NCBI RefSeq assembly: GCF_038594945.1 | Contig: NZ_JBCFYD010000002.1 | Location: 682,001-746,000 of the forward strand | From: Fodinibius sp. Rm-B-1B1-1 | Lineage (GTDB): Bacteria; Bacteroidota; Rhodothermia; Balneolales; Balneolaceae | DNA: 64,000 nt | Direction: 5' to 3' | Part shown: positions 1 through 64,000 of the stretch, in pieces | How positions within the stretch are numbered: position 1 is the first letter of the stretch | Layout of the letters: every line of letters starts with the position of its first letter | Position numbers and translations under genes: made by a program | The notes under the pieces: generated by a model | What the model was told of the DNA's origin: nothing | Database searches by the model: none | Seen by the model: only the letters and a program-made list of their open reading frames with translations

Positions 1-20
1 TCTAAGAATTTGTCCAATTC

Positions 21-947
21 ATGGAAAAAATAATTGTAACTGGCGCAACGGGATTTATCGGCAGACATGCCATCAAGATGTTACAAAATAAAGGCTTTGA
101 TGTTCATGCCATCACATCTAAAGATATACCAAAATGTTTGGATAATGATATTAAATGGCACTCTGTAGATCTTTTTGATTATGCTAAAGTAACTACTTTT
201 TGCGGGCAAGTAGCAGCCAATAATTTGTTACATCTGGCCTGGTATGATGATCATAAACTTCGAATGACTTCTCCAGTCAATATTGACTGGGTAGAGGCTT
301 CTTTACATCTCGTCCGTAGATTTGCAGAAAATGGAGGACAGAGAATAGTTTTGGCGGGTAGTTGTGCCGAGTATAACTGGCAATACGGGTATTGCAATGA
401 GGCACTCACGCCAACAGGCAACAGCTCAATATATGGAGTATGCAAAGCATCTTTGAATAAAGTTGTTGAAAAGTATTGCCAGGAGAAAGGGATTCAATAT
501 TCCTGTGGAAGATTTTTTTCTATGTATGGGCCTTATGAATCTGAGGATCGATTAATACCCTATGTAATAAAAAATTTGTTAAGAGGGCAGCAAGCCAGGC
601 TAAAACATGCTAATCAAATTAGGGATTATCTATATATAACTGATGTGGCAGATGCATTGGTAACATTGCTTAAAAGTGAAGCTAAAGGTTCAGTAAATAT
701 TGGATCGGGTCAGCCCAAAAAATTGCGCGAAATTGTAGCGATGGTCGGCAAAAAGCTCAACAGGGAAGAGCTGATTATATACCAGAATAAAAATAGTACC
801 CAGAGTCAATATTCAGTAGTATTTGCTGACATATCTCTACTTCGTGATAAACTTGGGTGGATGCCTAAATATGATTTGGAAACTGGAATTGACAAAACAA
901 TTGATTGGTGGAAAGCCCAATTAAAAATGAAAACTAAGCAATTTTAA
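21..947 (+). CDS. NAD-dependent epimerase/dehydratase (extended SDR)
   Basis: This is a 308-residue extended short-chain dehydrogenase of the nucleotide-sugar epimerase/reductase type. The N-terminal Rossmann fingerprint GxxGxxG is at residues 8-14, a Ser of the catalytic region is at about 114, and the YxxxK pair is Y138/K142. The length is normal for the family. It probably epimerises, dehydrates or reduces an NDP-sugar in the cytoplasm for the glycan made by this locus. The stop lies 3 bp before the next ATG, so the two genes are co-transcribed, and the operon promoter must lie outside the window. The exact sugar substrate cannot be read from the sequence. Confidence 0.85.
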   Translation: MEKIIVTGATGFIGRHAIKMLQNKGFDVHAITSKDIPKCLDNDIKWHSVDLFDYAKVTTFCGQVAANNLLHLAWYDDHKLRMTSPVNIDWVEASLHLVRRFAENGGQRIVLAGSCAEYNWQYGYCNEALTPTGNSSIYGVCKASLNKVVEKYCQEKGIQYSCGRFFSMYGPYESEDRLIPYVIKNLLRGQQARLKHANQIRDYLYITDVADALVTLLKSEAKGSVNIGSGQPKKLREIVAMVGKKLNREELIIYQNKNSTQSQYSVVFADISLLRDKLGWMPKYDLETGIDKTIDWWKAQLKMKTKQF

Positions 948-950
948 ATA

Positions 951-2279
951 ATGAATATTCGGATATTAGGAACAGGGATGGCCGGCTTTGGCGCAGCATA
1001 TCGACTACGACAAGAAGGGGTTAAAAGTGATCTATACATGTATGATAAAAATGCATACATCGGGGGACATACAGCTACTTTCGAAACAAATGATGGTTTT
1101 ATTTTTGATGATGGCCCTCACATTTCGTTTACAGACGATAAAAGAATTCAGGACCTGTTGGCCGACAATATTGACCACGAGTATGAAACACTAAAGGCAA
1201 CAGTAAATAATTATTGGAAGGGCTACTGGATTAAGCATCCCGCCCAATGTAATTTGCATGGATTGCCATCAGATTTAATCGTAGATGTTATTAGTGATTT
1301 TGTTGAGGCGAAACACAAAACCAACGGCCATATAGTAAACTATAAAGAGTGGCTCTATGCGAAATTCGGTAAAACTTTTGCCGAGACGTTTCCTATGGTT
1401 TATGGAAAAAAATATCACACGGTGGATGCAGAAAATATGGATATTGATTGGCTGGGGCCAAGACTCTATCAGCCTGACTTGCAAGAGGTTTTGAAAGGGG
1501 CTCTTGAGCCATCCACTCCTGATGTTCATTATGTTGACAAGTTTAGATATCCAACTAATCATGGGTTTGCCCATTACCTGGATAAATTTACCTCACTGGC
1601 TCAGATAAAACTGAATCATAAAGTAACGGGGATAGACGCAAAAGAACGGCTCATCCATTTCAACAATGGTACGACTACTGACTATGATGAACTGATTTCA
1701 TCTATACCACTGCCAGAACTTGTTACCAATATCATTAATGATGTGCCAGAGAATATTGTGGAAGCCGGCAAAAAACTGGCCTGCACGAGTTGTATTATTG
1801 TAAACATCGGGATTGACAGGAATGATTTTACAGAAGCAGTGTGGAGCTACTTTTATGATACGGATATCATATTTACAAGACTGAGTTTTCCTCATTTAAT
1901 GTCACCGAATACTGTGCCGGACGGGTGTGGAAGCATACAGGCCGAAATTTATTTTTCCGATAAATATCGCCCGGTAGATCGAAACCCGGAAGAATGTATT
2001 AAGCCGGTAATTCAGGATTTAAAGAAGTGTGGGTTACTGACTGAAGATGATAACATTCTGCATACGAGTACTTTATTTATCAAATATGCGAATGTGATTT
2101 TTGATCTTGACCGGCAAGAAGCATTGAAAATAGTCCATGATTACTTAGATGACATTGGGATACGATACTGTGGCCGGTATGGAGATTGGGGATACCTGTG
2201 GACTGATGAAGCTTTTAAGAGTGGAGAGAATGCTGCACAACAAGTTTTAGATAACAAACTATCAACGAGAGAAATATGA
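951..2279 (+). CDS. FAD-dependent oxidoreductase, protoporphyrinogen oxidase / UDP-galactopyranose mutase-like
   Basis: This 442-residue protein starts directly with a dinucleotide-binding motif GTGMAG (residues 7-12), followed by the EK/DK-type FAD ribose-binding strand. The layout is that of NAD(P)-binding Rossmann flavoproteins such as amine oxidases, HemG/HemY-like enzymes and UDP-galactopyranose mutase. In a glycan locus a sugar-mutase-like or sugar-oxidising role is likelier than haem synthesis. The protein is somewhat longer than typical Glf and I cannot confirm Glf-specific residues. It overlaps the next gene by 4 bp (ATGA), which points to translational coupling. Confidence 0.7.
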   Translation: MNIRILGTGMAGFGAAYRLRQEGVKSDLYMYDKNAYIGGHTATFETNDGFIFDDGPHISFTDDKRIQDLLADNIDHEYETLKATVNNYWKGYWIKHPAQCNLHGLPSDLIVDVISDFVEAKHKTNGHIVNYKEWLYAKFGKTFAETFPMVYGKKYHTVDAENMDIDWLGPRLYQPDLQEVLKGALEPSTPDVHYVDKFRYPTNHGFAHYLDKFTSLAQIKLNHKVTGIDAKERLIHFNNGTTTDYDELISSIPLPELVTNIINDVPENIVEAGKKLACTSCIIVNIGIDRNDFTEAVWSYFYDTDIIFTRLSFPHLMSPNTVPDGCGSIQAEIYFSDKYRPVDRNPEECIKPVIQDLKKCGLLTEDDNILHTSTLFIKYANVIFDLDRQEALKIVHDYLDDIGIRYCGRYGDWGYLWTDEAFKSGENAAQQVLDNKLSTREI

Positions 2280-3250
2280 ACAAGGAAACTAAAAAAGAGC
2301 CATTTGTAAGCGTTTTGACGCCGGTTTATAATGGCGCGAAATACTTAGAAGAATGTATTCAGAGCGTGCTTAATCAGACCTACAGTAATTGGGAGTACGT
2401 AATTGTTGACAACCAAAGTACGGATGGCAGTCTTGATATCATCAAAAAGTATGTAGAGCAAGATAGTCGTATTAGGGTTCATTCTAATGAGGAATTCTTG
2501 CCACAGATGGAAAACCTGAACCATGCATTTCGGCAAATCTCCCCCAAGAGTAAATATTGTAAGGTGGTCCATGCCGATGATTGGCTGTTTCCCGAGTGTA
2601 TTGCCAAAATGGTTGAACTGGGCGAAGCACATCCATCCGTGGGGATTGTTAGTGCCTATCGGTTAGATGAAACCGTCGTAAATTTAGATGGTTTGCCATA
2701 TCCAAGTCACGTTAATGAGGGCAAAGAAGTTGCCCGGAGATACCTGAAGCATGGGACCTCACAATTTGGCTCTCCGTCTTCTTTGTTACTTCGGTCGGAT
2801 CTTATCCGGAAACGGGATAAGGTGTATGAGGATTCCCTTTTGGCAACAGATACTACTGCTTGTATCGATCTATTACAAGAGTCCGACTTTGGATTTGTTC
2901 ATGAGGTACTCACGTTTACACGTCGCCATGATATGAGCATATCAAATACTGAGGCCAAAGAGAATAATGCGTTTATTCATGCAAGGTTGTTTTGCCTGTT
3001 AACCTATGGACCCATTTTTCTAAGTGAGGAGGAGTACAAAAAAAGCTTCACATTTCAGGTAAATAAGTATTACATCTTGCTTGCACGCAATTTATTTGAG
3101 ACTAAGTCCATAGAAGAATTTAACCGTCAACGCGAAATACTTGATCATTTAGAGTTAGAGTTCGAGACTGGTCGTTTTCTCAAAAACGTTATGAGAGAAA
3201 TGGTTCTGCAACTCTTTAGTATTTTTGGATTGAAATTAGAAAAGGCCTGA
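2276..3250 (+). CDS. Family 2 glycosyltransferase
   Basis: This 324-residue GT-A fold enzyme has the classic GT2 opening (VSVLTPVYNG near residue 10, then VIVDNQSTDGS). A metal-binding HADD motif lies at about residue 100. It should transfer a sugar from an NDP-donor to a lipid-linked acceptor at the cytoplasmic face. No membrane segment is evident, so it is probably peripheral. It overlaps the preceding flavoprotein gene by 4 bp and is followed after 1 bp by a second GT2 gene, so both are probably translated from the same message. Donor and linkage are unknown. Confidence 0.88.
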   Translation: MNKETKKEPFVSVLTPVYNGAKYLEECIQSVLNQTYSNWEYVIVDNQSTDGSLDIIKKYVEQDSRIRVHSNEEFLPQMENLNHAFRQISPKSKYCKVVHADDWLFPECIAKMVELGEAHPSVGIVSAYRLDETVVNLDGLPYPSHVNEGKEVARRYLKHGTSQFGSPSSLLLRSDLIRKRDKVYEDSLLATDTTACIDLLQESDFGFVHEVLTFTRRHDMSISNTEAKENNAFIHARLFCLLTYGPIFLSEEEYKKSFTFQVNKYYILLARNLFETKSIEEFNRQREILDHLELEFETGRFLKNVMREMVLQLFSIFGLKLEKA

Positions 3251-3251
3251 G

Positions 3252-4121
3252 ATGAAATTTTCCGTAATCATACCTACTTATAACGATTGGCAAAGGTTGC
3301 AACAGTGTGTTATAGCCTTAGAAGATCAAACATTGTCTCACGATCAGTATGAAGTTATCGTGGTAGATAATAGTGAAAATGGAGAGATTCCAGAAGAGGT
3401 AAATTTGCCAAGCAGTGTTCAACTTGTCCACGAACCCAAACCTGGTTCTTATGCCGCTCGAAATAGAGGGGCCAAGATAGCTACAGGTGAAATATTGGCT
3501 TTTACAGACTCAGATTGTATTCCCGGTAGAAACTGGCTAAAAAATGCTCAAAAACATTTTGATCAAACGACAGATCTGGTTGGGGGAAAGGTGGAAATTT
3601 TCCAACCAGACGGGGGGAGTAAATATGGCTATTTGTATGAACGAGTAACGGCATTTCCACAGCATAACAATGTGCCTATGGGAAGAGGGGTGACAGCCAA
3701 CTTATTTGTAAAAAAAGAAGTGTTTGAAAAGATGAGAGGATTTAATACAACAATTAAATCAGGAGGTGATTGGGAATTTACACTCAGATGTACCGAAGCT
3801 GGCCACCACATGGCTTATGCTGATGATGTAAAAGTAAAACATCCGGCGCGGAATTTGCACACTATTTTTAGAAAGCATTACCGCTTAACGTGTGGAGGAG
3901 CTTTAAACATAAAGAGAGAATATGGGCATAGCCAGTTGCGAATGTTGGGGAGTCATCTAAAAAGCGGATTCACAGGCAGAAAAAAGAGGTCAAAAGTAGA
4001 ATTAAGTATGAATGAGCGTTTCATCGTTTATTCTATTGACCTGATGAAGTTTATGTATCGCGTAATTATTTATGTCGGAGTCATATTTCGATTGATAAAT
4101 CCCGATAAAGTGAGAGAGTAA
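3252..4121 (+). CDS. Family 2 glycosyltransferase
   Basis: This 289-residue GT2 enzyme has the SVIIPTYND start, the substrate-binding YAARNRGAKIA segment and the DSD metal motif (FTDSDCIPG, about residues 91-99). It also has the GGDWEFTLR stretch that corresponds to the ED-type catalytic region. A C-terminal hydrophobic stretch near residues 264-280 could anchor it to the membrane. The gene follows the preceding GT2 with a single base between stop and start. It belongs to the same operon and probably adds the next sugar of the repeat unit. Substrate specificity is not deducible. Confidence 0.88.
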   Translation: MKFSVIIPTYNDWQRLQQCVIALEDQTLSHDQYEVIVVDNSENGEIPEEVNLPSSVQLVHEPKPGSYAARNRGAKIATGEILAFTDSDCIPGRNWLKNAQKHFDQTTDLVGGKVEIFQPDGGSKYGYLYERVTAFPQHNNVPMGRGVTANLFVKKEVFEKMRGFNTTIKSGGDWEFTLRCTEAGHHMAYADDVKVKHPARNLHTIFRKHYRLTCGGALNIKREYGHSQLRMLGSHLKSGFTGRKKRSKVELSMNERFIVYSIDLMKFMYRVIIYVGVIFRLINPDKVRE

Positions 4122-4171
4122 TGGCAGCATCATGCAAAAAAGAGTGTTACCTAAGATAAATTGAAAGTTAA

Positions 4172-5305
4172 ATGAAAAATATTCTCATAGTATCCGGTTC
4201 GTTTTTTCCTGTTAATTCTCCTCGTTCTTTTAGGACGACGGAGCTTGTTAAGGAGTTTGCACGTCAGGGACATAAGGTGACATTGTTAACCGTAAAAAAT
4301 GATGAGTATCATATTCCATTCGAGAATGAATTTGGAGTAACTATAAAAGATTTAGGCCCATTAAATCTACCTGATATCAATTTAAATAAAGGGGCACGAG
4401 TCCAGAAACTGGGAAAAAGGATTATTCGCAGGGCATTATATCAGCTTTTTGAGTATCCGGATATAGAGCTGATGTACCGGGTAAAAAAGGCATTAGCCTT
4501 TGAAAAAGGGTACGATCTGTTGATTTCAATAGCCGTACCACATCCTATTCATTGGGGGGTAGCTTGGGCTTGGAGAGAAGAAAATCCTATTGCAAAAACC
4601 TGGGTAGCTGATTGCGGAGATCCCTACATGGGGCAAACGCTCGATTCGTTTAGCAAAATGTTTTATTTCAAATATTTCGAAAAGAATTTCTGTTTTAAAG
4701 CTGATTATATAACTGTTCCTATCAAGGAGGCCAAGAAAGCATATTATCCTGAATTTCGTGACAAAATTAGAGTAATTCCTCAGGGGTTTAAGTTTGATGA
4801 TATAGAAATTGATCCTGCTGATCATCAAAAAAATCCAGTTCCTACTTTTGCTTATGCCGGTGGATTTATTCCAGGAGGAAGAGATCCGCGAGCGTTCCTG
4901 GAGTATTTAACTTCGATTGAATGGGACTTTAAATTTATCATATTCACCAAAAATAAAAACATGGTTCAGCCTTATTTAGAAAGGGCAAATGGTAACATTG
5001 AAATACGGGATTACCTACCTCGAAAAGAATTACTTCAATTTTTATCAGGCATGGATTTTTTAATCAACTTTGAAAATAAAACTTCGTTACAGCTGCCGAG
5101 CAAGTTGATTGATTATTATTTAACGGCTCGGCCAGTGCTTTCGGTATCAAGTTTTGAAATTGATGAGACTGTAATCAAAGAGTTTTTATTTGGCAACTAC
5201 GAGAACCAATATAAATTTGAAAATATGGATCGTTATAAAATCGAAAATGTTTGCGATCAGTTTTTGAATTTATGTTACATGAATGAGAATCAATGCAAAG
5301 TGTAA
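4172..5305 (+). CDS. GT4-like glycosyltransferase (GT-B fold)
   Basis: This 377-residue protein starts with the N-terminal Rossmann pattern of GT-B enzymes (NILIVSGSFFPVNSPRSFRT). Its C-terminal half contains the usual domain-2 layout, with a basic RVIPQGF turn and a segment near LQLPSKLIDYYLTARPVL where GT4 enzymes bind the donor. It lacks the most conserved ExxxxxxxE signature in a clean form, so GT4-like is as precise as I can be. It overlaps the following polymerase gene by 13 bp and belongs to the same operon. Confidence 0.75.
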   Translation: MKNILIVSGSFFPVNSPRSFRTTELVKEFARQGHKVTLLTVKNDEYHIPFENEFGVTIKDLGPLNLPDINLNKGARVQKLGKRIIRRALYQLFEYPDIELMYRVKKALAFEKGYDLLISIAVPHPIHWGVAWAWREENPIAKTWVADCGDPYMGQTLDSFSKMFYFKYFEKNFCFKADYITVPIKEAKKAYYPEFRDKIRVIPQGFKFDDIEIDPADHQKNPVPTFAYAGGFIPGGRDPRAFLEYLTSIEWDFKFIIFTKNKNMVQPYLERANGNIEIRDYLPRKELLQFLSGMDFLINFENKTSLQLPSKLIDYYLTARPVLSVSSFEIDETVIKEFLFGNYENQYKFENMDRYKIENVCDQFLNLCYMNENQCKV

Positions 5306-6549
5306 ATGATAAATCCGGATATTACGCGGTTATTTTATTTCTTATTTGGCCGCTGTTAGCAGTTATATCTGCCTTGAGAAACTACTCTTCAGGATGGGGT
5401 AAAAATATCTTATGGGCATTTGTGGCTTTTTATGGATTTGCTTTTGCCATAGGCACCGAAAGTCAAAACAGTGATATCGTTCGTTATGTTACTGAGCTTG
5501 AATACCTGGCAGGGATAAAAATGACTTTTTCAGGGGCTATTCAATATTACATGGAGAGTGGAGAGATAGATGTTTTAAGAACTTTTCTTGCTGTTTTGGT
5601 TTCCAGATTCACCAGTGAATCAGCAGTGCTCACACTTATATATGGGATTATTTTTGGATATTTCTTTTCAAGAAATATGTGGTTTGTTCTTGAGCGGTTG
5701 AAAGGGAAAATTCAGCCGATAGTTCTTATTCTTGTAGCGTGTTTATTTCTAATTATTCCTATCTGGCAAATAAATGGATTTCGATTTTGGACCGCTGCAC
5801 ACATATTTATTTATGGGTTATTACTTTTTCTTTTTGATCAGAAAAAAGGGGGCATTGTAGTTTCACTACTTTCCTTATTGGTACATTTCGCCTTTATAGT
5901 GCCGATTGGCATTCTTTTGGGATATTTGATTGCAGGAAATCGACCCATTATTTATTTCTGCTTTTTCTTTGCAACAATTTTTGTATCAGAGATTGATGTA
6001 ACGGCTTTAAACAATATAATTGAATCTTATGCACCTGAAATTATCCAAGATCGTTCTTCAGGATATAGGGGGGAAGAAAAAGTTGAAGCATATAGAGAAG
6101 AGACAAATACAGACACCGTATGGTATGCTGTATGGTACGGTCGGCTTTTAAAATGGTCGATAATGGGATTTTTAGTAATATTATTTATTAAAGGACGCGA
6201 CTTTTTTAGAAATAATCTAAGTTGGGGTAATCTATTTTCTTTTACGCTGCTGTTTTATGGTGTGGCGAATCTATTTAGCTCATTGCCTTCAGGCGGACGC
6301 TATTCGAGTATCGCTAATGTGATAGCATTAGTATTAATCATTTTATACATACAGAATAAAGAACAGGAAACAGTAATGGAGCGTTTTGTTTGGTTCGCTA
6401 CACCTGCGCTACTATTGTTTATTCTCGTAGCTTTTCGGATAGGATTGTACTCCATGAGTGCAACTGCGGTGCTCGGTAATCCTGTCATCGCCATATTGTT
6501 TATGGGAGAGCATATTTCCCTTAATGATGTAATGAAAATGATATTATAG
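5293..6549 (+). CDS. EpsG-family / Wzy-like polysaccharide polymerase
   Basis: This 418-residue, very hydrophobic protein has about ten predicted membrane segments. A long loop follows the first segments and contains ESQNSDIVRYV, the D-x-x-R-Y feature common in EpsG-type proteins. Its size and position among glycosyltransferases suit the polymerase that joins lipid-linked repeat units at the outer face of the inner membrane. The start overlaps the previous gene by 13 bp. The stop is just ahead of a strong Shine-Dalgarno (TAGGAGGTG) serving the next gene. No separate Wzx flippase of the MOP family was found in the window. Confidence 0.75.
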   Translation: MQSVNDKSGYYAVILFLIWPLLAVISALRNYSSGWGKNILWAFVAFYGFAFAIGTESQNSDIVRYVTELEYLAGIKMTFSGAIQYYMESGEIDVLRTFLAVLVSRFTSESAVLTLIYGIIFGYFFSRNMWFVLERLKGKIQPIVLILVACLFLIIPIWQINGFRFWTAAHIFIYGLLLFLFDQKKGGIVVSLLSLLVHFAFIVPIGILLGYLIAGNRPIIYFCFFFATIFVSEIDVTALNNIIESYAPEIIQDRSSGYRGEEKVEAYREETNTDTVWYAVWYGRLLKWSIMGFLVILFIKGRDFFRNNLSWGNLFSFTLLFYGVANLFSSLPSGGRYSSIANVIALVLIILYIQNKEQETVMERFVWFATPALLLFILVAFRIGLYSMSATAVLGNPVIAILFMGEHISLNDVMKMIL

Positions 6550-6559
6550 GAGGTGAAAT

Positions 6560-7681
6560 ATGTTGAAGAATCTAAAACAATCCGTAAAAAGAAATTTAGT
6601 AAACATTCCCGGTTGGCGAACGGATCGAAAAATAGTCGTTATTGAAAGTGATGATTGGGGGAGTATAAGGATGCCTTCAAAAGAAGTGTATGAAAAGTGT
6701 TTGAAAGCTGGTTATGGAGTAGATCACATTATATATGAAAGGGTAGATAGTTTAGCAAGTGAAGATGATTTAGAACTGTTGTTTAATCTATTGAGTTCTA
6801 TAAAAGACCATAAGGGTAATTCACCGGTGATAACAGCTAATGTTTTAATGGCCAATCCAGATTTTGAAAAAATTAAGGAAGCCCATTTTCAGAAATATTT
6901 TTATGAATTGATAACTGAAACTTTTAAAAAGTATCCGAATCATCATAACTGTTTTGAGCTTTGGAAAGAAGGAAAAAGAAACAGGCTGTTTTATCCACAA
7001 TCTCATGGTAGAGAACATCTGAATGTGTCATTATTTATGAATGCTCTTCAACAAGGAGATGAAGATGTTCATTTTGGTTTTAAAAATGGTTTGCCAGGTT
7101 GTATATCAAAAAACAATGGAATGAAGGGTAACAAATATGTAGAATCGTTACGATTTAACAATGAAATAGATAAAAAGTATAAGCTTGATATTGTTCTTGA
7201 AGGGTTAGATTTATTTGAAAATTTGATGGGATATCACTCAGAGTCTTTTATTCCCCCAAACTATATATGGAGCCCTGACTTTGATGAAAAAGTATCTAAG
7301 AGAGGAGTACGATATTATCAGGGCTGCAGGAAAATGAAAGAACCTCGTTTTGATGGTAGCTTTAGATTTAATACTCACATTTTGGGAAAGGAAAATACAT
7401 TTGGACAAAAGTATTTGGTTCGAAATGCAATTTTTGAACCTGCTATGAATAACTCTCGTAGTGATACGGTGGAAAAATGTTTAAAGGATATCAATTCATC
7501 TTTTCGATTTAATAAACCTGCAATTATTTGTTCTCACCGTTTAAATTATGTAGGACATATTAATGAACAAAATAGAGACAAAAACCTTAAGCTATTAGAA
7601 AGATTATTAACAGAAATCGTTAAAAAATGGCCTGATGTTGAGTTTATGAACTCAGTACAATTAGGAAAAATGATGGAATGA
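6560..7681 (+). CDS. CE4-like polysaccharide deacetylase-related protein (copy 1)
   Basis: This 373-residue protein resembles the Bacteroidota family often named polysaccharide (de)acetylase. A metal-site-like SDDWG is at residues 30-34. HGREH at 149-153 gives the H-x3-H spacing of carbohydrate esterase 4 motif 2. A C-terminal SHRLNYVGHINEQNR segment is shared with the paralog at 18678-19814. There is no signal peptide, which is odd for a secreted deacetylase and suggests action on lipid-linked precursors in the cytoplasm. The start is fixed by a strong GGAGGTG site 5 bases upstream. It overlaps the next gene by 4 bp. Deacetylase activity is inferred. Confidence 0.65.
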   Translation: MLKNLKQSVKRNLVNIPGWRTDRKIVVIESDDWGSIRMPSKEVYEKCLKAGYGVDHIIYERVDSLASEDDLELLFNLLSSIKDHKGNSPVITANVLMANPDFEKIKEAHFQKYFYELITETFKKYPNHHNCFELWKEGKRNRLFYPQSHGREHLNVSLFMNALQQGDEDVHFGFKNGLPGCISKNNGMKGNKYVESLRFNNEIDKKYKLDIVLEGLDLFENLMGYHSESFIPPNYIWSPDFDEKVSKRGVRYYQGCRKMKEPRFDGSFRFNTHILGKENTFGQKYLVRNAIFEPAMNNSRSDTVEKCLKDINSSFRFNKPAIICSHRLNYVGHINEQNRDKNLKLLERLLTEIVKKWPDVEFMNSVQLGKMME

Positions 7682-8808
7682 AAACTATGATAGGTCAAAT
7701 ACAAAAAAATATTTTAGGGTCCCATAGACTGAGCAACAAAAATAAAGTAAAGAACTTACTTTATTACGAAGCTCGTAAAAGAGGAGCAGAGCGGTCATGG
7801 AAAAATCGTCATCAAAAGGTATTTGAAGTTAATAGCTCATATGCTAAGTCATCTCCAAGAAATATTGAGGCCGAACACAAAAAAATATGGGCTCCTTTTA
7901 GAGATAATGTTAACGTGAGTACACTTAATCTTTGCCAGAACATTTCAGGAATAGCAGATCCAAGATTTATTCCGGAAGATATTTTTGTATCTGATATTGA
8001 GCCTACATTGCTAATAGAAGAGTCTGTTCATTTCTTAAGTCATAAAAGTTTTTATAACCAGTGGTTTGATGAAGGAGTATTTCCAAAAGATATTTTGCAT
8101 CGAATTGATGGAGAATATTTGGATCAAAATTTTAAACGAGTTGAAAGGAAGCAAATTCAAAGTTGCTTGGCTGATATTTCTTATCCGGTGGTAATGAAGC
8201 CCAATAAGGATTCCTATGGTGGAAAGAATATTCACTTCGTAAGAAGCAAAGAAGAATTAGTTAGGTTGGTAGAGAATGAAGATAACTTTGTAGTACAGGA
8301 ACAAATTTCACAACATGATTTCTTTTCGAAGTTTAATCCTGTAGGGCTAAATACAATTAGGGTTTACGTATATCGATCAGTTGTAGATCATCAACTTCAT
8401 ATTTTAAGTACTACTCTTAGAATGGGTAAAGGGGGATCTCTCGATAATGAAACGGATGGTGGAATTCATTGTCTAATAAAACCAAGTGGTCATCTTAATG
8501 GATATGCTGTTGATAAGTTTTGCAGGAAGTATAGTAAGCATCCCGATACCAATTATCCATTTGAAGGAATTATCCCTAATTATGATGGATTAAAAGAACT
8601 TACCTTAAAAATAGCTGGCAAGGTATTTTTCTCACATATTATAGGATTGGATATTTGTTTGGATACAAGTAATCAATGGAGAGTAATAGAATTAAATACT
8701 AAAGGTCATACTATTCGTTTTTCTCAATATGGGGGAAGTCCATTTTTGGGAAAATTCACAAGTGAGGTAATTGAATTTTGTAAAAATAATCATTGGTCAT
8801 TGAGGTGA
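7678..8808 (+). CDS. ATP-grasp protein, sugar-transfer-associated type
   Basis: This 376-residue protein has an ATP-grasp core from about residue 160. It shows the K-rich VMKPNKDSYGGKNI loop, then VVQEQISQH, and late LDICLDTSNQWRVIELNTKG carrying the metal-binding E and N. This matches the family of ATP-grasp proteins found in polysaccharide loci. Members of the superfamily join a carboxylate to an amine or thiol, so amino-acid decoration of a uronic acid is plausible. It overlaps the CE4-like gene by 4 bp and is followed 6 bp later by a second ATP-grasp gene. Substrate is unknown. Confidence 0.75.
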   Translation: MKTMIGQIQKNILGSHRLSNKNKVKNLLYYEARKRGAERSWKNRHQKVFEVNSSYAKSSPRNIEAEHKKIWAPFRDNVNVSTLNLCQNISGIADPRFIPEDIFVSDIEPTLLIEESVHFLSHKSFYNQWFDEGVFPKDILHRIDGEYLDQNFKRVERKQIQSCLADISYPVVMKPNKDSYGGKNIHFVRSKEELVRLVENEDNFVVQEQISQHDFFSKFNPVGLNTIRVYVYRSVVDHQLHILSTTLRMGKGGSLDNETDGGIHCLIKPSGHLNGYAVDKFCRKYSKHPDTNYPFEGIIPNYDGLKELTLKIAGKVFFSHIIGLDICLDTSNQWRVIELNTKGHTIRFSQYGGSPFLGKFTSEVIEFCKNNHWSLR

Positions 8809-8814
8809 TCGCTT

Positions 8815-9831
8815 ATGAAAATTGCTATTCATCAAAAAAAGAATGATTTCAGCTCTAAATGGATAGAGTATTGTCAAAATAATGGTATAGATTATAAGAT
8901 TGTTAACTGTTATAGCAATAATATTATTGAGGAATTGCAGGAGTGTAATGCCTTAATGTGGCATTTTAATCAAGCTATCCCAGCTGATTATTTATTTGCT
9001 AAACAGCTTATTTTTGCATTAGAGGCTTCAGGAAAAAAAGTATTTCCAGATTTTTGTACCTCTTGGCATTTTGATGATAAAGTGGCTCAAAAATATCTAT
9101 TAGAAGCTATAGGAGCCCCTTTGGTTCCTACCTATGTTTTTTATGATAAGACAGAAGCACTAAGTTGGGTTGAGCAAACCACCTTTCCTAAGGTTTTTAA
9201 ATTACGTCATGGAGCAGGATCGGCACACGTAAAATTGATAGAAAGTAGTAAGGATGCGAGAAAAATAATTCATAGAGCATTTAGCCGGGGTTTTAGTCAA
9301 TATGATAAAATAGCGAGTATTAAAGATCGTTTGTATAAGTTTAGAAATGGAAAGAACAGTTGGTGGAATGTAATTAAAGGAGTATTACGTTTGGCTAAAA
9401 CTACTCAATTCGCCAAAATCGCAGGTAATGAAAGAGGATATGTATATTTTCAAGACTTTATACCTCAAAATGACTATGATATCCGTGTAATAGTGATTGC
9501 AGGTAAGGCTTTTGCTATCAAGCGACTGACTCGAGAAGGGGACTTTCGAGCTTCAGGAAGTGGACATGTTTTATACGAGAAAAAACATTTTGACGAAGAA
9601 TTAATACAACAATCTTTTGAAATTGCTGATCAGTTAAAAAGTCAATGTTTAGCTATAGATTATGTATATGATGGGGCAAAGCCGATGGTTGTTGAAATTA
9701 GTTATGGATTTATTAAAGAAGTTTATTATTCCTGTGAAGGTTATTGGGATAGAAATTTAAATTGGAATCCTGGATCTTTTGATGCCCAGGGATGGATGGT
9801 TGAAAGTCTTTTAGAAAAAGTCGTAAAATAA
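8815..9831 (+). CDS. ATP-grasp protein, RimK-like
   Basis: This 338-residue protein has a RimK/glutathione-synthase-like layout. A small N-terminal domain is followed by the ATP-binding KVFKLRHGAGSAHV loop, the DFIPQNDYDIRVIVIAG strand and a terminal VVEISYGFI metal-binding segment. It should form an acyl-phosphate and ligate it to an amine. A GAGGTGA Shine-Dalgarno precedes the ATG. It sits next to another ATP-grasp gene and a CE4-like gene, so the three may form one decoration module. The downstream LRR gene starts 5 bp after the stop. Confidence 0.75.
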   Translation: MKIAIHQKKNDFSSKWIEYCQNNGIDYKIVNCYSNNIIEELQECNALMWHFNQAIPADYLFAKQLIFALEASGKKVFPDFCTSWHFDDKVAQKYLLEAIGAPLVPTYVFYDKTEALSWVEQTTFPKVFKLRHGAGSAHVKLIESSKDARKIIHRAFSRGFSQYDKIASIKDRLYKFRNGKNSWWNVIKGVLRLAKTTQFAKIAGNERGYVYFQDFIPQNDYDIRVIVIAGKAFAIKRLTREGDFRASGSGHVLYEKKHFDEELIQQSFEIADQLKSQCLAIDYVYDGAKPMVVEISYGFIKEVYYSCEGYWDRNLNWNPGSFDAQGWMVESLLEKVVK

Positions 9832-9836
9832 AAACA

Positions 9837-11195
9837 TTGATAAAGTATCCACTCATCATATTAATATTTGGGGTTTGTCTTTCATTTTTAGTCGAAATAA
9901 AAACCTTTGAAGACTCCATAGAAGGAGATCGTCAGGCGCTGATGGACTTATATGAAGCGACGGGCGGCACAGGCTGGCACAACGACAGTGGTTGGGGTAG
10001 TGGAAATCCCGACAACAGCTGGCACGGTATTGAGGTTGACGGCCAGGGACGAGTTGTGGAAGTCAACTTGCGTAGCAATGGTCTGCAGGGGGAGCTCCCG
10101 GAAAGCCTTGGAAACCTTACAAAGGTTACTTATTTCAATGTAAAGCAGAACCGGTTGTCAGGAACGCTTCCGTGGAATGGAATTGGGAATATGACCAGTC
10201 TGCAATATTTGCTATTAAATGGTCGAACGGTTGATCCAAGGCCTAATGAGGCTTATCACCATCCTGGGAAAGATCTGAGTGGAAGTTATTCTGACGAGAG
10301 AACGAATGATTTTACTGGATCAATGGGAGCCCAGGTTGGAAACTTGTCAAATTTGATCCATTTAGAATTGATGGGAGTGAATTCTGATCATACGGGATTA
10401 ACAGGTCCTATTCCAAAGGAGATAGGGAAACTAACTAAACTTGAAGGGCTATTTTTGAGTTACAATAGTTTTGATTCTCTACCCACGTCAATGAGTAATC
10501 TGACTAATTTATATCAATTTGGCATTATCGAAAGTAAGTTAACTGGAGAGTTGCCTTCTTGGATAGCAAATTGGACAAAGTTGAAATATTTACTAATTGA
10601 AGACAACGGTTTCTCTGGTTCAATTCCTGATCTAAGCAATTTATCTGATTTGCAAGCCTTTATTGCTAAAAAGAATGCATTTACCGGTGAAATCCCCAGG
10701 TATTTTTTCGATGGTACGATGCCAAAAATTAACATGGTTGACTTAGGTTTTAACGAACTGACAGGAACTCTGCCAGAATTTGGGACGCCCAATAATCTAA
10801 AGGCTTTACAGTTAGATGGTAATCAGTTAACGGGCAAGGTGCCAGAGTCGGTAAAAAATATAGATAGTATCAAGAACTTTGGATTGGGATGGAATAATTT
10901 AGAAGGGCAGATTCCTGACTTATCCAATCTACACCAGCTTCGGTATCTGCGAGCCAATGACAACAATTTTACTGGGGCTCCCCCGATGGTGGATACATCA
11001 AATGGAGATTTACAGTTTATTCATCTGCAAGAGAATAACTTATCTGGAGAAGTGCCTAAAGATTTGTCTAAACTTGCCTACCTGCCAAAGTTTAAAGAAA
11101 TAGACCTAAGAAATAACAATTTTTCCGATTCTGATGTCGAGCTATTGATGGAAGAGCTAACCAAAATGGGGAAGACTGATCTGCTTAGATATTAA
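9837..11195 (+). CDS. Leucine-rich-repeat secreted protein (copy A of a duplicated LRR module)
   Basis: This 452-residue protein starts at TTG. A hydrophobic N-terminus (residues 4-19) looks like a signal peptide or anchor. It is followed by an N-cap (DRQALMDLYEATGGTGWHN) and about a dozen LRRs of the plant-like LxGxIP class through to the C-terminus. Bases 9919-11017 are essentially identical to 12912-14010 of the next gene, with one mismatch seen (9932/12925). The ends differ, so it encodes its own signal region and last repeats. It lacks the FN3-like domains of the other copy. It lies 5 bp after the ATP-grasp gene and has no promoter of its own. A surface-exposed, protein- or glycan-binding role is inferred. 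Confidence 0.75.
   Translation: MIKYPLIILIFGVCLSFLVEIKTFEDSIEGDRQALMDLYEATGGTGWHNDSGWGSGNPDNSWHGIEVDGQGRVVEVNLRSNGLQGELPESLGNLTKVTYFNVKQNRLSGTLPWNGIGNMTSLQYLLLNGRTVDPRPNEAYHHPGKDLSGSYSDERTNDFTGSMGAQVGNLSNLIHLELMGVNSDHTGLTGPIPKEIGKLTKLEGLFLSYNSFDSLPTSMSNLTNLYQFGIIESKLTGELPSWIANWTKLKYLLIEDNGFSGSIPDLSNLSDLQAFIAKKNAFTGEIPRYFFDGTMPKINMVDLGFNELTGTLPEFGTPNNLKALQLDGNQLTGKVPESVKNIDSIKNFGLGWNNLEGQIPDLSNLHQLRYLRANDNNFTGAPPMVDTSNGDLQFIHLQENNLSGEVPKDLSKLAYLPKFKEIDLRNNNFSDSDVELLMEELTKMGKTDLLRY
9919..11017 (+). repeat. 1.1-kb direct repeat, copy A
   Basis: By direct reading this stretch matches 12912-14010 base for base at an offset of 2993, except at 9932 (T here, C in the other copy). Identity stops abruptly at both ends, at 9918 and 11018. 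Beyond those points the proteins are still related (the last ~50 residues align with many changes) but the DNA is clearly diverged. Confidence 0.95.
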
Positions 11196-11444
11196 GGATC
11201 GCTCACACGTTGATACAGCATATCCCTACATTTTTTTAATTGTTTAGCGTATTTATCTTTTCCATTCTACCTGTAGAAATAAAGCAAGGGCTATGTTTCC
11301 ATCTTTTTTTTACGAACAGAATTTACCATTTCCTGATATTTTTTTTGTAGTATCTTTCTCGAGTAGGCTTTTTCCCTTTCTTAATTTCTTGTGAGCCAAC
11401 CTATTATCCTCATCAAAGATTATATTAATAAAAATTAATATAAC

Positions 11445-11460
11445 TGGAACAATGGTTGTA
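11445..11460 (+). promoter_or_regulatory. Candidate sigma-54-like -24/-12 element (weaker)
   Basis: TGGAAC-N5-TTGTA has the correct GG-to-G spacing for a -24/-12 promoter but has A instead of C at the fourth -24 position. It is the weakest of the seven elements. A transcript would begin near 11471, giving a leader of about 130 nt before the LRR lipoprotein gene. Confidence 0.45.
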
Positions 11461-11541
11461 GGTTTGGGTATCAACTTCTTGTAATGGTTACCCCTAAATT
11501 ATTGTAATCATTATGTTTAAATGTCATCTATAGACGGCTTT

Positions 11542-11565
11542 CCAGAAGGTTACCCCACCTTCTGG
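11542..11565 (+). other. Leader hairpin upstream of the LRR lipoprotein gene
   Basis: A perfect 9-bp stem (CCAGAAGGT paired with ACCTTCTGG) surrounds the 6-nt loop TACCCC, and GGCCC follows. There is no T-run, so it is not a standard intrinsic terminator. It ends 37 nt before the ATG of the lipoprotein gene, inside the predicted 5' leader, and could influence stability or translation. Confidence 0.6.
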
Positions 11566-11602
11566 GCCCTCTCTACAAACCCCAAAAAGACTCATATTTA
11601 CC

Positions 11603-14188
11603 ATGAGATCAAAGATTCTATATCTCATAACGAGTATATTTTTGCTTGTTACTTTAACTCAATGCGAAGATTCTTTAACAATAACTGCAAATCAAAATCA
11701 AGACAACAATTTAGCCGAAGTTAGTTTAGCTTCCCCTGAAGATGGGTCCGATCAAAGTACTGCTGTATCTTTTGATTGGAGTCAACTCGAAGAAGCCGAT
11801 TCTTATGAATTCCAGCTCTCGGGAAATTCAGAATTCTCTTCTATAATAATAGATAGTTTAACAGAAGAAAATAGTTTCCAAGTTAAGGGACTCCCTTCTG
11901 ATACCATATTGTATTGGCAGGTTCGTCCTGTTATTGATGGTGAAGAAGGACCCTGGTCAGCAACATGGCAGTTTTTCACTCAGTCAACCTCAGAAGATTC
12001 TGAACCTTTGGCAACGGATTTAACCTCACCAAGTGACGGAGCATCTAAAAGTCCTTACTCAGTTAAATTTTCGTGGACTGCAATAGCGAGTGCTTCCGCC
12101 TATAACGTACAGGTAGCATCTGACCAAGAGTTTAGCTCTTTGATTATAGATAAAGAGGTGACGTCAAGTTCCTATGAAACTACTGATTTATCTGCAGAGC
12201 AGACCTTCTATTGGAAGGTTGAACCCGTTGTTTCTGGCAAAGAAACCCAATGGTCCGATGTATTTCAATTTTCTACACTTGCCGAGGGTGAAATTCCAGC
12301 TCCTGCACAACTATCTCCGAATGACGGAGCTACTGATGTTGCATTGCAACCTACTTTCGAATGGGAAGAAGTGGATGGTGCCGATTATTATATCCTGCAT
12401 GCCAACAGTATAGATCCTACAGAAATGGTGGTAGAAACGGAAGTGGAAGGAACAACCTTTACTCCAGAAAGTGATTTAGCTACACAAACAGATCACGACT
12501 GGAGAGTTCGAGCCGTTATCGGTGATACGCAGGGCGAATGGTCAGAAATTCACAGCTTTACTACTGGATCAGGAGGAAGCGATGATTCCAATGATTCATC
12601 TGTTTCATTGAATTCCCCATCTGATGGTTCCAGCTATCAATCTACCAACTTGACATTAGATTGGGAAACAGTATCAGGGGCAAATGAGTACCAAGTACAG
12701 GTTGCACAAGATAATTCATTTTCTTCTCCTGAAGTTGATACATACGTTAGTGAATCCTCTTACTCGGCATCTGGGCTGAATTATAATCAGACGTATTATT
12801 GGAGAGTTCAAGTGGATGGAGATGGCGATTCCCAAAATTGGTCTGCCATATATAGCTTTACAACTGAATCCGAATCCAGTAATAATGATAGCGGAGACTA
12901 TGCAAATTCTGTAGAAGGAGATCGCCAGGCGCTGATGGACTTATATGAAGCGACGGGCGGCACAGGCTGGCACAACGACAGTGGTTGGGGTAGTGGAAAT
13001 CCCGACAACAGCTGGCACGGTATTGAGGTTGACGGCCAGGGACGAGTTGTGGAAGTCAACTTGCGTAGCAATGGTCTGCAGGGGGAGCTCCCGGAAAGCC
13101 TTGGAAACCTTACAAAGGTTACTTATTTCAATGTAAAGCAGAACCGGTTGTCAGGAACGCTTCCGTGGAATGGAATTGGGAATATGACCAGTCTGCAATA
13201 TTTGCTATTAAATGGTCGAACGGTTGATCCAAGGCCTAATGAGGCTTATCACCATCCTGGGAAAGATCTGAGTGGAAGTTATTCTGACGAGAGAACGAAT
13301 GATTTTACTGGATCAATGGGAGCCCAGGTTGGAAACTTGTCAAATTTGATCCATTTAGAATTGATGGGAGTGAATTCTGATCATACGGGATTAACAGGTC
13401 CTATTCCAAAGGAGATAGGGAAACTAACTAAACTTGAAGGGCTATTTTTGAGTTACAATAGTTTTGATTCTCTACCCACGTCAATGAGTAATCTGACTAA
13501 TTTATATCAATTTGGCATTATCGAAAGTAAGTTAACTGGAGAGTTGCCTTCTTGGATAGCAAATTGGACAAAGTTGAAATATTTACTAATTGAAGACAAC
13601 GGTTTCTCTGGTTCAATTCCTGATCTAAGCAATTTATCTGATTTGCAAGCCTTTATTGCTAAAAAGAATGCATTTACCGGTGAAATCCCCAGGTATTTTT
13701 TCGATGGTACGATGCCAAAAATTAACATGGTTGACTTAGGTTTTAACGAACTGACAGGAACTCTGCCAGAATTTGGGACGCCCAATAATCTAAAGGCTTT
13801 ACAGTTAGATGGTAATCAGTTAACGGGCAAGGTGCCAGAGTCGGTAAAAAATATAGATAGTATCAAGAACTTTGGATTGGGATGGAATAATTTAGAAGGG
13901 CAGATTCCTGACTTATCCAATCTACACCAGCTTCGGTATCTGCGAGCCAATGACAACAATTTTACTGGGGCTCCCCCGATGGTGGATACATCAAATGGAG
14001 ATTTACAGTTCTTAGATTTTCGTGGCAACGAGTTGTCTGATCAGGTTGATGCTGATTTGGCCGAAGTTGGTAATCTACCAAAGTTCCGAGACTTGGATTT
14101 GAGAGCAAATTCATTATCAGATTCTGATTTAGATCCACTTATAAATGCACTTGAGGCGGATGGCAATCTGAATGTGCTAAGTTATTAA
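11603..14188 (+). CDS. Surface lipoprotein with four FN3-like domains and an LRR domain (copy B)
   Basis: This 861-residue protein begins with a lipoprotein signal peptide (LVTLTQC lipobox, Cys at about 21). Four FN3-like repeats of about 90 residues follow, each starting near an SPxDG motif and ending in a YWxV...W...FxT pattern (roughly 40-125, 135-225, 230-320, 335-420). The plant-like LRR domain covers about 440-861. The LRR part carries the 1.1-kb DNA repeat shared with 9837-11195. The protein is expected to be anchored in the outer membrane with an extended stalk that presents the LRR. It forms a single-gene unit with a candidate sigma-54-like element upstream and a strong terminator downstream. 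Confidence 0.85.
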   Translation: MRSKILYLITSIFLLVTLTQCEDSLTITANQNQDNNLAEVSLASPEDGSDQSTAVSFDWSQLEEADSYEFQLSGNSEFSSIIIDSLTEENSFQVKGLPSDTILYWQVRPVIDGEEGPWSATWQFFTQSTSEDSEPLATDLTSPSDGASKSPYSVKFSWTAIASASAYNVQVASDQEFSSLIIDKEVTSSSYETTDLSAEQTFYWKVEPVVSGKETQWSDVFQFSTLAEGEIPAPAQLSPNDGATDVALQPTFEWEEVDGADYYILHANSIDPTEMVVETEVEGTTFTPESDLATQTDHDWRVRAVIGDTQGEWSEIHSFTTGSGGSDDSNDSSVSLNSPSDGSSYQSTNLTLDWETVSGANEYQVQVAQDNSFSSPEVDTYVSESSYSASGLNYNQTYYWRVQVDGDGDSQNWSAIYSFTTESESSNNDSGDYANSVEGDRQALMDLYEATGGTGWHNDSGWGSGNPDNSWHGIEVDGQGRVVEVNLRSNGLQGELPESLGNLTKVTYFNVKQNRLSGTLPWNGIGNMTSLQYLLLNGRTVDPRPNEAYHHPGKDLSGSYSDERTNDFTGSMGAQVGNLSNLIHLELMGVNSDHTGLTGPIPKEIGKLTKLEGLFLSYNSFDSLPTSMSNLTNLYQFGIIESKLTGELPSWIANWTKLKYLLIEDNGFSGSIPDLSNLSDLQAFIAKKNAFTGEIPRYFFDGTMPKINMVDLGFNELTGTLPEFGTPNNLKALQLDGNQLTGKVPESVKNIDSIKNFGLGWNNLEGQIPDLSNLHQLRYLRANDNNFTGAPPMVDTSNGDLQFLDFRGNELSDQVDADLAEVGNLPKFRDLDLRANSLSDSDLDPLINALEADGNLNVLSY
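12912..14010 (+). repeat. 1.1-kb direct repeat, copy B
   Basis: This is the partner of 9919-11017 at an offset of 2993 bp. It lies wholly inside the LRR part of the lipoprotein gene. One mismatch was seen (12925) and the boundary of identity at 14010/14011 is abrupt. Confidence 0.95.
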
Positions 14189-14214
14189 TTTTAATTACAT
14201 ATACTTTTAAAGTA

Positions 14215-14246
14215 GAGGAAGCACTTTTGGGTGCTTCCTCTTTTTA
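14215..14246 (+). terminator. Rho-independent terminator after the LRR lipoprotein gene
   Basis: A 10-bp perfect stem (GAGGAAGCAC with GTGCTTCCTC) and a 6-nt loop are followed by a T-rich run. It starts 27 bp after the stop codon at 14188. Confidence 0.95.
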
Positions 14247-14322
14247 TTTTAGACCATTTCTTACAATTCTTTTCGAGGGCTTCAGTGTAACTTTTACACA
14301 TACTCGTCGGATTAGAAAAAAT

Positions 14323-14337
14323 GAGCAATTATTTTAA
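14323..14337 (+). promoter_or_regulatory. Candidate enhancer-binding-protein half-site
   Basis: GAGCAATTATTTTAA matches the left arm and centre of the locus consensus GAGTAAT-N-ATTACTC with one change in the arm. The right arm is poor. Its centre lies about 120 bp upstream of the -24 GG of the sigma-54-like element at 14449. An ATACTCG half-site is also present near 14300. Confidence 0.4.
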
Positions 14338-14448
14338 GGACTAAAGAGTAAGTGGCAACTAACCACATTCATATATTTTAGTAGCTAATAAGAACTCTGC
14401 CCACCTTTATTCTTTTTTGTTGCAGTATAACTAAGTCTCCAAGTTATT

Positions 14449-14464
14449 TGGCACAACTATTGTA
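14449..14464 (+). promoter_or_regulatory. Sigma-54-like -24/-12 promoter for the 14550-22869 operon
   Basis: TGGCAC-N5-TTGTA is a perfect -24 box with correct spacing. The -12 box has T where the consensus has C. The surrounding 29 bases (14447-14475), including the predicted start near 14475, differ at only three positions from 26601-26629 in front of the PglF-like gene. The leader would be about 75 nt. Confidence 0.75.
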
Positions 14465-14549
14465 TCACGTAATAGTAACTCATGGTATCTATCTTGCAGA
14501 AGCTATTTATCAATGTTTGAATATGATCATTAACTAAAAGAGGGCAAAA

Positions 14550-15233
14550 ATGAGTACAAATAAAAAGTTGGTTGTGATTTGGTGTTTGGTTGCATCGATC
14601 ATGTTTATGGCTTGTGAAAATCCTTTAACGGGCAACAAAGATGACAGAAAACCTGATCTGGGTGAATCCCTTACTCCAATTGAAGAAATGAGTTTGATTG
14701 AAGGGGCAGAGAGTGCAACGTTGACTATCAATATAAATGGGGCAAAGAAGGCTTATTTTAATATCGAATTCTCCAATATTGGATCTAATAAAATTATTGA
14801 TAATGAGTTAAAAGATGGTTGGTGTATTGATGTTTGGAAATCTATAGACAGCAATGATGGAGTATATACGAATATCAAGTTGTACTCTACTCATCTTGTT
14901 GAACAATGGAAACCGGTAAACTATTTGCTTAATGTCCAGCAGGCGTTAAGAAATAATGATCCCCAAATAACATGGCTGGAAATCCAACTGGTTATTTGGT
15001 CATTACGGGCCTATCCCGAATTTGATCTGGAAACTACCTCTATAGAAAACTTGCCCGGACAGTTTCGGAAAGATGGGAAAGCTTTATTCAGTTATGAGAA
15101 GGTATATGAAATCCTGGATTTTGTTGAAGCAAATTATAAGAGCTTCAACTTTGATCAAAATGGGGCAAAGTTTGCCGTGGTAGCTGAAATGCCGATTGAT
15201 GTTCAAACTGTTATTACTATCGCCGAAAAATAA
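14550..15233 (+). CDS. Small lipoprotein resembling a Cys-Gln thioester domain
   Basis: This 227-residue protein has a lipoprotein signal (FMAC lipobox, Cys at about 25). I do not recognise a named family with certainty. The mature part contains GWCIDVWKSI (Cys near 93), then VNYLLN, then LEIQLVIWSL (Gln near 150). This arrangement resembles thioester-domain surface proteins, in which a Cys and a Gln of a TQxxIW-type motif form an internal thioester. In that family the bond captures amines on target surfaces. It is the first gene of a sigma-54-like operon and is followed 5 bp later by a GT4 gene, so it is co-expressed with glycan synthesis. The thioester assignment is a hypothesis. Confidence 0.55.
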   Translation: MSTNKKLVVIWCLVASIMFMACENPLTGNKDDRKPDLGESLTPIEEMSLIEGAESATLTININGAKKAYFNIEFSNIGSNKIIDNELKDGWCIDVWKSIDSNDGVYTNIKLYSTHLVEQWKPVNYLLNVQQALRNNDPQITWLEIQLVIWSLRAYPEFDLETTSIENLPGQFRKDGKALFSYEKVYEILDFVEANYKSFNFDQNGAKFAVVAEMPIDVQTVITIAEK

Positions 15234-15238
15234 TCAGC

Positions 15239-16351
15239 ATGCAGAAAATATGTCTTGTTATCCATTCGCTGGGTATCGGGGGGATGGAAAGGGTTATGGC
15301 TGAGCTTGCAAATAATTTTTCAGCACGAGAAGATGTTCAGGTTCATATTATTTTGATAGGTAGAAAACGCGAGGTAGCTTATCAGATTTCAGAATTGGTT
15401 ACCATTCATAAACCAAATTTTAGATTTCAGAATAAGCGGCGTCATCTTGATACCCTTCGTACGATTGTTTTTTTACGGACAACGGTTAAACGAATTAATC
15501 CTGATACGGTGCTAAGTTTTGGGGAACTGTGGAATAATTTGGTTCTCATTGCCTTGAAGGGATTGGATGTTCCTATTTATATATCTGATCGAAGTCAGCC
15601 CGATAAAAATCTTGGTCAATTACATAATTATCTTCGCCGACAATTGTATCCAAAAGCGGAGGGATATATTGCACAGACCGAAAAGGCCCGAGAAATTTGT
15701 TTAACAAATGGATGGAATACGAATGTTGAAGTGATCGGGAATCCGATAAGAAGTATTAAGAGAGAGCATGCAATTCAAAAAGACAATATTGTTCTGTCTG
15801 TCGGCCGGTTAATTGACACTAAACATTTCGATCAGCTTATAAAAATATTTGTAGAGGTTGCTCCCCCAGGTTGGAGATTAATGATTGTAGGTGGAGATGC
15901 GAAGAAGCAGAATATATCCAGCCAGCTTTACAGCTTGGTTAAAGAATTAAATGCTGACGGACAAGTACAGCTCGAAGGAGAACAATCTGATATTCACCGA
16001 TATTATAACAGGAGTAAAATATTTGCTTTTACTTCCAGTTCAGAGGGGTTCCCCAATGTCATAGGAGAAGCGCTCTCGGCTGGCCTGCCGGTTGTTGCTT
16101 ATGACTGTATAGCAGGACCTTCAGAAATGATAGTAGATAATAAAAATGGATTTCTTGTTCCCCTCTTTGATCAGGAAAAATTTAAACGAAAGCTAAAACA
16201 GTTGATGAATGATGAGCAACTAAGAAATCAAATGAGTGAAAAATGTGCTGAATCTATAAGTCATTTAAATTCGAGTGATACTGCTGATCGTTTTTTCAGC
16301 TTTATCACGATAAATAATCATCATTACACTCCTGTGAGGGTGGGTATATGA
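15239..16351 (+). CDS. Family 4 glycosyltransferase
   Basis: This 370-residue GT-B enzyme opens with LVIHSLGIGGMERVMAELA, the GT4 glycine-rich acceptor loop. The C-terminal half has the donor-site EGFPNVIGEALSAGLPVVAYD segment with the ExxxxxxxE pattern (about residues 274-294). It should be a retaining transferase acting on the lipid-linked oligosaccharide at the cytoplasmic face. It overlaps the next gene by 4 bp (ATGA) and follows the thioester-like lipoprotein by 5 bp. Confidence 0.9.
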   Translation: MQKICLVIHSLGIGGMERVMAELANNFSAREDVQVHIILIGRKREVAYQISELVTIHKPNFRFQNKRRHLDTLRTIVFLRTTVKRINPDTVLSFGELWNNLVLIALKGLDVPIYISDRSQPDKNLGQLHNYLRRQLYPKAEGYIAQTEKAREICLTNGWNTNVEVIGNPIRSIKREHAIQKDNIVLSVGRLIDTKHFDQLIKIFVEVAPPGWRLMIVGGDAKKQNISSQLYSLVKELNADGQVQLEGEQSDIHRYYNRSKIFAFTSSSEGFPNVIGEALSAGLPVVAYDCIAGPSEMIVDNKNGFLVPLFDQEKFKRKLKQLMNDEQLRNQMSEKCAESISHLNSSDTADRFFSFITINNHHYTPVRVGI

Positions 16352-18615
16352 AAATTCTCATAAATACTGCCAGCACGTATAAGGGAGGAGGCGTACAGGT
16401 TGCCCAATCATTTTTAGAAGAGTGTCAACAGTTCAGGGATCATGAATACCATGTCGTTTTAGGAGAGATGATTGCTGAACTTATCGATACAAATCGTTAC
16501 CCATCGAATTTCTTTTTTTATAAGATAGGTTACCGGCCCGCAACACGGGTTTTGGGATTCAAATCGCAAAGTGAGTTCTTCGAAAAGTTAGAACAAAAAG
16601 TTAATCCTGATGTGGTATTTACCACCTCGGGACCGGCTTATTGGCGTCCTCATGCACCGCATGTTGTAGGATATAATTTGCCGCATTATGTGTATAAAGA
16701 TTCTCCCTTTTTTAATCAGATATCATTTTGGAAGAAAAAAAAGTGGGCCTTGAAGGGAGCAATCGTCACACATTTCTTTAAAAAAGAAGCTGATGCATAT
16801 GTCGTTCAGACTGATGACGTTAATGAACGATTACAGCCCATTGTAAAAAGTCATCGGGTGTATACAGTATCAAACACCTATAATCAGCACTATGAGCATC
16901 CCCGAAAATTTGGCGATAAGCTTCATCGCCAGAGTGACCAAGAATTTCGCTTTTTGATTTTATCAGCATGGCATGCCCATAAAAATCTGGAAATAATTCC
17001 CACCGTAATTAAAGCCTTACCTGAAGCGGTGAGAGAGCGTGTTCGATTTGTGGTGACCCTTCCAGAGGAGGATTTTAAAAGGAGTTTTTCTGATAAGTTA
17101 GGAGAACATATTATCAATGTTGGACCTATCCGGCCCGAGGAGGGGCCATCGCTGTATAAAGAGTGTGATGCGCTATTTCTACCAACATTGCTCGAATGTT
17201 TTTCTGCAACCTATGCTGAGGCGATGAAGATGGGAAAGCCAATCATAACGTCTGACTTAGGCTTTGCGCATACCGTTTGTGGTGATGCTGCCTTATATGC
17301 TGATCCGGTAAATCCCAATGAATGGGCAGCCCGAATTATACAGTTGATAAATGATTCCGATCTCAGACAAACATTAATACAGAATGGTAGAGAAGAACAA
17401 AAGAAGTTTTTGTCTGCCAGACAGCGGGCTGAACGGTATCTCGATATTTGCCGAAAGGTTGTCAAAGCTGATCGGAATAAGGACCGAAAAATTGTAGTTG
17501 TTAATCAGGCCGTCAACTATTTGACGGTAGGTTTGTGTAACGCTTTTACCGAGGAGTTTGGGCAGGTAGATTTGATAACGGGTAGCATTCATGAGCAAGG
17601 GGAATCACTAAAAAAATCTGTTAGGGTTACGAAGATGAATACATGGGTAGATCGTCCCAGCTGGAAAAAGATGCTTTCTTATGTATGGGGATGCTTGAGG
17701 ATCTATACGTTATTACTTACGCGGTACCGAAAACACGATGTGTTTTTCATGTCGTTGCCACCAATGGCCTACCTGTTATCCATAGTTCTTCCTAACCGCT
17801 GCAGTATGCTTATTTGGGATGTTTATCCCGATGTATTTAAGATTACAGGGATGACAGAGACTAACCTTTTATATAAAACGTGGGCTAAGCTGAACAAGAT
17901 AGCGTTCAAGAAGGCCCACCGGGTGTATACTATTGGTGTTAAAATGGCCGAATTGTTAGCTAATTATGTGGATCGAGAGAAAATTCAAATTACGCCTATT
18001 TGGTCCATTTTTCAGTCTAATGGGAAGGTTGAAAAAGAAAATAATCCCTTTGTTTTGGCTCAACAGCTGCAAGATAAGTTTGTTGTACAGTACTCCGGAA
18101 ATATTGGGTTGACCCATAATGTGGAAACGATGATAGCGTTGGCCGAAAAGATGAAAGATCATGATGATATTTTGTTTCAGATTATTGGTCGGGGGACGCG
18201 CGTACCTCATTTAAAAGCATTAGTAAAAGAGAAAAATTTACTCAACTGCCAGTTTTTGCCCTTCCAGTCTGATGAAATGTTTCCATATTCTCTTTCGGCA
18301 GCTGACATTGGTGTTGTTATCCTTGATGAAGCCACTTCAAAGGGCAGTGTGCCCAGCAAGTCGTATAACCTTATGAGCTATGGTATCCCAGCGTTATATA
18401 TCGCAGGGGAAGATTCTGAGCTCTATGACTACGCCGTGAAGTATCAGCATGCAAAATGTGTGAGTAGTTCAAACTTGCAAGAGGCTGCCAATTTTATTCT
18501 TTCGCTTAAATCAGACTGTAATTTAAGGGAGAAATATGCCCAAAATGCGGTCAAAGCGTCTCAAAATTATCGTCGCTCTAACGCTGATAAAATTGTCGAA
18601 TACTATTTGGCATGA
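16348..18615 (+). CDS. Fusion of two GT4-type glycosyltransferases
   Basis: This 755-residue protein is about twice the usual GT4 length. Residues 1 to about 375 form one GT-B enzyme (KGGGVQVAQSF loop, donor site LECFSATYAEAMKMGKPII). Residues from about 380 form a second (IVVVNQAVNYLTVGL start, then QYSGNIGLTHNVETMI and SKGSVPSKSYNLMSYGIPALYI). The second half resembles WbuB/WcaI-like transferases. The fusion probably adds two sugars in succession. It overlaps the preceding GT4 by 4 bp. No frameshift or internal stop is present. Confidence 0.85.
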   Translation: MKILINTASTYKGGGVQVAQSFLEECQQFRDHEYHVVLGEMIAELIDTNRYPSNFFFYKIGYRPATRVLGFKSQSEFFEKLEQKVNPDVVFTTSGPAYWRPHAPHVVGYNLPHYVYKDSPFFNQISFWKKKKWALKGAIVTHFFKKEADAYVVQTDDVNERLQPIVKSHRVYTVSNTYNQHYEHPRKFGDKLHRQSDQEFRFLILSAWHAHKNLEIIPTVIKALPEAVRERVRFVVTLPEEDFKRSFSDKLGEHIINVGPIRPEEGPSLYKECDALFLPTLLECFSATYAEAMKMGKPIITSDLGFAHTVCGDAALYADPVNPNEWAARIIQLINDSDLRQTLIQNGREEQKKFLSARQRAERYLDICRKVVKADRNKDRKIVVVNQAVNYLTVGLCNAFTEEFGQVDLITGSIHEQGESLKKSVRVTKMNTWVDRPSWKKMLSYVWGCLRIYTLLLTRYRKHDVFFMSLPPMAYLLSIVLPNRCSMLIWDVYPDVFKITGMTETNLLYKTWAKLNKIAFKKAHRVYTIGVKMAELLANYVDREKIQITPIWSIFQSNGKVEKENNPFVLAQQLQDKFVVQYSGNIGLTHNVETMIALAEKMKDHDDILFQIIGRGTRVPHLKALVKEKNLLNCQFLPFQSDEMFPYSLSAADIGVVILDEATSKGSVPSKSYNLMSYGIPALYIAGEDSELYDYAVKYQHAKCVSSSNLQEAANFILSLKSDCNLREKYAQNAVKASQNYRRSNADKIVEYYLA

Positions 18616-18677
18616 AATTAGCTATTAGTAATAAGGTTGATTGATCAGACCATGAGGATATATCTAAATCTAAAACA

Positions 18678-19814
18678 ATGACTATTCAAGCTCTAAAAAC
18701 ATACTCAATCCTAAATGCCAAAAACGTAGTTGGGTGGCGTACAGATAGAAAGATCGTCGTTTTTTCAGTGGATGATTATGGGAATGTACGGGTTGATTCG
18801 AAGGCTGCTCGTCAACGGATGAACCAACATGGGTTAAAGGTTTATAATCGTTTTGATGCTTACGATACGCTTGAAACCAGAGAAGATATTGAGGTTTTAT
18901 TTGAAACGCTGATGAGTGTAACAGATTCCAATGGTCGTAACGCTGTATTTACTCCTTTTGCAGTGCCATGTAATATCAATTTCGAAAAAATGGCAGCAAA
19001 CGGGTATCAAAAATATGAGTATGAATTGCTTCCTCAGACTTTTAGTAAATTGTCATCCCAACAACCAGAGGCGTATGATGGGGCGTGGGAATTAATTCAA
19101 GAAGGAATCACAGAAAAAATATTTCTTCCGCAATTTCATGGAAGAGAGCATTTGAACCTGAAGATCTTTGAAGAGAAATTAGCTTCTAACGACAATGAGA
19201 TTCTTACTGCACTTAAAAATCGTTCGTACACCAGTATTTCTGCAAAAAACTACGAGACAATTACACCATCTGCAGCATTTGAATTTTGGGATGTAAAGGA
19301 AAATGATCGATTTAAGGATGTGATTTGTGATGGTTTGCGAGCATTTAAGGATGTTTTTGGTTATCCGGCTGTGCATTTTAATCCGCCGGGTGGACGAGAG
19401 CATCCCGTTATACATAAAGCCTTGTACGATAATGGGATTAAATATCTTGATACGCCTCTGCTAAAGAACGAGCATCAAGGAAAGGGGGATTACAGGACGG
19501 TTTTTAACTATACCGGAAAGCAAAATACGTGGGGACAAATTTACTTGGTTAGGAATGTTGTTTTTGAGCCCACTGATGATCGAGGTTTGGATTGGGTCGG
19601 ATATGCGATGAAACAGATAGAGACAGCATTTCGGTGGAATCGTCCGGCCATAATAAGCTCACATCGCGTAAATTTTTGTGGTCACATCGATGAACAAAAT
19701 AGGGCTATAGGTATTACAGCATTACAAGAATTGCTTGATCGTATTATTGCAAGATGGCCAGAGGTAGAGTTTTTATCAGCGAATGAACTTGGGGAAACTA
19801 TTGAAGTTACATAA
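18678..19814 (+). CDS. CE4-like polysaccharide deacetylase-related protein (copy 2)
   Basis: This 378-residue paralog of 6560-7681 shares GWRTDRKIVV near the N-terminus, VDDYG at residues 31-35 (the metal-site DD pair), HGREH at 154-158 and the C-terminal SSHRVNFCGHIDEQNR region. Like copy 1 it has no signal peptide. The two copies differ throughout, so they are old paralogs and may act on different sugars of the same repeat unit. It lies 62 bp after the double GT4 and 15 bp before the CapK-like gene. Deacetylase activity is inferred from motif spacing. Confidence 0.65.
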   Translation: MTIQALKTYSILNAKNVVGWRTDRKIVVFSVDDYGNVRVDSKAARQRMNQHGLKVYNRFDAYDTLETREDIEVLFETLMSVTDSNGRNAVFTPFAVPCNINFEKMAANGYQKYEYELLPQTFSKLSSQQPEAYDGAWELIQEGITEKIFLPQFHGREHLNLKIFEEKLASNDNEILTALKNRSYTSISAKNYETITPSAAFEFWDVKENDRFKDVICDGLRAFKDVFGYPAVHFNPPGGREHPVIHKALYDNGIKYLDTPLLKNEHQGKGDYRTVFNYTGKQNTWGQIYLVRNVVFEPTDDRGLDWVGYAMKQIETAFRWNRPAIISSHRVNFCGHIDEQNRAIGITALQELLDRIIARWPEVEFLSANELGETIEVT

Positions 19815-19829
19815 CAAGAGGAGGATAAC

Positions 19830-21134
19830 ATGAATTGGAGAAAGCCATTATTTTGGGGTTTGGATTATTTAAGAGGGGGAGAAGTACACAAGCACTATCT
19901 GGATGTTAAGGAGATGCTTGAAAAAGGGCATGGACATCATACGAATAAAAATGATTACCTGAAGCGAGTATTAACCCATGCTGTAAATACAACTCCATTT
20001 TATAGTCGGTTTAGTTATACAGATCGTATTACAGACTTTCCAGTGATAAATAAAAATACCGTGCTGGATCATTTTGAAGATTTCAAGTCCCGAAAATTTA
20101 AAGGGGAAAATCTTAAAAAAATAAGCACCAGTGGATCGACAGGAGTACCACTAAAACTATATCACGACAAGGGTAAACAAAATCGGCAGCATGCCGAAAA
20201 TATCTATTTTAATGAGTTAGGAGGATTTGAGGTTGGGGATCGACTATACTATCTCAGGGTTTGGAATGAAACAAATGCACTTCATCCCGTAGAATTATTT
20301 TTGAAAAATATTGTGCCCGTTGATGTTTCAGACTTATCGGAAGAGCAAACCAAGGACCTTATAGGTCAACTATCAAAAGATCATAGCAAAAAGGCTATTT
20401 TGGTGTACCCATCTACATTAAAAGCCATAAATCAGAATTTAGATAGTTTGGGTATCACGAAGGTAGATTCTGATATAACATGTATTTTTACCATGGCCGA
20501 AGCATTAGACCCGCAAACAAGAAAAGAAGTAGAAGAAAAGTTTGGGTGTCAAATCTTATCCCGATACTCGAATTCTGAAAATGGATTTTTAGGGCACCAG
20601 GTTGCATCATATCGTCCTGAGTATTTGGTGAATGTAGCCAGTTATCATATCGAAATATTAGATTTTGAAAAGGATAAACCAGTCGATTTTGGCAAATCCG
20701 GACGAATAGTAGTTACAGATTTATTTAATTATGCAATGCCACTCATCAGATATGATACCGGAGATATTGGGGTAATCACAAAGGTTCAAGAACCGGGCAA
20801 AGAACAATTATTATTCTTCCAAAGAATTGAAGGAAGAAAACTGGATTTTATTCACTCTACCAATGGGAAACGCTTATCCCCGCATTTCATTGATTATGCA
20901 TTAAGAAAATATGACAGCATCAACCAGTTCCAGTTAGTTCAAACCGGGAAAACAAGCTATACCTTAAAGTTGAATACATTTAATACTACTGAGTCATTTT
21001 GTAGGGATATAAAATCAGCCTTGAAAAAATATGTGGGTGATGATGCCTCAATAAGCATTAAATTTGTGCATGAAATACCATTGTTGTCCTCTGGGAAAAG
21101 ACAGTTTGTGGTTAATGAATTAAATTTAAATTGA
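19830..21134 (+). CDS. CapK/PaaK-like adenylate-forming protein
   Basis: This 434-residue protein belongs to the phenylacetate-CoA-ligase-like group found in capsule loci (CapK). The P-loop-like STSGSTG sits at residues 99-105. The nucleotide-binding SRYSNSENGFLG region and a YDTGDIG motif typical of AMP-forming enzymes follow. It probably activates a carboxylate as an acyl-adenylate for attachment to the glycan. The start is defined by a strong AGAGGAGG site. It ends 10 bp before the phosphoglycosyl transferase gene. Its substrate is unknown. Confidence 0.8.
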   Translation: MNWRKPLFWGLDYLRGGEVHKHYLDVKEMLEKGHGHHTNKNDYLKRVLTHAVNTTPFYSRFSYTDRITDFPVINKNTVLDHFEDFKSRKFKGENLKKISTSGSTGVPLKLYHDKGKQNRQHAENIYFNELGGFEVGDRLYYLRVWNETNALHPVELFLKNIVPVDVSDLSEEQTKDLIGQLSKDHSKKAILVYPSTLKAINQNLDSLGITKVDSDITCIFTMAEALDPQTRKEVEEKFGCQILSRYSNSENGFLGHQVASYRPEYLVNVASYHIEILDFEKDKPVDFGKSGRIVVTDLFNYAMPLIRYDTGDIGVITKVQEPGKEQLLFFQRIEGRKLDFIHSTNGKRLSPHFIDYALRKYDSINQFQLVQTGKTSYTLKLNTFNTTESFCRDIKSALKKYVGDDASISIKFVHEIPLLSSGKRQFVVNELNLN

Positions 21135-21144
21135 GGATGAATAA

Positions 21145-21747
21145 ATGTATCTAATTGTTAAACGAATAATAGATATTGTTTTTTCAATGGTTATTCTGGC
21201 ATTGCTGAGTCCTCTTGTGATATTGATTTCGATACTTCTTTTTATCCAAAATAGGGGACACCTCTTTTTTTACCAGCAACGTATTGGCTATCAGGAAAAA
21301 CCGTTTTGGATCATAAAATTTAAAACAATGTCGGATAAGAAAGATGCCGAGGGACACCTGATGCCCGATACCGAACGAATTACAAAAGTCGGAGAGTGGG
21401 TGCGCCAGCTTTCTTTGGATGAACTTCCTCAACTTATCAATGTATTGAAGGGAGAGATGAGTTTAGTGGGGCCGCGTCCGCTGTTACCCAAGTATGTGCC
21501 TCTATATTCTGAACGACAACATCACCGGCATGATGTAAAGCCCGGTATAACTGGTTGGGCCCAGGTAAATGGACGGAATTCTATCAGTTGGACCCAAAAA
21601 TTTGAGCATGATCTATATTACGTTACGCACCAGTCGCTGTATTTAGATCTGAAAATATTATGGCTAACGTTTATAAAAGTATTGCAGCGTGAGGGGGTAA
21701 ATCAATCTGAAATGCGTCCCATGCAACCATTTGATGGAACAAATTAA
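21145..21747 (+). CDS. Initiating phosphoglycosyl transferase (PglC/WcaJ-type bacterial sugar transferase)
   Basis: This 200-residue monotopic sugar transferase has one N-terminal membrane helix (about residues 10-34) and KFKTM at 59-62. The catalytic Asp-Glu dyad is D92/E93 in SLDELPQL, followed by SLVGPRP and PGITGWAQVNGR. This small form without extra membrane spans is the PglC-like architecture. It moves phospho-sugar from a UDP-sugar to undecaprenyl phosphate and so starts repeat-unit synthesis. A PglF-like dehydratase and a PglE-like aminotransferase nearby suggest a bacillosamine-type first sugar, which is an inference. Confidence 0.88.
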   Translation: MYLIVKRIIDIVFSMVILALLSPLVILISILLFIQNRGHLFFYQQRIGYQEKPFWIIKFKTMSDKKDAEGHLMPDTERITKVGEWVRQLSLDELPQLINVLKGEMSLVGPRPLLPKYVPLYSERQHHRHDVKPGITGWAQVNGRNSISWTQKFEHDLYYVTHQSLYLDLKILWLTFIKVLQREGVNQSEMRPMQPFDGTN

Positions 21748-21762
21748 CTATTAGTAGACAAA

Positions 21763-22869
21763 ATGATGAAAAATATTCTAATAACCGGAGTGGGTGGGCC
21801 AACACCACGATCTTTTGTACGAGCGGTAAAATTGATAGATCATACCCCAGAAAATCAGTATCGATTTATTGGAGTAGATTGTAATCCACTGGCATATGGT
21901 TTGTATGACAAGTCGCTTTTTGATCAAAGCTATGTGATTCCACGTGCTGATGATGAGGCTTATTGGTCTGTGATTAATAATATCATATCAAAAGAGCACA
22001 TTGATGCAGCCATCATTTTGCCAGAAGAAGAAGTACTGGAGTGGGCTAAAAATCGTTCGAGGTTAGACCAGAGAATTCATACCCATCTTCCTGATTACCA
22101 ATTGGCCCGCGCTCTTGTAAATAAACACGCCATGCATAAGCAGCTGGCAGGTTCTTCTTTAATTCCCAAATTTATAAAAATAAGCCCAACCTCTTTTAAT
22201 TATCAGCTAATTGTTGACAAAATAGGTGAGCCATTTTGGATTCGTAGTACCAAAGGTTCCAGTGGATTGGGTTCGCTTAAAATTGAGTCTGAAGGAGCGC
22301 TTCGTCAGTGGATTTCCATCAATCCTAAAGTAAATGAGTTTATTGCAACGGAGTACTTGCCAGGACGCAATATGGCGTGCAAGATGCTCTATTTTGATGG
22401 AGAGCTCAAACGAACAGCTTGTGCTGAGCGTATCAACTATATTATGGCTAAAGTAGCCCCGTCAGGAGTCACCGGAAATACATCGTTTGGAAGGCTTATA
22501 AATGAGCCTAAGCTTGTGGAATTATCTGAACAAGCTCTGCAAATGATATCTTCTGCAACAGGTGCTAATCTGCATGGTATATTCACCGTCGATTACAAAG
22601 AGGATAGATCAGGAACTCCCAATATAACTGAAATTAATGTGCGGCATGTTGCTTTTACATCCAGTATTGCAGCGGGGGGAGCCAATCTGCCAGCTGATAC
22701 ATTGTTGGCTTTGTTTGATGAGAATATCAATGGGATGGAGCGAATCGATTACACATACAGCGAACCGTTCATCTTTTTACGGGATGTTGATGCAGAGCCG
22801 ATCATTATGAGTGAAGAAAACTTGCTCAAAGAATACAACATAGGATCCCATGTTGCTTATCAGCCCTAA
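21763..22869 (+). CDS. ATP-grasp protein, carbamoyl-phosphate-synthase-like
   Basis: This 368-residue protein has an N-terminal pre-ATP-grasp domain (NILITGVGGPTPRSFVRA) and an ATP-grasp core with PFWIRSTKGSSGLGSLKI. ITEINVRH supplies the metal-binding E/N. It is the third ATP-grasp gene of the locus and follows CapK-like and PglC-like genes in one operon. It probably ligates a small molecule to a carboxylate on the glycan or its precursor. The stop overlaps by 4 bp the end of the oppositely oriented kinase gene, so the two operons converge with no spacer. Confidence 0.75.
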   Translation: MMKNILITGVGGPTPRSFVRAVKLIDHTPENQYRFIGVDCNPLAYGLYDKSLFDQSYVIPRADDEAYWSVINNIISKEHIDAAIILPEEEVLEWAKNRSRLDQRIHTHLPDYQLARALVNKHAMHKQLAGSSLIPKFIKISPTSFNYQLIVDKIGEPFWIRSTKGSSGLGSLKIESEGALRQWISINPKVNEFIATEYLPGRNMACKMLYFDGELKRTACAERINYIMAKVAPSGVTGNTSFGRLINEPKLVELSEQALQMISSATGANLHGIFTVDYKEDRSGTPNITEINVRHVAFTSSIAAGGANLPADTLLALFDENINGMERIDYTYSEPFIFLRDVDAEPIIMSEENLLKEYNIGSHVAYQP

Positions 22870-23687
22870 GGGTATATACGGGCAAAGTCTAAGAGTGAGT
22901 GTCTGCTGTTGTTGATATTTTCTGTGATAAAATCCTGAATATGATTCAATTCGACATCTGACTGTGTATCAGTGAGGTTGAGTTCATATGTAGGAATTCC
23001 CAACCTTTTTAGAAATGTAAGGTTCTCCTCAGCTACTTGGTGCGTGTACAAAACCAGCGTTTCCAGCTGTTCGTCATTTAATTGATTATGGATGGTACTT
23101 ACAGAGCCTGTTGCTGTTGCACGGGTCTGAATCCGTTTGATATTATCTTTAGCACTTAGCGTACAGTAAATGATGGCTCTGGGCAAAGTATCAGCTGTGA
23201 CTTTATGTTCTTGGATATATTTTAGCCCATGGTGTGTTTTACACGGACCTTCAGCAAAGATAACAGTGGGCATGTAGCCGAAGGCTTCCATGATAAACAG
23301 TTTATTCAGGGATTTGATATGCCAGCTAAGGAAACTACTTTTATTTATTGCAGATATACGTAAGGGCATTTTATTAAGGGCTTCGAATTCTGCATCAACG
23401 AAATATTCATATTTTTTCTTTATCGAGTTAGCTATTTGCGAAGCTTCATACTGAACGATGGTGTTAGCGAGGCCAAGCTCCTTATATTTGCTTACGTTAA
23501 TTTTGTTGAGTACGTACAGGAGCTGGCTCTTGGAGCTGCCTAATTGCTTCCATTTCAATGTGTTGGCAATATTGATTATAGCTTCCTGATAGGTTTTCCA
23601 CCTCTCATTCTTTCTTCTGTTGACAAGGGCTTTTAAAAGTGTTGATTTACCAACGCCGGGAGGGCCAATAATTTCTATATAATTCAT
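22866..23687 (-). CDS. P-loop kinase-like protein
   Basis: This 273-residue protein begins with a Walker A motif (GPPGVGKST, residues 8-16). It resembles the loosely defined P-loop kinases found in capsule loci. The rest contains a CTLSAKDNIKRIQTR segment like the LID region of small-molecule kinases. No family can be named with confidence. It is read opposite to the surrounding EPS operons and tail-overlaps the ATP-grasp gene by 4 bp. It may phosphorylate a sugar or lipid, but that is a guess. No sigma-54-like element was found upstream of it. Confidence 0.6.
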   Translation of the reverse strand: MNYIEIIGPPGVGKSTLLKALVNRRKNERWKTYQEAIINIANTLKWKQLGSSKSQLLYVLNKINVSKYKELGLANTIVQYEASQIANSIKKKYEYFVDAEFEALNKMPLRISAINKSSFLSWHIKSLNKLFIMEAFGYMPTVIFAEGPCKTHHGLKYIQEHKVTADTLPRAIIYCTLSAKDNIKRIQTRATATGSVSTIHNQLNDEQLETLVLYTHQVAEENLTFLKRLGIPTYELNLTDTQSDVELNHIQDFITENINNSRHSLLDFARIYP

Positions 23688-23919
23688 CTGTTTAGACCAT
23701 AATCAGATAGCAGGGGAGAAGCCTTTTAACGGTAATGAGTGAAGCTTCATTTATAACGTATATACCTATAGTCTCCAGAAAAGTTCTTCTGCTTAATTTG
23801 TAAGAGAGAAACCCACAGTGGAATAAGCGGAACGATGGGTTTTATATAGAATAGGCCTAAAAGGTTAAACTCTCAGGAAGATGACGTTAATCATACTTAT
23901 TTATCATCTTCCCTTGTTT

Positions 23920-24651
23920 TTAAAACAAAACATACAACGAGAATGTTAATGCGATGTTTTGAGGTCGAAAGAAAAATAGTTTTTCGCTACCAGAATCAAT
24001 GATTGAAAACTGAGCTCTTGTTTCAAATCCAACCTTATTGTAATGACCGCGTTCAAGTCCCAATCCAAGCATAGGACCTACATCATAATTAGAATATTGA
24101 GGCGTTACATCATTAGAAAATCCCCCTTCGAATTCAATGCCGATAGGAGCGCCTCTATTTGTTCCTTCAAATCGGGCATCCAATAAATATCCACCAAAGA
24201 GTCCCCCCGAAATATGATAGGTGGTAATAGAACGCTTACGACCATATACGTTATATTGATTTTCAGCTGTGGAGAGTTGGAGCAACAAAGGAAGCTGAAT
24301 ATAGGTTAATTCTGTTCGACTATCTGTTTCAAATTCGACTCCTCTTAACGTAAAAGAGTCATCGTATTTGGCACCTAAAAGTATTATGGATGGCTCTAAC
24401 TGAATACGAAGAGTAGAACTGATATTTGCCCGTCCTATCAGACCAAGTTGATAACCTACCGCAACATCAGGATTTAATCGGATGCGGATATCATCTTCGA
24501 TAAACCAAAATTTGTTGAGGTGAGAACTAACCGTGAGCCCCGCCGTAGGTCCCCAGTCTATATTTTGTGCTTTCGCATTGTTAGTAAATCCTGAAATAAT
24601 AATGAGGATAATGATGAATGTCGTTAATAAAATCGCTCGAATGCTGCTCAT
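23920..24651 (-). CDS. Outer-membrane beta-barrel protein (porin-family type)
   Basis: The protein has 243 residues when started at the ATG at 24651. That start gives a clean signal peptide (hydrophobic core, cleavage after NNAKA). An in-frame upstream start at 24747 would add 32 hydrophilic residues before the signal and is less likely. The mature part alternates polar and hydrophobic residues in short strands. It ends in FSLYVLF, a C-terminal aromatic as in outer-membrane barrels. It is likely an 8-10 strand barrel of the Bacteroidota type. It lies upstream of the kinase gene on the same strand with 232 bp between them. Confidence 0.7.
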   Translation of the reverse strand: MSSIRAILLTTFIIILIIISGFTNNAKAQNIDWGPTAGLTVSSHLNKFWFIEDDIRIRLNPDVAVGYQLGLIGRANISSTLRIQLEPSIILLGAKYDDSFTLRGVEFETDSRTELTYIQLPLLLQLSTAENQYNVYGRKRSITTYHISGGLFGGYLLDARFEGTNRGAPIGIEFEGGFSNDVTPQYSNYDVGPMLGLGLERGHYNKVGFETRAQFSIIDSGSEKLFFFRPQNIALTFSLYVLF

Positions 24652-24910
24652 CGTACGTTTTAATTTTATAGGTCTGTTGATATTCTTGTTTTCAGTATCA
24701 CGAACGTTGATTGTTCTATGTCTCAAATTTAAAGCCCAATCCGCCACTGATGTAAGTGTTTCGTTACTCTTACTTATGCAAGAATAGGTCCAAATTGCTT
24801 CGAGAAATTTAAATTTCCTATGATGAACATCATTTTTTATAGAATAAGAAATCGACAGCTTTTCGTATAGATAGCTATCATAATTTTTATCAACGGCGGC
24901 AGCTTTTTAG

Positions 24911-24932
24911 TGAGTATGAAGTAATATACTCA
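24911..24932 (+). promoter_or_regulatory. Inverted repeat TGAGTAT-N8-ATACTCA
   Basis: Perfect 7-bp arms separated by 8 bp, centred about 166 bp upstream of the -24 GG of the aminotransferase promoter. The arm core TACTCA/TGAGTA is the same as in the 15-bp palindromes of this locus, but the spacing differs. It may be an auxiliary binding site. Confidence 0.4.
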
Positions 24933-24975
24933 GTAATTTCGTAGCTGCACTTAACGATACGATTTTAAAAAAAAT

Positions 24976-24990
24976 ACGTAATAATTACTC
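24976..24990 (+). promoter_or_regulatory. Candidate enhancer-binding-protein site
   Basis: ACGTAAT-A-ATTACTC keeps the right arm of the locus consensus GAGTAAT-N-ATTACTC exactly and the left arm with two changes. Its centre is about 105 bp upstream of the -24 GG at 25088, a typical distance for an activator of sigma-54 promoters. Confidence 0.6.
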
Positions 24991-25086
24991 ACACCACTTG
25001 TAAAGGTGACGGTTAAAGAAACAACAAGCGGTATAATTATGCGGTTCTGAACGTTATACCAGCATAAAATATGTTTTGGCACCTGT

Positions 25087-25102
25087 TGGCATAGCTATTG
25101 TA
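25087..25102 (+). promoter_or_regulatory. Sigma-54-like -24/-12 promoter for the aminotransferase gene
   Basis: TGGCAT-N5-TTGTA has the spacing of a -24/-12 promoter. A second TTGGCAC occurs just upstream (25077-25083) without a matching -12 box. Transcription would start near 25113, leaving a leader of about 53 nt. Confidence 0.7.
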
Positions 25103-25165
25103 TCTACTTAAGCAAAACTGCGGTAAGCGGACAACAGTAACAAAAGATTTTGTAACAATAGCGAT

Positions 25166-26377
25166 ATGAAAAAAGCCGGTGCTCGTATTTACTTATCCTC
25201 ACCGCATATGGGCGGTAATGAGATTAACTATATAAATGATGCTTTTGAGAAAAACTGGATTGCTCCATTGGGAGAAAATGTGGACGGTTTTGAACGAGAT
25301 CTACAAAATTACACAGGTCGAGCACATGCTGCAGTCGTAACTTCGGGAACTGCTGCTATTCACTTGGCTTTAATGCTATGTGGGGTGGAGGCCGGGGACG
25401 AAGTTATCTGTCAATCATTAACATTTGCAGCATCGGCTAATCCTATTTTGTACCAAGGGGCAAAACCCGTATTTGTGGATTCGGAGACTACGACCTGGAA
25501 TATGGATCCCGATTTGTTGGAAAAAGCTATTCAGGATCGTATCCGTAAAAAAGGGACTCCCAAAGCTATCATTGTAGTGCACTTGTATGGAATGCCCGCC
25601 CCAATGGATCGAATTATAGAAGTCGCAAGTAAATATAATATTCCAGTAATAGAAGATGCTGCAGAAGCGCTGGGATCTACATTGGGGGATAAAAAATGTG
25701 GGGCTTTGGGTCAATTTTCAGTGCTTTCTTTTAACGGAAATAAAATTATTACAACATCGGGAGGTGGTGCATTACTTGCCGATGATGGAGAAGTAATTAA
25801 TAAAGCCCGGTTTATTGCTACACAGGCACGAGATGATGCTCCTCATTACCAGCATTCCAAGCTGGGTTATAATTATCGGATGAGTAATATTGTGGCAGGC
25901 ATTGGCCGGGGACAGATGGAAGTGTTGGATGAACGGGTACGCGTTCGTCGAAAAAATCATCAAGATTATTTCGATTTCCTCAATGGAAGTTGGCTCGATT
26001 CTAATCCTGAAAATAACTCTGTAGGATTTACCGGATATTCTGATACGGGACTTTACTTTTTAAAGGAGCCGGAGCGTTATGTTAGCAATCGTTGGTTAAC
26101 AACGCTGTTGGTACATCCCGATGAGACAGGAGGTATTACTAATAACGATATTCGTTTGGCTTTGGAGGCTCAAAACATTGAGTCGCGCTTGCTTTGGAAA
26201 CCCATGCATCAACAACCGCTTTATGAGAAGTATCCTTATTACGGAGCAGGAGTGTCGGATCAACTCTTTGAATATGGATTATGTTTGCCTTCGGGCAGCA
26301 ACCTTACTGATGATCAAAGGGAAGAGGTTTGTTCAGCAATAAAGGCTGTTCTCTCAACAAAACGAGTGGTCGTATAA
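25166..26377 (+). CDS. DegT/DnrJ/EryC1-family sugar aminotransferase (PglE-like)
   Basis: This 403-residue PLP enzyme has the cofactor-contacting IEDAAEALG (Asp at 164). The Schiff-base lysine is K193 in SFNGNKIITTSGGG, the wording typical of PglE-like UDP-4-keto sugar aminotransferases. It should convert the 4-keto-6-deoxy sugar made by the PglF-like enzyme of the next operon into the 4-amino sugar, using glutamate. It forms its own transcription unit with a sigma-54-like promoter. The final acetylation could come from the NeuD-like gene at 38118. Confidence 0.85.
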   Translation: MKKAGARIYLSSPHMGGNEINYINDAFEKNWIAPLGENVDGFERDLQNYTGRAHAAVVTSGTAAIHLALMLCGVEAGDEVICQSLTFAASANPILYQGAKPVFVDSETTTWNMDPDLLEKAIQDRIRKKGTPKAIIVVHLYGMPAPMDRIIEVASKYNIPVIEDAAEALGSTLGDKKCGALGQFSVLSFNGNKIITTSGGGALLADDGEVINKARFIATQARDDAPHYQHSKLGYNYRMSNIVAGIGRGQMEVLDERVRVRRKNHQDYFDFLNGSWLDSNPENNSVGFTGYSDTGLYFLKEPERYVSNRWLTTLLVHPDETGGITNNDIRLALEAQNIESRLLWKPMHQQPLYEKYPYYGAGVSDQLFEYGLCLPSGSNLTDDQREEVCSAIKAVLSTKRVVV

Positions 26378-26426
26378 TCGGCCGAACATCCAAGATGATC
26401 TTAGATAATAATAGAGAACAAAGGTC

Positions 26427-26441
26427 GCGTAATATTTACTC
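26427..26441 (+). promoter_or_regulatory. Candidate enhancer-binding-protein site
   Basis: GCGTAAT-A-TTTACTC matches the locus consensus palindrome with one change in the left arm. Its centre is about 170 bp upstream of the -24 GG of the element at 26603. It lies in a 288-bp gap without genes. Confidence 0.6.
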
Positions 26442-26602
26442 GTGACGATGATAAAAATAACACGTTAACTATCCATGATAGCAAGACCTGCAATGTACGC
26501 CATTTCGTTTTTTTCAGTTGGGATCGATTATCAGAATCCCTGAGGTCTATAAAATGACGCTTTTGAATAAAGTTATAGGTTGTTGATTCACACTTAACGT
26601 TT

Positions 26603-26618
26603 TGGCATAACTATTGTA
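26603..26618 (+). promoter_or_regulatory. Sigma-54-like -24/-12 promoter for the PglF-like to ABC-transporter operon
   Basis: TGGCAT-N5-TTGTA sits in a 29-base stretch (26601-26629) that differs at only three positions from 14447-14475. The predicted start is near 26629. This leaves only about 13 nt before the ATG at 26642 but 37 nt before the ATG at 26666, which supports the latter as the true start. Confidence 0.75.
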
Positions 26619-26665
26619 ACAGGTAATAGGGAAAGAACATCATGGAGAAAAAGGGGAGGAATTTT

Positions 26666-28582
26666 ATGAGTAGTGTAACATTTGAAACAAAGCCTAAATA
26701 CTTGAATAAATATACGAGAGGGATATTTCTACTGGTGGGAGATACGGCTTCACTCTTTTTGTCAGCAGTGATTGTTTATGGATTGTTAATTCCATTTGGA
26801 GCATCACAAAAAGCATTTCCAATAGCTCATACCCTTATTATAGTCGGATCTGTATTGTTTGGATTAATTGTATTTCGGATGTATATGGTCAACTGGCGTT
26901 ATACCAGTTTAAATGATCTGGGCCGGATTATTCTTGGCATTACGTTGGGCGGAGGTATTGCTTTAGGAGTGGCTCAATTTGCTGTTGGGATGGATAGCTA
27001 TGAAGCAACCTTTGTAACACTGGTTTTATCTAATGCTGTTCTTACAGTTGGGGGATTTCGTATAAGCAAGCGAATGTATTACGGATTAATAAAATCTCAG
27101 AATAAAGAAAATAAACACGCCATAATATTTGGTGGTGAAAGTGAAGGTGAACAGATTTTGCGGGATATTTTGACGAATGAACAGTGGAAGGTATCAGTTT
27201 ATGGTATTTTCGATGACCGCGTGATGCCAGGGTTATTATTACATGGTGTGCGTATTTTAGGAGGTAAAGAGAGTATGTTTGAATACATTAAAGTACATCC
27301 GGTAGATCAGCTTATCGTAGCATACCCACAGTATCCAAAGAAAGATTTGAAAGAGATTATTGATCAAGTAAAGACCATCCGACCCGAAATTGATATCAAA
27401 GTATTGCCCTCATTCCACTCGTTAACGGATGATCCGGTTGGCTTTGAGCATGTACGAGAGATCAGTATTGAAGACGTATTAGGACGTGAACCGGTAGAAA
27501 TTGATTTGCACTCAATTAAAGAAAGCATCAGTGATAAAATAGTGTTGGTAACAGGGGGCGGGGGCTCTATTGGTAGTGAGCTGGTTAGGCAGTGTGCAAA
27601 TTTAAAGCCTGCCAAGTTAATAGCGCTCGATATTGATGAAACAGAGTTATTCTATATTGAAAACGAGTTTAAAAACAAAGAAACAAGAGTTATCCCCTGT
27701 GTAGCAAGTATTACGGACAGTAGAAAAATTGATAAAGTGTTGGCATTGTATAAACCGGATATCATTTTTCATGCAGCAGCATATAAGCATGTTCCCATGA
27801 TGGAAAGCTTTCCGGGAGAGGCAATTAAGGTTAATGTTGGTGGAACCCGTTTGTTGGCCTCGCTTGCTTGTAAGCATGATGTAGAACGATTTATTATGGT
27901 TTCTACAGATAAGGCCGTGAACCCGACCAATGTTATGGGAGCAACAAAACGAGTTGCCGAAGAAATCTGTATGTCTTATAACGGTACGTGCGGTACAAAA
28001 TTTATGTCAGTACGTTTTGGAAATGTTTTGGGGTCTCGGGGATCTGTGGTACCACTTTTTATTAATCAGATAAAAAATGGTGGACCGGTAACGATTACTG
28101 ATCCTAAGATGATGCGATATTTTATGACGATACCCGAAGCTGTATTGCTTGTGATGCAGGCTGGTGCTATTGGTAATGGGGGAGAGGTTTTTGTGCTTGA
28201 CATGGGCGAACCAGTTAAGATACTCGATATGGCAAAAGAACTTATTCGCTTGCACGGACTTGAACCATATCGGGATATACAAATTCAAATTACGGGATTA
28301 CGCCCCGGGGAAAAGTTGTTTGAAGAACTCTTAAATGCAGAAGAAGGAGTGATAGAAACACAGCATAAAGAAATATTTAAAGCCATATGTAGCCGGAAGC
28401 TTTCGGCTACAATGTTGGAGACCCGCATAGATCAACTTTTTGGAGCCCTTGAAAATCAAGATTCATCTTCAATACGGGCGTTACTAAAATCATTAGTGCC
28501 AACCTATTCCTTCAAAGAAAAAGAAGGAAAAAGGCCAAGTGAAAACCTCAAGAAGGCAGATGAACCATTATTGATAGGATAA
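26666..28582 (+). CDS. Membrane NDP-sugar 4,6-dehydratase (PglF/WbpM/CapD-like)
   Basis: This 638-residue protein has four N-terminal membrane helices (first about 160 residues) and a linker Rossmann domain. The C-terminal SDR domain carries VTGGGGSIGSE and the MGATK motif, where Met replaces Tyr of YxxxK as in PglF/FlaA1-type UDP-GlcNAc 4,6-dehydratases. It likely makes UDP-4-keto-6-deoxy-GlcNAc. The ATG at 26666 is preferred over the in-frame ATG at 26642 because a GGGGAGG site lies 6 bp upstream and because of the predicted transcription start. It opens an operon with wzc-like, SLBB-like and ABC genes. Confidence 0.85.
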   Translation: MSSVTFETKPKYLNKYTRGIFLLVGDTASLFLSAVIVYGLLIPFGASQKAFPIAHTLIIVGSVLFGLIVFRMYMVNWRYTSLNDLGRIILGITLGGGIALGVAQFAVGMDSYEATFVTLVLSNAVLTVGGFRISKRMYYGLIKSQNKENKHAIIFGGESEGEQILRDILTNEQWKVSVYGIFDDRVMPGLLLHGVRILGGKESMFEYIKVHPVDQLIVAYPQYPKKDLKEIIDQVKTIRPEIDIKVLPSFHSLTDDPVGFEHVREISIEDVLGREPVEIDLHSIKESISDKIVLVTGGGGSIGSELVRQCANLKPAKLIALDIDETELFYIENEFKNKETRVIPCVASITDSRKIDKVLALYKPDIIFHAAAYKHVPMMESFPGEAIKVNVGGTRLLASLACKHDVERFIMVSTDKAVNPTNVMGATKRVAEEICMSYNGTCGTKFMSVRFGNVLGSRGSVVPLFINQIKNGGPVTITDPKMMRYFMTIPEAVLLVMQAGAIGNGGEVFVLDMGEPVKILDMAKELIRLHGLEPYRDIQIQITGLRPGEKLFEELLNAEEGVIETQHKEIFKAICSRKLSATMLETRIDQLFGALENQDSSSIRALLKSLVPTYSFKEKEGKRPSENLKKADEPLLIG

Positions 28583-28635
28583 TTTTTTAAATAGCTATTC
28601 TCATAGCTCTAAACAATGTAATTCAGGAAACGGCA

Positions 28636-30975
28636 ATGTCAGATTCAATTCAAAAATATAATAACAGTTCAAATAGCTTATCCAAGTTTGAGTACGTCCC
28701 CCATTTCACACCATCAGGTACTGAAAGCAATGGACTGGATCCCAAGCAAATTATCGCTTTGTTAATGCGATATAAATGGCTGGTAATCTTTTTTCTAATT
28801 GCAGGCGGCACCGGCGCGTGGTTCTATGCTGATACCATTGAACCAGTGTACGAAAGCAGGGGACTATTGATGATTAGCTCTAATGGGGAGGCACGTAATG
28901 ATGAGCTTTCTCAAATAATTTCTCAAGCGACAGGCTATGGAACAAGTTCTACGCTCGAGAATGAATTACAGGTATTGCAATCGAGAACTTTTTCAGAGCA
29001 AGTAGCAAATCGCCTTACCGAAAATGAACCAGATCAGTTATATGAGCTGCCCATTTTTTGGGTTACAGATGAAAATGGAGAAAGCTATCGGGCTAGTGAA
29101 GCTGTAGTGACTTCTCGTATAAAGAATAATCTCACTTTTATCTTACCTGAAGAGAAGTCAGATGTTGTTCAAGTCGCCTTTAGTAGTACCTCACCACGAG
29201 AGGCTACAGAAATTGTAAATCTTGCGATGAAGATATATGTAGAAAATTCTACGCGTCAAAATCGACAGGCTGCAACATCTACGGCCGAATTCTTGGAAAA
29301 AGAAAAAGCAGAAGTGAAGCAAAAGCTGGATGAATCGGAAAGACGTCTGCGTAACTATATGGATAATACGGGTATTGTACAGGTTAATGAGCAGACAACG
29401 GGCATGGTTCAACAGCAGGCTGATACTGAGCTTGAGCTTCGACGGTTGAGGCTGGATTTACAAACTGTCGAAGAAACTATCGGAAATTATGAGGAGCAGC
29501 TTAACCAGGTGAAGCCGGGGCTTAATGAGCAATTTACGAATGCAGTGGGCCCTAAAATAAGAAATGCGCAAGAAGACCTAGCCCGTTATGAGCGGGAGCG
29601 AACGCTCATTATTTCAAAGAACCCTGGAGTTTTAGACCGAAATCCTTTGCCGGCAAGGTTACAGTATTTGGATAAACAGATTGCACGTCTCAAAGATGAG
29701 ATCCAAATGCTTTCAGATCAGCTCTTTACAGAAAATGATGAATACCTGGGTATGGATAGTGAGGATCGGGCACAAATCGTTTCAAATTTGCAGGCACGAC
29801 TTGTGGAGCTGCGTATTGAGCAAAACCAATTGGCCTCACAAATAGAAGCACTTGAGCAATACCGAGATGAGATGAACACGGATATTAATTCGTTACCTGA
29901 TGATATAGTGGAGTTGGCGAAGCTACAGCGTGATGTACGAATTAATGAAGAACTTTATGTAAATATCTCCCGCCAGTTTGCTGATATGTCAGTCTGGAAA
30001 CAATCACAATTTGGTTTTGGCCGCATTATCGATCCTGGTCAAGTCCCTTCCAATCCGGTAAGTCCCAATAAAAAGATACTACTTTTATTGGGGGTAATGC
30101 TTGGTGGGTTGGTTTCGGCTGGATTCATTTTTATTAAAGAGTTCCGTGATAATAGTGTGAATGATGTGGGTGAGTTGAAAACAATGTATCTGCCATCAGT
30201 TACGGTGGTACCCTCATTTGACAAAATATCTCGCCGCAAGCGAAAGTCGTTTAAAGTAGGGCAAGGAAAAGTTCCTGCCGAATTGGTACTTATGCAAAAT
30301 CGAGACAGCATATCTGCTGAAGCCATACGAAGATTGAAAAATAATATTATCTATCAATATGGAGATGTACCTCCGAAATCAATTGCGATTACAAGTCCCG
30401 AAAAAGGAGATGGAAAATCTACTATCGCGGCTAATCTTGGAATTGCCTTTGCTGAAGAAGGGTTTAAGACAGTGCTTATCGGAGCAGATTTTCGCCGACC
30501 GCAAGTCGGTAAATACTTTGGTCTTACGACTAAAAAGGGATTATCTGATTATTTGGAAGGTAATTTGGCTTTTGAAAAATTGATTCAGGAGACTGATCAA
30601 AAAAATGTTCACGTTATTGAAGCAGGCCAAAATTCCCATAATCCGGAAGTATTGGGTAGCAGCCTGTTGTTCCGTCAGTTGATGAAAAAGATGGAAGAAA
30701 CCTATGATGTCATCATTCTCGATACCCCACCATTTGGTATTATCAGTGATTCTACTGCTATTCTGAAAAATGCTGAAGCTACTGTCGTCGTTGCAAAATA
30801 CAGAAAAACAAATAAGGGCATGTTGCGACGTACTTTAGAAGAGCTTGGGCAGATACAAGCAAATGTAATTGGGGTAGTCTTAAATGATTTTGACTATCGC
30901 AAAGAAACGAGCAATTACTATGGCTCGGGCTATTACCACTCGTTGTATACCAATTACGAGACTTATGTTAAATAA
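28636..30975 (+). CDS. Polysaccharide co-polymerase / BY-kinase (Wzc-like)
   Basis: This 779-residue protein contains a Wzz chain-length domain with an N-terminal membrane helix (about 45-67). A long coiled-coil region (about 210-440) and a second helix (about 480-500) follow. The C-terminal tyrosine kinase domain has Walker A SPEKGDGKST at residues 587-596 and an ILDTPPFG Walker B-like stretch. The last 22 residues hold six tyrosines, the autophosphorylation cluster. It controls polymer length and export with the outer-membrane channel. A full Wza partner is absent from this window; only the short SLBB-like protein follows. Confidence 0.9.
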   Translation: MSDSIQKYNNSSNSLSKFEYVPHFTPSGTESNGLDPKQIIALLMRYKWLVIFFLIAGGTGAWFYADTIEPVYESRGLLMISSNGEARNDELSQIISQATGYGTSSTLENELQVLQSRTFSEQVANRLTENEPDQLYELPIFWVTDENGESYRASEAVVTSRIKNNLTFILPEEKSDVVQVAFSSTSPREATEIVNLAMKIYVENSTRQNRQAATSTAEFLEKEKAEVKQKLDESERRLRNYMDNTGIVQVNEQTTGMVQQQADTELELRRLRLDLQTVEETIGNYEEQLNQVKPGLNEQFTNAVGPKIRNAQEDLARYERERTLIISKNPGVLDRNPLPARLQYLDKQIARLKDEIQMLSDQLFTENDEYLGMDSEDRAQIVSNLQARLVELRIEQNQLASQIEALEQYRDEMNTDINSLPDDIVELAKLQRDVRINEELYVNISRQFADMSVWKQSQFGFGRIIDPGQVPSNPVSPNKKILLLLGVMLGGLVSAGFIFIKEFRDNSVNDVGELKTMYLPSVTVVPSFDKISRRKRKSFKVGQGKVPAELVLMQNRDSISAEAIRRLKNNIIYQYGDVPPKSIAITSPEKGDGKSTIAANLGIAFAEEGFKTVLIGADFRRPQVGKYFGLTTKKGLSDYLEGNLAFEKLIQETDQKNVHVIEAGQNSHNPEVLGSSLLFRQLMKKMEETYDVIILDTPPFGIISDSTAILKNAEATVVVAKYRKTNKGMLRRTLEELGQIQANVIGVVLNDFDYRKETSNYYGSGYYHSLYTNYETYVK

Positions 30976-31024
30976 AAAAGTTCTATTACCTGATACTATT
31001 ATTATCCTATTAAGAAAAACAACC

Positions 31025-31555
31025 ATGAGAAGAAAAATTATTTATCTGTTTGTACCGGTTTTTGCCCTGCTTATTCAATGGCCTATGGGGGCAATGGCTC
31101 AACAAGTGGCCGAGGGAATGGGGGATCGGTATATACGTGTGGCCGAAATTGGAGAGCTGGCCGATTCAGTAAATGTTTGGGGAGATGTGGGAAGTTCAGG
31201 GCGATATATCGTGCCTGAGGGCACTAATATCCCTGAATTGCTTTCATTTAGTTTTGGCTATACCCAACTACGGGGAAATGAGTCAAATATTGACTGGTCT
31301 AAAACACAGATCGAAGTAAAAGTATCCCGCTACAATAAGCAAAGAAAATTAGTAGAAGTGGCTATGTTTCGATATCGATACCATGATCCGGAACCTGTTA
31401 GAATGTTTGAGTTCGATTTACAAAACAACGACATCGTAAGTGTACAGGTCCGCCGTAAGCCATCATTTACCGATTATGTGGGGGTTGTAGCGCCAGTGGT
31501 GGGAGTTATCGCTACCTCATTTTTATTGATAGAAAATTTACGCGGCAACAATTAA
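31025..31555 (+). CDS. Short periplasmic SLBB-like protein with C-terminal membrane segment
   Basis: Started at the ATG at 31025 the protein has 176 residues with a clear signal peptide (ending GAMA-QQ). A longer in-frame extension back to 30884 overlaps the wzc-like gene and hides the signal, so it is rejected. The mature part has a beta-grasp/SLBB-like stretch (VWGDVGSSGRYIVPEGT) and a late hydrophobic helix (VVGVIATSFLLI, about 155-170). The polysaccharide-export domain that defines Wza is missing. It probably cooperates with the Wzc-like protein in export; this is inferred from position. Confidence 0.65.
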   Translation: MRRKIIYLFVPVFALLIQWPMGAMAQQVAEGMGDRYIRVAEIGELADSVNVWGDVGSSGRYIVPEGTNIPELLSFSFGYTQLRGNESNIDWSKTQIEVKVSRYNKQRKLVEVAMFRYRYHDPEPVRMFEFDLQNNDIVSVQVRRKPSFTDYVGVVAPVVGVIATSFLLIENLRGNN

Positions 31556-31599
31556 CAGCTATATATAGCTAATAAATATTTAATCCTTGGTGCGATAAC

Positions 31600-33396
31600 G
31601 TGATAACAACCATTCGAAAGTTCATTTATATACTATCTAAAAGAGATGTTATTAAGCTCTTTATTCTATTTTTACTCATGCTTGTGGCCGCGGCGCTTGA
31701 AGTGGCAGGTATTGGGATGATTCCTGCTTTTGTAGCCATAGTTGCTGATCCTGGACGCGTACTCAATGCAGAATGGTTGCAACCGCTGATAGGCTTTTTA
31801 GATATCACGAATGCTCAAGATCTGCTTATATGGGGATCAGCACTGCTATTGGGTATTTTTATCATCAAGGGAGGCTATATCATAATATTTAACTATTTCG
31901 AAGCACGCTTTATTTTCAATCGCCGTTATCAGATTAGTTTTGAGCTAATGCGCTCCTATATGCAAGCTCCGTATGTATTTCATTTGAAAAGAAATACCGC
32001 TGAACTACTTCGAAATATCAGCCAGGAAATAAACGTGCTTATTAATAGTGTTATAACCAATATACTGATGATGGGTCGAGAGGGGGTGGTAACATTGGCT
32101 ATTTTGGCTTTTCTGTTTACCGTAGAACCACTTATTACGCTCCTTGTTATCGCTTTATCGGGATTTGGTGCGGGTACGTTTATCTTGTTAAACAAACGAA
32201 AAATGAAAGAGTATGGGGAAGAGGAACAGGTGAGACGTGCAGAAATGATTAAGGCCGTAAATCAAGGCTTAGGTGGTATAAAAGAAGCGCGGGTATTGAA
32301 CCGAGAGGATGATTTTATTGAAAAATTTCGGCGGGAGGCCTATTACAGCACGCGTCTTATGGCTTATTTGCGATTTATCCAACAGATACCACGTCCCGTT
32401 GTTGAAACTACCGCGGTTTTGGGGATGCTGCTTATTGCCGTATTGTTGGTATGGCAGGATCGTCCAATGGGAGCTATCATTCCTATATTAACTCTTTTTG
32501 CGATGGCCACTGTACGGTTGATGCCCTCCATCCAGCAATTGGCGACAATGTATACTCGGCTCCGGTATAATATGGTATCGCTGGATCCTATTTACAATGA
32601 TTTGAAAGAGTTAGAATCTGCTACTAAGGCATTTGTTAAAGATCGGAAAAAAGATATACAGCTATCACTGCGCCATAGTATTGAGATCCAAAATGTAAGT
32701 TATTGTTATCCCGATAGTGAAGTGCATGCTTTACAAAATATTTCACTAACGATTCCCAAGGGGCGGGCGGTTGGGTTTGTTGGATCCTCAGGGGCTGGAA
32801 AAACAACAATAGTAGATTTAATTCTGGGACTCCTTGAACCCGATGAGGGTGCAATTGCTGTTGATGGAGTGGATATCAGGCAGAATATATCAGCGTGGCA
32901 AAAAAACATCGGGTATATCCCACAAAGCATTTACTTGGCAGATGAGACCCTGCGTTCAAATATAGCTTTTGGTATTCCAAAAGAAGAAATCAATAATCAA
33001 CAAGTGCTAAAAGCTGTAGAGCTTGCACAACTCAACTCATTGGTTGAGCAATTGCCGGAGGGATTAGATACTATTATTGGTGAACATGGCACAAGACTTT
33101 CAGGGGGGCAACGGCAGCGAGTAGGGATTGCCCGTGCTCTTTACCATGAGCCTGAAGTATTGGTTATGGATGAAGCGACCTCGGCACTGGATAATATTAC
33201 AGAACGACAGATCACCCAGGCTATAGAGTCATTAAAAGGAGAGCGGACATTAATTATGATTGCACACCGGCTTACTACGGTCAAGAATTGTGATACGCTT
33301 TATTTTATGGAAGGGGGTAAGATCGTAGAAGAAGGGGCTTACGAAGATCTGGTTCGGTCGAATATTCTATTTAAAGAAATGGCTCTTGAGCAGTAG
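31600..33396 (+). CDS. ABC transporter, fused permease-ATPase (PglK/MsbA-like flippase)
   Basis: This 598-residue half-transporter has six membrane helices in the first ~330 residues. The nucleotide-binding domain carries Walker A GSSGAGKTT (395-403), signature LSGGQRQR (about 501-508) and Walker B VLVMDEATSALD. It starts at GTG. Such proteins flip lipid-linked oligosaccharides (PglK) or lipid A. Placed with PglF-, PglE- and PglC-like genes and with no MOP-type Wzx in the window, it is a good candidate flippase for this glycan. It closes the operon that starts at 26666. Confidence 0.85.
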   Translation: MITTIRKFIYILSKRDVIKLFILFLLMLVAAALEVAGIGMIPAFVAIVADPGRVLNAEWLQPLIGFLDITNAQDLLIWGSALLLGIFIIKGGYIIIFNYFEARFIFNRRYQISFELMRSYMQAPYVFHLKRNTAELLRNISQEINVLINSVITNILMMGREGVVTLAILAFLFTVEPLITLLVIALSGFGAGTFILLNKRKMKEYGEEEQVRRAEMIKAVNQGLGGIKEARVLNREDDFIEKFRREAYYSTRLMAYLRFIQQIPRPVVETTAVLGMLLIAVLLVWQDRPMGAIIPILTLFAMATVRLMPSIQQLATMYTRLRYNMVSLDPIYNDLKELESATKAFVKDRKKDIQLSLRHSIEIQNVSYCYPDSEVHALQNISLTIPKGRAVGFVGSSGAGKTTIVDLILGLLEPDEGAIAVDGVDIRQNISAWQKNIGYIPQSIYLADETLRSNIAFGIPKEEINNQQVLKAVELAQLNSLVEQLPEGLDTIIGEHGTRLSGGQRQRVGIARALYHEPEVLVMDEATSALDNITERQITQAIESLKGERTLIMIAHRLTTVKNCDTLYFMEGGKIVEEGAYEDLVRSNILFKEMALEQ

Positions 33397-33422
33397 AAGA
33401 GTGGGTAAAAAGCTGGGAGAGG

Positions 33423-33437
33423 GTGAAATATTTACTC
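33423..33437 (+). promoter_or_regulatory. Candidate enhancer-binding-protein site
   Basis: GTGAAAT-A-TTTACTC retains the right arm of the locus palindrome, with two changes in the left arm. Its centre is about 84 bp upstream of the -24 GG at 33514, the shortest distance in the set. Confidence 0.5.
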
Positions 33438-33512
33438 GGTAATGATTTCGGGGAAAGAGAGAAATAGCCTTAGAACTCCTAATTGTTAAACAATTAGATA
33501 TTTATGTACTAC

Positions 33513-33528
33513 TGGCACATTATTTGAA
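33513..33528 (+). promoter_or_regulatory. Sigma-54-like -24/-12 promoter for the rfbF operon
   Basis: TGGCAC-N5-TTGAA has a perfect -24 box and correct spacing, with A in place of the consensus C of the -12 box. The predicted start near 33539 gives a leader of about 48 nt, which includes a GGGGG Shine-Dalgarno before rfbF. Confidence 0.65.
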
Positions 33529-33586
33529 TTCCTATTGGTAGTTGAGAGTGTTAAAACAAGATGAATAAAAAAAACGGGGGTTTCCA

Positions 33587-34387
33587 ATGAAGGCAGTAAT
33601 TCTTGCAGGGGGATTTGGTACACGGTTAAGTGAAGAGACGAGCGTTCGTCCTAAGCCGATGGTGGAGATAGGAGGAAAGCCGATATTGTGGCATATCATG
33701 AAAATATATTCCCATTATGGAGTGAATGATTTTATCATTTGTTGTGGATATAAAGGGTATGTGATTAAAGAATATTTTTCCAATTACTTTCTGCATCGCT
33801 CCGATATCTCTTTTGATTTACGGAAGAATGAGATGACAGTTTTGCAAAATGATGTTGAGCCGTGGCGGGTTACGCTAATTGATACTGGCAATGGTACAAT
33901 GACTGGCGGGCGATTAAAAAGAGTAAGAGAATATATAGGTAACGAAACGTTTTGTCTTACATATGGAGATGGAGTTAGTGATGTCAATATCACGAACTTA
34001 ATTGAATTTCATAATAGCCATAAAAACATTGCTACGGTTACGGCCGTACAGCCAACAGGACGATTTGGAGCATTTCGGTTAAGTTCAGGAGAATATAAAA
34101 TTAACTCATTTCGAGAAAAGCCAAAACAGGATGATGCCTGGATCAATGGTGGCTTTTTTGTCTTAGAGCCGACCATATTTGATTATATAGCAGGAGATGC
34201 AACTGTATTTGAGCGTGAACCGATGGAACAGTTGGCTAAAAAAGGAGAACTCTGTGCCTTCCGACACGATTCGTTCTGGGAGTGTATGGATACGTTGCGG
34301 GATAAAAATGTCTTAGAAGATTTGTGGAGTTCCGGTCAATGTCCATGGAAAATTTGGGAACAACCGAAAGAGCAAATATATGTATAA
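33587..34387 (+). CDS. rfbF: Glucose-1-phosphate cytidylyltransferase
   Basis: This 266-residue nucleotidyltransferase has [13 protein letters not shown] at the start, then [27 protein letters not shown] and NGGFFVLEP. This is the characteristic wording of RfbF, which makes CDP-glucose from CTP and glucose-1-phosphate, and the length is normal. The usual partners CDP-glucose 4,6-dehydratase (RfbG) and RfbH are not in the window, so the CDP-sugar must be processed by other enzymes or by genes elsewhere. It is first in a four-gene operon and overlaps the next gene by 8 bp. Confidence 0.93.
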
Positions 34388-35588
34388 TTTTATCATTGTT
34401 GGGGGCGGCATCGTTGGGCTGTCTACGGCTTATGCTATCAAAAAAAGGAATCCGGCATCGGCTATTCTGATATTGGAGAAGGAGTCTCACCCGGCTGCCC
34501 ATCAAACCGGTAGAAATAGTGGAGTTATACATTCAGGGATATACTATAAACCGGGTAGCAAAAAAGCCGAACTTGCGACCCGTGGAAGTGTACGGATGAT
34601 TCAATTCTGCAAAGACCATGGTATTAAGTATGAGCAATGTGGAAAAGTTATTGTTGCTACCAATAAGGATGAGCTTCCTTATTTAGATATCCTACAAGAG
34701 CGAGGAATACAGAATGGGCTTAATGTTCGCAAGATTACAGAAGAAGAGCTTGCCGAGCGGGAGCCGCATGTAACGGGAAAGGCAGCTTTGTATGTGCCAG
34801 AAGCTGGGATTGTCAGTTATAAAAACGTTGCCGAAGTGCTTGTTGATCGGTTAAAAGATTATGGCGTTGAGATCGGTTTCAATCAATATGTTAAGGGAAT
34901 CAAATGTGGTGAAACAAGTTGTGAGGTTAGAACTCAAAATTGTCGTTTCAAGGGAAGATATATTATCAATTGCGGGGGCTTACAGAGCGATCGGATAGCA
35001 AATGAGACGGGAGCAAATGTCCAGCATCGCATTGTTCCATTTCGGGGCGAATACTACGAAATTGTTGACGAACGCCGACATCTTGTGAATAACCTGATCT
35101 ATCCAGTACCTAATCCAAGCTTTCCATTTCTGGGAGTTCACTTTACGCGAATGATTGATGGTAGTATCCATGCCGGTCCCAACGCTGTGCTTAGTTTAAA
35201 AAGGGAGGGCTACTCGAAGTATTCTTTTGACTTTGTAGATGCCTGGAGTGCATTAACATATCCCGGTTTTTGGAAACTCGCTGGTAAACATTGGCGGGAG
35301 GGATTTCGAGAATTGCACCGGTCGCTGTCAAAGTCTCAATTTGTGAAAAGTCTCCAAAAGTTAATTCCCGAAATACGAGAAGAAGATCTGGTTCCATCCA
35401 ACTCTGGTGTACGGGCACAGGCGTTGAATAGGGATGGAAGCTTGGTAGATGACTTCTTGATCAAATATCATGGCAGAACCATCCACGTATGCAATGCACC
35501 TTCACCGGCTGCAACGGCATCACTCGAAATCGGAGACCAAATAGCCGACTATGTAATGAAACATCAATCTACGGGAGTAGCAGTTTAA
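34380..35588 (+). CDS. lhgO: L-2-hydroxyglutarate oxidase-like FAD enzyme (LhgO family)
   Basis: This 402-residue DAO-family flavoprotein has the FAD motif [34 protein letters not shown] is the wording typical of LhgO, and [10 protein letters not shown] near the C-terminus is typical too. LhgO oxidises L-2-hydroxyglutarate to 2-oxoglutarate. Its place between rfbF and a SAF-domain dehydrogenase gene is unusual for a catabolic enzyme. It may oxidise a hydroxy acid needed for this glycan or recycle a by-product. The 8-bp overlap with rfbF makes it clearly part of the operon. Confidence 0.8.
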
Positions 35589-35627
35589 ATATCTTCTTAT
35601 AGAAGTAATGGTTTAACGTTTTAGCTT

Positions 35628-36947
35628 GTGAGTACATCTATGATTATTACGGATAAAAAGTTGGAAATGCTTGAAAAAGCTGATACTCCTATTAAGGTAG
35701 GTATTGTTGGGGCTGGTTTTTTTGCTCGTGGGGTTGCTTTGCAGTTTGTGTCTGCAGCTGTTGGAATGCGTTTGGTTGCTATTGCAAATCGAACACCAGA
35801 AAATGCAATTCGGCTTTGTGATGAAGTGGGTATCGATGATGTGGTAGAAGTAGAATCACAGATAGTGTTGGATGCAGCTATACAGCATGGCAAAACCTGT
35901 GTGACGAACAACCCATTTTTGTTATGTAAGTCTGATAGAATTGATGTAATCATCGAGGCAACGGGAAATATATCTTTTGGGGCTCAGGTTGTTCTTTCTG
36001 CTATTGAGCATCGAAAACATGTGATTGTAAATGCGGAACTTGACGGTACGGTGGGTCCCATTTTAAAAATATATGCCGATAAAGCTGGCGTTATTTTTAC
36101 TGATATTGATGGCGATCAACCGGGGGTAATTATGAATCTCTATCGGTTCATCAAAGGAGTGGGGATTAAACCAGTGCTGTGTGGGAACATTAAGGGGTTG
36201 CATGATCCGTACCGAAATCCACAAACGCAAAAAGAGTTTGCAAATAAATGGGGACAAAATGCAGCTATGGTCACGTCCTTTGCTGATGGCAGTAAAATTT
36301 CATTTGAACAGGCGGTGATTGCTAATGCTACGGAAATGAAAGTGGCAAAAAGGGGTATGTATGGGCCAACTGTTGATGCCGGTACTGCTATAACAGAAGC
36401 TATAAAATCGTACCCTGATGAAGCGTTTACTTTCGAAGCCGGAATTGTTGACTATATAGTAGGCGCCGAGCCAGGGCCAGGCATTTTCATCGTAGGAACT
36501 TGCGATCACCCTTTGCAGCAGCATTATTTAAAGCTTTATAAGCTGGGCGATGGTCCGTTTTACTGTTTTTATACTCCTTTTCACTTATGTCATTTCGAAG
36601 TACCCAATACTGTTGCCCGGGCAATGTTATTTAACGATGCCACCATTGCACCTGTATCTGCTCCACAGGTAGAAGTAGTGGCAGTGGCTAAGAGAGATCT
36701 AAAAGCTGGCCAAAAGATTGATGGAATTGGATTCTATATGACTTATGGGATGTGTGAAAACTCGGAAGTTGTTACCGAAGAGCAGTTATTGCCATTAGGG
36801 GCTGCCGAAGATTGCATATTGAAACGGGATGTTAATAAAGACGAGGTGTTGTGTTATCAAGACGTGGAGCTGCCTGAAGGTCGGTTAATAGATCAGTTGT
36901 TAGCGGAACAGCGATCCTTTTTTTCTAAGAACATGGCAATTGAATAA
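35628..36947 (+). CDS. NAD(P)-dependent oxidoreductase with SAF domain
   Basis: This 439-residue protein starts at GTG. An N-terminal Rossmann domain (VGIVGAGFFARG, about residues 24-35) is followed by a homoserine-dehydrogenase-like catalytic part. A C-terminal SAF domain (AVAKRDLKAGQKIDGIG, about 350-366) resembles those of sialic-acid synthases and antifreeze proteins. The family is found in sugar-biosynthesis clusters but its reaction is not established to my knowledge. Neighbours are LhgO-like and a nucleotidyltransferase gene 2 bp downstream. It probably makes an unusual sugar or acid for a CDP-activated building block. Confidence 0.75.
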   Translation: MSTSMIITDKKLEMLEKADTPIKVGIVGAGFFARGVALQFVSAAVGMRLVAIANRTPENAIRLCDEVGIDDVVEVESQIVLDAAIQHGKTCVTNNPFLLCKSDRIDVIIEATGNISFGAQVVLSAIEHRKHVIVNAELDGTVGPILKIYADKAGVIFTDIDGDQPGVIMNLYRFIKGVGIKPVLCGNIKGLHDPYRNPQTQKEFANKWGQNAAMVTSFADGSKISFEQAVIANATEMKVAKRGMYGPTVDAGTAITEAIKSYPDEAFTFEAGIVDYIVGAEPGPGIFIVGTCDHPLQQHYLKLYKLGDGPFYCFYTPFHLCHFEVPNTVARAMLFNDATIAPVSAPQVEVVAVAKRDLKAGQKIDGIGFYMTYGMCENSEVVTEEQLLPLGAAEDCILKRDVNKDEVLCYQDVELPEGRLIDQLLAEQRSFFSKNMAIE

Positions 36948-36949
36948 CT

Positions 36950-37720
36950 ATGTGTGCATCATTGCCTGTAGTCGGGTTGATTCCAGCAGCCGGATTTGCC
37001 CGGCGTATTTCATCACAAATTTCAGTAAGCAAAGAGGTATTCCCGGTAATGTTAGCGGATGGATACCGTAAACCGGTAGCCTCATTTTTGATTGACAGTT
37101 TTCAAAAAGCTGGCACTGATAAAGCTTATGTGATATTAAGAGAGGGTAAATGGGATATTCCTGAGACGTTAGCAAATGATAAAGCTATTGAACTACCATT
37201 AGCTTATATTGTCACTGGATCTACGAGTGGAGTGCCCTTTACCCTGGATAAAAGTTATGGATTTATAAAAGATAGCATAGTATTCCTGGGTTTTCCTGAT
37301 ATTATATTTAGGCCTGTTGATGCATTTCAACAATTACTCCAAAAGCAGGAGAGAACCGATGCTGACCTGGTTTTGGGACTCTTCAAAACCCAGAAGCCAC
37401 ACAAGGCAGACATGGTTTCGTTGGATGGCAAAAATGAGTTGCAGGATATTGTCATTAAACCTGAACAAACATCCCTTTCTTATACATGGATCATTGCACT
37501 TTGGACGCCTGCCTTTACGGAATTTCTCCATGATTTTCTTTCCGCAAATGTGTCCCCTAAAGGTCAACAAGAGTTACATATTGGAGAAGTTGTAAGAGCA
37601 GCTATTCATTCAAAAATGAAGACCTCATATGTAACATTTGATTCTGGATCTTTCCTTGATATTGGAACACCTGAAGAGCTTAGTACTATACGAGATCAAA
37701 GCTGGATGGATGTTTTTTAG
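36950..37720 (+). CDS. Sugar-phosphate nucleotidyltransferase
   Basis: This 256-residue protein begins GLIPAAGFARRI, a nucleotidyltransferase P-loop in which the usual GxGTR is changed to GFARR. It continues with SKEVFPV in place of the KPM/KQL segment. LGFPDIIF fits the metal-binding strand and SFLDIGTPEEL is typical of the C-terminal part of RmlA/GlmU-like enzymes. It is divergent, so donor and product are uncertain. It follows the SAF-domain gene by 2 bp and ends the operon. Its presence beside rfbF suggests two activated sugars are made by this module. Confidence 0.75.
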   Translation: MCASLPVVGLIPAAGFARRISSQISVSKEVFPVMLADGYRKPVASFLIDSFQKAGTDKAYVILREGKWDIPETLANDKAIELPLAYIVTGSTSGVPFTLDKSYGFIKDSIVFLGFPDIIFRPVDAFQQLLQKQERTDADLVLGLFKTQKPHKADMVSLDGKNELQDIVIKPEQTSLSYTWIIALWTPAFTEFLHDFLSANVSPKGQQELHIGEVVRAAIHSKMKTSYVTFDSGSFLDIGTPEELSTIRDQSWMDVF

Positions 37721-37798
37721 GGGTTGGTTGCCAAGAAGAAATAAGGTATTTCTTTATCCGTATAAGTGATTGCTTTTAAGGTGATTAGAGAATAGTTC

Positions 37799-37813
37799 GA
37801 GTAATTATTACTC
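37799..37813 (+). promoter_or_regulatory. Candidate enhancer-binding-protein site (perfect palindrome)
   Basis: GAGTAAT-T-ATTACTC is a perfect inverted repeat with 7-bp arms and the best representative of the site family in this locus. Its centre is about 164 bp upstream of the -24 GG at 37970. Confidence 0.7.
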
Positions 37814-37968
37814 AAAAGAAAGTAAATAAAACCCTATAGCATTCATGAAGTCATTTCTGATATAAGGAAGTTTCAAAAAGAAAAATGTTAGCAGGAGAAA
37901 ACAGTACACAAAGTATATATAATGCATCTTGAATTCTCCTCTATAAGTACTACAAGTTGTATTAGAGT

Positions 37969-37984
37969 TGGCATGACAATTGTA
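37969..37984 (+). promoter_or_regulatory. Sigma-54-like -24/-12 promoter for the dTDP-amino-sugar operon
   Basis: TGGCAT-N5-TTGTA with correct spacing. The predicted start near 37995 gives a leader of about 120 nt before the NeuD-like gene. Confidence 0.7.
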
Positions 37985-38117
37985 TATAAGAAAAGAGGAA
38001 GGTTTCAGATTATGAGGCAGTTCCATTTAATGATCAGGTAAATTACGAGAGTCATTTATGCTGAGTGGTTTATTGGGGTAATACGTTGGTTTTAATTTGA
38101 TAAAAAGAGGGATCTCT

Positions 38118-38837
38118 ATGAAAAAGTTATTGATATATGGATGCGGTTATCCGTCTATTACAAGTTTGGTTAAATATTTAAATATGAGAGGAGAAGAGTG
38201 GCAAATAGCGGGGTATCTGGATGACAGCCTTTTTGGAGAAGAGGTTAGTTATCATGGTTATCCCATTATTGGTGATGAGACTTCGATTTCCGCTTTTGTT
38301 GAACAGGGATATTATTTTTTCAATAACGTGGCTTCATCGACTGATAAAATGGAAGCGGTGGCTAAAAAAATTGATCGTCATAATGCTAAAATTTGCACGC
38401 TTATCTTTCCTGAACCACCGGATATCGATTTGGATACCATTACTGTTGGAGCCGGTTCTATCATTTCTCCACAAGTTATTGTCGGAGCCGGCGTCCATTT
38501 CGGAAAAAATGTAATTGTCCGTCAGCAATCAATTGTTAGTCACAACTGCGACATCGGGGATTACTGTTTTATAGGTCCTAATGTTGGAATTATGGGCAAT
38601 GTAAATATTGGGGATAAGACATTTATTGGCGCAAAAGCGCTGATCAGAAATAATGTTAGCATCGGGAAAAATTGTGTGGTGGGAATGGGAGCTGTTGTAA
38701 CTAAAGATGTGCCAGATAATACGACTGTTATTGGCAATCCGGCTAAGCCCATTAATCACCTCAATGGAAATGGTAAAAAGCATTCTAAAGATGTGGTCGA
38801 GAATGTATCGAAAACGTTATTTATCACCAACAGCTAA
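38118..38837 (+). CDS. NeuD/PglD-like sugar acyltransferase
   Basis: Started at the ATG at 38118 (AGAGGG site upstream; a TTG at 38097 is in frame but weaker) the protein has 239 residues. An N-terminal nucleotide-sugar-binding Rossmann domain (LLIYGCGYP) is followed by hexapeptide repeats of a left-handed beta-helix (from about residue 105). The likely catalytic His is in VSHNCDIGDYC. The gene leads the operon with WecF-, RmlA- and WecE-like genes. It may N-acetylate dTDP-Fuc4N in place of WecD, or act as PglD on the UDP-4-amino sugar. Confidence 0.8.
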   Translation: MKKLLIYGCGYPSITSLVKYLNMRGEEWQIAGYLDDSLFGEEVSYHGYPIIGDETSISAFVEQGYYFFNNVASSTDKMEAVAKKIDRHNAKICTLIFPEPPDIDLDTITVGAGSIISPQVIVGAGVHFGKNVIVRQQSIVSHNCDIGDYCFIGPNVGIMGNVNIGDKTFIGAKALIRNNVSIGKNCVVGMGAVVTKDVPDNTTVIGNPAKPINHLNGNGKKHSKDVVENVSKTLFITNS

Positions 38838-38842
38838 TACCA

Positions 38843-39544
38843 GTGAGCAAAACAATAGCTATATCGCAATCCAATTATATTCCCTGGAAAGGTTATTTCG
38901 ATTTCATTGCAGAGGTCGATGAGTTTGTTCTCTACGACGAAGTGCAGTATACCACTCGGGATTGGCGGAATCGGAATCGTATTAAAACTCCTCAGGGGCC
39001 AAAATGGCTTACTATACCGGTCCACGGAAGTCAAAGTGATAGTATTGATGAAGTTGACATTGCTGATAATGACTGGAATGAAAAGCATTGGCAAATACTT
39101 CGGCATATATACAATCAAGCTCCATTTTTTAGTTATTGGGAACGGGACATTTTACGACTGTATGAGCAGGCGACATTCAGTCGGTTAAGTGAGATCAATC
39201 GTCATTTCCTTGTTGGTATTACTAAGCTATTAGGGATTAAAACTTCTTTTAGCTGGAGTACGGATTATAATGCAAGAGGTGATAGAACTGAACGATTGAT
39301 ATCAATTTGTAAACAGGCGAATGCTGATGTTTATGTTTCGGGTCCGGCAGCCAAAGCATATTTAGATGTAGGATTATTCAACAAAGAGGGCATTACCGTA
39401 CAATGGATGAATTATGAGGACTATAAAGAGTATCCTCAATTGTATGGGGAGTTTGACCATACCGTTTCAATACTTGATTTATTGTTCAATACTGGTCCCC
39501 AAGCGCTTGATTACCTAAAAACAGCTATACAAGTAGAAATATGA
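38843..39544 (+). CDS. WbqC-family protein
   Basis: This 233-residue protein starts at GTG, 5 bp after the acyltransferase. The opening (ISQSNYIPWKGYFDFI) and the DEVQYTTRDWRNRN block are the hallmarks of the WbqC family, common in O-antigen and amino-sugar loci. The function is not established; a role in N-acylation or amino-sugar assembly has been proposed from context. It overlaps the WecF-like gene by 4 bp, so these genes are probably translated together. Confidence 0.85.
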   Translation: MSKTIAISQSNYIPWKGYFDFIAEVDEFVLYDEVQYTTRDWRNRNRIKTPQGPKWLTIPVHGSQSDSIDEVDIADNDWNEKHWQILRHIYNQAPFFSYWERDILRLYEQATFSRLSEINRHFLVGITKLLGIKTSFSWSTDYNARGDRTERLISICKQANADVYVSGPAAKAYLDVGLFNKEGITVQWMNYEDYKEYPQLYGEFDHTVSILDLLFNTGPQALDYLKTAIQVEI

Positions 39545-40740
39545 GCAACGGTGAGATACTGCATATTACCAAGGACGAAAAATTCATCGACGGTGCGTAC
39601 TACTTATTTGAGAAAGCATTTCCCAACCGAAATCGATTTGTTGTGCTTAAGCCACCGGCCGATCCGCCGATTCGCTATCTAAATAAAAAATTAGTTGCTA
39701 AAGCAGAATTTAAGATTATATCGCGATCTACTATTAAGCAGCTTGCTGACCGGAGTTCAGAATACTCAGTTACGGTATTACATGGACTTAATAATGAACA
39801 TGCTCTTATCTACTCTTCGGCTGTTTTTAAAGATCGTTTTATGGGGATTATCCACGGAGGAGAGATCTATAACAGTGGTTTGATGGATATAGTGTTAATG
39901 GGAGATGAGACAAAAAAATTGTATCAAAACACCTCTCAAACAACGTTTATTGAACGAGCAAAGAATCTTCTTCGAAAAATTAAATACCGTAATCATAAAT
40001 ATCCCAAGCAGGTTGATTTATTACACATTTTGTATCAAATGCAGGTGTTTGGGTCGTTGCCAGGGATATCATATCAGAAATACATTAACGAAAAAATATA
40101 TAACCCATTTGTACAGCATATTCCTTTCAGCTACTATCCCATTGATTTTATTATCAGTGACAAAGATTTAAGGGTACAGGGAAAAGACATCCTGCTGGGA
40201 AATTCAGCTTCTGCAACGAATAATCATTTGGAAGCTTTTGAACTTCTGTCATCAATTAATCTGGGGGATAGAAAAATTATTACCCCTTTAAGCTATGGGT
40301 CTGAAAAATATGCCAAAGCTATTGTGGATGAAGGACAAAAACTGTTTGGTGATCAGTTTGTGCCTCTAAATAAGTTTCTTCCGATTGATGAATATAATCG
40401 GGTGATAAGTCATTGTGGTATTGTGATAATGAACCATTATCGTCCACAGGCGATGGGAAATATTATTGCTGCACTGTATATGGGCGCAAAGGTTTTCTTA
40501 AACACTACTAATGTATACGAATATTTTAAGGGATTAGGGTGCCATATCTTTTTAATTGATGAAGATTTAACATCCCAAAAGAAACCATTCGAACTCCTAT
40601 CAAGTAATCAGGTGATGCATAATCGAGCTGTATTAGAGGAGTTGTTAAGTACAGCTGTTTTAGTGGAAGAAATGCGAAAAGCGTTTAAAGATATTTTTGA
40701 TTATAACAATACGTTAAACCAGCAAGAGGTGGCATTATGA
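39541..40740 (+). CDS. WecF-like 4-acetamido-4,6-dideoxyhexose transferase (GT56-type)
   Basis: This 399-residue protein resembles the Fuc4NAc transferase family. It shows the IHGGEIYN segment (about residues 101-108), [16 protein letters not shown] in the middle and [14 protein letters not shown] near residue 300, as in WecF. In enterobacteria WecF transfers Fuc4NAc from dTDP-Fuc4NAc to the lipid-linked disaccharide of common antigen. Its neighbours RmlA and WecE make that donor, which supports the assignment. It overlaps rmlA by 4 bp. The acceptor here is unknown. Confidence 0.75.
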
Positions 40741-41681
40741 AGAAAATGATGAGGGGGGTAAGCAAGGGCATTATTTTAGCAGGGGGCTCAGGTACTCGTT
40801 TATATCCGGTCACAAAGGGAATATCAAAGCAGTTAATGCCTATTTATGACAAGCCGATGATCTATTACCCGCTGTCTGTACTGATGCTGGCTGGAATTCG
40901 AGATATTTTAATTATAACGACGCCCGAAGATAAAGCCAGTTTTGAGCGATTGCTCGGGGATGGTTATGAATGGGGCATCCATATTCGATACGAAGTTCAA
41001 CCGCGTCCCGAAGGATTGGCTCAGGCGTTCCTTATTGGTGAAGAATTTATCGGCAATAGCAACGTATGTTTAATATTGGGAGATAACATCTTTTATGGTC
41101 ACGGATTTCGTCCGCTGCTCGAAGATGTAGTGGATGATTTTTCGGGTGCACGGATTTTTGGCTATCGCGTTAGTGATCCGCAACGGTTTGGTGTTGTAGA
41201 AGTGGATAAGTTTGACCGCATACTCAGTATCGAAGAGAAGCCGAAGGTTCCCAAAAGTAATATTGCGATAACAGGACTTTACTTTTATGACCATCAGGTG
41301 GTGGATTTTGCGAAGCAGGTGAGGCCATCGGAGCGGGGAGAGCTTGAAATAACATCCATCAATAAAATGTATTTAGAGCAAGGTGAGTTGCGTGCTGAAG
41401 TATTGGGACGGGGTTTTGCCTGGCTTGATACTGGAACACATACAGCTATGCAGGAAGCCTCACAATTTGTTGAGATTATTGAAAAACGACAGGGATTGAA
41501 AATATCATGTCCCGAAGAAATAGCATGGCGCAGAAAGTGGATTAATGATAGTGATTTACTGGGATTAGCCAGTGATATGTGTAAGAATGGGTACGGAGAG
41601 TATCTGAAGTCGTTATTGATTAATGATGACAGAAATAAATGGCAACAAAATGAAGCGTATCCAGCTGTAGAAATGGTATAG
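40737..41681 (+). CDS. rfbA: Glucose-1-phosphate thymidylyltransferase
   Basis: This 314-residue enzyme has the signature [16 protein letters not shown], then [25 protein letters not shown] and WLDTGTH. It makes dTDP-glucose from dTTP and glucose-1-phosphate. It is about 20 residues longer than typical RmlA because of a short C-terminal tail. rmlB, needed for the 4-keto-6-deoxy intermediate, is not in the window. A good AGAGGTGG site precedes the ATG. It is part of the operon that continues into the WecE-like gene. Confidence 0.95.
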
Positions 41682-41716
41682 GGTTAGCAAGACAAAAGAA
41701 TAAAGGGAGAATAGCT

Positions 41717-42904
41717 ATGATTCCATTTAATAAGCCATATTTGACAGGCAAAGAGATGCATTATATGTACCAAGCGGTATATTCGGGCAAGATTTCGGGT
41801 AATGGAATTTATACCAAGAAATGTCAGAGCTTTTTTGAAGATCGCTATGATCTTAAAAAGGCTTTGTTGACTACCTCATGTACAGATGCATTGGAAATGT
41901 GTGCTTTGCTAATTGGTATAAAGCCTGGTGATGAAATTATAGTACCGTCTTATACTTTTGTATCAACGGCACTGGCATTTGTTCGACAGGGAGCCAAAAT
42001 TGTTTTTGCTGATAGTAGAGGTGACCATCCCGGGATAGCTGAGGAATGTTTGGAATCGCTTATCACATCAAAAACAAAAGCTATTGTACCCGTCCATTAT
42101 GCTGGGGTGGCCTGTGATATGGATAAAATAATGGATCTGGCCGATCAATATAATCTAATCGTGATAGAAGATGCCGCACAGGCTATAGAATCGACTTATA
42201 AAGAGAAGCCATTAGGTAGTATAGGGCATTTGGCGGCCTTTTCATTTCATGAGACTAAAAATATTATCTCGGGCGAAGGAGGGTTGCTGGCAATAAATGA
42301 TGAACGCTTTGTTGGGAGAGCAGAGATTATTTGGGAGAAGGGGACAAACAGAGCTGAATTTTTCAGGGGAGAAGTAAATAAGTATGAATGGAAAGATACA
42401 GGTTCTTCATTTTTGCCATCAGATATGACGGCAGCATTCTTGTGGGCTCAGTTAGAGAATATCGAAGATATCCAAAAGCGGAGAAGATCAGTATGGCTTC
42501 GTTATCATAAGGAACTACGTTCATGGGCAGACTATAATAATATCCGCCAACCAATTGTTCCATTTTATGCCAGCAATAATGCTCACATGTACTATTTGTG
42601 TTTCCAGAGGGAGGCTGATAGGCAGCTTGTTATTGACCGCTTGAAATTACTGGAGATACACACAGTGTCTCACTATTTGAGCCTCTATAACAGTACCTAT
42701 TGCAAGCAGCAGGGATATGATACTGATCAGGAACTGCCTATGAGCGATTATTATTCGGATTGTTTGCTACGATTACCGTTATACTTCGAGCTTGAGGATA
42801 CTGAACAAGAGAAGGTTATAAAGGCATTAACAGCTATCAACCTTAAGAAAGAGACAATCATAACGGATAGAAAACATCAGAAGTTAGTAGCTAAGTCGAC
42901 ATAG
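41717..42904 (+). CDS. rffA: dTDP-4-amino-4,6-dideoxygalactose transaminase (WecE/RffA-like)
   Basis: This 395-residue PLP-dependent sugar aminotransferase has VIEDAAQAIEST and the lysine K181 in FHETKNIISGEGG, the exact WecE/RffA context. It converts dTDP-4-keto-6-deoxyglucose to dTDP-Fuc4N using glutamate. With RmlA, the NeuD-like acyltransferase and the WecF-like transferase it completes most of a dTDP-Fuc4NAc route. The C-terminal extension of about 15 basic residues is not unusual. A GGGAG site lies 9 bases before the ATG. It is the last gene of the operon. Confidence 0.9.
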   Translation: MIPFNKPYLTGKEMHYMYQAVYSGKISGNGIYTKKCQSFFEDRYDLKKALLTTSCTDALEMCALLIGIKPGDEIIVPSYTFVSTALAFVRQGAKIVFADSRGDHPGIAEECLESLITSKTKAIVPVHYAGVACDMDKIMDLADQYNLIVIEDAAQAIESTYKEKPLGSIGHLAAFSFHETKNIISGEGGLLAINDERFVGRAEIIWEKGTNRAEFFRGEVNKYEWKDTGSSFLPSDMTAAFLWAQLENIEDIQKRRRSVWLRYHKELRSWADYNNIRQPIVPFYASNNAHMYYLCFQREADRQLVIDRLKLLEIHTVSHYLSLYNSTYCKQQGYDTDQELPMSDYYSDCLLRLPLYFELEDTEQEKVIKALTAINLKKETIITDRKHQKLVAKST

Positions 42905-42911
42905 ATAGGGG

Positions 42912-42926
42912 GAGTAAAATTTACTC
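42912..42926 (+). promoter_or_regulatory. Candidate enhancer-binding-protein site (perfect palindrome)
   Basis: GAGTAAA-A-TTTACTC is a perfect 7-bp-arm inverted repeat starting 8 bp after the rffA stop. Its centre is about 103 bp upstream of the -24 GG at 43022. Confidence 0.7.
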
Positions 42927-43020
42927 ATGCCTGCATTGTGTTTGTAATTAATGCCTATACAACCAGTTGTAGCTCCCTATGAAAAGCTCTAATTGGAGTA
43001 TTAATGATCAAATAAGAAGC

Positions 43021-43036
43021 TGGCACGTTTTTTGAG
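43021..43036 (+). promoter_or_regulatory. Sigma-54-like -24/-12 promoter for the UDP-glucuronate epimerase gene
   Basis: TGGCAC-N5-TTGAG has a perfect -24 box and correct spacing with A at the consensus C position of the -12 box. The predicted start near 43047 gives a leader of about 39 nt. Confidence 0.6.
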
Positions 43037-43085
43037 ATCTCTGTACATGGTGAAATAAATAACTTTAGTTAGAGAGAAATACATT

Positions 43086-44195
43086 ATGAAAATATTAGTC
43101 ACTGGGGTAGCGGGGTTCATTGGGTTTCACACAGTAAGAAGTTTAATTAAAGAAAACCATGAGGTTGTAGGGTTAGATAATATCAATAATTACTACTCAA
43201 CTTCATTAAAGTATGATCGCTTAAATGAATTAGGAATCATCAAGGGGACTGTTGAAGAAAATATTCTTATTGAAAGTTCAACAATCGGTAACTTTCGATT
43301 TATTAAAGCGGATCTTGAAAATAAGGATGTTATTAACGAACTCTTCCATCAAGAGGGGTTTGATGTGGTAATAAATCTGGCTGCCCAAGCTGGTGTTCGG
43401 CACAGTTTAAAGGATCCCTATCAATATATTGATAGCAATATTTCAGGTTTTCTGAATATCTTGGAGGCCGCTCGTCATTATTCTTTGCGGCACTTAATTT
43501 ATGCTTCATCGAGCTCGGTATATGGAGCAAATACAAGTATGCCGTTTTCGACCAAGGACAATGTAGATCATCCTATGAGCTTATATGCAGCTACCAAAAA
43601 GGCTAATGAGTTAATGGCGCATACCTATTCTAATCTGTATGGCATTCCCACTACCGGATTACGTTTTTTTACGGTCTATGGTCCGTGGGGACGTCCCGAT
43701 ATGGCTTTGTTTCTTTTTACTAAAGCCATAATTGAAGATAAGCCCATCGATGTATTCAATTATGGGGATATGGAACGAGATTTTACGTATATCGATGATA
43801 TTGTAGAGGGGATTAAACGTTTGGTTCCAAAGCCACCGACCCCCAATAAATCATGGACGGGGCTTGCACCTGACCCATCAACAAGTTTTGCTCCCTACCG
43901 TATCTTTAATATTGGCAATAGTCGTCCGGTTAAGCTCATGGATTTTATTGATGAGCTTGAGCATCAGCTTGGTTTTAGAGCCGAGAAAAATTTACTTCCC
44001 TTACAACCTGGAGATGTCCCCAAAACGTGGGCTGATGTGGATGATCTTTTTGAGTATATCAATTTCCATCCACAGGTGGGATATAAGAAGGGAATTGAAC
44101 AGTTTGTGAAGTGGTATAAAGAATATTATTTGATCCCACAAAGTAAAGAGAGAGTACCGGTAGATGATGAGAAGGCAGCTCTAATTAACGGCTAA
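43086..44195 (+). CDS. UDP-glucuronate 4-epimerase-like SDR (CapI type)
   Basis: This 369-residue extended SDR has GVAGFIG (GxxGxxG, residues 7-13), YASSSSVYG and the SLYAATKKANELMAHTY region containing YxxxK. An insertion around PDPSTSFAPYRIFNIGN is typical of UDP-glucuronate 4-epimerases such as CapI. It would supply UDP-galacturonate, a uronic acid whose carboxylate is a natural target for the three ATP-grasp ligases of the locus. It is a single-gene unit with its own sigma-54-like promoter and a bidirectional terminator downstream. It marks the right end of the EPS locus. Confidence 0.88.
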   Translation: MKILVTGVAGFIGFHTVRSLIKENHEVVGLDNINNYYSTSLKYDRLNELGIIKGTVEENILIESSTIGNFRFIKADLENKDVINELFHQEGFDVVINLAAQAGVRHSLKDPYQYIDSNISGFLNILEAARHYSLRHLIYASSSSVYGANTSMPFSTKDNVDHPMSLYAATKKANELMAHTYSNLYGIPTTGLRFFTVYGPWGRPDMALFLFTKAIIEDKPIDVFNYGDMERDFTYIDDIVEGIKRLVPKPPTPNKSWTGLAPDPSTSFAPYRIFNIGNSRPVKLMDFIDELEHQLGFRAEKNLLPLQPGDVPKTWADVDDLFEYINFHPQVGYKKGIEQFVKWYKEYYLIPQSKERVPVDDEKAALING

Positions 44196-44197
44196 TG

Positions 44198-44233
44198 AAA
44201 AAGGGGAAGAAATTAATTTTTCTTCCCCTTTTT
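44198..44233. terminator. Bidirectional intrinsic terminator between the EPS locus and nuo operon
   Basis: A 10-bp stem (GGGGAAGAAA with TTTCTTCCCC, 44203-44212 and 44219-44228) is flanked by A5 on the left and T5 on the right. It can end transcription from the epimerase gene and, on the other strand, from nuoH. Confidence 0.93.
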
Positions 44234-44266
44234 ACTTTGGTATCTAATCCCTACTACAATTTTTGT

Positions 44267-45277
44267 CTATGCTATGTAATGATGCCATGCATAAATAATG
44301 ATCGCTAATCCAATGAAGTTAAGGATACTGATCGGGAGCATGCGTTTCCAACCTAATTTCATCACCTGGTTATACTTAAATCGTGGAATGGTCCATCGCA
44401 CCCAGATGTAGACAAAAGCCCAAAAGAGCGTTTTAACTGTAAATACCGAGACATCTAAAATTGATTTTGCCATCGGACTCATTTCTGGCAACCAGTAACC
44501 TGCAAAGGGGAGGTGGTAACCGCCAAAGAAGAAAGTAGTAATTAACATACTGCCAATAACAACGTGCATATATTCGGCAAGAAAAAACATTCCAAACTTC
44601 ATACTACTGTATTCAGTATGGAATCCACCAACGAGTTCTTGTTCGGCCTCAACCAGATCGAAGGGGGTTCGGTTTGCTTCGGCAAAGGCAGCTACAATAA
44701 AAATTACAGCTCCAATGGGATTACGGAAAATATTCCACCAAACTTCTTGCGAATTGACAACATCAATCATACTTAACGATCCTGTAAACAAAATACAGGA
44801 AGCAATAGCCATACCCATGGGCAATTCATAGCTAATCATTTGGGCGGCAGCGCGTAATCCCCCCAATAGAGAGTATTTACTGTTTGATGCCCATCCTCCA
44901 AGTGTAACTCCATAAACGCCTAATGAGTTGACAGCAAGTAAATAAAGAACTGCAGCATTGATATCTGTGGCATAAAGCCCATCCCCAAAAGGGATAACTG
45001 CTACCGTCATTAATGCGGTAATGACCGGAATCATAGGGGCAATGGCATGGACAGTCTTAAATCCACGAGCCGGGGTTACATCTTCTTTTAAAAGTAGCTT
45101 AACTACGTCAGCCAGGGGCTGTAAAATTCCGTATGGTCCAACTCGGTTAGGCCCCAAACGATTTTGGATCGCTGCCGAAATACGTCTTTCGGCGTAAACG
45201 GCAATAGCTGCTGAGTTCAACAGCATAAAGAGGGCAACTCCTAAAACGATATATGAGGTTGTTGTTACTGGTTCCAT
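44267..45277 (-). CDS. nuoH: NADH-quinone oxidoreductase subunit H
   Basis: This 336-residue integral membrane protein has about eight to nine helices and the conserved AERRISAAIQNRLGPNRVGP segment in the first cytoplasmic loop. EANRTPFDLVEAEQELVGGF contributes to the quinone site. NuoH links the peripheral arm to the proton-pumping arm of complex I. It is the last gene of the nuo cluster here; nuoI-N do not follow. It lies 11 bp after nuoG on the same strand. Confidence 0.97.
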   Translation of the reverse strand: MEPVTTTSYIVLGVALFMLLNSAAIAVYAERRISAAIQNRLGPNRVGPYGILQPLADVVKLLLKEDVTPARGFKTVHAIAPMIPVITALMTVAVIPFGDGLYATDINAAVLYLLAVNSLGVYGVTLGGWASNSKYSLLGGLRAAAQMISYELPMGMAIASCILFTGSLSMIDVVNSQEVWWNIFRNPIGAVIFIVAAFAEANRTPFDLVEAEQELVGGFHTEYSSMKFGMFFLAEYMHVVIGSMLITTFFFGGYHLPFAGYWLPEMSPMAKSILDVSVFTVKTLFWAFVYIWVRWTIPRFKYNQVMKLGWKRMLPISILNFIGLAIIIYAWHHYIA

Positions 45278-45288
45278 TAAAATTTTAT

Positions 45289-47022
45289 TTATGCTTTAAC
45301 TTCTTTCTGTTTGATGGGCAGTTGAACGCCTTTCTCTTCATCCATGCGATCATAAGACACATTACTGAGAACATCTAACGAGTTACTCAGTTCAGTGAAA
45401 ATTTCGCGAGAGTGATTATACTCAAACTCCAATCCCAAGCGGTCTGCCAGTTTGTTCAAAAACTCCCAAAGGGGCAGGCAATCCACCTTGTTTTCTTCGC
45501 TTACCCAGTTGTCAAAGTTTGTACCAAAACGATCTAAACGACCTTCCGACATTTCTAAATTGAGTCGGCGGTTTGTATACTTCGTTTCTTTGGCAGGATA
45601 GGAGCGCTGAATGCGTCCATCCACGTTTACATAGCTTGCAGCATGTTCTGCGACACAAGTGATCGGGATAACCAAGTCGGAAGCTTTTGTAGTGTCACTA
45701 ATATTGGTTGCGAGCGAGATAGTGTATGGGGATTCTAAATCTGATGAAGTGAGAACATCACGTCCTATTAAATCATCAGACAATATAATAACCACTTTTG
45801 CATCCGAAACCACCGATTGGATAGCTCCATCATCGGTTTCATCAAGATTAATAACACGGCAACCATTTGTATTAGGTGCCTGGTCATCAGTGATTAAGAA
45901 TCCATCCCCAGATCCCGGAATTACATGGGGGGTGAATTTCGCATTGGAGACGCCCAGCAGGTTGAAAAATTTGTTAAACACATAATTTTCCTCAACTGAA
46001 GCATGGGGGCTTCCAACAATTGTTATGTCGCTCGGATCATTAGCTTCTATTACCTCTGCAAAAGTTTCAATTGCATTATTCCAAGAAGTATTAGACTGAT
46101 TATTCTCATCGAGGGTAATAGACGGGCGATCAACGCGGTTTTCATTGAATAATTTATACGCATCACGACCGGCATCAGGCATCCAGTAATCATTGACGTC
46201 CTCATTTTGTCGAGGTGTGATGCGTAGAACCTCATTATCGCGGGTCCAAAGGTCAATATTGCAGCCTTTCCCATTTGTGATATCAATGCTTGGCGTTTGA
46301 TTCATTTCCCAAACGCGAGCTTTAAATCGAAAATCGGTAGAAGTTAACGCGCCAACCGGACAGATATCCACCGTATTCATTGAATAGGGATCATCAAAGG
46401 TTTCTCCCGGTGCCGTCGTTGGATAGTTGCTATCCCCACGGTCAACAATTGTAAGCTGATTCGTTTCGCTAATTTCCTCAGTAAAACGTACACAGCGCGT
46501 ACAATTAATGCATCGTTCAGCATCCAATGTAACACGAGGTCCTAAGTCAACATGCTTCGGTTTGTGAACTTTTTTAACCTCAAATCGACTGCCTTCCGGT
46601 CCGTATTTGTACGTCTGTATTTGCAGCGGACATTCACCGGCTTGGTCGCAAATAGGGCAATCCAGCGGGTGATTAATAAGAATAAATTCAAGATTATCCT
46701 TTTGAGCGCGTGCAATCTCTTCGGAAGTCTCCTGCGTATGTACAACCATGCCATCTTGCAGAGGGGTAGAACAGGAAGTTTGTGGCTTAGGAAACCAACG
46801 GATCTTACGATCTCCATTTTCATCCAGTTCAAATTCTCCCGTTTCACGATCTTTAACAGGAGTTCCCACTTTAACCATACATTGCCGGCAGTTTGCCGGA
46901 ATCGACATGGATGGATGATAACAGAAAAATGGAACTTCCAATCCCTGATCCAGAATAAACTGGAGCAACATTGGTTGTCCTTCATATTCGTAACGCTTAC
47001 CGTCTATAAATACTTCTGGCAT
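45289..47022 (-). CDS. nuoG: NADH-quinone oxidoreductase subunit G (short form)
   Basis: This 577-residue protein has an N-terminal 2Fe-2S domain with its Cys pattern between about residues 33 and 48. The HPLDCPICDQAGECPL motif gives the His-Cys3 cluster, and a CINCTRC...CPVGAL set gives a 4Fe-4S cluster. A molybdopterin-oxidoreductase-like domain follows. It is shorter than proteobacterial NuoG (commonly above 680 residues), with the C-terminal part reduced. The subunit passes electrons from NuoEF toward NuoB in the cytoplasmic arm. There is an 88-bp gap to nuoF upstream. Confidence 0.95.
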   Translation of the reverse strand: MPEVFIDGKRYEYEGQPMLLQFILDQGLEVPFFCYHPSMSIPANCRQCMVKVGTPVKDRETGEFELDENGDRKIRWFPKPQTSCSTPLQDGMVVHTQETSEEIARAQKDNLEFILINHPLDCPICDQAGECPLQIQTYKYGPEGSRFEVKKVHKPKHVDLGPRVTLDAERCINCTRCVRFTEEISETNQLTIVDRGDSNYPTTAPGETFDDPYSMNTVDICPVGALTSTDFRFKARVWEMNQTPSIDITNGKGCNIDLWTRDNEVLRITPRQNEDVNDYWMPDAGRDAYKLFNENRVDRPSITLDENNQSNTSWNNAIETFAEVIEANDPSDITIVGSPHASVEENYVFNKFFNLLGVSNAKFTPHVIPGSGDGFLITDDQAPNTNGCRVINLDETDDGAIQSVVSDAKVVIILSDDLIGRDVLTSSDLESPYTISLATNISDTTKASDLVIPITCVAEHAASYVNVDGRIQRSYPAKETKYTNRRLNLEMSEGRLDRFGTNFDNWVSEENKVDCLPLWEFLNKLADRLGLEFEYNHSREIFTELSNSLDVLSNVSYDRMDEEKGVQLPIKQKEVKA

Positions 47023-47110
47023 AATGTTGAATAAATTTCAATTCACAAAGCAATTGCGATAGCCAACTAATTGACTATCACAATTTGTAATCTGTGATTT
47101 GTTATTTAGA

Positions 47111-48400
47111 TCACGCTACAGCGTGAACAGATTTCTTACAACGTGCTTCAAATTCATCTCTAAAACGGTTGATAGTATGACGCACAGGCCATACCGCGGC
47201 ATCAGCAAGAGCACAAATAGTACGGCCCTCCATCTGATTACCTACATCAAGAAGGAGATCAAGATCCTTCATTTCTCCTTCTCCGTCTTTAATCTTCTTC
47301 AATACCTTTTCTAACCAACCGGTACCTTCGCGGCAGGGCGTACATTGTCCGCATGATTCGTGATGATAAAAGTGAGCAATACGCCACAATACGTCAACCA
47401 TGTCGGTATCTTCATCCATGACCACCATACCAGCTGTTCCCATCATGGATCCGGCATCTTTAAGTGAATCAGAATTCATCGTAACACCTTCAAGCTGATC
47501 GGCCCGGAGAACGGGAGTTGAAGATCCACCTGGAATTAAAGCTTTCAAATCTTTTCCACCGCGAATACCACCGGCTACATCATTAATCAAATCCATTACC
47601 GAAACCCCCGTTGGGTATTCATAAACTCCCGGGCGATTTACATGGCCAGATATGCCATAAAGTACAGGTCCAGGGTGTTCTTCGGCTCCAATATCTCCAT
47701 ACCAGTCAGCCCCGTTATTGATCACCAACGGTACATTAGCTAACGTCTCAATATTGTTGATGGTGGTAGGACGTCCCCATAATCCATTTTGAGCAGGGAA
47801 GGGAGGCTTTGTTCGTGGATAACCGCGTTTTCCTTCAAGCGATTCAAGCATAGCAGTTTCTTCACCACAGATATAAGCTCCGGCACCATACGTAACCTCC
47901 AAATCAATTGAGATGTCAGTGCCTAAAATATTTTCACCTAAATATCCTTTTTCATAGGCATCATTAACGGCCTCCTGGAACATCTCAACCCAAGAAATGT
48001 ACTCTCCTCGGATATATACATAGATAGTGTCAATCGTCATCGCATAGGCTGCAATCAAAGCCCCTTCAATAAAAAGGTGCGGGTTGTACTCAAAAATCTT
48101 GCGATCTTTAAACGTACCCGGTTCTGATTCATCACCATTACAGGCCAAGTAGCGGGGGCCTCCGTCGGGATCGGGCATAAAGCTCCACTTTAGACCGGCG
48201 TTGAACCCAGCGCCGCCACGGCCGCGAATGTTAGCTTGTTTAACTTCTTCAACAACACTTTTACGCGACCAGGTATTTTGGTCATTAAAAATTTTCTTTA
48301 AAGCGTCATAGCCACCGTTTTCCTCATATACATCAATCTTTTGGAGATTGGGAATATCAGGAATAAGTAGTGGTTCGAATGATTTCCAGTCTTGAGCCAT
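47111..48400 (-). CDS. nuoF: NADH-quinone oxidoreductase subunit F
   Basis: This 429-residue NADH-oxidising subunit has the NADH/FMN glycine-rich loop RGRGGAGFNAGLKW and CNGDESEPGTFKDR. ESCGQCTPCREG supplies three cysteines of the N3 4Fe-4S cluster, and the fourth cysteine lies in TICALAD. The length is normal. Its start codon overlaps the last base of the nuoE stop (TAATG), typical of translational coupling. Confidence 0.97.
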   Translation of the reverse strand: MAQDWKSFEPLLIPDIPNLQKIDVYEENGGYDALKKIFNDQNTWSRKSVVEEVKQANIRGRGGAGFNAGLKWSFMPDPDGGPRYLACNGDESEPGTFKDRKIFEYNPHLFIEGALIAAYAMTIDTIYVYIRGEYISWVEMFQEAVNDAYEKGYLGENILGTDISIDLEVTYGAGAYICGEETAMLESLEGKRGYPRTKPPFPAQNGLWGRPTTINNIETLANVPLVINNGADWYGDIGAEEHPGPVLYGISGHVNRPGVYEYPTGVSVMDLINDVAGGIRGGKDLKALIPGGSSTPVLRADQLEGVTMNSDSLKDAGSMMGTAGMVVMDEDTDMVDVLWRIAHFYHHESCGQCTPCREGTGWLEKVLKKIKDGEGEMKDLDLLLDVGNQMEGRTICALADAAVWPVRHTINRFRDEFEARCKKSVHAVA

Positions 48401-48951
48401 TATTCTGAGGCAGCTTGATTTCGTTTTTCTAATTCCGGCATTGCCTTGGATTCAAACTCAGGCATATTGCCGTTCTTAAGATTTTCTAAAAGAGTATCAA
48501 CTTTCTCTTTTGTTAAATTATTGACGTATACGCCATTTGTGACCTGAAGCATAGGAGCATATCCACAGGCACCGAGGCATTCTACTTCATTAACAGTGAA
48601 CATGCCATCATCGGTGGTTTCACCAGCTTGAATACCCAGCTCGTCTTCTAAGTGATGTAAAATATCATAGCCACCACAAAGTTGGCAACTAAGACAGGTA
48701 CAAACATCAAGAACAAATTTCCCTTTTTCTTCTTTGTAATACTGTGTATAAAAGCGAGCAACTCCATGAACATGGGCTTTAGGTACATCAAGTGCTTCAG
48801 CCACCAAGTTTTGCACTTCGTCTTTTACGTGCCCGTATTTATTCTGGGCCAACCATAAAACACGTAACGTAGCCGCTTTTGCCGTAGGAAACTTGTCCTT
48901 GAGGCGTTCTATTTCGTCAAGTTCTTCTTGTGTAAATGACAATTCAGCCAT
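48400..48951 (-). CDS. nuoE: NADH-quinone oxidoreductase subunit E
   Basis: This 183-residue thioredoxin-like 2Fe-2S subunit carries the four ligands in CTCLSCQLCGG and ECLGACGYAP. It forms the NADH dehydrogenase module with NuoF and NuoG. The extended acidic and basic C-terminus of about 25 residues is slightly longer than usual. It follows nuoD by 64 bp and overlaps nuoF by 1 bp. Confidence 0.96.
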   Translation of the reverse strand: MAELSFTQEELDEIERLKDKFPTAKAATLRVLWLAQNKYGHVKDEVQNLVAEALDVPKAHVHGVARFYTQYYKEEKGKFVLDVCTCLSCQLCGGYDILHHLEDELGIQAGETTDDGMFTVNEVECLGACGYAPMLQVTNGVYVNNLTKEKVDTLLENLKNGNMPEFESKAMPELEKRNQAASE

Positions 48952-49015
48952 TGAATTCTACTATCTTATATTTCGAAAAGTTGAGCTTGTTTAGCTCAAA
49001 ATCTCACAATTAGTT

Positions 49016-50308
49016 CTATTTATCTGCTTCGCCCATTACTGGGTCAACACCACCGATAATAACTACGGTATCGGCAACGCTTTCTCCATCCAGCATATCT
49101 TCAAGTGCTTGTAAGTTCTTAAATGATGGAGAGTTGATTTTTAACCGCCACGGATGGCCGGTACCGTCACTTTGGATATAGTAACCAAGTTCCCCTTTGG
49201 GACCTTCAACAGCATGGTACGTTTCGGCACCTTCCGGGGGACAAATTCCGGTGTCAGTCATCATAAAGTCATGAATCATTCCTTCCATCGAGTAATAAAC
49301 TTCATCTTTGGAAGGGTAGGCCTGCTTGGCGTTATCGGTTCTAACCGGTCCTTTTGGCAGTTTATCAAGACATTGTCGGATGATGCGAATACTTTCGTGC
49401 ATTTCTTCCATCCGCACGTAATATCGGGCAAGGTTATCACCTTCCAGTCGTGTTGGTACTTCAAAATCCACTTCATCATACCGAGCATAGGGGGCAAAAT
49501 CGCGAATATCATAAGCATAACCTGAAGCTCGCAAGGTAGGTCCCGTAGCTCCAATATCTAAGGCATCTTCAGTAGATAACACCCCAACCTCACGGTTACG
49601 ATCAAAGAAAATTTTGTTTCTATCCAGCAGTCCGTGAAAATCTTTCAGCTCTTGTGGAAATTCATTTACAAAATTTTTGATCATGCCAAGCGCATCATCA
49701 GTAAGATCATTTGCGACTCCGCCAATACGTGCATGAGAAATAGTAAAACGGTGGCCACCAATATGATCAAAAATATCGTATAATTTTTCTCGTTCTCGGA
49801 AGGTCCAAATAAAGAACGAAACAGCACCAGCATCCATCACCATGGTACCCAACCAAAGTAGGTGAGAAGAAATACGTGCAAGTTCGCATCCAATCATCCG
49901 GATATAGTGGGCACGTTCGGGTACTTCAACATTGGCAATTTTCTCTACAGCGGTACAAAGAGCAACGTTATTGCTGTAGGGAGAAAGATAGTCCATGCGA
50001 TCAGTATAAGGCATGAACTCTTGATAGGTTTTATTCTCGGCTATTTTTTCAACACCTCGATGCAGATAGCCGATGTCAATTTTGGCTTTTTCAATAAGTT
50101 CCCCATTGAGTTGAAGTATTAGTCGTAATACTCCGTGGGTAGCCGGGTGCTGTGGACCCATATTGAGTACCATTTTTGTACTCAGTGGATCCTCGTCGTC
50201 AAGCATTTCTACAGTTGTATGCTTGTCTTCAAGAGCCTGGTACAGTTTGTTCTGGTGCTCTTCAAAAAACTTTGAATCTAATTGATCAGTAATTTTAGTC
50301 TTATCCAT
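49016..50308 (-). CDS. nuoD: NADH-quinone oxidoreductase subunit D
   Basis: This 430-residue 49-kDa-type subunit has LNMGPQHPATHGVLRL near the N-terminus, which forms part of the quinone pocket. RIGGVANDL and EGPKGELGYY are further family blocks. It is separate from NuoC, unlike the fused NuoCD of enterobacteria. It lies 8 bp after nuoC on the same strand. Confidence 0.97.
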   Translation of the reverse strand: MDKTKITDQLDSKFFEEHQNKLYQALEDKHTTVEMLDDEDPLSTKMVLNMGPQHPATHGVLRLILQLNGELIEKAKIDIGYLHRGVEKIAENKTYQEFMPYTDRMDYLSPYSNNVALCTAVEKIANVEVPERAHYIRMIGCELARISSHLLWLGTMVMDAGAVSFFIWTFREREKLYDIFDHIGGHRFTISHARIGGVANDLTDDALGMIKNFVNEFPQELKDFHGLLDRNKIFFDRNREVGVLSTEDALDIGATGPTLRASGYAYDIRDFAPYARYDEVDFEVPTRLEGDNLARYYVRMEEMHESIRIIRQCLDKLPKGPVRTDNAKQAYPSKDEVYYSMEGMIHDFMMTDTGICPPEGAETYHAVEGPKGELGYYIQSDGTGHPWRLKINSPSFKNLQALEDMLDGESVADTVVIIGGVDPVMGEADK

Positions 50309-50316
50309 AATAAAAA

Positions 50317-50829
50317 CTACTCAGTGTCAGGTGTTGTGTTTGGCAGTTCAATAGAGCCGGGAACACCCAACAGTGGAAATTCTTTACGCATGGGATAAAA
50401 GTCGTAATCCTCCGGCATATAAATACGACGAAAATCGGGATGGTTATTAAATTTGATACCGAACATGTCATAGACTTCCCGTTCCATCCATGAAGCAGAT
50501 TTCCAGATATCGGTTACTGAATCAAGTACGGGTTCTTCTTCGGGAAGCTGAACTTTGAGGAAGAGTACTTCGCGATTTCGCAAAGAGACCAGGTTATATA
50601 CGACCTCAAAGCGATTTTCGGATGCAAATCGGTCAATCCCAAAGATATCGCTCAAGTAAATATAATGCAGTTTATTTTTAAGATAGCTGCATATGTCTAC
50701 AATATTTTGGGGTTCTACCCGAATGAAAGTGTCACCGGTCGATTGGTAGACCTCAATAAAATCATCCGAAAATTCTTCGGTTAATTTATCTACCGTATGT
50801 TGTAGTGTGTCAGATAATTCTAATTCCAT
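50317..50829 (-). CDS. nuoC: NADH-quinone oxidoreductase subunit C
   Basis: This 170-residue 30-kDa-type subunit shows the family signature WMEREVYDMFGIKFNNHPDFRRI split across about residues 110-135 and ends in YPMRKEFPLLG. It stabilises the NuoB-NuoD interface of the peripheral arm. There is one base between the nuoB stop and the nuoC start. Confidence 0.96.
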   Translation of the reverse strand: MELELSDTLQHTVDKLTEEFSDDFIEVYQSTGDTFIRVEPQNIVDICSYLKNKLHYIYLSDIFGIDRFASENRFEVVYNLVSLRNREVLFLKVQLPEEEPVLDSVTDIWKSASWMEREVYDMFGIKFNNHPDFRRIYMPEDYDFYPMRKEFPLLGVPGSIELPNTTPDTE

Positions 50830-50830
50830 A

Positions 50831-51313
50831 TTAAGTATCGAGCATTACGGAGTGTTCGGTACGAATCTTGTCTTGAATTTTCATCAAGGCATGTAAGAGG
50901 GCATCGGGCCGAGGAGGGCATCCAGAAATATATGCGTCAACAGGGAGGAAGTTGTCACATCCCTGAACGACTCCATAACAACGGTGCATGCCGCCGGTAG
51001 AAGCACAAGCTCCCATGGCAATACACCATTTAGGGTCTGGCATCTGATCCCAGATACGACGAATAGCATGAGCCATTTTATAATTGACCCAGCCGGCTAC
51101 AATCATAACATCACTTTGCCGAGGAGAAAAACGCATTACCTCTGAACCAAAGCGAGCAGCGTCATATTTAGGTCCGGCAAAAGCCATCATCTCAATGGCG
51201 CAGCAAGCCAGTCCCATTGGCATTGGCCAAGCCGCATTAGATCGTGCCCAATTTGTAAGTGCATCAATTTTAGTGGTGAGAAAACCGTCACCAAGTGAAC
51301 TTTCAATACCCAT
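50831..51313 (-). CDS. nuoB: NADH-quinone oxidoreductase subunit B
   Basis: This 160-residue PSST-type subunit contains the tandem-Cys ACCAIEMM motif, GACASTGG and [12 protein letters not shown], the ligands of the N2 4Fe-4S cluster that passes electrons to quinone. The N-terminus is short and the length is normal for bacterial NuoB. It lies 21 bp after nuoA. Confidence 0.97.
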
Positions 51314-51334
51314 AAATGTATAGGCTAACTATGA

Positions 51335-51712
51335 TTAATTAAACATTCCTTTCTTCATATCCCAGTCGAGCGTACCTACTTTAACGGTATAGAGTAGGCC
51401 AACAAAAAGAATCAGTATAAATACAACCATTGCTACAATTGTTCCTACTCCATACTCAAGAAAGTTGACCGCCCAGGGATAGATAAAAACAACTTCCAAG
51501 TCAAAAACGATAAATTCCATTGCTACTAAGTAGAAAGCGATAGAATAACGATCAGCTGCATCGCCAACAGGATCCATTCCGCTTTCGTATGGATCCAGCT
51601 TGTTTTTGTTCGGGCGATAAGGCCCCAGTAAACGGGATAAACTCATTAAAAGGATAGCCAGAACAACAGCAATACCGGCTAAAATTACAATAGGTAAATA
51701 ATTCTCAAACAT
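51335..51712 (-). CDS. nuoA: NADH-quinone oxidoreductase subunit A
   Basis: This 125-residue protein has three membrane helices. The conserved loop KLDPYESGMDPVGDA (about residues 38-52) and FIVFDLEVVFIYPWA are diagnostic. It is the first gene of the nuo cluster. No sigma-54-like element was found in the 163-bp gap upstream, so the cluster is probably read from a housekeeping-type promoter. Confidence 0.96.
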   Translation of the reverse strand: MFENYLPIVILAGIAVVLAILLMSLSRLLGPYRPNKNKLDPYESGMDPVGDAADRYSIAFYLVAMEFIVFDLEVVFIYPWAVNFLEYGVGTIVAMVVFILILFVGLLYTVKVGTLDWDMKKGMFN

Positions 51713-51875
51713 CGCTTAATAATATTGATTTTGGTCAGTCGGAAATTAGTAGCAATGGCTCGTAATGTCAATGAAAATAAGGCAAAGAATATATGACATC
51801 TGACTTTGAAAAGATATAAATTTTCGGACCCAATCTTATTTAAAATGAGTATATATAGCTGGCAAAAAAGTCTTT

Positions 51876-52250
51876 TCAACAGGTAGAATGAATCAGTGCA
51901 CCCGTCGGATTCTCTTTTCGGATGTCATTATATTTTTCAGCAGCCTTACCAGTCTCTAATATATGAAATGTTATCTCATTTTCTTTGAGAAAATCGACTG
52001 TTTCATCACAAACTTGTAGCCGTTTATGAAAACCTTTTGAGAGTATAATTACTTGTGCGTTCTTATCAACCAGTTCTTCAACATCGGCCGGTTGTATTCC
52101 CGGTTGGTGATGGGTACCCGTTTCGTTCCAATCCCATTCTCGCGATCCTCCGGGAAATAGTTTTGCATCCTTATATATATGGTTGTCACCAACGTTAATC
52201 TTTCCCCATTCTATGGAATTAATTTTGGGTGATTCTGTTTTTATATCCAT
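51876..52250 (-). CDS. Mth938-like domain protein
   Basis: This 124-residue cytoplasmic protein shows the family features INSIEWGKINVGD at the start, DAKLFPGGSREWDW, and VIILSKGFHKRLQV in the central strand. Relatives are the Mth938/AAMDC proteins, whose role is not defined biochemically in bacteria; some sit next to respiratory-chain genes. It shares orientation with nuoA, 163 bp upstream, and may be independently transcribed. Confidence 0.8.
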   Translation of the reverse strand: MDIKTESPKINSIEWGKINVGDNHIYKDAKLFPGGSREWDWNETGTHHQPGIQPADVEELVDKNAQVIILSKGFHKRLQVCDETVDFLKENEITFHILETGKAAEKYNDIRKENPTGALIHSTC

Positions 52251-52417
52251 GAGGTGAAAAATCTTATCAGTAATTTTTAACTTACTCTTACTTATAAAAT
52301 AGCTTTATTAAAGTTGGTTCTAAAGTTTACGGGTACCATAAAAATCAGTAAATTTACTATTCTTTAATAGTAGTAACTATTTCGAACGAAACTTTTATAG
52401 CATTGGATAAAATAAAG

Positions 52418-52975
52418 ATGGATATATTAGGACTTTCGACGAGTCCAAGTAGTGGTGGGGCCTATGCGTTAATTTTGAATGAGATTGATGGTAATCGGCG
52501 CTTACCCATTATTATAGGAACGTTTGAGGCACAGGCTATTGCCTTGGAACTGGAACATATTAAGCCTCCACGACCTATGACACATGACTTACTAAAAAAT
52601 ATGATCCAGAATTTTGGTGCCAATGTTGATCAGATCTTTATTAACGATTTAAGTGAAGGTACGTTTTTCGCTAAGATTATTTATGAAGATAATGGCCAAC
52701 AGATGGAACAGGATGCGCGTCCCAGTGATGCCATTGCTCTGGCTGTTCGTTTTGATGCCTCGATCTATGTAGCCAGTGAAATTTTAGAAGAAGCCGGTAT
52801 TGTGTCGGAAGGGGAATCCAGTGGCGATTTGACTGCTTCCACACAATCACAAGATCAGCCCCAAGAGATGAGTAAGTTGGAACAACTTGAGAGCGAACTG
52901 CAAACCGCAATTGATACTGAAAATTACGAGAAGGCCGCCAGGTTGCGGGACAAAATCCAAAAATTAAAAGGTTAA
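52418..52975 (+). CDS. Bifunctional nuclease-family protein with C-terminal UVR motif
   Basis: From the ATG at 52418 the protein has 185 residues; a TTG at 52403 would add five. The N-terminal DUF151/bifunctional nuclease domain shows LGLSTSPSSGGAYALIL, LPIIIGTFEAQAIALEL and the RPSDAIALAVR block. The C-terminal 35 residues form a UVR motif (LESELQTAIDTENYEKAARLRDKI). Members are called nucleases after a plant protein, but bacterial activity is poorly documented. It is directly followed by bshC (stop and next start adjacent). Confidence 0.85.
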   Translation: MDILGLSTSPSSGGAYALILNEIDGNRRLPIIIGTFEAQAIALELEHIKPPRPMTHDLLKNMIQNFGANVDQIFINDLSEGTFFAKIIYEDNGQQMEQDARPSDAIALAVRFDASIYVASEILEEAGIVSEGESSGDLTASTQSQDQPQEMSKLEQLESELQTAIDTENYEKAARLRDKIQKLKG

Positions 52976-54595
52976 GTGTTGCAGATTACCGATTATTCGT
53001 TCGAACACCTTCCATTTTCGGAGCTATTTAAAACATATGTGCAGAGTTTTGATACGTTAAGTGATTTTTTTGAAGTCAACCCCTTTGATGCGGAAGCTGT
53101 CCGGAAAAAAGCGCAACAGTTTGAGTTTAAGGGAGACCGAGAGGAAATAGGGGCTTTTCTTCAAGAATTTAATGCTCCGTTTGATGTCCATGAGGCAGCT
53201 AAAGAAAATATTGAACGGCTCAAATCAGATGATGCCCTTGCCATAGTAACGGGCCAACAGCTGGGGGTTTTGGGTGGGCCATTATATACAGTATTTAAAA
53301 CACTTGGTACAATCCATCAGGCCCAAAAATTAGAGCGAGAGTTAGACCGACCGGTTATTCCTGTTTTTTGGTTGGCAGATGAAGATCATGATTATGATGA
53401 GGTTCGAAAACTGACTGTTATTGATGATGAAGAGCATAAAACATTTTCATTACCACCTCTTAATGATCATTTGCCAACGGTCGCAGAAATCGCACTTCCC
53501 GAAGACATATCTGAGCTCAAAAAAGAATTAAAGCAAGTACTTTATAATACTGATTTCTCAAATGACCTTTGGGGCCTGTTGGATGAAGCCTTTAAGCCGG
53601 GCAACACTTTTTTAAAAGCATTTGGCCTATTGATAAGTCGCTTATTTTCCAAACACGGGTTAGTTCTTGCCGGGAGCAATCACCCCAAGGCAAAAATGCT
53701 TACGACAGAGTATCTAAAAACTTCTGTAAAAAAGGCTGATCAAATACGAGAAAAGCTGCAAGCTAAAAGTGAGGCTATTGGTCAACGGTATCACCAGCAG
53801 GTTACCCTGTATGATTCCAATTTATTTTATTTGGATGAGGAAGCCGGACGGACAAAAATCAGTCGCAATGGACAAGGATGGAAGGCAGATAGCTATAATA
53901 CGTGGGAGTTAGAGCAACTTACTGATGAAATTGAGTCACATCCCGAACGTTTTTCCCCTAATGTATTTATGCGTCCCATTTTGCAAGATGCTTTGCTTCC
54001 TACTATTGGCTATGTAGCGGGACCGGGAGAAACGGCATATTACGGACAGATGAAATCGATGTATGAGTGTTTTGGGCTTTCCATGCCCATCATTTTTCCA
54101 CGTTTTAGTGCCACGTTGATTGAACCAGCCATTGATCGAATTAGTAATGAGTTGCCATTTGAATTTCATGAGTTTGGCAATCGAATTGAGGATTTAGAAT
54201 CGGATTACGTTTCAAAAACGGACCAGCATGATATTGAAGGAATTTTTAAGGAATGGATGGAGCCCGTTGAGGAGTTGACGGATCAGAAGAAAAAGGATAT
54301 AAAGGAAATTGATCCAACGCTGGAAGCAGCGGCCGAAAAGGCAACCTCTATTTATATTAATGAACTCAACAAGTTGAAAGGCAAGGTGTACCGATCGGTT
54401 AAAAAACAGGACCAAACGCAACTTAACCGTATCCGAAGGATTAAAGCCAACTTATATCCTGGGGATGGTCTGCAAGAGCGAACGTTAGCTGCCATCTTTT
54501 TTATGAATAAGTATGGCGTTGATTTGTGGGATAACCTGTTGGATGCATTTGATGAAAATGAAGACTTTGATCAACATAAATTAGTTTACTTATAG
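52976..54595 (+). CDS. bshC: Bacillithiol biosynthesis cysteine-adding enzyme BshC
   Basis: This 539-residue protein has the normal BshC length. It shows VTGQQLGVLGGPLYTVFK early, FWLADEDHDYDEV and GPGETAYYGQ, all typical blocks, with a C-terminal coiled-coil region. BshC adds cysteine to GlcN-malate to finish bacillithiol, a glutathione substitute. It starts at GTG immediately after the previous stop. bshA and bshB are not in the window. Presence suggests a low-molecular-weight thiol of the bacillithiol type in this organism. Confidence 0.93.
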   Translation: MLQITDYSFEHLPFSELFKTYVQSFDTLSDFFEVNPFDAEAVRKKAQQFEFKGDREEIGAFLQEFNAPFDVHEAAKENIERLKSDDALAIVTGQQLGVLGGPLYTVFKTLGTIHQAQKLERELDRPVIPVFWLADEDHDYDEVRKLTVIDDEEHKTFSLPPLNDHLPTVAEIALPEDISELKKELKQVLYNTDFSNDLWGLLDEAFKPGNTFLKAFGLLISRLFSKHGLVLAGSNHPKAKMLTTEYLKTSVKKADQIREKLQAKSEAIGQRYHQQVTLYDSNLFYLDEEAGRTKISRNGQGWKADSYNTWELEQLTDEIESHPERFSPNVFMRPILQDALLPTIGYVAGPGETAYYGQMKSMYECFGLSMPIIFPRFSATLIEPAIDRISNELPFEFHEFGNRIEDLESDYVSKTDQHDIEGIFKEWMEPVEELTDQKKKDIKEIDPTLEAAAEKATSIYINELNKLKGKVYRSVKKQDQTQLNRIRRIKANLYPGDGLQERTLAAIFFMNKYGVDLWDNLLDAFDENEDFDQHKLVYL

Positions 54596-54597
54596 TT

Positions 54598-55170
54598 GTG
54601 GAGACTGCTGAAAACAAAGAAGAACTTCGACAACAGTTATTAGCGCAACGAGAGGCTATTTCAGAGCCGGAGTTTTATGGCGCATCGGCAACGATCATCG
54701 AAAAGCTAAAAGAGCAGAAAGAATATCAGCAAGCGCAGACTATACATTGTTATGTGTCAATCAACAAGCGCCGTGAGGTTGAAACGAAGGCACTGATCTG
54801 GGAGATGATCCAAAAGGGCAGAGAGGTGGTTGTGCCGGTTACAAATATGGATGATGGAACGCTTACCCACATTCGATTGCAATCTTTTGATGATTTGGAA
54901 GAGAACAAATGGGGAGTCTTAGAGCCTGCCACAGGAGTGGAAGTATCTCCCCAAGAATTAGAGTTGGTGATTGTCCCAATGGTAGGTGCTGATCGTAATT
55001 GCAATCGAATAGGGTATGGAAAGGGGTTCTATGACCGATTTTTAGAGGAGCTTAATTGTCCAACAGTTGGATTGATTTTTGATCGGAATGTAGTTGAAAG
55101 TATTCCCACAGAAAGTTTTGATGTTCCGTTAGAGAAAATCATTACTGAAAAACGTATTTTGAAAAAATAA
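54598..55170 (+). CDS. 5-formyltetrahydrofolate cyclo-ligase
   Basis: This 190-residue enzyme starts at GTG, 2 bp after the bshC stop. The nucleotide-binding NRIGYGKGFYDRFL motif near the C-terminus and the VPMVGADRNC segment define the MTHFS/YgfA family. It converts 5-formyl-THF to 5,10-methenyl-THF with ATP. The length is normal. Confidence 0.92.
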   Translation: METAENKEELRQQLLAQREAISEPEFYGASATIIEKLKEQKEYQQAQTIHCYVSINKRREVETKALIWEMIQKGREVVVPVTNMDDGTLTHIRLQSFDDLEENKWGVLEPATGVEVSPQELELVIVPMVGADRNCNRIGYGKGFYDRFLEELNCPTVGLIFDRNVVESIPTESFDVPLEKIITEKRILKK

Positions 55171-55247
55171 CATTGCTAATTGTAACACCGATATACTCTT
55201 TTGCGTATCAGGCGATGTTAATAAATAATCCTTGGGCATTAAAAGTT

Positions 55248-55949
55248 ATGGCTGATCAAACAAAACGACGATCCAGGCAACAGGCAGATTCACTCATGGA
55301 CTTTGAGGCTCATGAGTTGCAAGCTACCATGCAGGAGTTTTTAAAAGAAGAAAAGAAGTCGAACACCAATATCTGGAACTTTGCTACCATTGCAGGCATA
55401 GCCATGTTTTTTGTAGCGATCGTCTATATTTTTCAGATGATCGGTTTGTCAATCGGTCCGGATGTTTCTGGAGTCGTTGGAGTTTTGCCTCTTATTGGTG
55501 GTATTATTGTAACCCTTGTTGGTTTTGGGTTCTTCGTGAGAGACCGGAAGAAGAAAAAGAAAAACCAGACTGCTGAAAGTTTTGATTATGACTATGATTA
55601 CGACTTTGAAGAAAATACGGGCAGTAAAGAAGAAGAGGGTTTTACATTAGAAAATGATTTGGGTTCCAAAGGCAAAAGCAATGATGAGAAAAAGTCATCA
55701 ACAAAAGAGCGTTTTGATCGGTATGCTTTTTCAAAGAGTAAAAAATTATATCGATCACGAACAGACAAAAAGATTGCGGGTGTTTGTGGTGGATTGGCAA
55801 AGTATTTTGGTATTAACGCCGGGGTTATCAGGGCTCTTTTTGTAATTACTCTTTTCGCAGCCGGGGGGACGTCTCTTCTTATATATATAGCTCTTGCTAT
55901 TGCATTAGATAAAGAGCCGCCGGAAATGATGGATGATTTCAATTTTTAG
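55248..55949 (+). CDS. PspC-domain membrane protein
   Basis: Taken from the ATG at 55248 the protein has 233 residues; in-frame starts at 55215 (ATG) and 55173 (TTG) exist, and the Shine-Dalgarno context does not decide between them. A hydrophilic N-terminus is followed by two membrane helices (about 46-65 and 80-100) and an acidic low-complexity stretch. A C-terminal PspC domain carries KIAGVCGGLAKYFG and a final hydrophobic helix. PspC proteins sense or stabilise envelope stress. This one has extra N-terminal helices relative to simple PspC. Confidence 0.8.
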   Translation: MADQTKRRSRQQADSLMDFEAHELQATMQEFLKEEKKSNTNIWNFATIAGIAMFFVAIVYIFQMIGLSIGPDVSGVVGVLPLIGGIIVTLVGFGFFVRDRKKKKKNQTAESFDYDYDYDFEENTGSKEEEGFTLENDLGSKGKSNDEKKSSTKERFDRYAFSKSKKLYRSRTDKKIAGVCGGLAKYFGINAGVIRALFVITLFAAGGTSLLIYIALAIALDKEPPEMMDDFNF

Positions 55950-56049
55950 GCTTTTTCGTAAGCATCTCATTGGAGAACTTGGAGGAAAGGAATTCATTAC
56001 TGGGAGATGATTGTTATATTCACAGAAATATTTCTTGAATATAAAATAT

Positions 56050-56670
56050 GTGAATGTGTTTATAACCTTTGAAGGGATTGATGGTAGTGGCAAATCAACG
56101 CAGATAGCCAATTTAAAAAAACGTTTCGAGCAAAAGGGAACAAAAGTACATGTTTTTCGAGATCCCGGCGGACCTGTGGTTTCGGAAAAGGTTCGAGAGT
56201 TATTATTAAATCCCAATTATGATATTGATCCGGTTACCGAATTATTACTGTTTTCTGCATCGCGATCCCAGTTAATGGCAGAAAACGTACTTCCACATTT
56301 AGAAGAGGGAGAGGTGGTTATCCTGGATCGTTTTTTCGATTCCACTACGGCCTATCAGGGATATGGCAGAAACTCCGTTTCAATAGATGAAATTCATCAT
56401 CTCAACAATATAGCGAGCCATCAGCGTGAGCCAGATCTTACTATTTACATGAAGTTATCTCTGGCAGATGCTAAAAAACGGATGGCAAAAAGGAAAGACC
56501 GGATGGAGTTGTCGGGAGATGACTTTTATAAAAAAGTTATTGAAGGGTATGATAAGTTGGCAAATCAAGAGAAGCGCTTCTTTACGGTAGATGCTACAAA
56601 GCCTGCCTCAAAAGTAGGTGACTGTATTTGGGAGCATGTGCAGCAGTTGTATAAGAATAGAAATCGATAG
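56050..56670 (+). CDS. tmk: Thymidylate kinase
   Basis: From a GTG at 56050 the enzyme has 206 residues, the usual size; an upstream TTG at 56011 would add 13 residues ahead of the P-loop and is unlikely. The P-loop FEGIDGSGKSTQ lies near the N-terminus. DPGGPVVSEKVRELLL and LDRFFDSTTAYQGYGR provide the substrate-binding and DRX regions. It phosphorylates dTMP to dTDP. About 100 bp separate it from the PspC gene. Confidence 0.93.
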   Translation: MNVFITFEGIDGSGKSTQIANLKKRFEQKGTKVHVFRDPGGPVVSEKVRELLLNPNYDIDPVTELLLFSASRSQLMAENVLPHLEEGEVVILDRFFDSTTAYQGYGRNSVSIDEIHHLNNIASHQREPDLTIYMKLSLADAKKRMAKRKDRMELSGDDFYKKVIEGYDKLANQEKRFFTVDATKPASKVGDCIWEHVQQLYKNRNR

Positions 56671-56870
56671 AAAAATTTTGAAATAGCCCCTAAAGCGTTT
56701 GTATAAGTATTATTCAAAAAAAGCCTCTTAATTCTAAGAATGAAATTTATTGCTGAAAACAGATAAAATGCTTATATTTATTGCATTGTGGATTAACCCT
56801 ATTACAAAATTGAAAATCTGCTTTTGAAATCTTTCAATTTTTAATTTTAACCAACTCTGAAGTATAAATT

Positions 56871-57368
56871 ATGGCGCACGAAAGAATTGACGTTGACCTG
56901 CCTTTAGCCAAAGTCTATGAATACTTAAGTGATCCCACTTACTTTCCTCACTTCTTCGAACGTATTGAAAAAGTCAACAAAATAAATTCACAGACATTCG
57001 AATTTGCTACTACTCTTGGTAGTGAGAATTTCGAATGGACTACCAACATCATTGATGACCTGCGCAATACACGATTCGCATGGATTACAATCAATGGTAA
57101 TTTAAATCAAACCGGAACAATTCGTTTTACTCCGCTTGATAATGGTGAGCGAACTCGTGTCGATTTTAGTTTAGATTATCGTACTTTTTATGGAGAGCCG
57201 GATGAAGAGTTAGCCAATTTTATTCAAGGGCTTCCTGCTCAAATGAAAAAGGATCTTCAGCGTTTTAAGGAAGAGGCTGAAGATGGTACTTTTAAGCAAA
57301 AAGCTGATGATACGCTTGCAGCAATTGAAAAAGAAGAGGCTGAGGCTGAAGAAGAGGCGGCAGCATAA
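56871..57368 (+). CDS. SRPBCC/START-like domain protein
   Basis: This 165-residue protein has an SRPBCC (Bet v1/polyketide-cyclase-like) fold. It starts IDVDLPLAKVYEYLSDPTYFPHFFE, split between the first strand and helix. Strands around FEWTTNIIDD and IRFTPLDNGERTRVDFSLDY follow, and a long C-terminal helix packs the cavity. The last 20 residues are an acidic EEAEAEEEAAA tail. It probably binds a small hydrophobic ligand; the ligand is unknown. A strong terminator follows. Confidence 0.8.
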   Translation: MAHERIDVDLPLAKVYEYLSDPTYFPHFFERIEKVNKINSQTFEFATTLGSENFEWTTNIIDDLRNTRFAWITINGNLNQTGTIRFTPLDNGERTRVDFSLDYRTFYGEPDEELANFIQGLPAQMKKDLQRFKEEAEDGTFKQKADDTLAAIEKEEAEAEEEAAA

Positions 57369-57395
57369 CCAATAGATTTAATTGGGAATATTAGG

Positions 57396-57426
57396 AATGC
57401 GCACTTTTTAGTGCGCATTTTTTTTG
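57396..57426 (+). terminator. Rho-independent terminator after the SRPBCC gene
   Basis: The stem AATGCGCACT/AGTGCGCATT has a TTTT loop and is followed by eight or more T. A possible TTG start of aroE at 57424 falls inside its T-run, which supports the ATG at 57442 instead. Confidence 0.93.
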
Positions 57427-57441
57427 TCTGATAAAATTATA

Positions 57442-58305
57442 ATGACCCTTTCTGACTTTAAGAAAAGCGACAAAAGCAATACGCCATTTTATGCTTTGTT
57501 GGGATATCCAATTGAGCATAGTTGGTCTCCACTGATGCATAACTTGGCACTGAAGTATCATAATATAGAAGCGCAGTATGTTGCCATAGCTGTGCAGAAT
57601 AATGAGCTTAATGAGTTGGCGGCTTTTTTTAATGAGGAGAATTTTTTAGGAGCTAATATTACGATTCCATATAAAGAGATTCTGATGGATTATTTGGATA
57701 GTATTGATCCATCTGCCAAAGCTATTGGCGCTATTAATACTATTGTGAAAAATGATTTTCAGTTAAGGGGTACCAACACTGACTATAAGGGGTTTAAGGC
57801 TCCACTTCTGGACTATGAATATGAGCTTGATGGAAGTTCTGCCATTGTGTTTGGTACTGGGGGCGCTTCACGTTCTATTGTTGTTGCACTTCGCGACATG
57901 GGATTGTCACGAATTTATTTAGTTTCTCGTTCCCCGGGATCGAATTCATCTTCTTGGATTAATCGCAAAGATGTGGAATTAATCTCTTATAATAACTGGA
58001 CATCCTTTTTGGATGATACATTTCTTATTGTAAATGCTACACCGTTGGGGATGCATCCCGATGTTAACCAATCCCCGGTTCGTGAGGCAGAAAAATACTT
58101 CTTGCAGGATCGTATATGTTACGATATCGTATATAATCCCCTTGAAACAAAATTTCTAAAACAGGCTAAAGAAGTGGGAGCACAAACGATTAATGGGTTG
58201 GAGATGTTAATTCAACAGGGGAATAAGTCGTTTGAATTATGGACAGGAAAATCATTTCCGATTGATAAAATTCGTAAAAGACTCCATGAAAGAATTAAAA
58301 ACTGA
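57442..58305 (+). CDS. aroE: Shikimate dehydrogenase
   Basis: The protein has 287 residues from the ATG at 57442. The shikimate-binding block YPIEHSWSPLMHN is near the N-terminus. GANITIPYKE contains the catalytic Lys, and the NADP-binding GTGGASRS loop, NATPLGM and GLEMLIQQG complete the family set. It reduces 3-dehydroshikimate to shikimate in the aromatic amino acid pathway. The C-terminus overlaps the next gene by 20 bp. Confidence 0.93.
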   Translation: MTLSDFKKSDKSNTPFYALLGYPIEHSWSPLMHNLALKYHNIEAQYVAIAVQNNELNELAAFFNEENFLGANITIPYKEILMDYLDSIDPSAKAIGAINTIVKNDFQLRGTNTDYKGFKAPLLDYEYELDGSSAIVFGTGGASRSIVVALRDMGLSRIYLVSRSPGSNSSSWINRKDVELISYNNWTSFLDDTFLIVNATPLGMHPDVNQSPVREAEKYFLQDRICYDIVYNPLETKFLKQAKEVGAQTINGLEMLIQQGNKSFELWTGKSFPIDKIRKRLHERIKN

Positions 58306-59050
58306 GTTTGAATGTATTAGGCCTCAATTACTTGAGGAGGACGAAAGTGTAGGGGCTTGGTTTACCTTAAAAAATGCTGACTATGTCAGTGCTGGGCAAT
58401 CTATTGCGGGACTTAACCTTGGTTTTAACACCCCCGAAAGCAAAGAAGTAATAGCCCAAAATCGGTTGGCGTTACTTCAAAGTCTTAATATTGATTCGGA
58501 ATGGACTGCTTATGCTGATCAGGTACATAGTAACCGTATACAAGTTGTTTCGGAGGGAGGAACGTACCCCTCAACAGACGGTTTAGTAACAAAAATCCCC
58601 GGGCTGACGCTTGCTATACAGGTTGCCGATTGTGCAGCTGTGTTACTATGGGATTCCTCCAATAATGTCATTGCAGCCTTACATGCCGGGTGGCGTGGCG
58701 CTGCCGGTAATATTGTACCTCGGGGAATAGAAGAAGTGGTAAGGCAGGGCGGAGAAACTAAGCATTTAAAAGCTTTTGTAAGTCCATGTATATCACAAAC
58801 AAACTTTGAGGTAGGAATAGAGGTTGCCGAACAATTTCCTGATCGATTTGTTGATGCTACAAATTTTGAAAAGCCACACATCGATTTAAAGGCTTTTATA
58901 AAAGATCAACTGACAAGTGCTGGGATTTCCAAACACAAGATAGAAATACGACCGGAGTGTACTATTGATGATGCTGGTAAGTTCTATTCCTTTCGAAGGG
59001 AAGGGAAGAATAGTGGGCGGATGATGGCCTTAATATCAATTCAAAAATAA
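58286..59050 (+). CDS. pgeF: Laccase-domain / purine nucleoside phosphorylase-like protein (PgeF/YfiH family)
   Basis: This 254-residue protein is taken from the ATG at 58286; an earlier in-frame start at 58232 lies deep inside aroE. The family's zinc/copper-site residues are visible in YADQVHSNRI, QVADCAAVLLWD and IAALHAGWRGAAGNI. YfiH/PgeF proteins edit peptidoglycan precursors, and related proteins act on purine nucleosides. The overlap with aroE suggests translational coupling. Confidence 0.88.
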   Translation: MKELKTEFECIRPQLLEEDESVGAWFTLKNADYVSAGQSIAGLNLGFNTPESKEVIAQNRLALLQSLNIDSEWTAYADQVHSNRIQVVSEGGTYPSTDGLVTKIPGLTLAIQVADCAAVLLWDSSNNVIAALHAGWRGAAGNIVPRGIEEVVRQGGETKHLKAFVSPCISQTNFEVGIEVAEQFPDRFVDATNFEKPHIDLKAFIKDQLTSAGISKHKIEIRPECTIDDAGKFYSFRREGKNSGRMMALISIQK

Positions 59051-59064
59051 AGTTACGGTATACT

Positions 59065-59964
59065 GTGAGAGTCTCTTATGCTCCCGGATATTATGCGCCT
59101 ATCCCAGAGGATCATATTTTCCCGATGAAGAAGTTTACGGGATTACATCGTTATTTGCTGGAGCAGAATATTCTAAATGCAGCTGATGTAATAGCTCCCT
59201 CCATGGTTGATATGGTAAACTTGCAGATGGTACACAGCTCAGCTTATGCCAATGGAATTATGAATGGGGCTTTGGGAGACAAAAAGTTACGGCGGTTGGG
59301 CCTTCCATGGTCAAAACGGTTGGCTATTCGTTCGCGTCTGGCAGTACAAGGTACCATTAACGCAGCGATTATGGCTTTAGAAGATGGGATTGCCGGAAAC
59401 TTAGCGGGAGGAACGCATCATGCCATGCCTGATTTCGGGGAAGGATTTTGTGTGTTTAATGATGTAGCCGTAGCTATCCATGTGTTGCAGCAGTCGATGT
59501 GGGCAAAGAAAATTTTAGTGATTGACTGTGATGTCCATCAAGGAAATGGAACGGCAGAAATTTTTAAGGATAACGCGGATGTCTATACGTTTTCGCTGCA
59601 TGGCGAAAAGAATTATCCATTTAAGAAACCACCTTCTACGCTTGATATTGGGTTGCCGGATGAAACAGGAGATAAAAAATACCTGCAAATCCTTGGCGAT
59701 GCACTGGATAAAATTTTTCAAGATTTTTCGCCCGATTTGGTATTTTATCTGGGAGGTATTGATCCTCTTGAAACAGACCATTATGGTCGCTTGTCGTTAT
59801 CACTAAATGGATTAAAACAGCGCGATCGAATCGTAATTGAAAAAGTTGTTGGCGAACATTTACCATTGGTTTTATTACTTTCGGGGGGATATGCTCCAAC
59901 GCTCAAAGAAACGGTGTTAGCACATGCTTTGATGTATAAAATGGCGAAAGAAGTCGGATATTAG
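59065..59964 (+). CDS. Histone-deacetylase-family (AcuC-like) hydrolase
   Basis: This 299-residue enzyme of the arginase/deacetylase fold starts at GTG. It shows GGTHHAMPDFGEGFCVFND, the active-site His pair, then DCDVHQGNGTAEIF and LGGIDPLETD for zinc binding. The length is shorter than eukaryotic HDACs and typical of bacterial AcuC-like or polyamine deacetylases. The substrate is unknown. It starts 14 bp after pgeF and precedes dxr by 77 bp. Confidence 0.88.
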   Translation: MRVSYAPGYYAPIPEDHIFPMKKFTGLHRYLLEQNILNAADVIAPSMVDMVNLQMVHSSAYANGIMNGALGDKKLRRLGLPWSKRLAIRSRLAVQGTINAAIMALEDGIAGNLAGGTHHAMPDFGEGFCVFNDVAVAIHVLQQSMWAKKILVIDCDVHQGNGTAEIFKDNADVYTFSLHGEKNYPFKKPPSTLDIGLPDETGDKKYLQILGDALDKIFQDFSPDLVFYLGGIDPLETDHYGRLSLSLNGLKQRDRIVIEKVVGEHLPLVLLLSGGYAPTLKETVLAHALMYKMAKEVGY

Positions 59965-60041
59965 AGCGATCAAAACGACTTCGAAAATCATTCTGAGTTC
60001 TATCTCATTTTATCTATCTTCAGAGCTATTTTTGAACTGAA

Positions 60042-61196
60042 TTGCCGCTTTTGAAACAAAAGAATATTGTCATATTGGGTTCCACCGGTTCTATCGGTGA
60101 GCAAGCGTTAGATATTGTCAGGGCACATCCTGATCGGTTTCGTGTATTGGCTATCAGTTGCAACAGCAGTTGGGAAAAACTGTTGAGGCAGGCGCAGGAA
60201 TTTGTCCCAGAATATGCTCTTATCGGATCAGAAAAATATGTAGATAGGTTCAAAGATGAACTGCCTGATGAAACTGAATTACTGGTCGGCAGTGATGCAC
60301 TGTTACAACTGGCTACCCTTAATGACGCTGATGTGATTTTGAATAGTTTAGTAGGCTACTCGGGATTTGATCCTACGGTTGAGGCTATCAAAGCGGGTAA
60401 AAAAGTAGCATTGGCAAATAAAGAATCTCTTGTCGTTGGCGGAGCGTTAATCAACGAATTATTGGGTGATAATCGAGAACAGCTTATCCCGGTGGATTCT
60501 GAACATAGTGCCATGTTGCAGTGTTTGGTGGGCGAATCTGTCGATCAAATAGAACAATTAATTATTACCGCCAGTGGCGGTCCGTTTCGTTCATGGACGA
60601 AAGAACAGATGAAGGAGATTACAGTTGAGGATGCCCTGGATCATCCCAATTGGTCGATGGGGGCCAAAATTACCATCGATTCGGCCACGATGATGAACAA
60701 GGGACTTGAAATTATTGAAGCCCACTGGCTTTTTGATATTCCACTGGAGAAAATTGAGCCGGTTGTTCATCCCCAAAGTATTATTCATTCGGTTATTACT
60801 TTTACTGATGGATCCAGTAAAGCACAATTAGGCCCGCCAACAATGAAAGTGCCTATTTTATATGCACTAACATATCCCGATAGAATTACTCTTGATGCCC
60901 CACGATTAGATTGGCAATCAGCTTTTGATCTCAATTTTGAACCGGTTGATTATGATCGTTTTCCCTGCTTACGTTTAGCTATTGAGGCCATTAAAGAAGG
61001 AGGTTTAGCCCCAGCTATTTTAAATGCGGCTAATGAAGTGGCTGTTGCTCGCTTTCTAAAAGAAGAAATTACGTATATTGAGATTCCTAAGGTTATAGAA
61101 TCGTGTTTAGAACAATTAAATAATTCTGAATCTGTTACGTTAGAATCACTGAAAAATATAGACCAACGAGCCAGAAAGCTGGCATTAACTATTTAA
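60042..61196 (+). CDS. dxr: 1-deoxy-D-xylulose-5-phosphate reductoisomerase
   Basis: This 384-residue enzyme has the NADPH loop GSTGSIGEQALDIV, NKESLVVGG, PVDSEHSAMLQCL and TASGGPFR. HPNWSMGAKITIDSATMMNK covers the metal and substrate residues. It is a key step of the MEP isoprenoid pathway, which supplies undecaprenyl carriers used by the EPS locus. It starts at TTG in this reading. rseP follows after 15 bp, a conserved neighbour arrangement in many bacteria. Confidence 0.95.
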   Translation: MPLLKQKNIVILGSTGSIGEQALDIVRAHPDRFRVLAISCNSSWEKLLRQAQEFVPEYALIGSEKYVDRFKDELPDETELLVGSDALLQLATLNDADVILNSLVGYSGFDPTVEAIKAGKKVALANKESLVVGGALINELLGDNREQLIPVDSEHSAMLQCLVGESVDQIEQLIITASGGPFRSWTKEQMKEITVEDALDHPNWSMGAKITIDSATMMNKGLEIIEAHWLFDIPLEKIEPVVHPQSIIHSVITFTDGSSKAQLGPPTMKVPILYALTYPDRITLDAPRLDWQSAFDLNFEPVDYDRFPCLRLAIEAIKEGGLAPAILNAANEVAVARFLKEEITYIEIPKVIESCLEQLNNSESVTLESLKNIDQRARKLALTI

Positions 61197-61211
61197 GTAC
61201 TTTTTTGCTTC

Positions 61212-62546
61212 ATGGAATGGATTATAAGTTTACTGTCAACGCTGGGAATTTTTGCTGCAGCTCTGTTAATACTGGTATTTTTTCATGAGTTGGGGCACTT
61301 TTTAGCGGCGAAACTTTTTTGCATGCGTGTCGAACGGTTTTCTCTTGGCTTTCCACCTCGAATTTGGGGGTTTCAGAAAGGAGAGACCGATTATTGTATT
61401 GGTGCTACTCCGTTAGGCGGATACGTTAAAATTTCGGGGATGATCGACGAAAGTATGGACGACGATTATCTTGATGAGGAACCCAAGCCGTGGGAGTATC
61501 GGAGTAAACCCGTCTGGCAGCGCATAATTGTTATTACCGCCGGAGTGATCTTTAATATGATTTTAGGCGTGCTTATTTACGCGGGTTTAGCATTTTCTAA
61601 TGGTGATACGAAAGTTAAGCTGGACAGTGTTGATAGCATCTATGTTACAGAAAACTCAATAGCTGCACAGGCCGGATTTCAAACGGGGGATAAACTTGTG
61701 GGGGTGAATGGAGAAGAAGTCCCGTATTTTCAGGATTTATTTGCGCCCAATAAAATGATGGCTTCTTCTCTGAGCTATACGGTTCTTCGCGATGGAAGGC
61801 AACAGACGGTTACCGTTGCTGATAGCTTGCTCGATGAAATTGGCCAACAGGGATTAATAACGCTTGTCAACATATTGCCAAGCAAAATAAGCCAAGTGGC
61901 TGGCGGAAGTCCCGCAGAAGAGGCTGGGCTACAAGCGGGTGATATGATCACAAAAATAAACGGTCAGTCAGTTTCGCACTGGGCTCATTTGGTAGAGCAA
62001 ATTTCTACTGCCCAAGATTCAGTTTCATTAGTTATTAATCGTGATGGAGAGCTGTTGGACTTTACCATTCAGCCGGATTCTCAAAACCGATTAGGAATTT
62101 ATGCCCCCTCAGAAGAAGTATTTGAAGTTGAACAATTTAATTATGGTCTCTTAGCATCGCTGGATGTTGGCGTTGATCGGACGAATGAAACGGTTACGGG
62201 TATAATTGGGGGCTTTAGTAAAATGTTTTCCGGTGATATATCGGTTCGTGATAATTTAGGCGGACCTGTAGCCATTGCCAATGTAACCAAAGAAGCTACG
62301 GATGCAGGAGGAGCTGTTGGATTTTGGAGAATTACGGCCTTCTTAAGTATTACTTTGGCGATTATGAATATTTTACCAATTCCTGTTTTAGATGGAGGGC
62401 ATCTTATGTTCTTGATTTATGAGGGGATTACCCGCCGTGAGCCTTCTCCTAAAGTTCGGATGGCACTGCAGCAAATTGGCTTTTTGCTTATCATTGCACT
62501 CTTTATTTTTGTTACCTTTAATGACATTCTACGACAGTTCGGCTAA
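61212..62546 (+). CDS. rseP: Site-2 intramembrane metalloprotease RseP
   Basis: This 444-residue M50 protease has the zinc motif FFHELGHFLAAK (HExxH) in the first membrane helix. Two PDZ domains follow (about 140-200 and 220-290). The third zinc ligand region is ILPIPVLDGGHLMF near residue 390, and membrane helices close the protein. It performs regulated intramembrane proteolysis, typically releasing an anti-sigma factor. It follows dxr by 15 bp and precedes psd by 14 bp. Confidence 0.95.
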   Translation: MEWIISLLSTLGIFAAALLILVFFHELGHFLAAKLFCMRVERFSLGFPPRIWGFQKGETDYCIGATPLGGYVKISGMIDESMDDDYLDEEPKPWEYRSKPVWQRIIVITAGVIFNMILGVLIYAGLAFSNGDTKVKLDSVDSIYVTENSIAAQAGFQTGDKLVGVNGEEVPYFQDLFAPNKMMASSLSYTVLRDGRQQTVTVADSLLDEIGQQGLITLVNILPSKISQVAGGSPAEEAGLQAGDMITKINGQSVSHWAHLVEQISTAQDSVSLVINRDGELLDFTIQPDSQNRLGIYAPSEEVFEVEQFNYGLLASLDVGVDRTNETVTGIIGGFSKMFSGDISVRDNLGGPVAIANVTKEATDAGGAVGFWRITAFLSITLAIMNILPIPVLDGGHLMFLIYEGITRREPSPKVRMALQQIGFLLIIALFIFVTFNDILRQFG

Positions 62547-62560
62547 TTAAATATATACCT

Positions 62561-63217
62561 ATGTTTGCACGCGACGGATATGCTACAATATTCGTAACTA
62601 TCATTTTTGCACTTATTGTAAGTGGATTAACAAAATATTTTGTGGGACCCCATTGGTCATCATATGTACTTTATGGTGCCATGGTTTTGCTTGTGGCATT
62701 TATACTCTACTTTTTTCGTGATCCTGATAGAGAAATTACAAAGGGCGATAATTACATATTATCTCCGGCTGATGGAAAGGTCGTTCAAATAAAAGAGGTA
62801 GAAGAAGAACGATATATAAATGGGCCTGCCACGCAGATAAGTATTTTTCTATCTCCACTAAATGTACACGTAAATCGTATACCTATAAGTGGTACGTTGG
62901 AATATCTGGAATATGAACCCGGCATATTCTTGGCGGCCTATGATCATCGGGCCTCAGAGCTCAACGAGCGTGCTGATTTTGGTGTAAAACATCCTTCAGA
63001 GACAAAAATATTTTTTAGACAAATCACCGGTCTTTTAGCTCGACGTATTGTATATCATATTGAGAAAGGAGATCAGCTGGAAGCCGGAAAACGGTTTGGG
63101 ATGATGAAGTTCGGTTCCAGAATGGATATACTTGTTCCGCCAGAAGTTGAAATTAATGTATCCGAAGGGGAAAAAGCTGTGGCTGGAAAAACAATTTTAG
63201 CGACTATTAACGCATAA
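62561..63217 (+). CDS. psd: Phosphatidylserine decarboxylase (short, pyruvoyl)
   Basis: This 218-residue proenzyme has two N-terminal hydrophobic helices (about 7-50). DPDREITKGDNYILSPADGKV, split over residues 55-75, is typical, and FLSPLNVHVNRIP follows. The Gly-Ser of KFGSRMDILVPP near the C-terminus is the self-cleavage site that forms the pyruvoyl group. It converts phosphatidylserine to phosphatidylethanolamine and precedes pssA by 2 bp. Confidence 0.94.
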   Translation: MFARDGYATIFVTIIFALIVSGLTKYFVGPHWSSYVLYGAMVLLVAFILYFFRDPDREITKGDNYILSPADGKVVQIKEVEEERYINGPATQISIFLSPLNVHVNRIPISGTLEYLEYEPGIFLAAYDHRASELNERADFGVKHPSETKIFFRQITGLLARRIVYHIEKGDQLEAGKRFGMMKFGSRMDILVPPEVEINVSEGEKAVAGKTILATINA

Positions 63218-63219
63218 AG

Positions 63220-64000
63220 ATGAAATACCCAATTCAAAAATGGAAGAAGTTTCGCCGCCGTAGAAAACGCAAAAAAAAGAATAGGGATAACCGTCGACAA
63301 ATTCCACGAACTGTAATCCCCAGCTTTTTTACGCTGATGAATCTCTTTTGTGGATTTCTGGCGATCATTAGTATTGCTGAAGGACGCCTTTTCTTTGGAG
63401 CCTGGCTTATCGTTTTTGCGGGATTATTTGATGCGCTGGATGGATTTATGGCACGCCTTTCCAATGCCACCAGTCAATTTGGTATCGAGCTCGATTCTAT
63501 TAGCGATGTCGTCTCATTTGGTGTAGCCCCGGGTTTTCTGCTGTATTCATTTGGGTTAGAAGAACTTCCTTTTGTTGGGATCATTTTAAGTGCCTTGCCG
63601 CCACTTTGTGGAGCTGTTCGTCTTGCCCGCTATAATGTTGATGTGCAGGAAAGCAGGGAGGATTTCTTTAAAGGGCTGCCCATTCCCGGCCAAGCCATTA
63701 TGATAGCGGCATTTTATTTGACCTTCTATAACCAACTTGAACTCTTCGGAGGTTTCGAATATGGAATCAATACTATATTAATACCCTTAATTGTCTTACT
63801 GTCCTTTTTAATGGTAAGCACTATTCCATTCGACAAGATGCCCAGTTTCGATAAGCAATCAATCCGAAGATATAAAGGGAAGCTGTCACTTTTTATCGTG
63901 TATGGAATACTGATTCTTTTATTTCAGGAGGTAGGGCTAATGATCGTCTTTTCTGTGTTTATTCTGAAAGGCATTTTCTTTGGAGCGTACTTTTTTTGGA
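63220..64000 (+). CDS. pssA: CDP-diacylglycerol-serine O-phosphatidyltransferase, partial (runs off the window end)
   Basis: My own translation from the ATG at 63220 is open to base 64000 (260 codons, no stop). The N-terminus is very basic (FRRRRKRKKK). The CDP-alcohol phosphotransferase motif is DALDGFMARLSN...GIELDSISD, with the D-x2-DG-x2-AR-x8-G-x3-D-x3-D spacing correct. Membrane helices follow. It makes phosphatidylserine for Psd, and the two genes are clearly one unit. The C-terminal end is beyond the window. Confidence 0.93.
   Translation, partial: MKYPIQKWKKFRRRRKRKKKNRDNRRQIPRTVIPSFFTLMNLFCGFLAIISIAEGRLFFGAWLIVFAGLFDALDGFMARLSNATSQFGIELDSISDVVSFGVAPGFLLYSFGLEELPFVGIILSALPPLCGAVRLARYNVDVQESREDFFKGLPIPGQAIMIAAFYLTFYNQLELFGGFEYGINTILIPLIVLLSFLMVSTIPFDKMPSFDKQSIRRYKGKLSLFIVYGILILLFQEVGLMIVFSVFILKGIFFGAYFFW

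Follow-up and report, generated by a model that had tools for sequence, protein, structure and literature searches.

The DNA analysed here is a stretch of 64,000 nucleotides (the window) from Fodinibius sp. Rm-B-1B1-1, a member of the family Balneolaceae with an assembly of 3.41 Mb (G000). Two neighboring LRR genes, a short gene (S) and a long gene (L), are located in a polysaccharide locus. The locus encodes a NAD-dependent epimerase, glycosyltransferases of family 2 and group 1, a sugar-transfer ATP-grasp protein, a bacterial sugar transferase, and polysaccharide synthesis and chain-length proteins. S begins with a TTG start codon 5 bp past the stop codon of the RimK-like ATP-grasp gene. A promoter scan gave no more matches than expected by chance. 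The features of the locus are summarized in Table 1.

Table 1. Features of the S/L locus (positions are those of the window)
Feature	Positions	Strand	Remarks
RimK-like ATP-grasp gene	8815..9831	+	constant upstream neighbor
Short gene S, 452 aa	9837..11195	+	hydrophobic N-terminal signal sequence, then LRR module
Identical tract, copy 1 (in S)	9919..11017	+	1 mismatch in 1099 against copy 2
Unconverted 3' tail of S, 58 codons	11018..11195	+	homologous to tail of L, diverged
Long gene L, 861 aa	11603..14188	+	LRR module C-terminal
Leader and fn3-like stalk of L	11603..12911	+	matches to Pfam fn3, Ig_Rha78A_N and Pur_ac_phosph_N
Identical tract, copy 2 (in L)	12912..14010	+	offset 2993 from copy 1
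Unconverted 3' tail of L, 58 codons	14011..14188	+	homologous to tail of S, diverged
Terminator-like hairpin after L	14214..14241	+	12-bp stem, then T run
227-aa lipoprotein	14550..15233	+	downstream neighbor in most species

The leader of L is lipoprotein-like and ends with LVTLTQC. The stalk behind it is built from about four fibronectin-III/Ig-like repeats; leader and stalk together comprise about 430 residues and have no counterpart in S. A secreted short form and a stalked lipoprotein form, as proposed in a preliminary description of this DNA, are thereby backed by the sequences of S and L. The layout of leader and stalk is common to all seven L proteins seen. Across the species the size of leader and stalk ranges from about 340 to 650 residues, set by the number of fn3-like repeats. 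Repeats within a single stalk can reach 81-91% identity at the DNA level in F. sediminis DSM 21194 (G001) and F. salsisoli (G007), and judging from these sequences the stalk may recombine internally, too. In all seven long genes, L of the window included, glutamine precedes the cysteine of the presumed lipobox; the residue in this position is usually glycine, alanine or serine.

S matches the Pfam families LRR_14 (2.9e-19), LRR_1 (1.7e-18) and also LRR_8. Structure prediction yields an LRR solenoid with a pLDDT of 85, and a Foldseek search with this model retrieves plant LRR ectodomains (E 3e-19). The LRR module is therefore predicted, from sequence and model, to be a plant-type LRR solenoid. 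By both sequence and structure search, fold and repeat consensus resemble those of the plant ectodomains FLS2 (4mna), MIK2 (8wei) and ERL2 (5xkn), whereas S and L are without kinase or transmembrane part, and the likeness is limited to the repeat. Candidate assignments to the internalins or to the Xop effectors were rejected: NCBIfam scores of 66 bits for XopAE (cut-off 600) and 31 for InlA (cut-off 1600) are far below the cut-offs, so that no membership is claimed and the repeat alone is shared.

The two copies of the tract differ only at position 9932 (CGT/CGC), a silent change as both codons encode arginine; the extent of the copies and the single mismatch had been given correctly in the preliminary description. 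In a codon alignment of S and L of 1266 bp with 82 mismatches overall, the longest exact run spans 1085 bp, for which the chance would be about 1e-76 if the mismatches were scattered randomly. Upstream of the tract S and L are unrelated, with a short signal sequence in S and leader and stalk in L. Downstream the tails share 23 of 58 residues (40%) and 94 of 174 nucleotides, with an NG86 dN of 0.54 and a dS of about 2.35, that is, with saturated silent sites. The diverged ends noticed earlier are thus borne out on both sides. In a comparison with other species neither tail of G000, that of S or that of L, was matched to a particular orthologue, as both are too short and diverged for this. Further LRR cassettes, for which a search had been suggested, were not found: the 3.41-Mb assembly holds no third copy of the module, and both copies reside in intact genes. 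Over its first 200 bp (9919-10130 and 12912-13123) the module has a G+C content of 54-59%, compared with about 40% window-wide, and this portion encodes its best conserved part.

A single-sequence scan of genome contigs delivered no match, and an alignment scan led to six relatives. The comparison is based on assemblies, with one genome per species. Pairs are fully assembled in six species, namely G000, F. sediminis (G001), two metagenome-assembled genomes of the genus Fodinibius (G004 and G009), G010, and F. roseus DSM 21986 (G011). In the five species other than G000 the pair is located in the same polysaccharide locus. The RimK-like ATP-grasp gene is present in eight of 12 Fodinibius genomes, exactly those with this LRR gene family.

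A long identical tract occurs in five of the six resolved species, with differing right-hand ends. In F. sediminis the modules of S and L are 100% identical over 1319 bp, past the stop codon and on through a hairpin that resembles a terminator, and in G004 they are 99.9% identical over 1231 bp. G010 shows an exact match of 1139 bp followed by 17 mismatches near the 3' end, and F. roseus an exact match of 754 bp followed by 51-70% identity per 60-bp bin (about 65%). In G009 identity is 70% throughout (60-bp bins 51-83%). The left edges of the tracts coincide with the start of the module, whereas the right edges lie within the gene, near the stop codon or beyond the terminator. Diverged homologous sequence follows the sharp tract ends in G000, G010 and F. 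roseus, and is absent from F. sediminis and G004. Two further species have a break within the module, an N gap in F. salsisoli and a contig end in Aliifodinibius salipaludis (G002), as is expected if an identical pair collapsed in assembly.

Between species the module proteins are 38-55% identical, except that G004 and F. roseus share about 70%, and silent sites are mostly saturated (NG86 returns no value). Amino acid identity is 72-100% for the pairs within genomes versus 38-72% between species, and in a tree of the whole module S and L are sisters in all six species. In the first half of the module S of F. roseus is 99% identical to L of the same genome, whereas its unconverted half shares 71% with G004 and 65% with its own L; the fork of F. 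roseus S, F. roseus L and G004 is left unresolved in the second-half tree. Homogenization does not extend to further tandem paralogues of these loci, such as the ATP-grasp genes of G009 (65%) and a tandem pair of F. sediminis (77%). The gene order is S-L in G000, G004 and G009, and L-S in F. sediminis, G010 and F. roseus. G004 and F. roseus have the most similar modules, yet the opposite order.

The two modules of a genome are homogenized with each other. With good confidence we regard S and L as old paralogues in the polysaccharide locus whose modules have repeatedly been made alike by gene conversion between neighboring direct repeats. On sequence grounds it is strongly supported that recurrent conversion fits far better than a single recent duplication or an artefact. 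A single recent duplication would have left tails that are equally young, and the saturated tails of G000 argue against it. Because F. roseus S is nearer to G004 than to its own L in the unconverted half, the pair appears to date back to about the split of these species, or to before it. The recent conversion postulated in the preliminary description is strongly backed and moreover recurrent: the comparison of both copies, proposed there for strains and made here between species, finds the pattern in five of six resolved species, with a sharp mosaic boundary retained in F. roseus. Modules diverging at normal rates in relatives, which had been named as evidence to the contrary, occur in G009 and, over half of the module, in F. 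roseus; they are not seen in the other species. From general knowledge, the process would be ordinary RecA-type conversion between direct repeats 3 kb apart, with its left limit at the edge of homology. Conversion alone is insufficient to produce both gene orders, S-L and L-S, and further rearrangement would have to accompany it.

Alternatively, S could have been formed anew in each species when the LRR module of L was partially duplicated not long ago, and the identity would then be due to young age, not to conversion. Such birth and death would agree with the variation of the signal peptides of S and of the S/L order between species, and with identity that reaches or passes the stop codon in F. 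sediminis and G004. Because neither of these two genomes has a diverged tail, they could, taken alone, be recent duplications. We nevertheless hold birth and death to be unlikely. Diverged homologous tails lie beside the identical tracts in G000, where they are saturated, in G010 and in F. roseus, and the tail half of F. roseus dates from about the time of its separation from G004. Furthermore, a partial tandem copy would bring neither signal peptide nor start codon, and a species of another genus (G092) likewise has a short gene that consists of LRRs only and is 64% identical to its larger LRR partner.

That one module was collapsed by the assembler and then printed twice is very improbable. 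The breaks within the module in F. salsisoli and A. salipaludis are in line with this, and bubble removal by the assembler could mask a few real differences, but the copies differ in their flanks on both sides within one contig of 1.59 Mb, the pattern recurs with other end points in five separately assembled genomes, and diverged portions were kept in F. roseus and G010. Users of short-read assemblies should be aware that these break, or may over-smooth, at the S/L locus. The preliminary description had suggested that the module may be swapped as in antigenic or adhesin variation. Cassette switching of this kind, in which expressed and stored copies trade the LRR module, would suit the surface-exposed architecture and the recombining repeat, but is hardly credible: the genome holds two copies, both in intact genes, and without silent donor cassettes antigenic switching is unsupported, and the effect is a homogenization that makes S and L alike and generates no variants. 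The module may be exchanged with other strains.

If recurrent conversion is accepted, selection could favor it where the secreted S and the surface-anchored L need to present one common ligand-binding LRR surface. Both might, for instance, bind the same exopolysaccharide or partner, with soluble S bridging or modulating what L holds. Tentatively, and with considerable doubt, we suggest that secreted S and anchored L are a matched pair for recognition, in which both would have to carry a common species-specific LRR surface and which conversion keeps in step as the module diverges between species. Such a pair could be, for example, a kin- or matrix-recognition system tied to the exopolysaccharide from the surrounding genes, with S and L as ligand and receptor or as matrix linker and cell anchor. 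Positions on the concave face of the solenoid are no more variable between species than other exposed positions (identity 0.34 versus 0.36) and give no direct sign of ligand-driven diversification.

A literature search found no work on LRR genes of Fodinibius. The S/L pair is an unusually well-documented further case of conversion between tandem paralogues, for which the closest parallels, by analogy and with no relation by descent claimed, would be ligA/ligB of Leptospira and the mammalian TLR1/TLR6. The tandem surface-protein genes ligA and ligB are nearly identical from -266 to about +1890 and diverged in the rest, and upkeep of the identity by gene conversion is inferred in a review (PMC7821625). 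As in S/L, a single near-identical segment of tandem surface-protein genes adjoins a diverged remainder. However, the Lig proteins consist of Ig-like (Big_2) domains, their shared part is N-terminal and the upstream region is identical, whereas S and L share a C-terminal LRR module and have unrelated leaders. In TLR1/TLR6 of nine mammalian species a segment is closer between paralogues than between orthologues, due to independent conversions which were attributed to shared binding partners (PMC2077338). Tandem LRR genes with a segment closer to the paralogue than to the orthologue are common to both systems, but TLR1/TLR6 are vertebrate receptors in which conversion covers LRR 16-19, the transmembrane and the TIR parts. 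Identical adhesin modules are also common to the gingipain and HagA surface-protein genes of Porphyromonas gingivalis, where assemblies break (PMC5266723). Identical modules in separate surface-protein genes and assembly breaks within them are shared with S/L; the gingipain/HagA modules occur in many copies with combinatorial rearrangement among strains, whereas S/L has just two copies.

The six species provide a natural conversion series within one bacterial genus, with the whole module converted, a diverged tail, half a module, or a long unconverted pair. The series belongs to a polysaccharide locus. It makes the length and direction of tracts, and the selective grounds on which a secreted and an anchored protein are kept matched, testable in culturable environmental halophiles.

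The 227-aa lipoprotein downstream of L has no match in Pfam or NCBIfam. Relatives of this protein occur in ten of the 12 genomes of the genus and are often multicopy in related genera. The gene mostly adjoins LRR genes; it is distant from them in G010 and lies outside any polysaccharide locus in G008. Other genera of the Balneolaceae possess a related LRR protein, usually single, near similar ATP-grasp genes, and from its sequence this protein looks like it ends in a type IX secretion sorting tail. In G092 the larger of the two LRR genes carries a sorting-like tail; the genes are located on two contigs, with many degenerate repeats beside them.

Follow-up and report, generated by a model that had tools for sequence, protein, structure and literature searches.

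A predicted sigma-54 regulon in an exopolysaccharide locus of Fodinibius sp. Rm-B-1B1-1, with a candidate enhancer and a degenerate activator paralogue

Transcription units and promoter-like sites

The window analysed here is a 64-kb stretch of contig NZ_JBCFYD010000002.1 (C2) of Fodinibius sp. Rm-B-1B1-1, and it carries part of a polysaccharide gene cluster that extends leftward from the window as far as the gene for a putative activator. The + strand between 9.8 and 44.2 kb comprises seven units separated by gaps of at least 181 nt, and a site of the form TGGCAY-N5-TTG is present at six of the seven. The six units, their sites and the candidate enhancers (UAS) discussed below are listed here in window coordinates.

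14285..14299, + strand: candidate UAS, two mismatches to GAGTAA-N3-TTACTC, centre 157 bp upstream of the 14449 site
14449..14462, + strand: sigma-54-like promoter TGGCAC-N5-TTG, then T; site before 6 of 7 homologues
14550..22869, + strand: unit with a lipoprotein-like gene, glycosyltransferases, a sugar transferase and an ATP-grasp-like gene
24976..24990, + strand: candidate UAS, two mismatches, centre 104 bp upstream of the 25087 site
25087..25100, + strand: sigma-54-like promoter TGGCAT-N5-TTG, then T; site before 7 of 7 homologues
25166..26377, + strand: DegT/DnrJ/EryC1 aminotransferase (PglE-like in the original prediction)
26427..26441, + strand: candidate UAS, one mismatch, centre 169 bp upstream of the 26603 site
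26603..26616, + strand: sigma-54-like promoter TGGCAT-N5-TTG, then T; site before 7 of 7 homologues
26642..33396, + strand: unit with a PglF-like dehydratase, a Wzz/GNVR tyrosine-kinase-like gene, a 223-aa protein and an ABC transporter
33423..33437, + strand: candidate UAS, two mismatches, centre 83 bp upstream of the 33513 site
33513..33526, + strand: sigma-54-like promoter TGGCAC-N5-TTG, then A; site before 6 of 7 homologues
33587..37720, + strand: unit, first gene glucose-1-phosphate cytidylyltransferase (rfbF)
37799..37813, + strand: candidate UAS, exact, centre 163 bp upstream of the 37969 site
37969..37982, + strand: sigma-54-like promoter TGGCAT-N5-TTG, then T; site before 2 of 2 homologues
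38097..42904, + strand: unit, first gene a NeuD/PglB-type acetyltransferase
42912..42926, + strand: candidate UAS, exact, centre 102 bp upstream of the 43021 site
43021..43034, + strand: sigma-54-like promoter TGGCAC-N5-TTG, then A; site before 6 of 6 homologues
43086..44195, + strand: NAD-dependent epimerase

The motif occurs seven times in the window, always on the + strand, as against a mean of 1.38 in shuffled sequence, and none of 100 shuffles reached seven. These matches are the six positions singled out in the original prediction (14449, 25087, 26603, 33513, 37969 and 43021) and one at 21890. Each of the six lies 25 to 114 nt upstream of a start codon, ahead of the first gene of a + strand unit as had been proposed, and the only overlap of the site at 37969 is with a 219-nt opposing ORF. 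The - strand of the window holds no match, nor does the window beyond 43.1 kb, in keeping with the earlier statement that no such element faces the opposite-strand or later genes. TGGCAY at -24 and TTG at -12, joined by a fixed N5 spacing, constitute the layout of a sigma-54 promoter, and the six exact sites very probably are such promoters. The match at 21890 was rejected as a promoter; it lies within a CDS and has no UAS with two or fewer mismatches.

A weaker seventh element, TGGAAC-N5-TTG at 11445, had been proposed for the unit headed by an LRR gene, and this part of the prediction did not stand. A matrix built from 71 sites of relatives places exactly the 11 sites of the locus (see below) in the top ranks of 124 kb, with scores of 17.1 to 27.1; the element at 11445 scores 6.2, and scores of up to 13.9 arose in three shuffles. 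No UAS lies upstream of it, and no site precedes the LRR homologues in any of seven relatives, though only three of those alignments start at residue 1. With 11445 rejected, the claim that a site precedes every exopolysaccharide (EPS) unit is reduced to six of seven units.

The series continues beyond the window. Five further exact sites lie to its left (C2:664183, 676080, 676298, 681561 and 681819), and the region from 664 to 725 kb of C2, 1.8% of the genome, contains 11 exact, intergenic, correctly oriented sites along with three weaker candidates. Genome-wide there are 22 intergenic oriented sites, half of them in this locus (P about 3e-14), so that both the excess over shuffled sequence and the enrichment at EPS genes anticipated for a genuine promoter motif were found. 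The bare pattern is less discriminating: it matches 96 times in the genome versus 49 for the reversed pattern, a crude control, and its counts separate carrier from non-carrier genomes poorly. Across seven congeners, a site precedes 34 of the 36 homologues of the six in-window units. The site at C2:681819, before the gene at window position 21, has a counterpart before none of three homologues, and in three relatives (G039, G012 and G048) the 10-20 kb surrounding the bEBP gene lack an intergenic site.

One feature of the sites departs from the textbook form. C after TTG is the preferred base of sigma-54 promoters, not an obligatory one. All 11 locus sites and 79 of 82 sites in stretches from the genus have T or A there, rather than the TTGC of the -12 consensus given as tTGCt (PMC4641369). 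The original prediction had noted this at every exact site that it claimed and had suspected either a lineage preference or a warning. Elsewhere in the genome, intergenic sites read TTGC in 6 of 11 cases (7 of 12 when one site within a 261-nt ORF is counted, which a 350-nt ORF filter would admit), and the 15-mers of at least four of the six TTGC sites recur in at least one relative among the matches listed. Because TTGC is so frequent at those other sites, T or A is neither a lineage-wide preference, which was rejected as the sole cause, nor a sign against the sites. It is the usual form in this regulon but not in the genome at large, and it is not universal, since in relatives outside the genus TTGC apparently stands in 9 of 12 cases at the promoter that points away from the AAA operon.

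The activator and a candidate enhancer

The genome encodes the components that sigma-54 promoters presuppose. There is a single copy of rpoN (one match, E 1.9e-58) with an RpoN-box-like ARRTVSKYR, and sigma-54 activators are present, one of them beside the cluster. The gene for this bEBP marks the left end of the locus, some 19 kb outside the window. Its product has PF00158 at residues 21-187 and HTH_8 at 292-333, and with an AAA+ domain bearing GAFTGA, a Fis-type HTH, no receiver and no N-terminal domain it belongs to the bEBPs without a regulatory domain. It falls short of the PspF equivalog TIGR02974 (277 bits, cut-off 443.55) and of the PrsR model (307 bits, cut-off 502.6).

A de novo motif search, whose discovery set included the window's own sites, yielded the palindrome GAGTAA-N3-TTACTC, centred 81 to 169 bp upstream of 10 of the 11 locus sites. 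With up to two mismatches allowed, it accompanies 10 of 11 cluster sites versus none of 12 sites elsewhere (Fisher 1e-5), and the dyad GTAA-N3-TTAC is found in 33 of 70 upstream stretches, where 0.31 would be expected. Exact copies occur in all eight genus members that have the activator and the locus, in none of four without them and in 2 of 46 other genomes; this co-occurrence cannot separate the activator from the locus, because the non-carriers also lack a close PglF-like gene. Within the genus, 26 of 82 sites have no copy with two or fewer mismatches within 250 bp. In stretches chosen after the discovery, the UAS accompanies 17 of 21 sites, nine exact copies having guided that choice. On these patterns the palindrome is a candidate enhancer, predicted to be bound by the locus activator.

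The enhancer seems confined to the genus. The exact palindrome is absent from five relatives outside it (G023, G039, G040, G045 and G048), whose bEBPs are 64-68% identical, and stretches of G023, G040, G045 and G017 contain 14 intergenic sites, none of which has a copy with two or fewer mismatches. The dyad search likewise gave no clean UAS outside the genus, only promoter-like dyads of the divergent site. A GAATCA-N3-TTACAC-like element (three or fewer mismatches) does lie 139-153 bp upstream in 11 of 12 cases there, and is perhaps related to the UAS by descent. Helical phasing of enhancer and promoter was assessed twice, with P values of 0.001 (41 distances, up to two mismatches) and 0.06 (20 distances, up to one) in the first test and 0.006 (55 distances, one per site) and 0.09 (38 distinct distances) in the second; the periodicity is weak and suggestive only.

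Taken with the shuffle excess and the sites before homologous genes, rpoN, the adjoining activator and the upstream palindrome all favour the sigma-54 interpretation. Chance matching in A+T-rich intergenic DNA has next to no probability: only a few bases of the core are fixed, and some of the 11 intergenic matches elsewhere in the genome may be fortuitous, but for the locus this explanation is already contradicted by the shuffles, the palindrome shared by 10 of 11 sites and the conservation before homologues. The elements could instead be operators or leader elements for another regulator, such as an antiterminator or a repressor, that resemble a -24/-12 promoter by accident. A transcribed leader element would likewise sit shortly before each unit, and the -12 box departs from TTGC throughout the locus. 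That said, rpoN and a bEBP at the locus edge are present, the palindrome, at 81-169 bp, lies at a distance typical of bEBP sites (100-150 bp in PMC7057263), and other parts of the genome have sites with this layout that do read TTGC, all of which makes this account very unlikely.

We are thus left with high confidence that the elements are RpoN promoters of one regulon with the locus activator, and judging from sequence patterns there are, with similar confidence, 11 well-supported and three probable promoters over 61 kb of the exopolysaccharide locus. The bEBP would bind GAGTAA-N3-TTACTC, in some places at two copies spaced 23 bp apart, and loop to the waiting sigma-54 polymerase, whose complex it would open by hydrolysing ATP; the units would then be transcribed together.

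A degenerate AAA+ paralogue of the activator

A second AAA+ protein may belong to the same circuit. Of 128 genomes from the order, 22 encode a degenerate paralogue of the bEBP (E 1e-110 or better). It is 266-286 aa long, and in all 22 GAFTGA, the Walker-B Glu and both arginine fingers are gone, so that it lacks what a functional activator needs; the Walker-A Lys is retained in 21 of 22, as is most of the sensor-II stretch. By alignment, and by Pfam on one member, the HTH is absent, which leaves it, like FleT, without regulatory and DNA-binding domains. PspF E108Q structures are among its fold matches and carry the same Glu-to-Gln change as its Walker B. Nine matches outside the order were checked; a GAFTGA-type motif is present in six and absent in three.

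The genomic setting ties the paralogue to the promoters. In 15 of the 22 genomes it occupies third place in a conserved operon, headed by a site in 15 of 15; in the seven others (G000, G002, G004, G010, G001, G007 and G011) it immediately follows a site of its own, in several of them near the bEBP. Named relatives with the system include Fodinibius roseus, F. sediminis, F. salsisoli and Aliifodinibius salipaludis. An intact bEBP is found in 18 of the 22 genomes. Paralogous bEBP loci in three relatives (G002b, G004b and G011_C18) have two intergenic sites in total, and the stretches examined there hold no degenerate partner and no UAS at the sites.

Three roles can be weighed. Most plausible, though tentative, is that the paralogue, with its ATP-binding lysine kept and its catalytic, loop and HTH parts lost, would enter the activator ring as a subunit without catalytic activity and damp the activator, so that the regulon would produce its own negative feedback. 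Alternatively, it might resemble FleT and assist the activator or redirect it, through promoter choice or ring stability. FleT likewise lacks regulatory and DNA-binding domains, needs FleQ and RpoN2 for its expression and assembles into hetero-oligomers with FleQ (PMC11999139), and the retained Walker A and most of the sensor-II stretch would suit such a role; but the uniform loss of GAFTGA, Walker-B Glu and fingers has no parallel in what that paper's account of FleT mentions, and a helping role is somewhat unlikely. Rather unlikely, too, is that the paralogue has left transcription control to work with the export proteins of its own operon. It does follow two other genes there, which in the two operons inspected appear to encode a Wza-like lipoprotein and a barrel protein of the outer membrane, and no such short bEBP was found in 4 of the 22 genomes. 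Against this stand the genomes where it sits directly behind its own site and the bEBP kept in most carriers.

The damping role admits a more specific and still tentative form, in which a Walker-B E-to-Q, finger-less, loop-less AAA+ protein, made from the activator's promoter type in or beside an export operon, acts as a poison subunit. Balneolales would possibly have turned a duplicate of the activator into this dedicated subunit, whose entry into the ring caps EPS transcription.

Relation to known systems

Several known systems share features with this one. PspF and HrpR/HrpS consist of AAA+ plus HTH and are controlled in trans by PspA and HrpV (PMC7057263); the locus bEBP also lacks a regulatory domain in cis, but its candidate trans partner is its own degenerate paralogue, and a single activator seems to act on 11-14 promoters within one locus. 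FleT of Cereibacter (Rhodobacter) sphaeroides is described as the only known bEBP without both regulatory and DNA-binding domains (PMC7175178); the present paralogue differs in its further losses and in belonging to polysaccharide loci of another phylum. In Desulfovibrio vulgaris, DVU2956, a bEBP without an N-terminal domain, is divergent from a sigma-54 operon that encodes a second bEBP, DVU2960, with the altered loop GAFPGA, and only DVU2956 is reported to bind the site (PMC4641369). As here, a short bEBP is paired with a sigma-54 operon holding a second, loop-altered one, but DVU2960 has, as described there, one motif substitution, whereas the paralogue has lost loop, Walker-B Glu and fingers.

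With PrsK/PrsR, linked to PEP-CTERM/exosortase, a surface-polymer-associated gene is likewise under RpoN control and has a predicted upstream enhancer (PMC9850573), but the bEBP here has no receiver and lies well below the PrsR cut-off. A survey that casts sigma-54 as the controller of the bacterial exterior counts EPS genes among its conserved associations, as here, though the word Bacteroidetes does not appear in its main text (PMC3162934). Among the open-licence PMC papers listed in literature searches, no title or abstract opening pointed to sigma-54 with EPS in Balneolales, or to a dead bEBP partner. Sigma-54 control of EPS genes is known; the degenerate AAA+ paralogue behind such sites is new.

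The locus is laid out promoter by promoter, together with its activator, candidate enhancer and inactive paralogue, and this makes a regulon prediction testable in a little-studied order. The number of catalytic subunits that a bEBP hexamer needs has been approached with engineered mutants; if the paralogue is indeed a ring-poisoning subunit, these bacteria would provide a natural experiment on the same question.

Probable sigma-54 promoters of the exopolysaccharide cluster

The window holds seven matches to the pattern TGGCAYN5TTG, always on the + strand, against 1.38 expected from shuffles. Six of the seven lie where sigma-54-like promoters had been claimed (14449, 25087, 26603, 33513, 37969 and 43021), each indeed a short way upstream of a gene, and the remaining match is inside a CDS. 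Glycosyltransferases, nucleotide-sugar enzymes and a Wzz/tyrosine-kinase-like protein are encoded between the sites. A scan of the whole genome gave 96 matches against 49 with the reversed pattern. Sorting by a simple ORF caller left 22 that lie between genes and have a start on the same strand no more than about 225 nt away, a count that includes 37969 (covered by an opposing 219-nt ORF) and C2:681819 (C2, contig coordinates; its downstream start was seen in a separate reading of that stretch) and excludes a 23rd match inside a 261-nt ORF. Half of the 22 (P about 3e-14) fall within C2:664,183-725,034, the exopolysaccharide (EPS) cluster, a stretch that makes up 1.8% of the genome. Five of these 11 lie outside the window, among them two divergent pairs, 676080/676298 and 681561/681819, each with one site per direction.

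The sites are conserved in relatives. Among homologues of the six first genes taken from seven congeners, a site lies upstream of 34 of 36: 6/7, 7/7 and 7/7 for the lipoprotein-like, PglE-like and PglF-like genes (14449, 25087, 26603), and 6/7, 2/2 and 6/6 for rfbF and the NeuD-like and epimerase genes (33513, 37969, 43021). These 34 sites include one that ends in TTGG and another ending in TTGC. The gene at window position 21 has a site upstream of 0/3 homologues (56-58% identical).

A matrix was built from 71 sites of relatives, picked with the same core pattern, so only its free positions are informative. Its top 11 ranks in 124 kb are exactly the 11 cluster sites (17.1 to 27.1), followed by weaker candidates.

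Weaker candidate promoters of the cluster
C2:669986, TGGTACAGTTGTTGT, matrix score 15.8, directly below the 11
C2:677572, TGGTACGGCAATTGT, matrix score 14.4, next after C2:669986
C2:664480, TGGCGCGTTTGTTGC, matrix score 9.3, chance level by score

The first two score near the best of three shuffles (13.9), and the matches below them (13.3 and 13.0) are coding. All three are probable further promoters, since similar sites, found with a relaxed pattern, precede homologues in several relatives.

Two neighbouring LRR proteins are encoded at window 9837-11195 and 11603-14188. The weaker promoter proposed at 11445 for the latter was not borne out (matrix score 6.2; a site at 0/7 homologues). As the 407-nt gap upstream of this gene holds no supported sigma-54 site, the gene is probably transcribed from a different type of promoter.

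Activator and candidate enhancer

Both the sigma factor and its activators, which the original prediction had called for, are present: the genome has a single rpoN and 11 Sigma54_activat matches, six of them strong. Two activator-type genes adjoin each other at the cluster's left end (sequence stretch L044), with RNase III and ketoacyl synthase genes to their left.

L044:96-1124, + strand, short bEBP (bacterial sigma-54 activator), 342 aa, AAA+ with GAFTGA, Fis-type HTH, without receiver
L044:1277-2122, - strand, degenerate paralogue, 281 aa, AAA+ and lid only

Between these and the fcl/gmd unit, L044:3901-7752 reads as three - strand housekeeping-like genes (DnaB-like, uracil-DNA-glycosylase-like and MiaB/MtaB-like). 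Three congeners have a second short-bEBP copy at another locus (stretches L144, L146 and L139, from G002b, G004b and G011_C18), 66-68% identical to that of the window genome; neither a degenerate partner nor a site cluster was found around it in these stretches.

A dyad search of 300-bp stretches preceding 70 sites in ten genomes, the window's sites among them, found GTAA-N3-TTAC in 33 of 70 stretches against 0.31 expected. The dyad extends to GAGTAA-N3-TTACTC, a candidate enhancer (UAS). All six window sites have a copy that differs from this consensus at 0 to 2 positions and has its centre 83 to 169 bp upstream. With at most 2 mismatches the element also accompanies 29/36 homologues; at other sites of this genome, outside the cluster, it was found at 0/12. 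Across the genus stretches it lies within 250 bp of 56/82 sites, for 55 of them at 60-200 bp, and a second copy (<=4 mismatches) shows a tendency to lie 23 bp off (+23 in 11/55, -23 in 6/55). Both divergent promoter pairs have two UAS-like copies 23 bp apart between the promoters (L044:14167-14204 and L044:19678-19715), which may serve both directions.

Exact copies, counted in 58 genomes, number 2 to 4 in each of the eight genus members with the activator and a close PglF-like gene, the window genome included, and 0 in the four members without these (in one, G005, the PglF homologue is only 39%). Outside the genus, 2/46 genomes have one each. None occurs in five non-genus relatives whose bEBP is 64-68% identical, which indicates that the putative enhancer sequence, or its match to the consensus, is a genus trait.

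The base after TTG

The departure from the -12 consensus TTGC to TTGT or TTGA holds for nearly all sites in the genus stretches (T 59, A 20, C 3; n=82) and fails as a lineage-wide preference: outside the cluster, the window genome has TTGC at 6/11 intergenic sites (Fisher 0.012). At least four of these six, among the matches listed, recur as 15-mers in relatives and may belong to further sigma-54 regulons in the genus.

L050:1521, L077:1529, L084:3634 and L008:1501, recurring TTGC-type sigma-54-like sites outside the cluster

The departure thus goes with the predicted EPS regulon. In relatives beyond the genus, TTGC seems to be kept at the promoter that points away from the AAA operon. PMC7057263 places the PspF L1/L2 loops in contact with DNA near -12, a lead only for the altered base.

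A conserved, degenerate AAA+ paralogue

With a threshold of E 1e-110, the paralogue is found in 22/128 genomes of the order, spread over six genera and two families (three weaker matches, 1e-41 to 1e-50, were left uncounted); carriers include Aliifodinibius salipaludis, Fodinibius roseus, F. sediminis and F. salsisoli. By residue counts that exclude the G014, G017 and G070 proteins, GAFTGA is lost in 22/22, the Walker-B Glu is Gln in 19 and Lys in 3, R175 is Trp in 22/22 and R181 is lost in 22/22 (we take these to be the two arginine fingers of PspF), while the Walker-A Lys is kept in 21/22. At 266-286 aa the protein has no room for an HTH. Its AlphaFold model (mean pLDDT 76.9, pTM 0.60) matches bEBP AAA+ domains, including PspF E108Q. 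Two Bdellovibrio-group MAG proteins (L211 and L213, 313-320 aa) are bEBP-like without a GAFTGA-type motif and have an HTH-like stretch at the end.

In seven carriers a site lies about 75-345 nt upstream of the paralogue (some distances extrapolated). In all 15 others the paralogue comes last in a row of three genes on one strand, and a site lies 1.76-1.84 kb upstream of it, at the first gene of the operon or immediately ahead of that gene, with T or A after TTG in 15/15; in G009 and G040 the first two genes read as coding for a lipoprotein resembling Wza and an outer-membrane barrel. The short bEBP accompanies the paralogue in 18/22 carriers and was not found in G057, G085 (98% complete), G086 and G100.

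The EPS promoters and short bEBP would work as in the known bEBP cycle (PMC7057263 and PMC7175178), and the cluster sites are very likely sigma-54 promoters driven by the bEBP. That the paralogue would brake the bEBP, as the residues lost and kept suggest, is a more tentative proposal, with a chance approaching even. A sigma-54-controlled EPS locus would by itself belong to a known kind (PMC3162934); the present system differs in having a conserved, apparently inactive activator partner, and this partner is its new feature.
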